Shown here: positions 1 through 28,300 of the stretch, piece by piece
Layout: every line of letters starts with the position of its first letter
Position numbering within the stretch: the stretch's first letter is position 1
Virus record (IMG/VR): IMGVR_UViG_3300020578_000340
Coordinates: 1-28,300 of that record
Length of the DNA: 28,300 bases
Strand: one strand, 5' to 3'
Origin: a virus
Translations under genes and position numbers: made by a program
The notes under the pieces: model-generated
Told to the model about the DNA's origin: nothing
Database searches by the model: none
Seen by the model: the letters and a program-made list of their open reading frames with translations, nothing else

Positions 1-162
1 GACGATACCGAGGCGTTCGCGGTGACGATTCGCGGCGGAGCGGGCGACCGATTCACCGCTGAGGTTGAGTTGCTGGGCGATGTGCGCCCACGACTGGTTC
101 AACTGTCGCATCTCGTATGCTTGGCGGTCAACCCATTCGGTGTGAAGTGTTCGGCGTGGCAT
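1..162 (-). CDS. Small helix-turn-helix protein, partial at window edge
   Basis: Fifty-four codons are open to the window edge without a stop. The visible part begins MPRRTLHTEWVDRQAYEMRQ and continues into a helix-turn-helix-like stretch at residues 20-50 (SWAHIAQQLNLSGESVARSA), with W25, A27, I28 and A29 placed like helix 2 of an HTH and a basic tail after it. This suggests a DNA-binding protein such as a small regulator or terminase-small-subunit-like factor; the family is not certain. The ATG at 162 is preceded by AAGGGAG and lies just downstream of a strong promoter (190-219), so it heads its own transcription unit. The C-terminus is outside the window. Confidence 0.6.
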   Translation of the reverse strand, partial: MPRRTLHTEWVDRQAYEMRQLNQSWAHIAQQLNLSGESVARSAANRHRERLGIV

Positions 163-189
163 CTAGTTGGTGCTCCCTTCCACGACTAC

Positions 190-219
190 ATCGTACCCCA
201 TTCGTGCCCCGTTCGTCAA
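190..219 (-). promoter_or_regulatory. Sigma70-type promoter P1 with GGGG spacer element
   Basis: On the minus strand, TTGACG (214-219) and TACGAT (190-195) are separated by 18 bp. The spacer contains GGGGCA, then CGAAT, then GGGG directly against the -10. A box beginning TTGACAAAAAGT occupies 220-243 just upstream of the -35 and matches the box upstream of P2 at identical spacing. It drives the partial HTH gene. Confidence 0.7.
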
Positions 220-247
220 CCGCTCGGCTTTACTTTTTGTCAAGCGG

Positions 248-706
248 TCAACCAATCTGCTCGCCGTGCCCCGTTCGCACCAGCGGCATCGCATCCCCCA
301 TGTAGAGCACCCTGCCCTCACTGGCGAGCCTGCGGAGCGTCCTCGGGGCGACCCGATAGTAGAGGCTCAGCGACCATGCCCGAGCATCGTCCTCTTTGTC
401 CGCGACCATCCTGCTCGGGTGACTGTGTTGGTAGGCGTGACGGAACTCGTGGAGCAAGGTCACGATTGACGGGTACGGCATGTGGATGCTGTTGGTGGCG
501 TGACGGTAGTAGCCCGCGCCCGCCCCCCGAGGCTGATGGTGCAGTGTCGGCGTTGACACACCGTAGACGGCGGACACCTCAGCCAACCAAAGACGCGACT
601 TCTCCCACTGTGATTCAGGCGGTACTGCTGTCCACCCCTTGATGAGTCGGCGTGTCGCGTCAAGCGTTTTGCGGTGCTGGTTGCGGAATCGGCGATGGTA
701 CCTCAT
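248..706 (-). CDS. Phage zinc metallopeptidase-like protein (HEFRH)
   Basis: A 152-residue protein with the zinc-binding motif HEFRHAYQH at residues 86-94 (H86, E87, H90), followed by an acidic stretch and DARAWSLSLYY at about 107-117 that could supply the third metal ligand. This HExxH plus downstream acidic-residue layout is typical of small phage or ImmA/IrrE-like peptidases; the substrate cannot be told. The N-terminus is strongly basic. The ATG at 706 lies one base after the stop of the preceding gene (TGAcATG), so the two are translationally coupled; longer upstream starts would run inside that gene. It is followed by the P1 intergenic region. A non-proteolytic metal-binding role is possible. 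Confidence 0.65.
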   Translation of the reverse strand: MRYHRRFRNQHRKTLDATRRLIKGWTAVPPESQWEKSRLWLAEVSAVYGVSTPTLHHQPRGAGAGYYRHATNSIHMPYPSIVTLLHEFRHAYQHSHPSRMVADKEDDARAWSLSLYYRVAPRTLRRLASEGRVLYMGDAMPLVRTGHGEQIG

Positions 707-707
707 G

Positions 708-1103
708 TCAATCCATCCTTGAGTAGGCGCCCGCGTTGATTCCGTGCCTCTTGAGCACTTGGACGAACCCCGCGGCGTAAGCGTGTTTGCGTTCCATGCT
801 CTGCCCGTAGTCGCCAACCCAAATCGTCCAGCCGCCTTGGTACGAATCCAAGCGACCGATGCCTTGAGCCTTGAGGTACTTGACGAATCCGCCCCGCGCA
901 GGTTTGATGTTGACCCACGCGAACCCGCAGACGCCCCCCTCCACGACCCATTGCTTACCGCCTTTGAGCGGCGTGTCGGTCAGCCCGACGCTTTCGTAGA
1001 CGAGCATCGGTGTCGGTGTCGTCGCCGTTGCGGCGGCTACGCCGTGTCGGTGAGCCTCCTCATAAATGAGGCGGAAATCTTGCTTGGTTTTGGTGGTGCT
1101 AAT
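708..1103 (-). CDS. Conserved phage protein of unknown function, probable ATT start
   Basis: A 131-residue protein with a conserved-looking C-terminal half (WVNIKPARGGFVKYLKAQGI, then DSYQGGW, WVGDYGQSMERK and AYAAGF). I recall similar sequences in actinophages without a known function. A strong promoter (1128-1156) places the transcript start near 1121, and the mRNA then carries AAAGGAG, six bases, and ATT at 1103-1101. No ATG, GTG or TTG lies in frame at a proper distance: GTG at 1122 precedes the Shine-Dalgarno and ATG at 1140 lies upstream of the -10. The next in-frame ATG (PMLVYE) would remove about 30 residues and lacks such a site. ATT initiation is rare but known (infC). The gene ends one base before the metallopeptidase. 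Confidence 0.7.
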   Translation of the reverse strand: MSTTKTKQDFRLIYEEAHRHGVAAATATTPTPMLVYESVGLTDTPLKGGKQWVVEGGVCGFAWVNIKPARGGFVKYLKAQGIGRLDSYQGGWTIWVGDYGQSMERKHAYAAGFVQVLKRHGINAGAYSRMD

Positions 1104-1127
1104 GGTGGTCTCCTTTCCCACACTTGA

Positions 1128-1156
1128 ATCATACCCCATCGGTGCCCCAAGGTCAA
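1128..1156 (-). promoter_or_regulatory. Sigma70-type promoter P2 with GGGG spacer element
   Basis: On the minus strand, TTGACC (1151-1156) and TATGAT (1128-1133) are spaced by exactly 17 bp. The spacer reads TT, GGGGCA, CCGAT, GGGG. An A-rich box starting TTTACAAAAAAT at 1157-1180 precedes the -35, in the same position as at P1. It drives the ATT-initiated gene and probably the metallopeptidase. Confidence 0.75.
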
Positions 1157-1200
1157 GTGTTTCGGTTGATTTTTTGTAAAGATTTTGGGTCGCACGAGGC

Positions 1201-1229
1201 TTGACAATGGGGCAGGTGTGGGGTAGTAT
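1201..1229 (+). promoter_or_regulatory. Sigma70-type promoter P3 for a leaderless plus-strand gene
   Basis: TTGACA (1201-1206), 17 bp and TAGTAT (1224-1229). The spacer reads AT, GGGGCA, GGTGT, GGGG, the same element as P1 and P2. The expected transcription start is about 1236, which coincides with the first base of the gene's GTG start. P2 and P3 are divergent, with their -35 boxes about 45 bp apart. Confidence 0.75.
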
Positions 1230-1235
1230 TGAATC

Positions 1236-1697
1236 GTGATGAGGAACCGCTACAAGGGCGTCTGCAAAAACTGCGGCAAAACCGTTCCCGCCGAGGAGGG
1301 CTTCTACGAGGGCGGTTGGGTGACCTGCTCGGAAATCGTGTGGCGAAATCACGCGCCAGAATCGTTGCATCAGCACATCACGAATCCTCTCAACTTCTCT
1401 TGCTTGGATGATTTCAACGCCAAGGCTGGCACCACCTTTGAGGACGCTCAGGCGGTGTGGCGTGTGATGGAAGCGGAGCGTATTGCAAGTTTGCCTACCG
1501 CGGAGGAGATTGCGGCGAACAAGGCGAAGAGTGACGCCCTGAACAAAGAGTTCCGCAAACAGCGTCGTGAGGAACTCAAGCGGTTGAAAGAAGAGAACAT
1601 TTGCCCGCGATGCGACGGCAAGGGTGGAGGCGCTCAATGGTTCGCGACTGGTTGGACTTGCCACCGATGCTTCGGTTCTGGCAAGTACTTCAACTAA
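1236..1697 (+). CDS. Zinc-ribbon protein with N- and C-terminal CxxC motifs
   Basis: The only plus-strand gene in the window, 153 residues. An N-terminal CKNC motif (residues 10-13) and a C at about 31 suggest one metal site. The C-terminus carries CPRCDGKGGG and, further on, CHRCFGSGKYFN, a DnaJ-like cysteine/glycine zinc finger. The middle is a charged helix (KAKSDALNKEFRKQRREELK). The role is unknown; DNA, RNA or protein binding are all possible. GTG at 1236 is followed directly by ATG at 1239, and promoter P3 predicts transcription starting at or next to this codon, so the mRNA is probably leaderless. Its TAA overlaps the TAG of the converging gene by two bases. It also carries one GATGCGA word in its own coding orientation. 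Confidence 0.8.
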   Translation: MMRNRYKGVCKNCGKTVPAEEGFYEGGWVTCSEIVWRNHAPESLHQHITNPLNFSCLDDFNAKAGTTFEDAQAVWRVMEAERIASLPTAEEIAANKAKSDALNKEFRKQRREELKRLKEENICPRCDGKGGGAQWFATGWTCHRCFGSGKYFN

Positions 1698-2035
1698 TCG
1701 TTCGTCTGATACCTGACATTGGCGTTCAGCGACCGTAGGGCGTCAATGGATGTGCGGAGGAACAGCAACGATTCCCTGCACGATTTGACGAGCGCTTCGG
1801 CGACCTTGTGGTCGGCGAACAAGTGTTTGCAAGCGTTGTCCGCTTGAGCCTCCCTGTCCCTGATTGTTCCAGCCGTGGTCAGATACATTTTCGCCCACTC
1901 GGCTTTCAACGCCGATTCTTTTTGCGCTGAGTCAACCGCCAGTTTCTCAAACTCCTCGGTCTTGGATTCCAACTCCCAAACGAGTCGCATCATCTCTTTC
2001 TCAACATCTACCTGCGCGATTGGTTGGGTTCTCAC
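1694..2035 (-). CDS. Coiled-coil phage protein of unknown function
   Basis: A 113-residue, mostly alpha-helical and charged protein, with long helices from about residue 10 to 60 and from 70 to 105 (KVAEALVKSCRESLLFLRTS). Similar small helical proteins occur in the replication regions of actinophages, but I know of no assigned role. The GTG start at 2035 overlaps the previous stop in a GTGA coupling and is preceded by GAGGAAGAG; the more upstream ATG at 2098 would lie well inside the neighbour. It is the last gene of the leftward replication cluster and converges tail to tail with the plus-strand zinc-ribbon gene. Confidence 0.65.
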   Translation of the reverse strand: MRTQPIAQVDVEKEMMRLVWELESKTEEFEKLAVDSAQKESALKAEWAKMYLTTAGTIRDREAQADNACKHLFADHKVAEALVKSCRESLLFLRTSIDALRSLNANVRYQTND

Positions 2036-2289
2036 GCCTCTTCCTCGGGGTGTTTGCGGAGGTCGGCGAACAGGGCTTGGTCGGTTACGCCGCACCATTC
2101 AGCAATCTGACGGTAGGGGATGCGCCTCTCTCGTAACCGCCTGACGATGCTTCTGCGTTGCTGTCCGAGACGAATCACCGAGTTTTGGTGCTCTCGCATC
2201 ATCTGGGTCAGCAACTTCACTTTCTTGAGGTCGTCGTCTACCCCCACGGTGTCCAGATTCTCAATGAGTACTTCACCCATGTCTTGCAC
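2032..2289 (-). CDS. Small helix-turn-helix protein
   Basis: An 85-residue protein with an acidic N-terminal third, a helical middle (LTQMMREHQNSVIRLGQQRR) and a C-terminal HTH-like segment at about residues 57-79 (IPYRQIAEWCGVTDQALFAD), typical of small Xre- or sigma-region-4-like DNA-binding domains. It probably binds DNA as a phage regulator; the target is unknown. The GTG start at 2289 is favoured by GGAGG five bases upstream. It overlaps the next gene by GTGA. The acidic tail HPEEEA is encoded by the bases that provide the next gene's ribosome binding site. Confidence 0.65.
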   Translation of the reverse strand: MQDMGEVLIENLDTVGVDDDLKKVKLLTQMMREHQNSVIRLGQQRRSIVRRLRERRIPYRQIAEWCGVTDQALFADLRKHPEEEA

Positions 2290-2313
2290 GGTCGCCTCCT
2301 AAGTGTGGTCAAT

Positions 2314-2751
2314 CTACCATTCGTCTATTGGGTCGTTGACTGGATACCCGACGACGAGAATGGTGATGAAATCAAACTTCGCCCGTTGCGGTGCGTGGAA
2401 CTCAATCGCCTCCAAGTGTTCACCAGTGTCATCTTGAAAAAGTCCGCCGTCCACCATGCCGTCAATCGCCGCTTTCACGGCGGGCATACAGGCGCCAGTG
2501 TCTTGCAACCTGCCTTTCATCTCCAGAAACACCGAGACCCGTGCCTGCGTCAACTCAACACAGCCGTATTCTTTGGTCGCATCAGCGAAGATGGTGCGCC
2601 ACTCTTTCGTGTTCTTTGCCCTCGTCCAACGGTTCCCCGCACGCTCAGAGTTCACCGTCCACGGTCTCGCCCGATAATGAAACGAGTACATCAACTCGCC
2701 CTCATCGTTGATGTCGGTGACGATGTTGATGAGCGGGGCAGGCATTGCCAT
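2314..2751 (-). CDS. RusA-like Holliday junction resolvase
   Basis: A 145-residue protein with the RusA layout: an N-terminal beta strand region with PWTVNSERAGNRWTR, a central strand (ARVSVFLEM), then VKAAIDGMVDGGLFQDDTGE at residues 90-109. The aspartates in IDGMVD and QDD occupy the positions of the metal-binding aspartates that RusA uses to cut four-way junctions. Length is close to the usual 120-150. It would resolve recombination or replication intermediates before packaging, which fits the neighbouring exonuclease, annealing protein and HNH nuclease. Either ATG at 2751 or the one at 2745 could be the start, as both lie behind a GGGATGG stretch. One catalytic aspartate cannot be assigned with certainty by eye. 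Confidence 0.75.
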   Translation of the reverse strand: MAMPAPLINIVTDINDEGELMYSFHYRARPWTVNSERAGNRWTRAKNTKEWRTIFADATKEYGCVELTQARVSVFLEMKGRLQDTGACMPAVKAAIDGMVDGGLFQDDTGEHLEAIEFHAPQRAKFDFITILVVGYPVNDPIDEW

Positions 2752-2760
2752 CCCGCGACT

Positions 2761-3075
2761 TTACTCGGTCTTACGAAGGCGTAGAAGCCCTCTACGAGCC
2801 GCTTCCTTGGGGTTGGCGTGAATCCACTCGTGGCACCAGAAACACACGCCTAGGAGGTTCTCAGGCTGGTTTCCGCCCCCTTGCGACCTGCGGAGGACAT
2901 GATGCACATGGTCAACCTGACCCGAGCATCCCCTCACTCGGGCTTCGCATCGCGACCCACAGCGTTTGATGACCACACCGCGAGCCTTACGCCACTCAGC
3001 GGTCGGTCGCGACTTCCTCTTGAACGCCGTCCGTCTCAAAGGTTTGCCCCGAGCCAACGGCTTTCGGCGTCGCAT
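2761..3075 (-). CDS. HNH endonuclease
   Basis: A 104-residue HNH nuclease. The basic N-terminus (KPLARGKPLRRTAFKRKS) precedes the core: C in RCEARVRGC, then VDHVHHVLRR at about residues 54-63 (catalytic H), N at GGGNQPENLL, then VCFWCHEWIHANP with the C-terminal zinc/histidine motif. Short HNH proteins of this type in phages cut DNA, often near terminase, but this copy sits in the replication cluster and may act in DNA processing or as a free-standing homing-like nuclease. The ATG at 3075 has GGGGAG seven bases upstream and overlaps the helicase-loader gene by 80 bp, unusually long for this genome; internal starts would lose the basic arm. Confidence 0.85.
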   Translation of the reverse strand: MRRRKPLARGKPLRRTAFKRKSRPTAEWRKARGVVIKRCGSRCEARVRGCSGQVDHVHHVLRRSQGGGNQPENLLGVCFWCHEWIHANPKEAARRGLLRLRKTE

Positions 3076-3535
3076 GGCTCAACTCCCCGACTGCCGATAA
3101 CAGTGCCGACCTGTCATGCTCTTCAGCCAGTTTGTCATACAACTTGAAGAAGTGCGCCCTCAACACCCCTTGGTTCTCGCTGTCACAGATTTCCCGCCAA
3201 CCGATTGCGTCAACCGTTTTCTGGACTGCTGGGTCGGCGAACTGCGGGCGACCGTAACGCCCTACATCCCTCAGCAACACCATCACCTGCGACCATCCCT
3301 CAGCGGCGGACGGCGACATCAGCCCCGCCTGCCTCAATACCTCTTTGCGGATGGTAGCCGCACTCGGGAACATCTCGGAGGTGCGGATGATTGCACCAAC
3401 CGACCGTTCACAGTCGCCATACCGCAAATCCCGCAAGACCTCGTGATACATCGCCGCGGTTTCCTTGGAAACTTTCGCATAGGGGTAGGCGCTCGCCAAG
3501 ATGGCGAGTATCGCCGCGGTCTCCCTTTTCTCCAT
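2996..3535 (-). CDS. Replicative helicase loader/inhibitor-like protein
   Basis: A 179-residue protein starting MEKRETAAILAILASAYPYA. Residues 1-70 follow the pattern of the G39P-type helicase loader/inhibitor N-terminal domain: an AYPYAKVSKETAAMYHEVLRD-like stretch, a region around GDCERSVGAIIRTSEMFP, then a loading-domain helix. A C-terminal helical part holds RAHFFKLYDKLAEEHD. It probably brings a DnaB-type helicase (phage-encoded elsewhere or host) to the origin. The start at 3535 overlaps the previous stop (TGATG). The gene follows an initiator-like gene by one open reading frame, as expected of an origin-recognition plus loader pair. The assignment rests on pattern recognition, not alignment. 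Confidence 0.6.
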   Translation of the reverse strand: MEKRETAAILAILASAYPYAKVSKETAAMYHEVLRDLRYGDCERSVGAIIRTSEMFPSAATIRKEVLRQAGLMSPSAAEGWSQVMVLLRDVGRYGRPQFADPAVQKTVDAIGWREICDSENQGVLRAHFFKLYDKLAEEHDRSALLSAVGELSHATPKAVGSGQTFETDGVQEEVATDR

Positions 3536-3987
3536 CAGCCGTCCCACTCCTTTTCGTACAGCACTCGCATCACATCGTCTGGTTGCAACAAGAATCCTAT
3601 GGCGGGATTGTCTGAGTGCTCCGCCAACATCTTGCCTTCCAATCGTTCGGTGTGAGCGAGAATGAAACGGCGCAACCTCGGGACGGACATGACGACGAAA
3701 CTTTCGTTCAATCCGTACACATACACCCACCAATCGGCTTCGGTCACATTTATTCCGCTCGGTTTCCAAATCGGTTCACCGTTCTCGTCGGTTTTGCGTT
3801 GCGCCCACTGGTGCGTTTCCACCACCATCCGCCCGTTACGGTACCTGTCAGCCTTCACTTCCCAACGGCTCTCAAATACCATGAGCACGAAGCCTTCGGC
3901 TCGTAACCCGAACTCCAAATCGTCGGCGAAGTTGAAACGCTCGTAGCGTCGCCCGTCCTTGTCAAACCTCGGTTCGTAACCCGCCAT
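3535..3987 (-). CDS. PD-(D/E)XK-like nuclease, putative
   Basis: A 150-residue protein. Residues 40-90 show a pattern used by small phage PD-(D/E)XK enzymes: WEVKAD (E43, K45), then RMVVETHQ with E57, then KPSGINVTEADWWVYVYG (residues 75-92), where the PSG and T-x-A-D-W/Y-W elements are typical. D23 or E25 near the N-terminus could serve as the first acidic residue. I infer a DNA-end or junction nuclease working with the loader and RusA genes; a resolvase or anti-host nuclease are alternatives. The start at 3987 overlaps the initiator stop by one base (TGATG). No experimental family member can be named with confidence. Confidence 0.5.
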   Translation of the reverse strand: MAGYEPRFDKDGRRYERFNFADDLEFGLRAEGFVLMVFESRWEVKADRYRNGRMVVETHQWAQRKTDENGEPIWKPSGINVTEADWWVYVYGLNESFVVMSVPRLRRFILAHTERLEGKMLAEHSDNPAIGFLLQPDDVMRVLYEKEWDG

Positions 3988-4715
3988 CAGTCATCCCTCT
4001 CCGAGTCCAAGAAATCCATGATGCCACTGACCCTCCTACGGGTTCGCATCGCCTCACCGCGCAGACGGTCAAAATGGTGGCGCAACTTCTCCGTGGAACG
4101 AATGTTCATTGACCAAAACTCCGACTGTGCCGCCCAGCGGATTGCGCCCTCCAAATCCTCCGCGCTCCGACCGTCAATCCGCAACGCCCGCTCCATGCAC
4201 GCGATTGCCTTGTCGTTGGTTGCAGGTCGGTCATAACCGTTTGCCTCCACGAGGTCTGCCAACAGGTTCGTCAAAGCGACGGCGTCGGACATAAAAATGG
4301 ACGGTTCTCTTGTACGGTTCTTGTACGGTTCGGGGGCATCTGGTGCCCCCCGCTCGGTCGTCAGATGCCCCCCGTGAGTGTCGTCAGATGCCCCCCGCTC
4401 ACCAACGAGGGGCACCTCATGCCCCCCGCCCATCATCAGGTTGTAACCCAACGGACGCTTATCGGCGCGAGTGATGTACGCCGCGACGATACGGTCGTCG
4501 CATCGCCGAATCAGCCCACGGCGTTCCAACTCGCGCAGATTGACGCGAATGGCACGCTCGGACAACATCGTGTACCTGCCGATGGTCGCCACCGCGGGGA
4601 ACGCCGATGTGCCGTCAGGACGCGCATGGTTCGCCAATGCAATCATCACCAGTTTCTCGGTCGGTGATTCGCATGGAGCCTCATTCAACACCCACACGAT
4701 TGCCTCTATTGACAT
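3987..4715 (-). CDS. Replication initiator-like winged-helix protein
   Basis: A 242-residue protein. Residues 18-90 form a winged helix of the phage replisome-organizer type (SPTEKLVMIALANHARPDG, FPAVATIGRYTMLSERAIRV, then LERRGLIRR), resembling initiator proteins such as lambda O-like and DnaD-like genes. A glycine- and acid-rich linker at about 96-135 is encoded by a cluster of GGGGGGCAT repeats that look like iterons, so the protein may bind its own gene as origin. The C-terminal half is helical (EDLEGAIRWAAQSEFWSMNI). ATG at 4715 is chosen over TTG at 4730 because GAGGGATGG precedes it. It lies directly upstream of the nuclease and loader genes, and a strong hairpin separates it from the recombination genes. 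Confidence 0.7.
   Translation of the reverse strand: MSIEAIVWVLNEAPCESPTEKLVMIALANHARPDGTSAFPAVATIGRYTMLSERAIRVNLRELERRGLIRRCDDRIVAAYITRADKRPLGYNLMMGGGHEVPLVGERGASDDTHGGHLTTERGAPDAPEPYKNRTREPSIFMSDAVALTNLLADLVEANGYDRPATNDKAIACMERALRIDGRSAEDLEGAIRWAAQSEFWSMNIRSTEKLRHHFDRLRGEAMRTRRRVSGIMDFLDSERDD
4310..4427. repeat. Iteron-like repeat cluster inside initiator gene, putative origin
   Basis: Plus-strand copies of TGCCCCC(C) lie at 4344, 4366, 4389 and 4420, and inverted copies GGGG(G)CA at 4332 and 4409. The copies at 4366 and 4389 are embedded in a longer direct repeat (GTCGTCAGATGCCCCCCG). GGGGGCA at 4332 and TGCCCCC at 4344 form a perfect inverted pair around five bases. Next to them, TTGTACGGTTC is repeated twice head to tail (4310-4320, 4321-4331). 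Position within an initiator gene resembles the lambda origin inside gene O. No clear AT-rich unwinding region is visible beside it, so the origin call is inference. Confidence 0.55.
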
Positions 4716-4785
4716 GCAACCATCCCTCAAAACCTGAACCGTACTGCCATCAGCACGGCGTTGTCACCACATTACCTTATGACAC

Positions 4786-4820
4786 GGTGATGCGGGGCAA
4801 GCACGGCGCCCCGCGTCACC
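4786..4820 (-). terminator. Strong hairpin between recombination and replication genes
   Basis: A 13-bp stem with one mismatch (GGTGATGCGGGGC, 4786-4798, against GCCCCGCGTCACC, 4808-4820) and a 9-base loop begins about six bases after the stop of the ERF-like gene. No U tract follows, so it is either an actinobacterial-type terminator or attenuator without U tract, an mRNA end stabiliser, or a protein site; the stem contains the GGGGC core seen in the iterons. Confidence 0.5.
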
Positions 4821-4826
4821 ACCAAA

Positions 4827-5504
4827 TCAGAACGGCTCTTCGTCCGATGGGCTGAGCAACGAAACTTTCGGTTTCGCTTTCGGTGCTGGTCCGTCCGCTG
4901 GGTTGAGGATGGCGTCAATGACCGACGACGCTTCCTTGGCGGTCATCGCCCCCAATGAGTCAACCTGCTTGCCCAAGGTCTCGGTCGCCAACATGGTCGC
5001 ATCGGCGTTGCGTTCGTCTGCGAGACGCTCAAGGAACTTGATTTGCTTGGGGGTCGCCAAAGAAGCGCCGCCCCCAGTGGAGGGAGGGCGAACCGAGGAC
5101 GGCGCCACCTTTGACTTGGGGAAAAGCGTAGACACTTTTTCTGCGGTCATAACTCCACCTCGGTTGGTCACCTCCTCTGCTGACGCGATGTTGCGCTTGG
5201 TGTCCGCCGCGAGCGCGGCGACGATTGCGCGTCCCCACGCCGATGATTCACACACCATCAACTCCGAACCCCGCAACTGTTGCGAGACGGCAGGGAACGG
5301 CTCCCACGCCATCCCCACGCCTGCGGCTTGGTCATCGGGAGTCCTGTATGCCGCCGCAACCACCACGACGAATACCTTGTCACCGATTTCCACGATGTCG
5401 TAAGGCTTGTTCGGGTTGAGCGGACGAAGGGAACCCTGCGGATACTTGTCCCTGAAGATGGCGATTCGTTCCGCCACCGTCACATAGTCGTCTGAAATGG
5501 GCAT
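4827..5504 (-). CDS. ERF-like single-strand annealing / ssDNA-binding protein
   Basis: A 225-residue protein. Residues 1-115 follow the pattern of small ERF-type phage recombination proteins: YVTVAERIAIFRDKYPQG, a beta-rich middle (KVFVVVVAAAYRTPD), then SELMVCESSAWGRAIVAALA in place of the usual SxLENAETSAxGRAL motif. A Pro/Ser/Gly linker leads to a short helical region (PKQIKFLERLADE) and an acidic tip ending SDEEPF, similar to the bacterial SSB tip that recruits partner proteins. It lies two bases downstream of the YqaJ exonuclease stop, the normal exonuclease-annealase pair for end-driven recombination. The C-rich E-S-S variant of the conserved motif is a departure from the typical family. 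Confidence 0.65.
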   Translation of the reverse strand: MPISDDYVTVAERIAIFRDKYPQGSLRPLNPNKPYDIVEIGDKVFVVVVAAAYRTPDDQAAGVGMAWEPFPAVSQQLRGSELMVCESSAWGRAIVAALAADTKRNIASAEEVTNRGGVMTAEKVSTLFPKSKVAPSSVRPPSTGGGASLATPKQIKFLERLADERNADATMLATETLGKQVDSLGAMTAKEASSVIDAILNPADGPAPKAKPKVSLLSPSDEEPF

Positions 5505-5506
5505 GG

Positions 5507-6463
5507 TTATTTGCCTTTCTTGTTGATAATCCGCATCGTCCGATACGAGGCGGTGATTTTGGTGAACTCTTTGGCGAGGTCGGGGTGCGCTTTCTCAAAC
5601 GCCTTGGCGTCAAATGCTTCCCTCCCAGCGGTTTCTTTCCACGAGACGACAGGCTCACCGTGGAACAGTCCAACGGTCGCATCCAGCATCGTCTTGGCGA
5701 GCGCGTCCTTTGCCAGTTTCTCCGCTTTCTCCGCATCGGTCTTGGTGCGACGAGCGTTCTCCAGTTCAATCACCCAGCGCATCATGTCGTCATCCAACGC
5801 GACTTCCTTGTCGGTCGCCTTGAAGTAGGTGGCAATCTGCTCGGCGTCCAGTTCGGCGATGAACTCGTCCTGTTTCTCGCCACTGTCCACCAGTTGACCG
5901 AACCGTTCGGTCTCCTCAACGATGAACTGTCTCGCATCGGGGTTGTCCTTCAACTCCACGACGACAATGTTCTGGCGTTTGTCCAACACCGCGAAGATGA
6001 CGGGCACTCCGCCGAGCACCTCGGACTGTGCCCAACCCTGCACACACCAGTCTTGGGGCAAATCGTCCGAGTCCTCAATCGTGTGCGCGGTCGTGGTCTT
6101 GACCTCCACAATCATGCTCGGGTTCTCCTGCTCGTCGGCAGGCAAACCGTCCAACGAAACCATCAGGCGACCCTTGAGGTACTGCCATGCAGGCGTCACC
6201 AACTCCCTCCCGAGCACCCGACCAGCCTCGCCAAGAATCGGTGCCTCAAAGATGTTTCCTCGTCGCATCGCGGGCGTCTCTTCCTTGAGGACTGGTGGCG
6301 TCAACTTGTCAAAAAACAACTCGCCCCTTGTCCGCCACGGCGACACACCCAACAATGCTGGGACATCGGAGGCGCCGAACACACAACGCCCCTCCCATTT
6401 CCACCTGTTGTTGAGCCACGGAATCGTGCCGTGAATCGGTTTCGGAATCATCCTGTAGGTCAT
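5507..6463 (-). CDS. YqaJ/lambda-exonuclease-type viral recombinase
   Basis: A 318-residue protein. GASDVPALLGVSPW (30-43), RRGNIFEAP (68-76), SLDG with D105 and VEVKTTT with E120 and K122 form the PD-(D/E)XK core of YqaJ exonucleases; WCVQGWAQSEVLG (139-151) is the conserved Q-x-Q-like helix. The C-terminal third is a charged helical part with AFEKAHPDLAKEFTK, common in phage members. It degrades one strand from double-strand ends and hands the other to the annealing protein encoded just after it. The ATG at 6463 overlaps the preceding stop (ATGA). Length and motif order match the family, and no key residue appears missing. Confidence 0.9.
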   Translation of the reverse strand: MTYRMIPKPIHGTIPWLNNRWKWEGRCVFGASDVPALLGVSPWRTRGELFFDKLTPPVLKEETPAMRRGNIFEAPILGEAGRVLGRELVTPAWQYLKGRLMVSLDGLPADEQENPSMIVEVKTTTAHTIEDSDDLPQDWCVQGWAQSEVLGGVPVIFAVLDKRQNIVVVELKDNPDARQFIVEETERFGQLVDSGEKQDEFIAELDAEQIATYFKATDKEVALDDDMMRWVIELENARRTKTDAEKAEKLAKDALAKTMLDATVGLFHGEPVVSWKETAGREAFDAKAFEKAHPDLAKEFTKITASYRTMRIINKKGK

Positions 6464-6783
6464 GCTGGTGCTCCTTCGTTGTCGTGCTCCACATTGCCGA
6501 AGGGGTGTAACACGGTTTGGTACTCGTCTTTTTTTAGGAAACGGCGGGGCGTAAAAAAGTCAATCTTTTCACGGATTTTGTACGGTTTGCGAAGCGGATA
6601 GAAAGTCACGCGAACGCTCGTCGGTACGCATTGCTCCATCCAATCCATCGCTTCCTTGCCGCCGTTGAACGGTCCGAACAGCACCAAATCTTGGTCGGGT
6701 TGCGACACATAGGCGACCATCACCGTGTTGTCGTACTCGCGAACGAACTGCTCGCGCTTGTCCAAATAATCTGACCACTCCAT
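6460..6783 (-). CDS. Hypothetical protein ahead of recombination genes
   Basis: A 107-residue soluble-looking protein (starts MEWSDYLDKREQFVREYDNT) with aromatic beta stretches (VMVAYVSQPDQDLVLFGPFN) and a basic middle (PLRKPYKIREKIDF). I recognise no family. It is the first gene behind promoter 6810-6838, has GGAGG four bases before its ATG, and overlaps the exonuclease start by ATGA, so it opens the exonuclease/ERF unit and may be a recombination accessory factor; that role is inferred from position only. Confidence 0.6.
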   Translation of the reverse strand: MEWSDYLDKREQFVREYDNTVMVAYVSQPDQDLVLFGPFNGGKEAMDWMEQCVPTSVRVTFYPLRKPYKIREKIDFFTPRRFLKKDEYQTVLHPFGNVEHDNEGAPA

Positions 6784-6809
6784 AAACCCTCCTCTAGTCG
6801 TTGCCTTAC

Positions 6810-6838
6810 ATCATAGGACAGTTATGGCAACAATGCAA
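6810..6838 (-). promoter_or_regulatory. Sigma70-type promoter for the recombination genes
   Basis: On the minus strand TTGCAT (6833-6838), 17 bp and TATGAT (6810-6815). It lies over the last codons of the upstream 97-residue gene; the -10 overlaps that gene's stop. A short leader with GGAGG follows. It lacks the GGGGCA-N4-GGGG spacer of P1-P3, so it belongs to another class. Confidence 0.5.
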
Positions 6839-7104
6839 CTCCTCGGAATCACTTGCACTTGACTCATTTGGTTGTGCTCAAAGTCAATCGTCCCAGCCAT
6901 CACGACAGCCTTATCGTTCGCATGAACCAAGTACCCCATCGTGTTCATCGCTATCGGCATGGTGTCATCGTCCTCACCGAACGGGAACTCAATCCACACC
7001 TGCTGATGCTCCCAAGTGTCGTACCAAACGATGATGCACGCCCTCGCCACCTTCTTGATGTCGTCGCCGACCAACGAATCAAATAGCGCTGAATACTCGT
7101 CCAC
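6811..7104 (-). CDS. Conserved small phage protein, unknown function
   Basis: A 97-residue protein with a beta-rich pattern: WYDTWEHQQVWIEF, then a turn with acidic residues, MGYLVHANDKAVVMAG and VIPRSCIVAITVL at the end. The GYLV...VV.A...IPR.CI pattern is one I recall from small phage proteins without a role. GTG at 7104 is the only suitable start, 26 bp inside the metallophosphoesterase gene, with a purine-rich stretch before it. The N-terminal part (DDIKKVARACIIVWYD) may be helical. Its end contains the promoter for the recombination genes. Confidence 0.65.
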   Translation of the reverse strand: MDEYSALFDSLVGDDIKKVARACIIVWYDTWEHQQVWIEFPFGEDDDTMPIAMNTMGYLVHANDKAVVMAGTIDFEHNQMSQVQVIPRSCIVAITVL

Positions 7105-8230
7105 GATAAACCGCCTCTCCGTTGATTATGGGAATAATCTCGTAAGTCCACCGACCGCTCGGTAACTCGGTCACGACAGCCAAACCTTGTTGCCACGACT
7201 CAAACCGTTGAATCGGCATACCGACATCATCCACGCCAGACTTCGTGGACGGCACCGCCCCATCCACCCGACACAAACAACCTGGGGAGAAAGCCACCAC
7301 CTGTTCCATCGCATCAGCGACCTCGTAGGTTTCCGAGTGCACCGAAATCCTGTGGATGTGACCCTGAACGAACGACTGGCGTTCGTGCTTGGCGACCTTC
7401 GCGACATCCAACCGCTCACCGTGGATGGCGTACAAGGGCGTCTGACCACCCCCGCCCGCGGCAATCCTGTATCTGGACGCTGGATAAGCACCGAGATAAG
7501 ACACCTTCAACTCGCCCAACCGCAACAGGAACGGCAAGGACAGCACAGGGAAACTGTCGGGCAGGTTGGCTTGCCTGAGTCGCATCGCCGCCATAGCGTT
7601 CCGAGCAACGGCTTTCGGCAATCGGTCGTCGTGGTTGCCGCCAAGCAACACCATCGTCGCCTCCTCGCCGACGACCGCCCGCTGTTCAGCCAAGAATCGG
7701 TGCGCCCTATCCACCGATGGTTGGGTTGTCAGAACGAACTCGGGGAGCACGAGGAACTTGGACGACCATTCGGGGAGGTCAATGAAATCGCCGAGGTTGA
7801 CCACGACATCAGGTTTGATGAATCGCATCAACTGGAGTGCGACGCTCATCGCTTTCTCGTCGTGCATCGGCACCATCGCGTCATCCGACATCCGCCTGAA
7901 CCCGATTTGCGGGTCAGGCAACACCACCGTCACTTTCAGGTCGGTTGTCTTTGGTTTGCTCGCTATCGGGCGGACGATGGTGGGGGCGGCTTGCTGAACT
8001 ACGGGATACTGGGGCGCCTCCTCCCAAGCGGGCGAGAGCACCACGGAAGCCAAATCCACCATCTCCGCTTCGCCCTCGGTGTTCTTGAGGAACCCCTGCC
8101 ATACGCTCAGTTTTTGGATTCGCCCGATGTCGTCAACATCTATCCCCGAGCGTTCCAACAGGGCGATGAGTTTCCCGAGTTTGTCTTTCTTCGTCAACTG
8201 CGATTGTGACAACTCATCCGACAAAGTCAT
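7079..8230 (-). CDS. Metallophosphoesterase
   Basis: A 383-residue calcineurin-like phosphoesterase. Metal-binding motifs appear in order: PDPQIG at 105-110 (D106, with Q108 where most families have H), NLGDFID at 145-151 (G147, D148, D151), GGNHDDR at 197-203, H270 in IHGE and GHIHR at 290-294. The first 95 residues are a helical, charged region not needed for catalysis. Such enzymes hydrolyse phosphodiesters of nucleotides or nucleic acids; substrate and role in this phage are unknown. Start at 8230 overlaps the previous stop (ATGA); the longer reading frame to 8326 lies inside the upstream gene. Q for H in motif one occurs in other phage members. Confidence 0.85.
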   Translation of the reverse strand: MTLSDELSQSQLTKKDKLGKLIALLERSGIDVDDIGRIQKLSVWQGFLKNTEGEAEMVDLASVVLSPAWEEAPQYPVVQQAAPTIVRPIASKPKTTDLKVTVVLPDPQIGFRRMSDDAMVPMHDEKAMSVALQLMRFIKPDVVVNLGDFIDLPEWSSKFLVLPEFVLTTQPSVDRAHRFLAEQRAVVGEEATMVLLGGNHDDRLPKAVARNAMAAMRLRQANLPDSFPVLSLPFLLRLGELKVSYLGAYPASRYRIAAGGGGQTPLYAIHGERLDVAKVAKHERQSFVQGHIHRISVHSETYEVADAMEQVVAFSPGCLCRVDGAVPSTKSGVDDVGMPIQRFESWQQGLAVVTELPSGRWTYEIIPIINGEAVYRGRVFSAI

Positions 8231-8526
8231 TTCGCATCCGCCTGACCGTGCATGTACGCCATGTAGTGGCGAATCTGGTTTTTGCTGATGGGATGACCGT
8301 GTTTGGTGAGGGTTTCCGCGAGCCACCTGTACGAGTAGGTGTGGGTTGCCCGTAACGACTTGTCAGCATTTTTCTCCGCCATGCGCTCCAACACTTGCAT
8401 CAGGAGGGCACGCTCCGACGACTCCAACGATTCCAAGATTTGGTGCATACGGTGGCGCATGTTCGCATGAACGAACCCGCTCAACTCGGCGCTCAACGCC
8501 GACTCAACCCTCTTTGATTGTGGCAC
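8227..8526 (-). CDS. Small HTH-like DNA-binding protein
   Basis: A 99-residue helical protein. The first 55 residues are amphipathic helices (ALSAELSGFVHANMRHRMHQ, ALLMQVLERM), then a possible HTH at 65-95 (YSYRWLAETLTKHGHPISKN, followed by QIRHYM). I infer a DNA-binding or transcription-linked role, possibly of the terminase-small-subunit or antiterminator kind; no family is certain. GTG at 8526 has GGAGG four bases before it. It is coupled by ATGA to the metallophosphoesterase and is the first gene after the lysis cluster. Confidence 0.6.
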   Translation of the reverse strand: MPQSKRVESALSAELSGFVHANMRHRMHQILESLESSERALLMQVLERMAEKNADKSLRATHTYSYRWLAETLTKHGHPISKNQIRHYMAYMHGQADAK

Positions 8527-8550
8527 GGCGCCTCCTCGGTAGAGGGAACT

Positions 8551-8775
8551 TTACACGACACCCCGAGCGTGGTCGGTGATGTGTTGGTCAACCTTGGTTT
8601 CCACCTTGTCAACCATCACCTCCACCCTGTCCACGGATTCCATCAGATTGTCCAGTTTGGTCTGCACGACCCCGTGGTCTGTCCGTTGCTCTCTGCGACC
8701 GCTGACAACCTGTTGAAGCACCACCCCGAAAGCGGCGATAACAGCCGTGATGACGGTGGCGACCCCCATGTCCAT
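8551..8775 (-). CDS. Membrane protein with C-terminal coiled coil, holin/DUF2746-like
   Basis: A 74-residue protein with one transmembrane segment (VATVITAVIAAFGVVLQQVV, about residues 5-24), a short basic turn (SGRREQR) and a heptad-like coiled coil (LDNLMESVDRVEVMVDKVET). This layout matches small phage membrane proteins placed after the endolysin, which are often called holin-like or DUF2746. It lies four bases after the M15 endolysin stop, so it may be a second holin or a spanin-like/antiholin partner of the holin candidate upstream. ATG at 8775 is preferred over ATG at 8769; a longer open frame upstream overlaps the endolysin gene in another frame and has no support. Confidence 0.6.
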   Translation of the reverse strand: MDMGVATVITAVIAAFGVVLQQVVSGRREQRTDHGVVQTKLDNLMESVDRVEVMVDKVETKVDQHITDHARGVV

Positions 8776-8779
8776 CGCA

Positions 8780-9289
8780 TCACGCCTTGCCCGCAAGATG
8801 CGTAAAGAAAACGATGTGCCACGGCTCGCGGTCCATTTCGTGACAGAATCCGTAATCAAGTTCGTGCGCCATAAGCCAGTCAAGGATTATGCCAGAAGCG
8901 TTCGCCACATCACACGCCAAACCGAGGTTGTGCCAACTCTTCCCTGGGGTCGCCAAATCCGCCAGTTTCTCCGATTTCTTGTACCACTTCACGCCGTCCC
9001 AAGTCCGCGTGGACGCCCCGACAATCGGCTCGGTTTGATACCTTTGCCTGAAAGCCCGTGCCTGCATTTCATACGACCTGTAAGTGTCACCAGTTGAAGT
9101 CGGTTTGAGCACCACCCCGTCAGCGCGTGCGGCGAGTCGCATCGCGCCCCAAGCCTTAGCGGCTTCCAAATACAACTTGCCATACGGTTTGATTGGCGCC
9201 AAGAGTGTCTCGGGCACGAAACCGTGCCTCACCCCTTTGAGGGGCTGGGGGACGACAATCTTCCGCTTTGGCAACGCCAAGCGGGTCAT
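8780..9289 (-). CDS. Endolysin, M15 (VanY-type) D-Ala-D-Ala carboxypeptidase-like
   Basis: A 169-residue peptidase. Zinc site: SWHNLGLACDV at 118-128 supplies H120 and D127, and EPWHI at 155-159 supplies catalytic E155 and H158; the SxHxxGxAxD and ExxH-type signatures of M15B/C enzymes are complete. R71 and nearby SYEMQARAF match the conserved arginine region. It has no signal peptide or wall-binding domain, so it is a single-domain lytic enzyme needing a holin, which fits the holin-like genes on both sides. It cuts peptide cross-links or stems of peptidoglycan. ATG at 9289 lies two bases after the upstream stop. Confidence 0.9.
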   Translation of the reverse strand: MTRLALPKRKIVVPQPLKGVRHGFVPETLLAPIKPYGKLYLEAAKAWGAMRLAARADGVVLKPTSTGDTYRSYEMQARAFRQRYQTEPIVGASTRTWDGVKWYKKSEKLADLATPGKSWHNLGLACDVANASGIILDWLMAHELDYGFCHEMDREPWHIVFFTHLAGKA

Positions 9290-9291
9290 CG

Positions 9292-9549
9292 TTACTTCGC
9301 CGAAGGTTTCTTGGTTGCCTTTGCGACCTTGACGGGTTTTGCCACTTCTTTCATGCGCCCGAACCTGTAGTCGGTGGGGTCAAGCCAAGTGATGACAAGC
9401 GGGATAATCGCCGCGACACCCGCTTTGACAATCGCATCAAAGTCGGTTTCTCCACTCAACCAGAGGGCTGTGGTCGCGGCAAGAAACACTTTCGCCCACG
9501 ACTTCAGCATGTCCTGATGTTCTTTTTTCAAGGATTTCCAAGCGTTCAT
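9292..9549 (-). CDS. Holin-like small membrane protein
   Basis: An 85-residue protein with a charged N-terminus (MNAWKSLKKEHQDMLKSW), two hydrophobic segments (VFLAATTALWL at about 21-31 and VKAGVAAIIPLVITWL at about 41-56) joined by a short acidic turn, and a basic Lys/Ala/Pro tail (PVKVAKATKKPSAK). This is the usual layout of a class II holin, forming the lesion that lets the M15 endolysin reach the wall. ATG at 9549 has AGGAGA five bases upstream; longer starts lie outside the ribosome-binding context. It is immediately upstream of the endolysin. Holins diverge quickly, so the call rests on topology and position. Confidence 0.75.
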   Translation of the reverse strand: MNAWKSLKKEHQDMLKSWAKVFLAATTALWLSGETDFDAIVKAGVAAIIPLVITWLDPTDYRFGRMKEVAKPVKVAKATKKPSAK

Positions 9550-9615
9550 GGTCGTCTCCTGTGTCGGACACAACACTAAAACGCCACACCGAATCCGTGA
9601 ATCAACCCCCGTTGA

Positions 9616-9759
9616 CTACCCAAGGATGTCGTTATCCAAGATGCCTTTTGCTGGGTCATCCAGCGTCAACACCTGCTGGAGTTGTGCAAAAAAATCTTGT
9701 AACGCATTGGCGCTCAAACCGAGCAATCCGATAACAATGCCTACACCAACGAACGGCAT
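9616..9759 (-). CDS. 47-residue hydrophobic small protein
   Basis: A short reading frame of 47 residues: MPFVGVGIVIGLLGLSANAL at the N-terminus, a helical middle (QDFFAQLQQVLTLDDPAK) and an end reading GILDNDILG. The first 20 residues could be one transmembrane helix or a signal peptide with a small-residue ANA site. It starts three bases after the stop of the spike base-like gene, in the usual spacing here, which supports it being real. It could be a minor virion protein, a pinholin or a lysis regulator; no family is recognised. Confidence 0.55.
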   Translation of the reverse strand: MPFVGVGIVIGLLGLSANALQDFFAQLQQVLTLDDPAKGILDNDILG

Positions 9760-9762
9760 GTT

Positions 9763-10032
9763 CTACCAAAGCGCCACAATGTCATCTGCGGTCGTATCGC
9801 TCGCGAAAACCACTTTCACGCGAAGCGGCAAAGTAGTACCAGTTGGCACCGCAACGAAAACGACCGTTCCGCTGTCTTGCATTGTCACCTTTACATCGCC
9901 ACCAGTCCCGACATACAGTGCACGAGTAACATACGGCAGTTCGTTCGTGTTGTGCGGTGTCACCACCACGGCGTTAGTGATTGGACTGTAGTTCTCCTGC
10001 CTCTCTTTTGCAAAAATGTCCTCTGCTGGCAT
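9763..10032 (-). CDS. Spike base-like virion protein (GTA Rcc01079-like)
   Basis: An 89-residue beta-rich protein with the pattern ALYVGTGGDVKVTMQDSGTV, FVAVPTGTTLPLRVKVV and a C-terminal TTADDIVALW. This closely resembles the small proteins known from the gene transfer agent head spike base (Rcc01079) and many environmental phages. It probably forms oligomers that attach a spike or fibre to the virion. It follows the adhesin gene pairs, and its N-terminus (PAEDIFAKERQENYSPITNA) may be the flexible link. The family resemblance is from memory of the motif; its exact place on this virion is unknown. Confidence 0.65.
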   Translation of the reverse strand: MPAEDIFAKERQENYSPITNAVVVTPHNTNELPYVTRALYVGTGGDVKVTMQDSGTVVFVAVPTGTTLPLRVKVVFASDTTADDIVALW

Positions 10033-10035
10033 GAT

Positions 10036-10260
10036 TTACTCGCTTTCTTCTTCAACTGTCGGTGCGACGAATACATCGTTCACCGCATCATAGAGCCAGC
10101 CCTTGCCGCAGTAGCCACGACCTGAACCGTCTTGGAAACACTCAACCCACAGTTCGCTGTCGCCGTAGCGTTCAGGATTAGCGACTAAGAAATCCCACGC
10201 AACGACACGAACATCGGTGACGATGCCGCTCTCAACCTTTGCGTAAGTCGGTGCGCTCAT
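10036..10260 (-). CDS. Small tail-fibre accessory protein (copy 2)
   Basis: A 74-residue protein. Its N-terminal AKVESGIVTDVRVVAWDFL and C-terminal GWLYDAVNDVFVAP match the shape of the 78-residue gene at 11114-11350 (AKIENGVVREVIVVGNDN and IGDIWNGEQFV), and of a widespread phage family with a K-I-x-N-G-x-V-x-x-V start and YAGIG-like middle. Members are virion or fibre-associated. It overlaps the glycine-rich adhesin gene by ATGA, forming the second of two adhesin-accessory pairs; a chaperone or cap role for the adhesin is inferred. The C-terminus is acidic (EEESE). Confidence 0.65.
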   Translation of the reverse strand: MSAPTYAKVESGIVTDVRVVAWDFLVANPERYGDSELWVECFQDGSGRGYCGKGWLYDAVNDVFVAPTVEEESE

Positions 10261-11117
10261 ACCTTGAACCTGACCCATACTTTGCCTGCCGCACCAGCAC
10301 CACCGTTAGAAGCATCGCCTGTTCCGCCACCGCCTGAGCCTGCCGTAGTTGCCGCATTACCCGTACCGCTCGTCTTGCCTGCCACACCACCCGTTCCTGC
10401 CGCACCGCCTGTGCCTGACGCACCGCCCCCACCACCTGCGGCGATGTTGTCGGTGCTTCCGCTAGTTCCCCACGACGACACATCTTGACCGTTGCCACCT
10501 GAGCCGCCTGTCGTGCCAACCGCACTTCCACCAACCGACCCATAACCGCCACCGCCACCTGCGCCAGAAGCACTAGACGAGAGACCGCCATCGTTGCCGA
10601 ATGTTTCATCAACGCTTACACCGTTGTAGCCAAAAGTACTTGTTATTGAACTGCCGCCGCCTGAGCCGCCATCGCCGCCACGAATCTGATACAGACTGGT
10701 GAACTGACATCTTGCGCCGTGTCCACCACCGCAAGCCGAAATGATGTTGCCGATGTACGACGCATCACCAGCCGTAGTGCTCGCACCGCCAGCACCTACA
10801 TCTACTGCGTAGGTAGCGGCATCAAGATAAATCGTTGTCGTCGCCGCATAGCCGACGAGCGCACCAGCACCACCACCGCCTGATGCTTCACCTGCCGACC
10901 CTTGACCTGCACCGCCGCCGCCGCCAACGAGCAACACATCAAACAGACCAGCCTTAGAAACAACAAGGTTGTCATCGCTACTGAAAGTCAGCACCGTGTA
11001 GTTCTGACCGCCGATAGTGCGTGACGCTGACGAGCCGCCTGTTGCTGTGCCGTAGCCCTGCACCACAATCGTGTCCGTTGTCTGCGATGACACATAGCCG
11101 AGATAAGAACGAGTCAT
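10257..11117 (-). CDS. Glycine-rich tail adhesin (copy 2)
   Basis: A 286-residue protein. Residues 1-20 contain LGYVSSQTTDTI, shared with the paralogue at 11350-12237. Then a beta domain (NYTVLTFSSDDNLVVSKAGL) leads into LLVGGGGGAG and a long glycine-rich region to the end, with many GGGG and GG-x-GG blocks, closing on GKVWVRFKV. Such domains form polyglycine-II helix sandwiches in phage adhesins such as S16 gp38, where exposed loops bind receptors. I infer a receptor-binding tip. The ATG at 11117 overlaps the stop of the accessory gene upstream. It contains no GATGCGA word, unlike the genes outside the fibre region. Confidence 0.75.
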   Translation of the reverse strand: MTRSYLGYVSSQTTDTIVVQGYGTATGGSSASRTIGGQNYTVLTFSSDDNLVVSKAGLFDVLLVGGGGGAGQGSAGEASGGGGAGALVGYAATTTIYLDAATYAVDVGAGGASTTAGDASYIGNIISACGGGHGARCQFTSLYQIRGGDGGSGGGSSITSTFGYNGVSVDETFGNDGGLSSSASGAGGGGGYGSVGGSAVGTTGGSGGNGQDVSSWGTSGSTDNIAAGGGGGASGTGGAAGTGGVAGKTSGTGNAATTAGSGGGGTGDASNGGAGAAGKVWVRFKV

Positions 11118-11350
11118 TCCGCCACCCCACTCACGAACTGTTCACCATTCCAAATGTCACCGATACCTGCGTACTTGCCTCTGTCTTGACCTTCAATCGG
11201 ATTTGAGTTGTACGAAGTCTGTACCCACTCGCCAGACAATCCGATGGATGCGATAAACGCCTTGCCTGCGGCTTCGGTTGGTGCATTGTCGTTGCCAACC
11301 ACGATGACTTCACGGACTACGCCGTTCTCTATCTTTGCGAAGTGTGCCAT
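11114..11350 (-). CDS. Small tail-fibre accessory protein (copy 1)
   Basis: A 78-residue member of a widespread phage virion family: MAHFAKIENGVVREVIVVGN, then GKAFIASIGLSGEWVQTSYN, then KYAGIGDIWNGEQFV. The K-I-x-N-G-x-V start, WVQTSYN and YAGIG motifs are the family marks. It sits between two glycine-rich adhesins, overlapping the first by TAATG and the second by ATGA. The related gene at 10036-10260 has lost the WVQTSYN element but keeps the ends. It is probably a fibre-associated or structural protein; whether it acts as a chaperone is not known. Confidence 0.7.
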   Translation of the reverse strand: MAHFAKIENGVVREVIVVGNDNAPTEAAGKAFIASIGLSGEWVQTSYNSNPIEGQDRGKYAGIGDIWNGEQFVSGVAE

Positions 11351-12237
11351 TACGCCACCGTCAAACTTCCTGAGCCGTTGAACTGAAAGTATGAGTAGCC
11401 GCCGCCAGCATCAAGTGGTGTCGCTGATGTTGCGCCCGATGCGCTCACCGTCAAACCTGTTGCGTCTGCGGTGAGATAACGAATGACTACTTGACCGCTT
11501 CCGCCGTTGCCGCCCGTGCTAGGGTCTGGAGTACCAGTTCCACCGCCACCGCCGCCACGATTTGCTATTGCGTCAGAGCCAGAAGCGTTGCTACCACCAT
11601 TCCCAGCATTCGTTCCAGCGGTTCCACCCGTACTAGAGCCGCCAGCACCACCGCCGCCAGAATACGAGATAGAAGAACCTGTGTAGTTATTCGTTGATGC
11701 CGCACCGCCAGCACCACCTGTCGTGCTAGACCCATTCCCACCGCCGCCGCCAGCACCGCCACCACCGCCAGCGTTGCTCGTGTTATTGTCGCTCGTTCCA
11801 CCGTTGTTCCCTTCACCTGAAACGCCTGCGCCAGCAGAAGCATTAGCCGCAAAACCGCCACCACCGCCGCCGCCCGAACCGCCGACCTGACCCTGACCGC
11901 CACGACCGTTATCTACGCTGCTGAGACCACCACCACCACCGCCATTGGCAGAACTAATGAACGATGACGCAGTTCCGTTCAAGCCGTTCTTACGAGCCGC
12001 ACCACCGCTTCCCGCCGCACCAACTTTGACCGTGTAGGTCGTCTTGCCGATTATTCCTGAGCCTGTAACGAAGCCACCAGCACCGCCGCCACCAGCCGCG
12101 GCACCGAAACCGCCACCGCCGCCGCCACCGCCACCACCGACTAGCAAGAACTCAACGCTCAGCGTCTGTGGCGAAACAGGAACGGTCTGCGTCGTCAGTG
12201 ACGACACATACCCAAGTTGGCGGCGAGCCGTAGCCAT
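11350..12237 (-). CDS. Glycine-rich tail adhesin (copy 1)
   Basis: A 295-residue protein starting MATARRQLGYVSSLTTQTVP, with the LGYVSS.TT anchor motif of the other copy. A short beta stretch with FLLVGGGGGGGGG leads to about 200 residues rich in glycine, serine and asparagine (GGGGGAGG blocks, many SSS/TGG turns), followed by a non-glycine end with VVIRYLTADATGLTVSASGA and YSYFQFNGSGSLTVA that may be a trimerising or tip domain. This suggests a polyglycine-II adhesin domain. The C-terminus differs from copy 2. It probably contacts the host surface. The start lies four bases after the preceding stop. Confidence 0.75.
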   Translation of the reverse strand: MATARRQLGYVSSLTTQTVPVSPQTLSVEFLLVGGGGGGGGGGFGAAAGGGGAGGFVTGSGIIGKTTYTVKVGAAGSGGAARKNGLNGTASSFISSANGGGGGGLSSVDNGRGGQGQVGGSGGGGGGGFAANASAGAGVSGEGNNGGTSDNNTSNAGGGGGAGGGGGNGSSTTGGAGGAASTNNYTGSSISYSGGGGAGGSSTGGTAGTNAGNGGSNASGSDAIANRGGGGGGTGTPDPSTGGNGGSGQVVIRYLTADATGLTVSASGATSATPLDAGGGYSYFQFNGSGSLTVA

Positions 12238-12240
12238 CGG

Positions 12241-12603
12241 TTACGCCGTGATTCGGTTCACGAATCCGTGAATGGTGATGACATTCGCCGTTGCCGCAAA
12301 CGCACGAATGACGAGCGCAGTGGCATTGCCTTTCAGGACAAGACCTGGAGATACCGTCACAAGTCCTGCTTCTGGCTGAACGGTGAGTTCAATCAAGTCG
12401 TCAGGTGAAGTCGTGCCACCCCACTCAATCGTCAGTTTCACCGACGATGCTGAAGTGTTCATCGCATACAGCCACACCTCATCAAAGGTCGTAGCAGTCG
12501 TATCGCCTGTGTGAATCGTCGTGCCAGCCGTAGCGGTGGCGGCAACCTTGATGCCCCGACCATCCGTGGATGACTCAAGTTTTCTCTTTGCAAATGTTGC
12601 CAT
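12241..12603 (-). CDS. Beta-rich virion protein, fibre region
   Basis: A 120-residue beta-rich protein with the pattern MATFAKRKLESSTDGRGIKV, then TTFDEVWLYAMNTSASSVKL, IEWGGTTSPDDLIELTVQPE and VIRAFAATANVITIHGFVNR. I recall this small family from many environmental phages, always beside fibre genes, without a defined role. It is probably a structural capsid- or tail-decorating protein with a jelly-roll or Ig-like fold. Start at 12603 has GGAGTT upstream. It is the junction between the tail hub genes and the adhesin pairs. Confidence 0.65.
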   Translation of the reverse strand: MATFAKRKLESSTDGRGIKVAATATAGTTIHTGDTTATTFDEVWLYAMNTSASSVKLTIEWGGTTSPDDLIELTVQPEAGLVTVSPGLVLKGNATALVIRAFAATANVITIHGFVNRITA

Positions 12604-12612
12604 TGTGAACTC

Positions 12613-13026
12613 CTAACTGAACACTTGAACTTCAATAATGTCTGCGCCACCCACTGCCGTTGCCGCCCAAGTGAGTCCTGTAGCCGTGGAAGTATCCACG
12701 GTAAGCACGAATCCGTTTGTGCCGAGCGAAAGAATCGTCGGCGCATTATCCGCAGTTGCGGTGAGCAGGTCGCCCTTCGCATTGAAGGTCACTGGCACGA
12801 TGAAGTTCACCCATGAAGAACCTGAATAATACTGAAGGGTGTCGGAGTCCGCGAGGTAGCAAAGCATCCCTTCCGCCAAGGTCGGCTCGCCCGCACCGCC
12901 GTATGCCGCATCACGAGCCGTGCTGTTTGCATAGACGGCAACTACTTGGTCTTGGACATACTGCTGAAGATTCGCGGCGGTAACAACCTCGCCCGCTTCC
13001 CAAAGATACGCGCCTGCTCCAGCCAT
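12613..13026 (-). CDS. Tail fibre or spike attachment protein
   Basis: A 137-residue protein. The N-terminal half follows the common fibre pattern (GEVVTAANLQQYVQDQVVAV, NSTARDAAYGG, LAEGMLCYLADSDTLQYYSG, SSWVNF). The C-terminal part (TFNAKGDLLTATADNAPTIL, SLGTNGFVLTVDTSTATGLT) is a repeat unit found in many phage fibres. The protein probably connects the hub to the distal fibre. It is short for a whole fibre, so it may be one of several small subunits together with its downstream neighbours. It follows the hub gene by seven bases. Confidence 0.7.
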   Translation of the reverse strand: MAGAGAYLWEAGEVVTAANLQQYVQDQVVAVYANSTARDAAYGGAGEPTLAEGMLCYLADSDTLQYYSGSSWVNFIVPVTFNAKGDLLTATADNAPTILSLGTNGFVLTVDTSTATGLTWAATAVGGADIIEVQVFS

Positions 13027-13033
13027 AGAGGCG

Positions 13034-14311
13034 CTATGTTACTGCATTACCGCTGGTCAACTTACCTAAAGTGGCGTCGTCCAGCGTCCACGGGAACGCG
13101 ATTTCGCGGACGGCGGTACGGAAAACAATGTTGTGAGCGGTGGGGGTTATGGTGTGGCTGATGCCCTCTACCGAAAGGCTTTGGGTGATGCTCGTCGGGG
13201 TGCCGATGGCAAACGACTTCTTGACCTTGATGACCGACGACAAATCCAAGGCGATGATGAGTTCTTGGGTTGGGACGGACACCTTGGCACCAGCAAACGA
13301 CACCGACACAGAATCAAATCTGTACTGGGGTTGACTGTAGAGGGGTAACAGATAGTCCGCCATGATTTGGGCGTCGGCGTCGGAGCAAAGCAAACCACTG
13401 AGATGCAAAGCCGACACTCCGTAGTCGGCTTGGCTTGCGGCATCGTTGGCGATGCCAGGATTGGTTGAGTCAATCGGGGTGCAGACGACACGGTTGTACA
13501 ACTGTTCCTGTCCGTACATCACCGACAGGGTCTCGTAATCGGCGTCTCCAGTGCCGTCATCCGAGAAAAAGAACGGTGAGGTCACGATGACGGTGCCGAG
13601 ACGGTTGGAGAAACGGAGCACGCCGTCTCCTTTGAGGAACAGGTAGCCCTGTTCGGTTGCCGCGATGTCTTGCATGTAGTCAAGCAAAACGGTTTGGTCG
13701 GGGATTGTTTCGGTGTCAAGCGTGATGGTTCCCGTCGCTAGGTCGGTCGCATCGGTGTAGTTGACCTCTGGTAGAGCCAACAGGGTACTGATTCTGGCAC
13801 CGCCAAGTTGGGCGGTGGGGTTGAACTCCTCTATGCGGGCGTTGGCAAACAACACGAAATCGTCCGATGCTTCAATCGTGACCGTTGACCGAGAGATTGG
13901 TGTTGAGGTCGGCTGAAACTCAACATCTATGTCGGTGATGCGACCCGTGAAAAGTGGGGTGTCGCCGTAGAACACTTTGATTTGACGGCGGATGGTGACG
14001 CCAGAAGTGCCCTCGGTGGTGTTGTAGTACGGCGAGTCGGTGTTGACTGGGTCGTATTTTCTGGCTTGGTCGTAGAGCACCACACTGCATGTAGCGGCGG
14101 AAAACTCATCCAACTGGGTTTGGCGTCCGCGGGTGATGTTGATTTCTTGGACATCCTCGGTGATGTCCACGCCGACACCACTGTCATACAGGGCGCAGAG
14201 CGGGTCGTCAAGGGTGCCGTAGCCGTCAGTAGCATCCAACTCCATGCCCGCGATGAATCCGATTTCTGCGGTCACCTTGTAGGTGCCGCCCCACGGCATG
14301 AGTTTGCTCAT
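13034..14311 (-). CDS. Minor tail / baseplate hub-like protein
   Basis: A 425-residue protein. The N-terminal part carries DITEDVQEINITRGRQTQLD, EFSAATCSVVLYDQARKYDP and SPYYNTTEGTSGVTIRRQIK, then PLFTGRITDID, a pattern of tail-tip proteins of actinophages in which the first domain binds the tail tube and the later part is a hub. Aspartates and aromatic beta strands continue (TVTIEASDDFVLFANARIEE). The C-terminal part (HTITPTAHNIVFRTAVREIA) is beta-rich. It follows the tape measure as usual and overlaps it by ATGA. Position and motif are the support; no enzymatic domain is visible. Confidence 0.8.
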   Translation of the reverse strand: MSKLMPWGGTYKVTAEIGFIAGMELDATDGYGTLDDPLCALYDSGVGVDITEDVQEINITRGRQTQLDEFSAATCSVVLYDQARKYDPVNTDSPYYNTTEGTSGVTIRRQIKVFYGDTPLFTGRITDIDVEFQPTSTPISRSTVTIEASDDFVLFANARIEEFNPTAQLGGARISTLLALPEVNYTDATDLATGTITLDTETIPDQTVLLDYMQDIAATEQGYLFLKGDGVLRFSNRLGTVIVTSPFFFSDDGTGDADYETLSVMYGQEQLYNRVVCTPIDSTNPGIANDAASQADYGVSALHLSGLLCSDADAQIMADYLLPLYSQPQYRFDSVSVSFAGAKVSVPTQELIIALDLSSVIKVKKSFAIGTPTSITQSLSVEGISHTITPTAHNIVFRTAVREIAFPWTLDDATLGKLTSGNAVT

Positions 14312-17300
14312 ACGGTTGTGACTGGTAGAGCGCCGTTCTTACGAGACCACCGTTTCAGTTCGTTGACAATCGCATCACCAATCGTCTTGCCGTCAGCACC
14401 CATACCCGCGTTCACCGTCAAGTTGATAACCGTGGACTCGCCCATCTTGCCCATCCGATTCAACGGGATGACCGCTTCTGGACCCGCCTCGCCGACCATG
14501 CCAAGCGTCGGTCTGGTCACGATTCCGCCTTTGGCGAGCATGGTCATCTCAGTCAGACTCCCACTGATTCCACCACCGCCGCCACCAAGTGTTGCGATGG
14601 CGTTTGCCTGTGCGATTTTCGCGGCAATCTTCGGGAACTCTTTTTCAATCTTTCTGATTCCAGCGTTTGGGTGCTCCGCCACGAACTCACTAATCCTTGA
14701 AGCAAGGGCGGTATTGCCAGCCGCCGATGCTTGAACTGCCCTTGCCGCGAGCGCTTCAATCGGTCGGACTGGCGTGGTTGCGCCACCAGTGGTTGCGCCA
14801 CCAGTGGTTGCGCCACCAGTCGTACCGCCGCCGCCACCCGTGCCTGATACATCCGCGGGCTTGATTGGCAGTCCAGCCAAAGCGGCATCAAACTCACCTT
14901 TGATGCGAGCCAGAACCGCCTTCAACTGGTCAATGGTCGCATCGGCGATTTCCTCCTCCAACTTCTCAATCTTGTCCTTGATACCCTCCACAATCTTCTT
15001 CGCCAACTCAAAACCAGCCTTGTAGAAAGTGTCGTTGAGGAAGGTTCCGAGGTTTTCCGCTTGTCCTCGGAGCGACGACTCAAACTCGTTCATTTGTTTG
15101 ATGGTCTCACCGCCGCCCAACTCAATCGCCGCCGCAATCTTGCTTCCCGCCTCCAAACCAGCCTCCAACACCATGCGAATGTTGTTCGGCGACAACCCCA
15201 TAGCAATCAAGCGCTTCACCGTCTCCGCAAACTTGGAGGCGTCATTGGCGCGTTCAGCCAACGCCTTCATAAAGTCGGCGCCGACCTCATCACCAATCTT
15301 GAAGAACGCCTTACCCGCCGAGGCACCAGCCTTGTCCGCCAAGTCCGACAAATCCTTGAACATTTTGTTCACTTCGGGAATCGCATCGGTGGCGCCCGTC
15401 AACAACTCGGTCGCGAACTTGCCGCCAGTTTCCGCCCCCATCGCCAACAACTGGTCAACACCCTCCCTCGTCAAACCTTTGGCGACCAACTCTTGCAACT
15501 GGGATGAAAAGTTGATGGCGTTCTTGTACTGCTCGCGCAGACGGTCCATCATTGACTTCTGTTGTTTTTGTGTTTCGTTGGCTTTCGCCGTCGCATCAGC
15601 CAACTGGTTCTGCGCCTCGGTCACTTTCTCCAGTTGCTTAGCCGCCTCTTCGTAGGCTTCACGGCGGGCTTTCCTGCCCATCGTCGCCTCCGCTTTCCTG
15701 ACAAGAGCGTCGTAAGCCGCCTGTTCCTCGTTGACCTTCGCCTGCGCCTCAGCCGTGTTCTCGTTCGCCTGACGGATGGCGTCCTGCATCTGTTCGTAAC
15801 CCGACAGAGCGTTGCTGAACGACATCGTATCCCGCACGCTGTCCGCAACACCCTTGGAGTAGTCAGCCAAATCCTGTTTCATCTGTCTTATCGGTTCGTT
15901 CGCCTTCTCCGCGGCGGCTTCCGCTTGACTGAAAGCGTCGGTCAACGAATACGAACCGTAGATGGCGCTCTTCGCGGCGTCCGCCATGCCCTTCATCGCA
16001 TCGGAGTACTCCTCCATCCGCTCCGTAGCCTTCGCGAGCGCCTTCTCCGCAACCTCCATGATTTTCTTGCGAAGTTTCTCCTTCTCCTTCTCCAACTTTG
16101 ACGCCCCCTTGCTCGCCCCATCCGTTTTCGTGTTGAACTTGTCAAAAGCGTTCGCGCCAGTGATTGCCCCGTTCTTGGCGCCTTCAAGCACCTTTATCGC
16201 GCCCTGCATCCGAGTGATAAACGCCTGTGCCTTTCGGGCATCCTCATTGTCGCCACCGATTCCTTGCTTGAACAACGCCAACGCTGTCGTTGCCGTCATA
16301 ATCTTTTGCTTGAAATCCTCTATGTCGGCGTCTATCTGGACGGTGATTTTGTCCAATCCCGCTAGGATGCCCAGCGAATACAGCAGGGCATCCACCTGTT
16401 GCGTCTCATAACCCGCCGCTTTGGCGCCCTCATAGAACTGTGCTACCGCCGACTTCTGATACTTCGCCACATCGGCGGTGTTCCCGCCAAGGGTGAGGAT
16501 GGCGGCGGAGTTTTCCTTCAACTGATTGTAGAGCGTCATGCCCGCCTTGGCGAAGGCGTCGGTGTTGCCTGTGGTGTTTTTCAATCCCTCCGCCAACTCG
16601 GTCGTCTGCTCGCGAATCTTCTGGAACTCAGCCAGTTTCTTGTTCTTGTCGTCCTGACCGCCGTAGAACTTGTCCGCGAACGCCTCCGCTTTGACGATGT
16701 TGTCGTCGGTCGCATCACGCAATCCGTTGAGGGCGGTAACCAGAGAGAGCACCGACAGTTTTTGCTTGTCAATCGCTGGCTTCAACTTCTCTTGCGCCGC
16801 TTTTTGTGCCAAAACCTCAATGTTTAGTTTCTTGTACTTGTTGGCGAAGATGTCCATGACCATCTGCGCCTCGTCCATGTTGTCAATACCGTCAGCCAAC
16901 GCCGCGTTCTTTTCCATTTCGGCGTAGGTGTAATCCTTCGCCTTTTTCCCTAACTTGTCCTGACCAGCCATCGTGTCTATCAACCCGAGTACATAGGCGC
17001 CTGGGTCGGTTTGTTTCATCAAGTCGTTGACTTGTTTGAGACTTTCAACGAACTGAAGTTGTTGGTCGTTGAAACCCGCCATGTCGCGGGTAAGTTCGTC
17101 GTTGATGAAGAATCCGCCTTGGTTTTCGGCGATAGTCAGCAAAGCCTGTAACTGGTCTGCGTTGAAGTTGAGTCCTGAAGCCTTCGCCGCCTCTATGTTG
17201 AACTTGGAGATGGCTTTCTTGCCGCCGTCAAATGCCTTGAACGCCGAGGTCGCATCGGCTCCGATGACATTGAGTGCCGTCCCTAGTTCGTCGGCGGCGT

Positions 17301-19080
17301 CGGAGCCAGAGGTAAGTGCGCCTTTTAGGTCACGCTGACCCTGAACGAACTCGTTGATTTCTGTTGTGTTGCCCTTCAGCGCATAGATTTGGTCTTTGAC
17401 CGCCTGTGTCAAATCCCTCGTGCGTTCCGCCGTTGCTTTTGTTTCTTTGCGCCACGCCATGAAGAGTTCAATGCCCGCATAGACCGCGAGCAACGGCAAC
17501 ATGGAGGTCATCAGGCTGACGACCGCGGCTTTTACGGCGGTGAGACTCGCCCTCAACGCAAACAGCGCCGCTCTGAACGAACCAATCGCCGCCCCACCCT
17601 GCGAAACCGTGAGACTGTACGCCTTCTGCTCTGCGATAGCCATTTTCACCGCGACACTCATCGCCTTGAAACTTGCGACCAGAGCCATCACCCTTTGACT
17701 TCCCAAGAGTGCACCCATCACAAAGTTCTTTATCAACAACAATCCGACCACCATCAACAGGGGTTTGAGGTATGTCAAAGACGCCGCGATGACCTGCAAT
17801 GCGGACGCCAAACCGCCCAAGACAGTTGTGATGACTGGACCGAACGCATCAAGCAAGCCCGTCCCCAAGTCGGTTAGTTGGGCAATCGTGTCGGCGAGCG
17901 CCTTAGCGAAAAGTATCACTGCTGGAATCATCGGTTTCAACGAGGCGACGATGTTCGTCAAAGCCTCCCGCAACTCTGGCGACATCGCCGCCAATAGGGC
18001 TATTGCGGTCAATGGACCGCTCAACTTTGTTGCGAACGCGCCAATCAACGGCAAGTTCCCAAGCAACTTCTTGCCTGCGAACGCCGCCAACCCGCCACCC
18101 ACGGCGGTCACAATAGGAATGAACTTCTTGAACGACGCCGCAATCTGGTCAACGGACTGTTTGCCCAAATCCAAATCCTTGAAGAACAAGGCGCCCCTGC
18201 GAATCAAATCCGTCAACGGTTGCAACAAGTCCTTCATCGCCACACCCAAACCCTTCAGGATGTTGGCAAACGCACCGCCCTCGCGGAGGCTCTTAGAGAA
18301 CGAGTTGACCAAGTCGTAGACCGCTTTTATCATCGGACCGAAACCTTGGAGCAACGCGGTACCCATCTCCAGTTTGATGTCGTTTTGCAGACGAGCGAAA
18401 GAACGCAACACTTTCCCTGGCTCGGTCATCGCCGCCTCGTACAACCCTGCGACTCGGGTACCTTCCTCCATGATGAGGTTGATGGTCGCCTGTTGGCGTT
18501 CGGTGGCGGTGAGTTCGGTGGCGTTCTTGCCGAGTTGTTTCGCGTACTTTGAGTAACCCTCGGAGGCGTAACGCGAGATACCAGCAGACTTCAACAAGAT
18601 GGATGACCCTGTTTGGATGGCGCGAGTCAACAACTCCGCGGTGTCGGTGGAGTTCCTTTGGCTGATGACCGCCAAGTCTTGGGCGACGCGGGCAACACCA
18701 GCCGCTTTTGAGAGGTCAAGGTTGTTTTGCGCGAACTTCAGCGCGATGTTTTGCGCGGCATCCATCTCAATGCCGTTCTTGCGGATTGCTTTGGCGGCGT
18801 TGTTGATAGCGGTGGCGCCGATACCTGTGGACTTGCCGACCGCCTGAATCGCGACATTCAACTCCGAGACCTTCGCCGCGACTTGGAAGGATTCTTTGCC
18901 GTAACGAAGAATCGCATAGCCCGCCGTGCCTGCGGCGACGCCGAGCACGGTCAGAATCTTGGAGGTTGGTTGTAACGCCTTCTGGAAGTGCTGTAACGAC
19001 GCGGTCGCCGCATGAATCGGGTCAATGAAGTCGCCTGCGTCGGCGATAAGTTTCGCCCTTACTTCAAGTTCGTCAGCCAC
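14308..19080 (-). CDS. Tail tape measure protein
   Basis: A 1590-residue protein, the longest in the window. The N-terminus is helical (LEVRAKLIADAGDFIDPIHA, FQKALQPTSKIL). Hydrophobic segments at about 330-480 (LIGAFATKLSGPLTAIALLA, PLLMVVGLLLIKNFVMGALL) resemble the membrane-insertion region of other tape measures. Long charged coiled coils lie at about 1000-1450 (KLEKEKEKLRKKIMEVAEKA). A Gly/Thr linker and the typical end GGIVTRPTLGMVGEAGPEAV close the protein. At roughly 0.15 nm per residue, it would set a tail near 240 nm (an estimate). The GTG at 19080 has an AGG upstream and lies ten bases after the stop of the frameshifted chaperone. It carries no obvious peptidase or lysozyme insert. 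Confidence 0.95.
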   Translation of the reverse strand: MADELEVRAKLIADAGDFIDPIHAATASLQHFQKALQPTSKILTVLGVAAGTAGYAILRYGKESFQVAAKVSELNVAIQAVGKSTGIGATAINNAAKAIRKNGIEMDAAQNIALKFAQNNLDLSKAAGVARVAQDLAVISQRNSTDTAELLTRAIQTGSSILLKSAGISRYASEGYSKYAKQLGKNATELTATERQQATINLIMEEGTRVAGLYEAAMTEPGKVLRSFARLQNDIKLEMGTALLQGFGPMIKAVYDLVNSFSKSLREGGAFANILKGLGVAMKDLLQPLTDLIRRGALFFKDLDLGKQSVDQIAASFKKFIPIVTAVGGGLAAFAGKKLLGNLPLIGAFATKLSGPLTAIALLAAMSPELREALTNIVASLKPMIPAVILFAKALADTIAQLTDLGTGLLDAFGPVITTVLGGLASALQVIAASLTYLKPLLMVVGLLLIKNFVMGALLGSQRVMALVASFKAMSVAVKMAIAEQKAYSLTVSQGGAAIGSFRAALFALRASLTAVKAAVVSLMTSMLPLLAVYAGIELFMAWRKETKATAERTRDLTQAVKDQIYALKGNTTEINEFVQGQRDLKGALTSGSDAADELGTALNVIGADATSAFKAFDGGKKAISKFNIEAAKASGLNFNADQLQALLTIAENQGGFFINDELTRDMAGFNDQQLQFVESLKQVNDLMKQTDPGAYVLGLIDTMAGQDKLGKKAKDYTYAEMEKNAALADGIDNMDEAQMVMDIFANKYKKLNIEVLAQKAAQEKLKPAIDKQKLSVLSLVTALNGLRDATDDNIVKAEAFADKFYGGQDDKNKKLAEFQKIREQTTELAEGLKNTTGNTDAFAKAGMTLYNQLKENSAAILTLGGNTADVAKYQKSAVAQFYEGAKAAGYETQQVDALLYSLGILAGLDKITVQIDADIEDFKQKIMTATTALALFKQGIGGDNEDARKAQAFITRMQGAIKVLEGAKNGAITGANAFDKFNTKTDGASKGASKLEKEKEKLRKKIMEVAEKALAKATERMEEYSDAMKGMADAAKSAIYGSYSLTDAFSQAEAAAEKANEPIRQMKQDLADYSKGVADSVRDTMSFSNALSGYEQMQDAIRQANENTAEAQAKVNEEQAAYDALVRKAEATMGRKARREAYEEAAKQLEKVTEAQNQLADATAKANETQKQQKSMMDRLREQYKNAINFSSQLQELVAKGLTREGVDQLLAMGAETGGKFATELLTGATDAIPEVNKMFKDLSDLADKAGASAGKAFFKIGDEVGADFMKALAERANDASKFAETVKRLIAMGLSPNNIRMVLEAGLEAGSKIAAAIELGGGETIKQMNEFESSLRGQAENLGTFLNDTFYKAGFELAKKIVEGIKDKIEKLEEEIADATIDQLKAVLARIKGEFDAALAGLPIKPADVSGTGGGGGTTGGATTGGATTGGATTPVRPIEALAARAVQASAAGNTALASRISEFVAEHPNAGIRKIEKEFPKIAAKIAQANAIATLGGGGGGISGSLTEMTMLAKGGIVTRPTLGMVGEAGPEAVIPLNRMGKMGESTVINLTVNAGMGADGKTIGDAIVNELKRWSRKNGALPVTTV
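14776..14820. repeat. Three tandem 15-bp copies in the tape measure linker
   Basis: The unit GGTTGCGCCACCAGT occurs three times without change (14776-14790, 14791-14805, 14806-14820). It encodes the Thr-Gly-Gly-Ala-Thr repeat of a Gly/Thr linker before the C-terminal domain of the tape measure protein, so the copy number could vary in frame. Confidence 0.8.
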
Positions 19081-19089
19081 GGCTACCTG

Positions 19090-19619
19090 CTAACGGCGAC
19101 GCTTTGCGGCTTTCTCTGCGTCGTGCGCCTTCAACTTGTAGTACGCCGCCCACTCCACGATTTCCGCAGACGAGATGGGGGCGTGCCCGCCACTGCCGTA
19201 CAACAGTTCGTGTACGGTGCGACCCAACTTCTCGGCGAGGTCGTACAAGAACCTGCGCTCGGTGTTGATTAGGAGCCTTTTCCCGCCTCATCTACCGCCT
19301 TCTCTCCGAAGCCAGACAATCGCATGGCGACTGCCACGATTTTGTCCAAGGCGGCTCCCGACTTGCCCATGACAATGTCCTTGTCTGCGCCATCAAACAC
19401 TTGTTCACCCGTTTCAGGGTCATAGACACACTGGACGACGATTTCAGGCATCATCTTTCGCATGTCAATGTTGCCGTTGTTGTTGGCGGCATCCTGCGAG
19501 ATAGCGGCGCGAGCCGCCCCCGACATTCCACGGATTTCAACTTCAACACCCCACTCGTCAATCTTGACGATTTCTCGTTGGGTGTCGTCTACTGCAATAA
19601 TGCGGTCACGAAGGGACAC
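19090..19619 (-). CDS. Tail assembly chaperone, -1 frameshift product (gpGT-like)
   Basis: Predicted 176-residue fusion. The first 114 residues are shared with the short chaperone. At the heptamer GGGAAAA (19278-19284) a -1 shift on AAA continues into RLLINTERRFLYDLAEKLGR, TVHELLYGSGGHAPISSAEI and VEWAAYYKLKAHDAEKAAKR, ending at TAG 19090. The second part has the LGRTV.ELL and ISSAE..EW.AYY pattern of the T-like chaperone domain and has no convincing start codon of its own. The ratio of short to fused product would control assembly around the tape measure, encoded immediately after. The heptamer fits the X XXY YYZ rule in the zero frame. Confidence 0.85.
19269..19619 (-). CDS. Tail assembly chaperone, short form (gpG-like)
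   Basis: A 116-residue protein: MSLRDRIIAVDDTQREIVKI, WGVEVEIRGMSGAARAAISQ, MMPEIVVQCVYDPETGEQVF and KIVAVAMRLSGFGEKAVDEA. This is the pattern of the short tail chaperone of siphoviruses encoded between tail tube and tape measure. It ends six bases after the slippery heptamer, so most ribosomes make this form. The ATG at 19619 has GGAGAA before it. It assembles the tail together with the fused form. Confidence 0.85.
   Translation of the reverse strand: MSLRDRIIAVDDTQREIVKIDEWGVEVEIRGMSGAARAAISQDAANNNGNIDMRKMMPEIVVQCVYDPETGEQVFDGADKDIVMGKSGAALDKIVAVAMRLSGFGEKAVDEAGKGS
19278..19284 (-). promoter_or_regulatory. -1 frameshift slippery site GGGAAAA
   Basis: Minus-strand heptamer G GGA AAA in the zero frame, next to the lambda sequence G GGA AAG in type. 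Zero-frame translation ends at TAA 19269-19271, six bases on. The -1 frame stays open for 62 codons with a recognisable chaperone T-domain. Confidence 0.85.
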
Positions 19620-19646
19620 GGTATTCTCCTATGTTGTTGTGGTTTT

Positions 19647-20063
19647 TTAGAAGGTTGTTCGGGTAATCTGCCCCGTCACTTGGAAATCCAGTGACGCGGT
19701 CACCACATCTCCGACCGAAGCCGAAACTTCGTAGGAGGTGAGGATGCACTCGCCAGTGTACTTGACTTTGCCAGCCGACGAACCCTCGGGACCGTACTCA
19801 AAGGTGAGCGTTGCCGCCTGCCCGACGACTGCCGACAGGGTGGCGTCCGCCGTGGCGTCAAACTTGCCCGAGACGCTGATGGTCGCATCGCTGAGACCAG
19901 TGATGTAGGTCTTTGCCGACCCAGCGACACCGAATGTCGTGGTCTCGGCGGTTTCCACATCGCGGGGGAAGCCGATGTCGTCCAAGTATGTTGAATAATC
20001 AACGAGCGAACCCGCGGCGTTATCCAACTTGAAAACCGCTGACTTACCGTGTACAAATGCCAT
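19647..20063 (-). CDS. Major tail tube protein, paralogue A
   Basis: A 138-residue protein: MAFVHGKSAVFKLDNAAGSL, DIGFPRDVETAETTTFGVAG, AKTYITGLSDATISVSGKFD, LTFEYGPEGSSAGKVKYTG, ECILTSYEVSASVGDVVTAS, FQVTG. This is the normal size and pattern of a siphovirus tail tube protein. It lies between a paralogue (20079-20801) and the chaperone gene, the expected place for the major tail subunit. The protein forms stacked rings inside which the tape measure lies. Which of the two paralogues is the main tube subunit cannot be decided by sequence. Confidence 0.8.
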   Translation of the reverse strand: MAFVHGKSAVFKLDNAAGSLVDYSTYLDDIGFPRDVETAETTTFGVAGSAKTYITGLSDATISVSGKFDATADATLSAVVGQAATLTFEYGPEGSSAGKVKYTGECILTSYEVSASVGDVVTASLDFQVTGQITRTTF

Positions 20064-20078
20064 GATGGTTGTTTCTCC

Positions 20079-20801
20079 TTAGCGTCTTGCGAACGCCATT
20101 GTGAAGGTGATTGAGCCTGTACCGCTTGCCGTTGTACTGGCTCGCAGGTATCGGTTGACGGTGGTGCCCGTTGCGACGAGGACCCGTTCCGAAGTGGTGA
20201 CCGTGGTTGCGACGGTCGTGAAAGTGGCAAGGTCGGCAAAGGTCGTGTTGTCCGACGAGTGCTGAACCTTGAAAGTGGTGTTGTTGTTCATCGTGTTTGC
20301 GGTGACATGCAGTTGTGCCATACCGCCGTTTGCGGTGGAGGCGCTGTTGTCTTGGGAGGCGCCGTTGGCGCTCGCCGTGACCGCCGCGAGAGCGGTGAGA
20401 AGAATCGCATCATCGGCACCGCCGTCAGCCTGCGCGTCATACGAAACCGTGACCACATCACCCACTGGGGCTGAAACCTCATACGAAGTGGTCTTGGCGA
20501 GCATGATGTAGGCGGTGTTGCCCGCCGTGATGCCCGACTGTGCGAACAGGACGGGGGCGAGCGAGTCGGAGCCGAGCGAGGCGCTCAACGCGACATCCAC
20601 CGCCAATGCGGCGCCGTCAAACATTCCAGACGCCGACACGGTCGCGTCACGCAAACCCGTGATGTAGGACTTCGCCGAGGAACCGAAAACGGTCGTCTCA
20701 GCCGTCTCAACATCCTGAGACACAGAGCCATCGTTGAGGAACGCCGTCAACGGGTGAACGCCGTGGATAATCGCCGCATTTTTGCCGTGAATGAAAGCCA
20801 T
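20079..20801 (-). CDS. Tail tube-like protein, paralogue B with C-terminal domain
   Basis: A 240-residue protein. Residues 1-130 parallel paralogue A (MAFIHGKNAAIIHGVHPLTA, DVETAETTVFGSSAKSYITG, DATVSASGMFD, TTSYEVSAPVGDVVTVSYDA). Residues 135-240 form an extra beta-rich domain (DNTTFADLATFTTVATTVTT, VNRYLRASTTASGTGSITFT), similar to Ig-like or decorating domains attached to tail tubes. The two genes probably arose by duplication, with B decorating or specialising part of the tail. The start overlaps the previous stop by one base (TAATG). A tail terminator-proximal ring is an alternative role. Confidence 0.75.
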   Translation of the reverse strand: MAFIHGKNAAIIHGVHPLTAFLNDGSVSQDVETAETTVFGSSAKSYITGLRDATVSASGMFDGAALAVDVALSASLGSDSLAPVLFAQSGITAGNTAYIMLAKTTSYEVSAPVGDVVTVSYDAQADGGADDAILLTALAAVTASANGASQDNSASTANGGMAQLHVTANTMNNNTTFKVQHSSDNTTFADLATFTTVATTVTTSERVLVATGTTVNRYLRASTTASGTGSITFTMAFARR

Positions 20802-21007
20802 TACTTGTCATCCTTTGCAATCGCATCAACGACCACTGGCTCAGGTTGTGGCTCAGGGTCTTTCGTCTTGGGGTCAACGGGTTCAATGATTGCCTGTTCC
20901 CGCAACCATTTGATTGAACGGGGAGGCAAATCCTCAACGACATCGCCGACCTCCGCACGCTTGTTGGGCGGGTAGTCAATCCCTTGTAGAACCTTGTACT
21001 TCGGCAT
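20801..21007 (-). CDS. Small acidic protein before the tail tube genes
   Basis: A 68-residue protein: MPKYKVLQGIDYPPNKRAEV, GDVVEDLPPRSIKWLREQAI, then a Pro/Glu-rich end (KTKDPEPQPEPVVVDAIAKD). The YKVL.GI.YPP..RAE.GD....LP..S..WL pattern is one I recall from small proteins in phage head-tail regions, with no known role. ATG at 21007 has AGGAG four bases upstream; the longer frame to 21052 lacks it. The stop overlaps the start of tail paralogue B, so the two are coupled. Confidence 0.65.
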   Translation of the reverse strand: MPKYKVLQGIDYPPNKRAEVGDVVEDLPPRSIKWLREQAIIEPVDPKTKDPEPQPEPVVVDAIAKDDK

Positions 21008-21056
21008 GTCGCTCCTGAGTGTCTCGGGCGTGCTCGCATCCCCGACTCTCACCCGA

Positions 21057-21107
21057 CCACGAGGGCACGATGGGCGATGCCGAGGTCACGAGGACACGAT
21101 GACATCG
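21057..21107. repeat. Imperfect direct repeat in the gap before the tail genes
   Basis: The 145-bp gap between the transglycosylase-like gene and the small tail gene holds two imperfect copies of CACGAGG-x-CACGATG, starting near 21057 and 21086 (period 29 bp). The rest of the gap contains no convincing promoter or open frame, only a weak hairpin after the upstream stop and one GATGCGA word at 21034. Confidence 0.5.
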
Positions 21108-21152
21108 CCGAGATTACAACCGACACACACCCGCTGAACCCTCAACAGGGGT

Positions 21153-21695
21153 CTAGTCTTTGATTCCCCAGTGCCCCAATCCGCCGTTATCCAACAAATA
21201 CTTGGCGACCCGAAGGTTGCAATCCAACTCCGTCAACAGTTCAATCCCCCCGCCACAAATCTGTCTCGTCACCGTCCGCCAACTTGAGTTGATTTGCAAC
21301 AACCCCGAATCAAAGGAGCCGTTCTTGTTGAGCGCCCACACCATGTTTCCGTTCGCATCCCACTTGGCGTTGACCGCTTTCCTGCGACATCGGCTTTCGC
21401 GGTAGGCGATGTAGGAGAAAGTCTCTACGGGGACGAGTCCGTAGGAGGCGAACAGTTCCTCGTATTGGGGGCACCGCCATCCGCTGGTATCGCGTCGGAT
21501 GGCAACGACCGTGGTGGTGGTCGTGGTGGTCGTGGTGGTCGTGGTGGTCCGAATCGGTAGCGTAGAGGGCACCGAGACGGTAGTGCTCGTGGCGGCGGCA
21601 GGGGCGGACACCTTGGGGGGCAAAACAACCCAGTTGGCGACCATCCCGACCGCCACCCCGACCGCGACCACGCCGATGAAACGGCGTAACGACAT
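21153..21695 (-). CDS. Membrane-anchored transglycosylase/lysozyme-like protein
   Basis: A 180-residue protein. An N-terminal transmembrane or signal-anchor helix (FIGVVAVGVAVGMVANWVVL, about 6-25), a Pro/Ser/Thr stalk ending in about 13 threonines (50-62), then a lysozyme-like catalytic domain: YIAYRESRC with E100, GSFDSGLLQINSSW at 126-139, NLRVAKYLLDNGGLGHW at 160-176. This is the E...GLLQIN layout of Slt/goose-type transglycosylases. It sits between head-tail and tail tube genes, not in the lysis cluster, so it could act in infection (virion-associated), superinfection control or lysis. ATG at 21695 overlaps the preceding small gene (TGATG). The poly-Thr stretch is encoded by a simple repeat. 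Confidence 0.8.
   Translation of the reverse strand: MSLRRFIGVVAVGVAVGMVANWVVLPPKVSAPAAATSTTVSVPSTLPIRTTTTTTTTTTTTTVVAIRRDTSGWRCPQYEELFASYGLVPVETFSYIAYRESRCRRKAVNAKWDANGNMVWALNKNGSFDSGLLQINSSWRTVTRQICGGGIELLTELDCNLRVAKYLLDNGGLGHWGIKD
21510..21549. repeat. Short tandem repeat encoding a poly-Thr stalk
   Basis: Repeats of the 9-bp unit CGTGGTGGT (plus strand) encode about 13 consecutive threonines between the membrane anchor and catalytic domain of the transglycosylase-like protein. Simple repeats of this kind can change length in frame. Confidence 0.75.
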
Positions 21696-21775
21696 CACCG
21701 CTTCTTCCCCACAGACATGACGGCGACAAGCCCCGCGAGAAGGGCGAATCCGACAGCGAACCAAAACTCAGTCAT
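21695..21775 (-). CDS. 26-residue transmembrane peptide
   Basis: A short frame encoding MTEFWFAVGFALLAGLVAVM followed by SVGKKR: one transmembrane helix with a basic end. The start lies inside the preceding 37-residue gene (8-bp overlap), and the stop overlaps the start of the transglycosylase-like gene as TGATG, so the three are coupled. Size and topology suit a minimal holin/antiholin, or a membrane partner for the anchored enzyme. It is too short for any family call. Confidence 0.55.
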   Translation of the reverse strand: MTEFWFAVGFALLAGLVAVMSVGKKR

Positions 21776-21881
21776 CTTTGGAATCTCCGATAACCCACCC
21801 GACGAATACAGCCAACCACACTGGCGAGAACACCAGCAGGAAACCGTAAGCCACCTTTAGGAATGTCATCAACCCTGTCAC
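21768..21881 (-). CDS. 37-residue transmembrane peptide
   Basis: A short frame with start GTG at 21881 (GGAGGAGG four bases before), encoding a hydrophobic peptide with FLKVAYGFLLVFSPVWLAVF and VGWVIGDSKDD at the end: one or two membrane passes with an acidic tail. An internal ATG at 21869 is less well placed for the ribosome site. It is the first gene behind the promoter at 21908-21936, and it overlaps the next small gene. Together with the 26-residue peptide it may form a two-component membrane pair. Confidence 0.55.
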   Translation of the reverse strand: MTGLMTFLKVAYGFLLVFSPVWLAVFVGWVIGDSKDD

Positions 21882-21907
21882 GAATCCTCCTCCCGTTGAC
21901 AGGTTTC

Positions 21908-21936
21908 ACCCTACCGAAATCTTGGTCGCATGGCAA
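21908..21936 (-). promoter_or_regulatory. Sigma70-like promoter for the small-membrane/transglycosylase cassette
   Basis: On the minus strand TTGCCA (21931-21936), 17 bp and TAGGGT (21908-21913), between the Com-like gene and the 37-residue gene. The predicted leader carries GGGAGGAGG before the GTG. The -10 departs from consensus at two positions. Confidence 0.45.
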
Positions 21937-21955
21937 GCACCCGAAAACAGGGGGG

Positions 21956-22105
21956 TTATGCGGCGTTGCGAGCCTTACAGCGTGGGCAAATAATGGTCCA
22001 CGGACGAGTCACCGACACCGCCAACATCTTCTTGCACCGCCAACAGCGAGGCGCCTCATCCGTTTTCTGCGCCCGCCCATACGGGTCGGGGGCTTTCTCG
22101 CTCAC
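21956..22105 (-). CDS. Com-like zinc finger protein, 49 residues
   Basis: A short frame, GTG at 22105, starting MSEKAPDPYGRAQKTDEAPR. Four cysteines form CWRC (21-24) and CPRC (40-43) around a 15-residue loop (KKMLAVSVTRPWTI), followed by KARNAA. This resembles the phage Mu Com protein, a zinc finger that activates translation of the mom DNA-modification gene, and similar unassigned small proteins in other phages. No mom-like gene is seen here, so its target RNA or DNA is unknown. The start overlaps the tail terminator stop as GTGA, and no other gene lies in this 150-bp stretch. Confidence 0.7.
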   Translation of the reverse strand: MSEKAPDPYGRAQKTDEAPRCWRCKKMLAVSVTRPWTIICPRCKARNAA

Positions 22106-22497
22106 GGCAACCACACCGTAAAGTCACAACCAACCAGCGCCCTGTCATCTTGGTCGCGTTGCAAAGGATACAACTCCGAGGTGGACAGAACGCAAAGGAT
22201 TGCCACACCCGACAGCGTCGTGTTGCGGATTGCGCCGAGCACATCGCGCACATCCTCGGCTTTCGTTCTCGCCGTGGGATAATCGTTGCGAGCCGCCCTG
22301 CAATACACCCGAATCCGCTGGTGGTCAATCGCCTTCACACCATCGCCGAAGGTGTAGTCGGGACCGACGCCAGAGTCCTCGTACAGCGTGACACACGCAT
22401 CGGGGTCAGACGGCATACGCGCAAGGAAGATGTTGGTTGCCAAGGTGCCTTCCCCTTGTGTTTGGAGGTAAGTGCCCAACGCATCAAGAATCGCCAT
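22102..22497 (-). CDS. Tail terminator / minor capsid-like protein
   Basis: A 131-residue protein: MAILDALGTYLQTQGEGTLA, then ARMPSDPDACVTLYEDSGVG, HQRIRVYCRAARNDYPTART, a helical part with KAEDVRDVLGAIRNTTLSGV and a strand-rich end (LVGCDFTVWLP). This is the pattern of the tail terminator or minor capsid family of siphoviruses (DUF3168- or gp17-like), with the P-x-x-P..V.LY..G start. It lies after the gp10-like gene, the expected place for the last neck subunit before the tail. It starts at the base that ends the gp10-like gene. Confidence 0.75.
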   Translation of the reverse strand: MAILDALGTYLQTQGEGTLATNIFLARMPSDPDACVTLYEDSGVGPDYTFGDGVKAIDHQRIRVYCRAARNDYPTARTKAEDVRDVLGAIRNTTLSGVAILCVLSTSELYPLQRDQDDRALVGCDFTVWLP

Positions 22498-22952
22498 CAG
22501 TCGCTCTCCTCGTTCTCGCTGTAGTCAGAATCCAGCCACGGTGGGACGGCACCGCTACGGCGCAGAATGTGCCCGACGAGCAACTTGATGCGTTGCCCAA
22601 GACGGTCGCGAGCATCCGCAACAGGGTCCTCAAGATACTTCGCTTTCCGTCCTGGGGCGTGGCGGAACTTCAGATTTTCGTGCTGTACCCATGCGTAATC
22701 AACGGCGCCCCCACCGTAGGAAATCTCCACCGCCGCTTTCTTCCCAACCTGATACGGCTCATGCACCATCCCCGAACCCGAGAGGACTCCGTACCTGAAC
22801 GGCACCTGTCGTTTGGACTCCGCGAGAATCACTTGGGCTTCCGCATACAGGGCTTCCTTGGTCGCATCAAGCACCTTCTTGTCCCCCGCGTGGAGGATTG
22901 CCGCAACATCGCGCAATCCCGTCACCTCAATGTGCATCAACTTTTTGCTCAC
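22497..22952 (-). CDS. HK97 gp10-like neck protein
   Basis: A 151-residue protein: MHIEVTGLRDVAAILHAGDK, an alpha helix with KEALYAEAQVILAESKRQVP, then PFRYGVLSGSGMVHEPYQVG and VEISYGGGAVDYAWVQHENL, with FRHAPGRKAKYLEDPV after it. The V-P-x-R-x-G-x-L-x-x-S motif and the Y-A-x-x-x-H-E-N element mark the HK97-gp10-like tail component. Its acidic C-terminus (DSDYSENEESD) is a local feature. It completes the neck together with head closure and terminator genes. Confidence 0.85.
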   Translation of the reverse strand: MSKKLMHIEVTGLRDVAAILHAGDKKVLDATKEALYAEAQVILAESKRQVPFRYGVLSGSGMVHEPYQVGKKAAVEISYGGGAVDYAWVQHENLKFRHAPGRKAKYLEDPVADARDRLGQRIKLLVGHILRRSGAVPPWLDSDYSENEESD

Positions 22953-23272
22953 GAGTATGTGACCGTTGTGTGGTGGGTTCCAGTGTCATCATTGTGTACC
23001 TGCACCGTCAGTATCAACGGAATCGTGTTGTCAGGTAACAAGATTTTGGAATCGGTGGTAATCGTCGGCGTACCGTAGAAAATGATGGTGCCTCGGCTGA
23101 CAACGGTGCGATTGTCCATCGTTTTGACGACATCATCCGATGGTTGGATGCGGCACTTCACCGCCGTACCCGAATCAGAAAACGAAAGTTTGCCGTAGGC
23201 GTCAGTGGCGGTCTTGCCAAAAATCGTGACCGTAGACGGCATCAAATCCAAAAATGCGGCTTCTATTGTCAC
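22949..23272 (-). CDS. Head closure-like protein
   Basis: A 107-residue beta-rich protein: LMPSTVTIFGKTATDAYGKL, AVKCRIQPSDDVVKTMDNRT, VVSRGTIIFYGTPTITTDSK, PLILTVQVHNDDTGTHHTTV. The pattern (P.TV.I......AYG, then CRI, then G.I...G...I....) is that of SPP1 gp16-type head closure proteins. It is placed between the connector and the gp10-like gene, the usual order. It probably seals the portal channel and joins head to tail. Confidence 0.75.
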   Translation of the reverse strand: MTIEAAFLDLMPSTVTIFGKTATDAYGKLSFSDSGTAVKCRIQPSDDVVKTMDNRTVVSRGTIIFYGTPTITTDSKILLPDNTIPLILTVQVHNDDTGTHHTTVTYS

Positions 23273-23275
23273 GGC

Positions 23276-23704
23276 TCATCCCGTCAACGGACTAAGCGGA
23301 GGCGTCGTTGTTGAGGCACCAAGGTTCTCATCCATCCCAACATAGAAATCAAACTCGCCGTCAAAAGTGTCGGTGTCAAAGTTGACCGATGGTGGCGCCG
23401 CACGAACAGCCAACACCCGCAACGATGCCGCACGCTCCATAAAAGTTTTCGCCTGCGCCCCGTACTGACTGGAGATAGACAAATCCCCGACCGAACGCGA
23501 AAGGTCAGCCTTTGCGGAGTACTTGCCACTAATCGCATCGCACGCGAACGCCGCCGACAGGTAGCAGTCCGAGTTCCACTCCGTCAACAAGAAGGCAATC
23601 TCCTCGTTGGAAACCTGCTGATTGTTCGTATCGGTGTCGCCACACAGGAAACGAACTTTGTCGTTGGACGAGTTGGAGGGATTACCAGAGTACGACCAAG
23701 TCAC
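23276..23704 (-). CDS. Head-tail connector (Ad1/gp6-type)
   Basis: A 142-residue protein. MTWSYSGNPSNSSNDKVRFL, then CGDTDTNNQQVSNEEIAFLL, a helix (CYLSAAFACDAISGKYSAKA) and VGDLSISSQYGAQAKTFMER. The RF..GDTD....Q.S..EI..LL start is typical of the helical gp6/gp15-like adaptor that binds the portal. The tail-end (PPSVNFDTDTFDGEFDFYVG) is acidic. It starts four bases before the small basic gene's stop. Confidence 0.8.
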   Translation of the reverse strand: MTWSYSGNPSNSSNDKVRFLCGDTDTNNQQVSNEEIAFLLTEWNSDCYLSAAFACDAISGKYSAKADLSRSVGDLSISSQYGAQAKTFMERAASLRVLAVRAAPPSVNFDTDTFDGEFDFYVGMDENLGASTTTPPLSPLTG

Positions 23705-23707
23705 GGC

Positions 23708-23968
23708 TTACTCCTCGGCATCGTTGCGCTTGCGGCTCTTGCGAGTCTTGCGCGTATTGTCCTCCTCCACAACGACAACCTCTGCCTGCTCGGCGACGCG
23801 CTCAGCGACGGGTCGCGGTGACGGAACGGTCGCATCAACCACCTCAACCAGATAACGCCCACTGATGAGCGAACGAAGATTGCGCCAGTTTGCGGCATCC
23901 ACCAACGACCCAGTTGCAATCACCGTGCCGTCACCCTTCGGGATTGGCTTGGTCACTCTGTATGCCAT
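23708..23968 (-). CDS. Small head-region protein with basic tail
   Basis: An 86-residue protein: MAYRVTKPIPKGDGTVIATG, SLVDAANWRNLRSLISGRYL, a valine/glutamate region and a strongly charged end (TRKTRKSRKRNDAEE). The N-terminal half (P..DG....G..VD...WRN...L...RYL) is a pattern seen in small phage head genes placed between capsid and connector. The function is not known. It starts about 64 bases after the capsid stop with AGGAAA before the ATG. The acidic-basic C-terminus could contact nucleic acid or the capsid. Confidence 0.7.
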   Translation of the reverse strand: MAYRVTKPIPKGDGTVIATGSLVDAANWRNLRSLISGRYLVEVVDATVPSPRPVAERVAEQAEVVVVEEDNTRKTRKSRKRNDAEE

Positions 23969-24032
23969 GTTTCCTCCGTTTTCAGGGACACAACGGTCAC
24001 TTGAACCGAGGTGCTTTTATCTGAGTCTCCTA

Positions 24033-24983
24033 CTAGGCAACGCAGTTGCTGAAGAAGTAGCCGAGGTCCGCGCCGATGACTTTCATGTCAAACGAGATTT
24101 CGGCTTCAATGCGGTCAGCCTTGAACTGCTCCATGCGGATGCGGCTGGTGCCGACAGTGGCGCCGAGACCTTGCGACACGCCAGTCCACGACATCACATA
24201 GCCGCCCGAGGGCTGGAGAAGCCCAGCCGAGGGAGCCGAGTAGGTCAGGAGGGCGTTCTTGCCGTGGGTGAAGTCGTAGGCTTGGGTGCCACCTTCGTTG
24301 TTCGTCGCCTTGACAGCCTTCGCCACCATGACACGCGGGATGTCAAACAGGCTCGCCATCAACTCTGCGGTCAATGTCTGCGCCGATGTGTACTTGATGC
24401 GGTCCACCAAGTCGGGGTGATTCTTCAGTTGACGGAATACCTCGTAGCCGAGGACGAGAGTGTTCGGCTCGTAGCCCGTGGTTGAGAGGATTTCCGCCTT
24501 GCCCTCCTCAACATCGTTGAGCGGGTCGGAGTTGGTGTAGTCACTCCAAAGGTTGGTGGGTGTGTCATCCGTAGCCCAAACGCCCGTTGTGAAGAACGAG
24601 GAGACAAACTGCGTCTCCATCTTCAACATGAGGCGCCCAGTGACGAACTCTGCGGCTTCGCGGTCAACCTGAATCGGTGCGTCCGCGTTGGCGCGAGTCT
24701 GGTCGCCGATGTCCTTGTGGAAGGCGAACACATCACACTGGTACGAATCGGTTGACAGCCCGTAGCCGCCGCCCGCCGACTCGGTCGCATCGGCGCGACG
24801 CTGTGCCTCGTCGCGGAACCAGTCATTCTTCGTGTAGGTGAAGAACTTGTCGGATTGCTTGGAGACGGGAACAATCGGGAACACGCGGCTCGCGATGAAG
24901 TTCTCTTGCATCTGCATGTAGGCGACGCTGATGTTCGTCAGAATCGCATCAACATGGACTTGTGAGGATGTTGGCTGTGGCAT
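24033..24983 (-). CDS. Major capsid protein
   Basis: A 316-residue protein: VDAILTNISVAYMQMQENFI, ASRVFPIVPVSKQSDKFFTY, DEAQRRADATESAGGGYGLS, DIGDQTRANADAPIQVDREA, a helical spine-like region (AEFVTGRLMLKMETQFVSSF) and TLVLGYEVFRQLKNHPDLVD with a C-terminal beta region. The start pattern (SQVHVDAILTNIS...Q...F.A.RVFP.V.V..) and length are those of HK97-fold major capsid proteins of environmental siphoviruses. It forms the icosahedral shell. The next gene upstream is decoration-like and the one before is scaffold-like, as expected. Confidence 0.9.
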   Translation of the reverse strand: MPQPTSSQVHVDAILTNISVAYMQMQENFIASRVFPIVPVSKQSDKFFTYTKNDWFRDEAQRRADATESAGGGYGLSTDSYQCDVFAFHKDIGDQTRANADAPIQVDREAAEFVTGRLMLKMETQFVSSFFTTGVWATDDTPTNLWSDYTNSDPLNDVEEGKAEILSTTGYEPNTLVLGYEVFRQLKNHPDLVDRIKYTSAQTLTAELMASLFDIPRVMVAKAVKATNNEGGTQAYDFTHGKNALLTYSAPSAGLLQPSGGYVMSWTGVSQGLGATVGTSRIRMEQFKADRIEAEISFDMKVIGADLGYFFSNCVA

Positions 24984-25011
24984 GGTTGTTCTCCTGTTGT
25001 GAGATTTCTAG

Positions 25012-25407
25012 TTAGGCGGCTCGGTGCGGGTTGGCGCAGTTGACGACTGCCGTGAGCACTTCGTTGTCTGCACCAGCCGCGAGGATTACGGTTCCGACCA
25101 CGAAGTTCGTGGTGTCGGTTCCTGGGGTCTTTGCGCCAGCCTTGCCCGCGGCGGTCGTGCCGATGAGGGTTCCCTCATCCAACGAAGCCGAGGCAATGAC
25201 CTTGGTGCCACCAACGACCACGATTGCCGCTTCTTCGCCGCTCTCGGGATTGTTCTGGAGGACTCCAATCGGCTTGTCTGTCAGTGCTGAGCAGAGCACC
25301 GCCTGCCCCGATGAGTTGACCTTGACGAAGAAATACTGCTTCGCCGACAGGTCCGCTCCCGCTGGGAGTGTGATTCGTAGGGCGTAGCCCGCTACTTCGT
25401 ATGCCAT
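25012..25407 (-). CDS. Capsid decoration-like protein
   Basis: A 131-residue beta-rich protein: ITLPAGADLSAKQYFFVKVN, then PIGVLQNNPESGEEAAIVVV, GGTKVIASASLDEGTLIGTT and NFVVGTVILAAGADNEVLTA. The DL....Y..V...SG...........PIGVL...P..G......V.G pattern is DUF2190-like and is shared by head-decorating or head-fibre base proteins. It lies directly before the major capsid gene. It probably binds and stabilises the capsid surface. No protease motif is seen. Confidence 0.75.
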   Translation of the reverse strand: MAYEVAGYALRITLPAGADLSAKQYFFVKVNSSGQAVLCSALTDKPIGVLQNNPESGEEAAIVVVGGTKVIASASLDEGTLIGTTAAGKAGAKTPGTDTTNFVVGTVILAAGADNEVLTAVVNCANPHRAA

Positions 25408-25422
25408 GAGTGTGCTCCTTGG

Positions 25423-26235
25423 TTATTGCTCGTTGCGGTAAGCCGCATAGAGGTCTGGATTCTTGTGGATGATTCCCGCAACCGCCTGTTCAACGGTGGC
25501 GAACTCGCCCGCCGTGTGGGCGGCTTTGGCAAGTGCCTGCACCTTCGCGTAGGCACTGCCCTCGTCGGGGCGACTACCGCGACCGATTTCGGTAAAGATT
25601 GCGGCGCTTTCGGCTTGCGCGTTGACAGCCTCCAGAACCTTCTCCACCTGCTCGGCGAGCGTGGCGTCGGTGTCGGTCAGGCGACGGAGCGCGGGACCGA
25701 ACTCTTGGGCATTGACGGTCAGGTGCGACCAGCCTGCGGCTTTCTTGACGAACTCTTCGTCGCGACGGGAATCGCGTTCCTTGCGGAGTTCCTCGGTTGC
25801 CTTTGCGGCGGCATCTTCTGCCTTCTTCAACATCTCGCGGACAGGCTCGGGGAGCGACTTGACGAGAGCCTTGTAGGTCATTTCCTCGTCCTCTTCCTCT
25901 TCCTCTTCCTCCTCCTCTTTGGCGGCATCCATCTTCTCTTGGATGAAGTCGGGCATCTTCTTCTTCGCCTTTTCCGTCTGCTCGGTCATTTCGGCGACGA
26001 GTTTCTCGGAAGCCGCAAGCGACTTCTCCAACTCAACGATGCGGTCAATGTACGCCTCTTCCAGCGTTGGCTCCATCTCTTGGGCTGTGGTCTCGGTGTT
26101 CTCTGACACGGTTGCCTCCGTTGTGGTTCCTGCGTTCTTCATTACTATCCATCCTTCGTCAAGATGGGCGGGGTGGTCTACACCGCTCGTCTCAAGAACT
26201 TTCAGTGCCACCATTTTTCGCTGTTTCTTGCTCAA
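25423..26235 (-). CDS. Scaffold-like head assembly protein
   Basis: A 270-residue protein. The N-terminus contains LKVLETSGVDHPAHLDEGWI, a motif found at the start of many phage head-assembly proteins. Residues 55-160 are highly charged coiled coil with a run of about nine glutamates (EEEEEEEEE), then a helical C-terminal third (LAEQVEKVLEAVNAQAESAA, FATVEQAVAGIIHKNPDLYA). This matches a scaffold protein. There is no clear serine protease motif, so capsid maturation, if it occurs, is encoded elsewhere. The TTG at 26235 has GGAG seven bases upstream. It precedes decoration and capsid genes. Confidence 0.75.
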   Translation of the reverse strand: MSKKQRKMVALKVLETSGVDHPAHLDEGWIVMKNAGTTTEATVSENTETTAQEMEPTLEEAYIDRIVELEKSLAASEKLVAEMTEQTEKAKKKMPDFIQEKMDAAKEEEEEEEEEDEEMTYKALVKSLPEPVREMLKKAEDAAAKATEELRKERDSRRDEEFVKKAAGWSHLTVNAQEFGPALRRLTDTDATLAEQVEKVLEAVNAQAESAAIFTEIGRGSRPDEGSAYAKVQALAKAAHTAGEFATVEQAVAGIIHKNPDLYAAYRNEQ

Positions 26236-26306
26236 CTGGTTGCTCCGAATCTGGACAGATGTGAGTGTAGAACAGCAGTCGCATCAGCCGTACCGTCAAG
26301 GGCGGT

Positions 26307-26645
26307 TTAGTAGTGGCTGGATTTGGAACGCCTCACCAACCCGTCACCATACGCCTCCGCAATCTCCACCAAATCATCCACGAGAGACAACCGCTCATCG
26401 TCATCCTCCACACCTTCGCATCGCTCCAAGATGGCTTGGCGCAACAACAAACCGTAAGACACCGAACTCGTCATGCTCAACAAATCCTTGGCTTCCTCAT
26501 TCTCGGTCATCTGTTCCATGACCACCATCGCCCGATTGAACCGTTGCTCACTGCGATGACGCAAATACAACAACACCCCGAGCACGACGAACACCGTCAA
26601 CACCGAGACGGTTGAACCAAGCACGAAGTACAGCCCGCTGGACAT
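26307..26645 (-). CDS. Membrane-anchored protein in head module
   Basis: A 112-residue protein with one N-terminal transmembrane helix (LYFVLGSTVSVLTVFVVLGV, about 5-24, continuing to LLYL) and a cytoplasmic helical part (QRFNRAMVVMEQMTENEEAK, RLSLVDDLVEIAEAYGDGLV). No family is recognised. A membrane protein inside a head gene block is unexpected; it may be a moron or an exclusion protein, or may help with assembly at the membrane. It starts 22 bases after the winged-helix gene stop and precedes the scaffold by about 70 bases. Confidence 0.6.
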   Translation of the reverse strand: MSSGLYFVLGSTVSVLTVFVVLGVLLYLRHRSEQRFNRAMVVMEQMTENEEAKDLLSMTSSVSYGLLLRQAILERCEGVEDDDERLSLVDDLVEIAEAYGDGLVRRSKSSHY

Positions 26646-26667
26646 GCGAGCGATGATACAGCAGGCG

Positions 26668-27087
26668 CTAAGCCCGCACCTTCTTTACGCGCCTTTGGGT
26701 TGCCATCTTCCCACGCTCCGCAACCGCCCGCGCCTCGTCCGCGTGCCCGCGAACCTCATACTTACCGTGCCCTGTCTTGCGGAACAGATGCGGGTTCTCT
26801 CGGAAGAACCTGCTCACCGTTGAGGTCGGCAGGGTGAACTGTTCGGCGAGCATCGCCACCGTCACCTCTTTGGCGAAGTGCTCTTCTTGCTTCGCATAGA
26901 ACAGCAGTTGGTCGGTGCCCTCAAAGGGGACGACCGAGACATGCTCGGGCAGGGCGTTGCGTCCGCTGGAGTATCCAGTCTCGCCGCCGACGATGTGATA
27001 CGAACCGTCGCGGTTGACGCCCAAGAACACGAATCTGCCTTTCGGTTCCTTGCTCCAGTAGACGGTGTCTCCTCGGTTGAATGTCAT
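26668..27087 (-). CDS. Winged-helix protein with N-terminal beta domain
   Basis: A 139-residue protein. An N-terminal SH3-like strand region (NRGDTVYWSKEPKGRFVFLG, RDGSYHIVGGETGYSSGRNA) precedes a winged helix at about 70-110 (VTVAMLAEQFTLPTSTVSRF, FRENPHLFRKTGHGKYEVRG). The tail is basic (ATQRRVKKVRA). I infer a DNA-binding regulator or DNA-end protein. ATG at 27087 has GGAAGGAGACCAC upstream, so it is preferred over the longer frame. It lies at the head of a gap with possible terminator, suggesting it starts a separate transcript within the head region. Confidence 0.65.
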   Translation of the reverse strand: MTFNRGDTVYWSKEPKGRFVFLGVNRDGSYHIVGGETGYSSGRNALPEHVSVVPFEGTDQLLFYAKQEEHFAKEVTVAMLAEQFTLPTSTVSRFFRENPHLFRKTGHGKYEVRGHADEARAVAERGKMATQRRVKKVRA

Positions 27088-27146
27088 GTGGTCTCCTTCC
27101 TCCACAATCACAGTCTAGCGGATGCCTGTACCACAAAACGGTCAAC

Positions 27147-27164
27147 AGCACCGAAAACGGCGCT
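27147..27164 (-). terminator. Possible terminator hairpin after the head-associated gene
   Basis: In the 142-bp gap at 27088-27229, a 7-bp stem (AGCGCCG/CGGTGCT on the minus strand, one G-U pair) with a TTTT loop follows a T-rich run (TTTTATTTTTG). The run of T lies before, not after, the stem, so this is a weak call. A TTGACC at 27140-27145 and TAGACT at 27112-27117 are 22 bp apart and do not make a proper promoter. Confidence 0.35.
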
Positions 27165-27229
27165 TAGCAAAAATAAAACCCTTGCCACGCTTGGCTCAAA
27201 ACTTTTACAAAAAATAAGTTGCGACGATT

Positions 27230-28216
27230 TTACGAAGAGAGATACCCTGGCGAAGTTTCGTCCTCAAACTCCTCCATTGCCTGCACATTAGCCCTCGCGC
27301 TCGCGACACGCGCCTGCAAGATTGCCCGCGTCTCCGTGTTGTTCCTACTAAGCGGACCGCCACCGAAAATCTGACGCGAGCGTATTTTTCCGCTCTCAAA
27401 CCCCTCAAGCACATCCTCTTCTGTTTTTAGTTTTTCGCGTAAAGCCTTCAAGTCAGAACCGCGGAAACGAGCCACACCATCATCACCGCGTTTCATTTCA
27501 GCCTTGCTCGTCTCAACATTCAACTTGTAGGTTGGCGTGTCCTTCAGACCGCGCAACGCGCCTGCTTCCCTTTCACGCTTCTGGTCTCTTTCCGCCAGTA
27601 TCGCCCGCACATTTGCCTCAATCCGAGCCTGTTGTTCTGGAGTGCGTTCTGGTAACTTGGGAAGATTGGCGAATGTCGCATCGGAAACGACTGTGGTGAC
27701 GCCAGGATACTTGGCTCGGTCCTTGAACTCTTGTGCAATCGCCCGACGCTCTTCACTTGTCCGAGCGGCACTCATCCTGTCCGCATACTCCTTTTGGTCA
27801 GCGGCAGACAAGTCATCTATGTCTTTGCCGCGCTTACGCGGCTCACCAAAACGGTTCAGCCCACGCTCTTCCTGTATTCTCGCCATGTTTTCTTTATTTT
27901 TCTTCCGATTTGACCGTGCGGCTTGGCTTCGGCGTTGTTCCATTGTTGGACGCTTACTGCTCTGCGGATTGGTGCCACCTTTCTGATGCCCTTTCCAACG
28001 CTGTTCCGCCGCGTACCTGCCTGCCGCGCTACGGTCGCCACCAAAAGAGGCTTTGCTCATCGCATCGGTCAACAAGACGCCCGTGTATCCGCCGACCTCG
28101 CGCACGCCACCAGCCTTGTCCACCTCCTGCTCAACCAACTTCCACTGGTCATCGGGGATGTGGCTCAACAACCGTTCCCGAATCTGAGCAAGGAGCATCT
28201 CGTCAGCCAAACGCAT
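27230..28216 (-). CDS. Basic head-associated protein with GGDRSAAGRYAAEQRW motif
   Basis: A 328-residue charged, mostly helical protein. An N-terminal domain (MRLADEMLLAQIRERLLSHI) precedes FGGDRSAAGRYAAEQRWKGH at 58-77, a motif I have seen at linker positions in several phage head proteins. A long basic helical region follows (NRKKNKENMARIQEERGLNR) and a C-terminal helical end (ILQARVASARANVQAMEEFE). No HExxH, serine protease or ART motif is visible. It is placed between the presumed portal and capsid modules, so a head-morphogenesis role is likely. The ATG at 28216 follows AAAGGA; the frame extends upstream to a TTG, which would overlap the neighbour's end. Confidence 0.6.
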   Translation of the reverse strand: MRLADEMLLAQIRERLLSHIPDDQWKLVEQEVDKAGGVREVGGYTGVLLTDAMSKASFGGDRSAAGRYAAEQRWKGHQKGGTNPQSSKRPTMEQRRSQAARSNRKKNKENMARIQEERGLNRFGEPRKRGKDIDDLSAADQKEYADRMSAARTSEERRAIAQEFKDRAKYPGVTTVVSDATFANLPKLPERTPEQQARIEANVRAILAERDQKREREAGALRGLKDTPTYKLNVETSKAEMKRGDDGVARFRGSDLKALREKLKTEEDVLEGFESGKIRSRQIFGGGPLSRNNTETRAILQARVASARANVQAMEEFEDETSPGYLSS

Positions 28217-28223
28217 CAGACCA

Positions 28224-28300
28224 TTATCCTTTCTTCCTCTTGATACCCATTTCGTCACTGTAGTCAAGTGCGGCTTCCAGCACCTCCATGATGGGCATGT
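28224..28300 (-). CDS. C-terminal end of an upstream head gene, partial
   Basis: The last 24 visible residues (MPIMEVLEAALDYSDEMGIK, then RKKG) and a TAA at 28224 belong to a frame entering from the right. The gene order predicts a portal protein, but the fragment is too short to show it. Its stop lies eight bases before the next ATG, and its final codons supply that gene's ribosome binding site. Confidence 0.55.
   Translation of the reverse strand, partial: MPIMEVLEAALDYSDEMGIKRKKG

Follow-up and report, generated by a model that had tools for sequence, protein, structure and literature searches.

A strand-polar DNA word in a lineage of uncultured phages, with pairs of copies excluded at short range and at a distance that scales with tape-measure protein length

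In the phage DNA studied here (the window, that is, the whole analysed stretch of 28,300 nucleotides) and in its word-bearing relatives, the word GATGCGA is under selection together with its polarity, and pairs of its copies are excluded twice, at short range and again at a longer distance, which differs between phages in proportion to the length of the tape measure protein. The word co-occurs with a repeated peptide tag, and the two are replaced together. The reading that we favour, to which we give an even chance of being correct, is that the words would dock tagged virion proteins carried with the DNA through the tail, with no more than one loaded site at the tail's entrance or exit at any moment.

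An exact count yields 42 copies of GATGCGA on the minus strand (TCGCATC on the plus strand) and 4 on the plus strand; the approximate numbers in the preliminary description of this sequence (about 42 and about 4), as well as the coordinates it named, proved exact on recount. Its estimate of about two copies per strand agrees with the computed minus-strand expectation of 2.3 from base composition; Markov models of order 1, 2, and 3 give 3.4, 4.2, and 7.8, respectively, and at all three orders GATGCGA is the most exceptional 7-mer of the window, so the Markov-corrected count, proposed at that time as a check, does not bring the word near expectation. Near-matches are few, as had been noted, all 21 one-mismatch neighbours having 0–7 copies on the minus strand. 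Pyrimidine flanks are favoured (YGATGCGAY, 36/42 and 33/42). The functional unit is slightly shorter and looser than GATGCGA, namely, ATGCGA (ATGCGT in some relatives) with the core TGCGA. The sites in the window, all of them exact matches, are as follows.

106..112, minus strand, GATGCGA
289..295, minus strand, GATGCGA
1985..1991, minus strand, GATGCGA
2194..2200, minus strand, GATGCGA
2577..2583, minus strand, GATGCGA
2945..2951, minus strand, GATGCGA
3070..3075, minus strand, ATGCGA
3475..3480, minus strand, ATGCGA
3565..3571, minus strand, GATGCGA
4044..4050, minus strand, GATGCGA
4498..4504, minus strand, GATGCGA
4669..4674, minus strand, ATGCGA
4997..5003, minus strand, GATGCGA
5677..5683, minus strand, GATGCGA
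5932..5938, minus strand, GATGCGA
6263..6269, minus strand, GATGCGA
6918..6923, minus strand, ATGCGA
7309..7315, minus strand, GATGCGA
7580..7586, minus strand, GATGCGA
7823..7829, minus strand, GATGCGA
8232..8238, minus strand, GATGCGA
8463..8468, minus strand, ATGCGA
8775..8781, minus strand, GATGCGA
9137..9143, minus strand, GATGCGA
9432..9438, minus strand, GATGCGA
12462..12467, minus strand, ATGCGA
12777..12782, minus strand, ATGCGA
13747..13753, minus strand, GATGCGA
14370..14376, minus strand, GATGCGA
14937..14943, minus strand, GATGCGA
15381..15387, minus strand, GATGCGA
15591..15597, minus strand, GATGCGA
15996..16002, minus strand, GATGCGA
16710..16716, minus strand, GATGCGA
17250..17256, minus strand, GATGCGA
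18912..18917, minus strand, ATGCGA
19320..19325, minus strand, ATGCGA
19458..19463, minus strand, ATGCGA
19883..19889, minus strand, GATGCGA
20405..20411, minus strand, GATGCGA
20821..20827, minus strand, GATGCGA
21034..21040, minus strand, GATGCGA
21353..21359, minus strand, GATGCGA
21926..21931, minus strand, ATGCGA
22862..22868, minus strand, GATGCGA
23533..23539, minus strand, GATGCGA
23830..23836, minus strand, GATGCGA
24785..24791, minus strand, GATGCGA
24944..24950, minus strand, GATGCGA
26279..26285, minus strand, GATGCGA
26416..26422, minus strand, GATGCGA
26892..26897, minus strand, ATGCGA
27676..27682, minus strand, GATGCGA
28060..28066, minus strand, GATGCGA

Shuffling of synonymous codons, with the protein sequence and codon usage held constant, leaves 6.7 ± 2.2 copies of GATGCGA in the predicted genes, compared with 36 observed (z = 13.5), which rules out codon or dipeptide usage as the cause of the excess and upholds the earlier statement that neither codon choice nor a protein motif explains it. 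Most sites lie inside genes and in all frames. Over 11 phages, the excess is 4.7-, 6.8-, and 6.8-fold in the three reading frames, and intergenic copies exceed the composition-based expectation about 15-fold, in keeping with the original observation of the word in every frame and in gaps. The suggestion of a selected polar word is thus borne out, since neither codon usage, nor the encoded protein, nor base composition accounts for the polar excess.

The polarity coincides with the coding strand, and copies in the reverse orientation are mildly depleted (34 vs. 50.9 expected), which would be in line with a strand bias caused by avoidance of a Type III-like restriction system, or with a site acting at the mRNA level, as had been proposed. 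However, avoidance would deplete one orientation and would not raise the other 5- to 15-fold. In phage T7, EcoP15I sites likewise have a single orientation genome-wide, whereas here we see a strong gain of one orientation and ordered spacing rather than avoidance of the other. Against an mRNA role stand an enrichment between genes that equals or exceeds the one within them and a second exclusion distance that follows tail length, neither of which such a role predicts. We regard this pair of explanations as the least probable of all those considered.

Relatives were found via the major capsid protein:

24033..24983, minus strand, major capsid protein gene (PHROG 1005)

Whole related uncultured phages have the same polar word, with strand ratios of 75:0, 60:0, 72:1, and 47:0, and 39 out of 52 word sites (75%) are conserved between relatives, compared to 30% for all 6-mers. 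A close relative, G007, has another polar word, TGSTGAW, and the related phages G012 and G019 have neither word nor tag. No excluded word and no repeated tag of any kind was found in the relatives that have names, Arthrobacter phages Ottawa and Kovu, Microbacterium phage ValentiniPuff, Pseudomonas phage KPP23, and Roseobacter phage RDJL Phi 2. Two triple-word pattern searches over all viral contigs retrieved dispersed enrichment solely in this phage lineage. Of the remaining matches, those inspected proved to be short tandem repeats or coincidental.

A polar word of 6–8 bp that varies between related phages could also be set by the host, either as a Chi-like protection against recombination nucleases or as a KOPS-like guide for DNA pumping. 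Indeed, Chi sites (RecBCD/AddAB) are likewise short, strand-polar, and over-represented, and KOPS/SRS (FtsK/SpoIIIE) and TraB recognition sequences are polar words as well, read by a DNA translocase. The host class is inferred solely from WhiB genes in two relatives. In 397 Actinomycetota genomes, among which the true host may not be included, the density of GATGCGA is at most ~0.33 per kb, and the search for an enriched host, recommended in the preliminary description, yielded no candidate there; 13 of the richest genomes have no excess over the Markov order 3 expectation, and sampled Actinomycetota segments, which may not represent the host, show no coding-strand polarity of the word. Whereas a Chi-like site would be expected in unrelated phages of the same host, no unrelated viral contig with dispersed enrichment was found by the two pattern scans. 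Moreover, two exclusion zones and co-variation of the word with a phage-encoded tag distinguish it from Chi, and the tail-length exclusion has no counterpart in the KOPS/SRS/TraB systems. Both readings, advanced initially, are therefore unsupported, as there is no host excess, the enrichment is limited to the lineage, a close relative has another word, and the tail-length exclusion is not accounted for; a host-determined word seems highly improbable.

The word-bearing phages encode a short tag, RSxAGRYAAxxRW, in 8–12 copies spread across many proteins (10 copies in 8 proteins in G016, 12 in 7 in G010, and 8 in 8 in G018). One tagged protein is a topoisomerase IB, and most of the others have no recognisable domain. 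The window encodes a tagged protein:

27230..28267, minus strand, tagged protein of 345 aa with one copy of the repeated tag
27995..28033, minus strand, tag core RSAAGRYAAEQRW inside SKASFGGDRSAAGRYAAEQRWKGHQK, conserved in homologues

The 345-aa protein has no match among Pfam or PHROG families, and in the AlphaFold prediction the tag forms a short helix within a region of low confidence. Searches of solved structures, isolated phages, and the literature gave no match for a tag of this type. In G007, along with the word TGSTGAW, we observe a different repeated tag, GHPFRGNQW (nine copies in six proteins). An 8 kb fragment, L031, has one tag and no clear word, and yet another group of relatives has a different kind of tag, KHGSHDQKTHG, with no detectable word.

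The spacing of the words is strongly non-random, a feature absent from the preliminary description. Pairs of ATGCGA closer than 50 bp do not occur (0 vs. 67 expected), the smallest gap being 64 bp, and the short exclusion zone of the word-bearing phages extends to ~65–90 bp. In unbiased k-mer scans of these phages, the word that emerges as excluded is TGCGA/ATGCGA (or ATGCG). GTGCGA has no excess of its own (166 copies, against 138 on the opposite strand) and still is purged near the sites (3 vs. 53.5), hence close spacing carries a cost rather than just lacking a benefit.

The second empty distance is ~510 bp for a tape measure protein of 1015 aa, 610 bp for 1170 aa, and 720–820 bp for 1453–1618 aa. 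At 0.513 bp per residue, the pooled phages have 74 pairs against 255 expected, and none of 2000 permutations of the tape-measure lengths performed as well as the real assignment. The effect is strand-specific, since the same word on the other strand shows no exclusion (61/62 and 65/67, observed/expected), and at this distance the depletion is confined to the word and its variants; a search for a partner word there found none. The window conforms to the rule:

14308..19080, minus strand, tape measure protein gene, 1590 aa (PHROG 1535, tail length tape measure)

This protein, homologous by BLAST to the tape measures of G446 and other relatives, predicts the second exclusion at 816 bp, and the observed empty stretch is 784–876 bp. 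In G007 the second distance of its own word is about 600–610 bp, and in two related phages, G018 and G434, the second dip is shallow only. Spooling of DNA in the capsid was rejected as the cause because the dip does not recur at multiples of the distance and the distance follows the tape measure.

Could the second distance be a protein–DNA loop, or another length correlating with the tape measure by chance? The 17 phages, for which the Spearman correlation is 0.85, are not independent, and most of the slope comes from two short-tailed ones. However, the correlation persists among the long-tailed phages (Spearman 0.74, p = 0.003, without the three shortest tape measures), and permutation without the two shortest remains significant (10 out of 3000). 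Further, although G446 has the same word as the long-tailed phages, its empty distance has shifted to 508–518 bp, as predicted from its BLAST-confirmed tape measure of 1015 aa by the rule of 0.51 bp per residue, noted before this phage was retrieved. Finally, the pooled fit (80 bp + 0.45 bp per residue) has a slope of 0.15 nm per residue, in agreement with the 0.145–0.15 nm reported for tape measures (PMC5099701), and the rule of ~0.5 bp per residue corresponds to ~0.16 nm, that is, to about one tail length of DNA. A loop or a coincidence is thus an unlikely source of the pattern.

The docking explanation would join both zones with the tag. GATGCGA/ATGCGA, read on one strand, would be the docking site for RSxAGRYAAxxRW, a putative DNA-binding tag fused by this phage family to many presumed virion proteins, so that tagged proteins would sit along the packaged genome at intervals of a few hundred base pairs. 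At infection, the DNA would exit via the long tail with the bound proteins as passengers, and a loaded site would meet resistance at the tail entry (the head–tail neck) and exit (the tail tip or cell envelope), and none in between. A single loaded site would be favoured, as its protein is delivered, and two sites engaged simultaneously would be selected against: two sites less than ~65–90 bp apart would be in the same gate, and two separated by one tail length would fill both gates at once. On this reading the tag would bind the word, tagged proteins would be present in the virion and move with the DNA, and the cost of paired sites would be mechanical. The recognition site for a modification or packaging protein, listed in the preliminary description, anticipates this in part, its packaging-protein option being the nearest of those listed. 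Counting against docking, a siphophage tail tube should not let folded proteins through. The same holds for the low-confidence prediction of the tag, the scarcity of recognisable domains in tagged proteins, the shallow second dip of G018 and G434, the tags of L031 and of the KHGSHDQKTHG group, which occur with no clear or detectable word, and the heavy dependence of the slope on two short-tailed phages, although it stays significant when these are left out.

Alternatively, the tail machine itself, at the neck or portal and at the tail tip, might recognise the word on bare DNA and pause or grip there, controlling ejection in the manner of an escapement, the tagged proteins being separate, co-inherited cargo. 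Both zones and the scaling then need just two readers one tail apart, and pauses during in-vitro ejection are known for other phages, having been observed in studies of phage T5. Nevertheless, word and tag are swapped jointly in G007, yet the neck and tail genes are common to word-bearing and word-less relatives; we consider this reading improbable, though the least so among the alternatives to docking. The word might also be a strand-specific nick site, as in T5 and phiKMV-like phages, whose single-strand interruptions are virion-DNA sites on one strand, linked to ejection in the literature; close nicks would lose a fragment, and nicks at the tail ends would break or jam the DNA. This would agree with the single-strand polarity, the mild deficit of reverse copies, and the encoded nucleases (HNH and RusA-like). 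However, a duplex of 60–90 bp between nicks would be stable, leaving the width of the short zone unexplained, as are the co-varying tags, which are no part of the T5/phiKMV-like system, where the sequence also differs. Nicking is accordingly about as unlikely as a loop.

Other known systems resemble the docking explanation in part. Cluster A mycobacteriophages have stoperators, which are also numerous asymmetric sites in one orientation and are recognised by a phage protein, but they are 13 bp long and mostly intergenic, whereas here a core of 5–7 bp lies mostly within genes. In T4 internal proteins, the T7 core, and giant-phage ejection proteins with capsid-targeting sequences, many virion proteins share a short targeting sequence, as do the tagged proteins here (6–8 per near-complete genome). 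Those proteins are delivered with the genome, which here is putative; the differences are the siphophage-like long-tailed genomes, putative sequence-specific docking, and the tail-length spacing rule. While tape measure proteins set tail length at ~0.15 nm per residue (PMC5099701), here tail length is written in the spacing of a DNA word. A literature search retrieved no mention of GATGCGA or of a comparable spacing rule, and we found no known system with tail-length-spaced words and tags.

Slightly less confidently than docking itself, we suggest that the genome of long-tailed phages may act as a modular conveyor, on which swappable tag/word pairs would dock diverse virion proteins, and the spacing rule would record tail passage and tail length. 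If true, the sequence itself would preserve the trace of a mechanical process, the DNA leaving the virus via the tail; tail length could be inferred from base order alone, and one could test where in the machine resistance arises. It would also point to a swappable tag/word code that could let siphophages send in many proteins alongside DNA, with a direct bearing on two open questions, the mechanics of genome ejection and the way early phage proteins reach the cell.

An exact recount of GATGCGA in the window agrees with the preliminary description, giving 42 copies on the minus (coding) strand and four on the plus strand, and in the Markov-corrected count proposed there the excess holds at orders 1 to 3. 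It is found, as had been claimed, in all three frames and also between genes, and the earlier denial of codon choice as its cause is borne out by synonymous-codon shuffling, with each protein and codon usage held constant, which yields 6.7 ± 2.2 copies compared with 36 observed (gene calls are from our own simple predictor). Moreover, the core unit ATGCGA is kept at 39 of 52 copies between the window and the related contig G003, 78% identical across aligned bases; the figure for all 6-mers is 30%. Since the excess surpasses both the Markov expectation and the synonymous shuffle, extends to all frames and intergenic DNA, and is conserved in G003, selection acts on GATGCGA/ATGCGA at the DNA level. 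Positions 9439–12461, 3 kb over glycine-rich tail genes, hold no coding-strand ATGCGA and are perhaps recently acquired DNA.

The window, itself an IMG/VR fragment, encodes an actinophage-like capsid protein, via which relatives were collected; these contigs are fragments, some related to each other. Polar GATGCGA excess runs across entire contigs of relatives (75:0, 60:0, 72:1, 74:6, 56:6, 47:0), some also tolerating GATGCGT, and a few (G012, G019, G022) lack such a word. The relative G007 has a different polar word, TGSTGAW (TGCTGA, 97:2), and its capsid is closer to that of the window (87% identity) than those of several GATGCGA phages (78%), word types being interleaved on the capsid tree. 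WhiB genes in two relatives point to actinobacterial hosts, and host effects may still contribute to the word. Separately, in the relative G018 (L092–L094) an opposite-strand gene block at 17618–20738 has few words in either orientation, possibly a recent insertion; in G010 (L081–L084) both strands show a strong excess of CCCGGAA/TCCGGGG words, which suggests a recurring stem-loop or some other palindromic site. GATGCGA as tandem-repeat DNA in unrelated viruses (L145, L149, L163 and similar) is a separate phenomenon.

Copies of the word exclude one another at short range. In nine phages, no ATGCGA pair lies below 64 bp, with 67 expected below 50 bp alone, and gaps concentrate at 150–400 bp; likewise, TGSTGAWM of G007 forms no pair under 87 bp. 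When all 5- to 7-mers were scanned, TGCGA/ATGCGA (or ATGCG, which overlaps it) proved the most self-excluded word in word-bearing phages, and named phages yielded nothing comparable. Since GTGCGA, though without overall excess, has likewise been cleared from the vicinity of sites (3 vs. 53.5), close pairs are harmful, not just unnecessary. Across all word-bearing phages, coding-strand CTGCGA (42 vs. 180 on the other strand) and TTGCGA (53 vs. 210) are depleted, as though the phages avoided weak forms of the site.

Pair distances show another hole at around 750 bp, whose location differs by phage and corresponds to approximately 0.51 bp for each residue of the tape measure protein, a rule written down before additional phages were fetched. 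G446, with the same word and a tape measure of 1015 residues (identified by homology), has its hole at 508–518 bp and none at 775 bp; the more distant G451 (ATGCGA) has one at roughly 690–870 bp, and G018 and G434 show only a shallow dip near the expected position. In 17 phages, 74 pairs were observed at the second distance compared with 255 expected, a result matched by none of 2000 permutations of tape measure length, and distance correlates with this length (Spearman 0.85; 0.74, p = 0.003, when the three shortest tape measures are left out). Neither hole was seen for other-strand copies of the word or for other words. The per-phage line has a slope of 0.49 bp per residue and an intercept of 24 bp; the pooled fit, 80 + 0.45 bp per residue, corresponds to 0.15 nm per residue, as has been measured for tape measure proteins within tails (PMC5099701). 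Given this match and the scaling, the second distance is the tail-spanning length of DNA. Site patterns and window widths were picked on the same data; G446 and the second tag described below were true predictions.

Starting from genes common to word-bearing phages and absent from word-less ones, we arrived at proteins whose similarity is confined to one short stretch, RSxAGRYAAxxRW; one protein with this stretch is a topoisomerase IB. This tag occurs in ten copies in eight proteins of G016, 12 in seven of G010 and eight in eight of G018, in one copy in the window (27995–28033, at its edge), and in none of the word-less relatives; most tagged proteins are encoded upstream of the capsid gene, and fragments lacking that region are unscorable for tags. 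Among homologues of the window's tagged protein the tag is one of few invariant blocks, predicted as a short helix in a stretch otherwise of low confidence. A second tag, asked for beforehand given the other word of G007, was found there as GHPFRGNQW (nine copies, six proteins). Since G007 pairs its own word with its own tag, and G451 pairs ATGCGA with the variant RSAAGRKAAxARW, word and tag are replaced together.

L031 has one copy of the RSAAGRFAAQQRW tag and no clear word excess in its 8 kb. A tag of another kind, KHGSHDQKTHG, is repeated in several proteins of the relatives G022, L074, L248, L278 and similar contigs (capsid identity about 67–73%), and no word with exclusion was detected in those examined; other tag systems may do without a word or rely on one that escaped detection. 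The G007 tag has a weak match (E 0.3) in Xanthomonas phage Rb1 (PQ569993, 51801–55466), to a protein that carries the annotation internal head protein.

Every genome position traverses the tail only during DNA ejection. Because pairs are forbidden at zero distance and at one tail length, two words may never sit at the two gates of the tail simultaneously, words within the tube being of no consequence. What the data show is the spacing rule and the pairing of word with tag; that the tag binds the word and that tagged proteins are present in the virion and pass through the tail, we infer. Taken with the tags, the simplest account is one in which tagged virion proteins dock on the words and ride the DNA through the tail. 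A loaded site would meet resistance at the entrance and again at the exit, with a driving force sufficient for one such site at a time.

Follow-up and report, generated by a model that had tools for sequence, protein, structure and literature searches.

A promoter-driven slot for exchangeable, exported lysozyme-fold enzymes ahead of the tail-tube genes in a lineage of uncultured phages

SAR endolysins with pinholins, as in phage 21, combine an N-terminal membrane helix on a lysozyme with tiny membrane peptides. Morons are accessory transcription units in phage genomes and lie, for instance, between late genes of the lytic phage SPP1 (PMC6316719). A compositional difference is common in morons, but it lies outside the definition quoted in that paper. 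Specialised transglycosylases of the EtgA kind make openings in the wall through which secretion systems can pass (PMC6403190).

Here we analysed a window of 28,300 nucleotides, which is the whole stretch studied (positions 1 to 28,300 of the IMG/VR virus record IMGVR_UViG_3300020578_000340). A sequence-only reading had proposed that positions 21153 to 21936 could be a moron inserted between neck and tail genes, namely a self-contained cassette of two tiny membrane peptides and a membrane-anchored transglycosylase under its own promoter. The features of the window used below are the following.

22102..22497, minus strand: tail terminator / head-tail connector, flank (Pfam PF12691, 1.1e-13; PHROG 2595)
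21956..22114, minus strand: 52-aa zinc-ribbon protein, Com-like (RCWRC-x15-CPRCKARN), upstream border of the slot
21908..21936, minus strand: cassette promoter P1 (-35 TTGCCA, 17-nt spacer, -10 TAGGGT)
21768..21881, minus strand: p37, one-helix membrane peptide of 37 aa, GTG start, ORF with GGAGGAGG upstream
21695..21775, minus strand: p26, one-helix membrane peptide of 26 aa, ATG start, coding status tentative
21153..21695, minus strand: exported lysozyme-superfamily enzyme of 180 aa, ATG start, with signal/anchor, poly-Thr linker and catalytic domain (residues 73-180)
21008..21152, minus strand: 145-bp non-coding gap with a -10-like TAATCT (21116-21111) and mini-hairpin units (21098-21085 and 21069-21056)
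20801..21007, minus strand: small conserved protein (MPKYKVLQGIDYPPNKRAEVGD..), downstream border of the slot, kept in position (PHROG 7924, unknown function, 2e-13)
20079..20801, minus strand: tail tube protein 1, flank (PHROG 9522 major tail protein, 1e-56)
9295..9576, minus strand: two-helix holin-like protein next to the M15 gene (from its translation; holin call by eye only)
8783..9289, minus strand: M15 peptidase (Pfam VanY, 7e-12)

Read along the minus strand, the order is tail terminator, zinc-ribbon gene, promoter, p37, p26, enzyme, 145-bp gap, small conserved gene and two tail-tube genes. The latter (20079-20801 and 19647-20063) are consecutive and mutually related, and are annotated likewise in the Arthrobacter phages Ottawa and Laroye. 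The two overlapping peptide frames were found as proposed: the start of p26 overlaps the stop of p37 by 8 nt. Since the start of the enzyme gene also overlaps the stop of p26 (TGATG), the three genes look translationally coupled. The repeat-bearing gap of 145 bp is likewise present at 21008-21152 and carries a tandem repeat, and the M15 lysis module that had been placed 12 kb away corresponds to the M15 and holin-like pair, 11.6 kb from the cassette. The GC content of the cassette (0.57-0.63) does not differ from that of its surroundings (0.52-0.62).

We compared the gene order around the cassette by tblastn of the window genes on about 100 IMG/VR loci and found the same order in these loci. 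The slot was taken as the interval bordered by the zinc-ribbon gene upstream and the small conserved gene downstream, and 40 distinct intervals were compared. In 34 of these the slot protein matches our enzyme profiles, either as type A, the type of the window, or as the more divergent type B. Further divergent members occupy the slots of L066 and L085-L087; the enzyme of the L087 type, which has a lipobox, is the only one to pass the Pfam SLT cut-off (36.3 bits). The slot is empty, measuring only 110-132 bp, in the more distant loci L081 and L091, and on inspection also in the still more distant L096. In the annotation of the cultured Microcystis phage Mae-JY09 the terminator is directly followed by the small conserved gene and the tail tubes, so that the slot is empty there as well, and the Microbacterium phage ValentiniPuff has short genes at this position, without the enzyme. 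Searched over their whole length, the records of Ottawa, Laroye, ValentiniPuff and Mae-JY09 gave no type A match. Other genes, including one for a metallophosphatase-like protein, fill the slots of L078, L079, L082 and L084. In L078 (3734-5765) and L079 (948-3016) the slot holds four unrelated genes, one of them encoding a metallophosphatase-like protein of 395 aa; in the window, a gene of this metallophosphatase-like kind lies at 7079-8326, well away from the slot.

Between the same flanks the cassette is therefore absent or replaced in some relatives, as in morons. It is absent from L081, L091, L096 and, by annotation, Mae-JY09, and other genes replace it in L078, L079, L082 and L084, but this does not hold for closer relatives: all 31 with a tail tube at least 61% identical have the slot filled with a lysozyme-family gene. 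The latter argues for a persistent cargo site rather than a sporadic moron or a recent insertion. The likeness to the morons of SPP1 consists in an extra unit with its own promoter between conserved structural genes that is absent or replaced in some relatives. Here, however, the whole lineage retains both the site and the type of gene it carries while the enzyme is swapped, a clear terminator is missing and the GC content is like that of the flanks. The filled, empty and refilled loci offer a natural comparison for the role of an accessory exported lysozyme.

In agreement with the sequence-only reading, the enzyme starts with a hydrophobic helix, followed by a poly-Thr stalk and a catalytic-type Glu at residue 100. 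The stalk has 13 consecutive Thr, and the Glu belongs to an ES motif. In an alignment of 21 homologues E100, D129, G131, L132, Q134 and N136 are invariant, as are four cysteines (C75, C103, C147 and C159). The enzyme stays below the cut-off of Pfam SLT PF01464 (16.7 versus 21.3 bits), and 19-20 of the 21 family members give sub-cut-off matches to SLT or SLT_3. When the profile of the 21 homologues was compared with the PDB, the best match was EtgA (3e-7), with egg-white-type lysozymes near 0.01. A structure of residues 73-180 was predicted from the window and IMG/VR rows only, leaving out the row of phage DSL-LC01. It matches lysozymes with Z about 9 and an rmsd of 2.3-3.0 over about 90 residues, and the best Foldseek match of the predicted domain is again EtgA (probability 1.0, E 4e-3). 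Together, the invariant residues, the EtgA profile match and the predicted fold place the enzyme in the lysozyme superfamily.

When aligned by sequence alone with EtgA and hen lysozyme, the enzyme is out of register by about 12 residues near the catalytic Glu; from its place at a helix end in the model, we infer that E100 is this residue. In hen lysozyme, the counterpart of D129 in the alignment is the second catalytic Asp, part of a D-x-G-x-x-Q-I-N-S motif, which is suggestive only as to whether the enzyme hydrolyses its substrate. It may be either a lytic transglycosylase or a hydrolysing muramidase. With SLT (PF01464), SLT_3 (PF18896) and EtgA/IagB the enzyme shares a catalytic-type Glu at a helix end, D-x-G-L-x-Q-x-N, a predicted lysozyme fold and export; it differs in falling below the family cut-offs and in being anchored via a poly-Thr stalk. 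Another similar protein is the 'transglycosylase SLT' of the Actinomycetia phage DSL-LC01 (OQ999401), which has a catalytic domain 62% identical and an N-terminal hydrophobic segment. In contrast to the enzyme of the window, it is encoded by a single gene elsewhere, about 1 kb from M15, and is longer, with a segment that looks peptidoglycan-binding-like by eye.

Type B enzymes carry the motif HGDCSW..RESGCC..SDSGLxQxNG, in which the ES..D.GL.QxN pattern of type A recurs, and are remote homologues of type A (hhalign probability 97.8%, 6.6e-13). The predicted type B model reaches a Z of only about 5, so the case for its fold depends more strongly on the type A profile match.

Every allele of the enzyme starts with a hydrophobic segment, although the kind of signal, which was judged by eye, varies. 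In the window it is Gly/Ala-rich and anchor-like, while some other alleles have a more hydrophobic helix; cleavable-looking AxA sites occur in several type B enzymes and in L006, L064 and L066, and L087 has a lipobox. What the alleles appear to have in common is thus predicted export together with the catalytic residues, whereas anchoring is not common to them. The four invariant cysteines would suit an oxidising, extracytoplasmic place. Export signals and cysteines together argue for action outside the membrane and not in tail assembly.

Chance can be excluded as an explanation for the enzyme gene, judging from its homologues in dozens of contigs and a dN/dS of 0.14-0.25, and likewise for p37, for which dN/dS values of 0.24-0.31 point to a real gene. 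For p26 the values, obtained over 26 codons, are 0.28 against one relative and 0.78 and 1.61 against near-identical ones; p26 may be a gene. Equivalents of both peptides are kept in the closest relatives, and L036 and L037 have one, which is p37-like. Small membrane peptides are absent from L031, L032, L034 and L038, and a clear one is missing in most type B loci. In L053, L051 and L069 a short leader ORF ending HYLMRLACPYYSILGGNR stands just before the type B enzyme gene and overlaps its start. From their distribution, p37 and p26 appear to be dispensable and not a defining part of the unit. The coupled cassette of three genes thus stands for the closest relatives; elsewhere the peptides are absent or different while the enzyme persists. 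The locus resembles the SAR endolysin and pinholin of phage 21 in the N-terminal membrane helix on a lysozyme and the tiny upstream membrane peptides. It differs from them in that the helix is not consistently weakly hydrophobic and other alleles have cleavable-looking or lipoprotein signals, as well as in the dispensable peptides and the presence of a separate holin-like gene.

The proposed promoter was found at 21936..21908 on the minus strand as a sigma70-type sequence (TTGCCA-N17-TAGGGT). The pattern TTGnnn-N17-TAnnnT lies directly 3′ of the zinc-ribbon stop codon in 12 of 14 distinct type A/B loci, whereas 0.25 were expected from shuffles, and in none of 140 control stretches of the tube gene. 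On these counts we regard chance as excluded for the promoter. At the slot, the pattern was found neither in empty or otherwise filled loci nor with the L066 and L087 enzymes. Its retention in the A/B loci and its lack with other slot contents indicate that P1 belongs to the A/B cassette. With its -10 TAGGGT, P1 departs from the E. coli consensus and was therefore not listed by a standard promoter scanner. Over the whole window the pattern shows no enrichment (4 copies on one strand and 5 on the other against 2.6 expected), so the weight of the case for P1 is on conservation. After the stop codon of the enzyme gene there are only weak stems (mean z -0.9) with no U run, and no convincing terminator.

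In a maximum-likelihood tree of tail tube protein 1, the well-supported branches require at least three changes for type A and at least two for type B. Moreover, the enzyme gene of L070 is chimeric: its 3′ part is 87% identical to that of L054 over 186 nt, while the flanks are 58-65% identical. The alternation of types on the tail-tube tree and the chimeric gene identify the slot as a site of swapped cargo. Homologues of type A also occur singly at other positions in unrelated, larger phages. The homologue of one such unrelated phage (L006) is the closer one, with about 71% identity over the catalytic part and 55% overall, whereas the L064 and L072 alleles from the same slot are 37-39% identical overall. 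These sequence comparisons demonstrate horizontal exchange of the slot enzyme, which may have gone in either direction. The structural operon thus has a fixed place where phages repeatedly swap exported, predicted wall-cutting enzymes under a private promoter.

The sequence-only reading had offered a second lysis factor, superinfection exclusion and wall remodelling as possible roles, of which help in lysis is favoured. Our best explanation, to which we give about even credence, is a moron-like slot from which an exported lysozyme is supplied that weakens the wall and thereby contributes to lysis. The cargo slot sits between the zinc-ribbon gene and the promoter of the tail-tube operon, with a promoter-driven gene for a lysozyme-fold enzyme as its resident. 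This enzyme would be made from its own host-type promoter and not with the tail, be exported via its N-terminal signal or anchor and sit outside the membrane, the Thr-rich arm reaching towards the wall. From there it would cut glycan strands and either weaken the wall beforehand or complete its breakdown at lysis, alongside the holin-dependent M15 peptidase, which would cleave the peptide moiety. A role in adjusting translation or in assisting insertion into the membrane is possible for the leader peptides.

Among the long records (34-62 kb), five carry an M15 gene and all five have a filled slot; no M15 match was found in the long records without the slot enzyme (L078, 34 kb; L081, 30 kb; fragments). 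In unrelated phages, enzyme and M15 are both present in 7 of 18 records. The two genes are 1.0-1.2 kb apart in four records of unrelated phages, including DSL-LC01, although these four cases may share ancestry. In other large phages the distance is 27-126 kb, so proximity to lysis genes is no rule. A search of 12 records, many of them fragments, revealed no integrase, which makes a trait expressed by lysogens unlikely. The co-occurrence with M15 and the missing integrase favour help in lysis over a lysogen trait, without amounting to proof. For annotation, the locus separates the 'lysis cassette' from 'all muralytic genes'.

What speaks against the lysis reading is that a host-type promoter could mean early expression, which would fit better to exclusion or to wall remodelling. 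In superinfection exclusion, an anchored, exported lysozyme made early would alter or occupy the outer face of the membrane or the wall and thereby block a second injection. A host-type promoter independent of the tail genes, an anchored enzyme on a long stalk and the exchange of one enzyme type for another, reminiscent of an arms race, would suit such a role, and surface-exposed exclusion proteins are known from Gram-positive phages, among them the lipoprotein Ltp (PMC3952083). We nevertheless consider exclusion rather unlikely, since the catalytic residues are invariant although blocking would not need them, some alleles have cleavable-looking signals and may thus be unanchored, and PADLOC returned no match. 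To our knowledge, exclusion proteins of the Ltp kind are not lysozymes. The lack of PADLOC matches also led us to set aside a defence-system reading. For local holes made during infection for assembly or secretion, as by EtgA, the EtgA profile match would be an argument, but EtgA may just be the nearest solved structure and the phage has no known need for an envelope-spanning machine; this is quite improbable.

An ordinary core lysis gene within the tail operon, with no moron involved and with fast divergence behind types A and B, would agree with the homology of the two types and with the lysozyme-type gene in every closer relative (31/31). It is unlikely, because the type changes forced by the tree and the chimera show exchange and not divergence alone, the slot is empty or holds other genes in more distant lineages, and loci lacking the A/B enzyme lack the promoter too. 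The position among tail genes could also mean a virion-associated lysozyme, a tail part used at entry. However, all alleles carry export signals, including a lipobox, which do not fit tail assembly in the cytoplasm and make a tail part unlikely; in addition, the gene has a separate promoter and is swapped independently of the tail-tube genes. On the export signals and the tree-forced swaps we set this very improbable reading aside.

The zinc-ribbon gene and the hairpin leader of the gap point to possible control of tail-gene translation. The 52-aa protein matches the PHROG 6417 translational regulator (6e-5), reaches only 0.48 with PHROG gpCom, and stays below the cut-off of Pfam Zn_ribbon_Com (14.7 versus 22.9 bits). 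The four cysteines of its zinc ribbon (C24, C27, C43 and C46) are conserved throughout 12 relatives in the alignment; in a 13th row, which is partial, the first Cys is missing. Across the 23 relatives compared, empty-slot ones among them, the 145-bp gap retains TAnnnT together with one or two tandem units. Each unit is a mini-hairpin, CGT-NN-CC-NN(N)-GTG, with one changed base in a few units, and the flanking triplets pair and covary (GTC/GAC, ACC/GGT, GCC/GGC, GAC/GTC). Fully paired are 18 of 27 distinct units, compared to 9.8 in shuffles, and none of 5000 shuffles was as high. The element lies at 21056-21116 on the minus strand, ahead of the tail-tube operon. Rfam gave no match for the gap at E up to 1. 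Gene and element co-occur within this lineage, whereas the surroundings of the tail genes in the cultured relatives revealed neither.

In phage Mu, the Com protein recognises CC(N)2-3GAG within a hairpin loop of its target mRNA, and the doubled motif GAGNNCC(N)2-3GAGNNCC was obtained for it by selection (PMC6483171). Here the unit reads GTGNCC(N)2-3GTGNCC, which makes it a candidate target only. By analogy with this similar doubled motif, the zinc-ribbon protein and the hairpins may form a regulator-target pair, and we put forward Com-like control of tail-gene translation as a hypothesis. A further and unlikely idea is that the slot, between the Com-like gene and its presumed RNA target, is a dedicated exchange site whose exported lysozymes, expressed from their own promoter, would act before lysis in competition between co-infecting phages, with the Com-like protein gating tail translation.

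By capsid and tail tube, the nearest cultured phages infect Arthrobacter and Microbacterium. When host genomes were searched with the capsid profile, only three phage-like contigs were found, in MAGs labelled Actinomycetota, Chloroflexi and Acidobacteria, and with the enzyme profile, at the patterns used, none of 84,980 species genomes yielded a relative. The host is probably an actinobacterium, and the slot adds new types of predicted exported lysozymes from uncultured, probably actinobacterial phages. The major capsid protein (24033-24983) is very conserved, with a mean column identity of 85% among relatives that share only about 50-80% identity in their tail-tube proteins.
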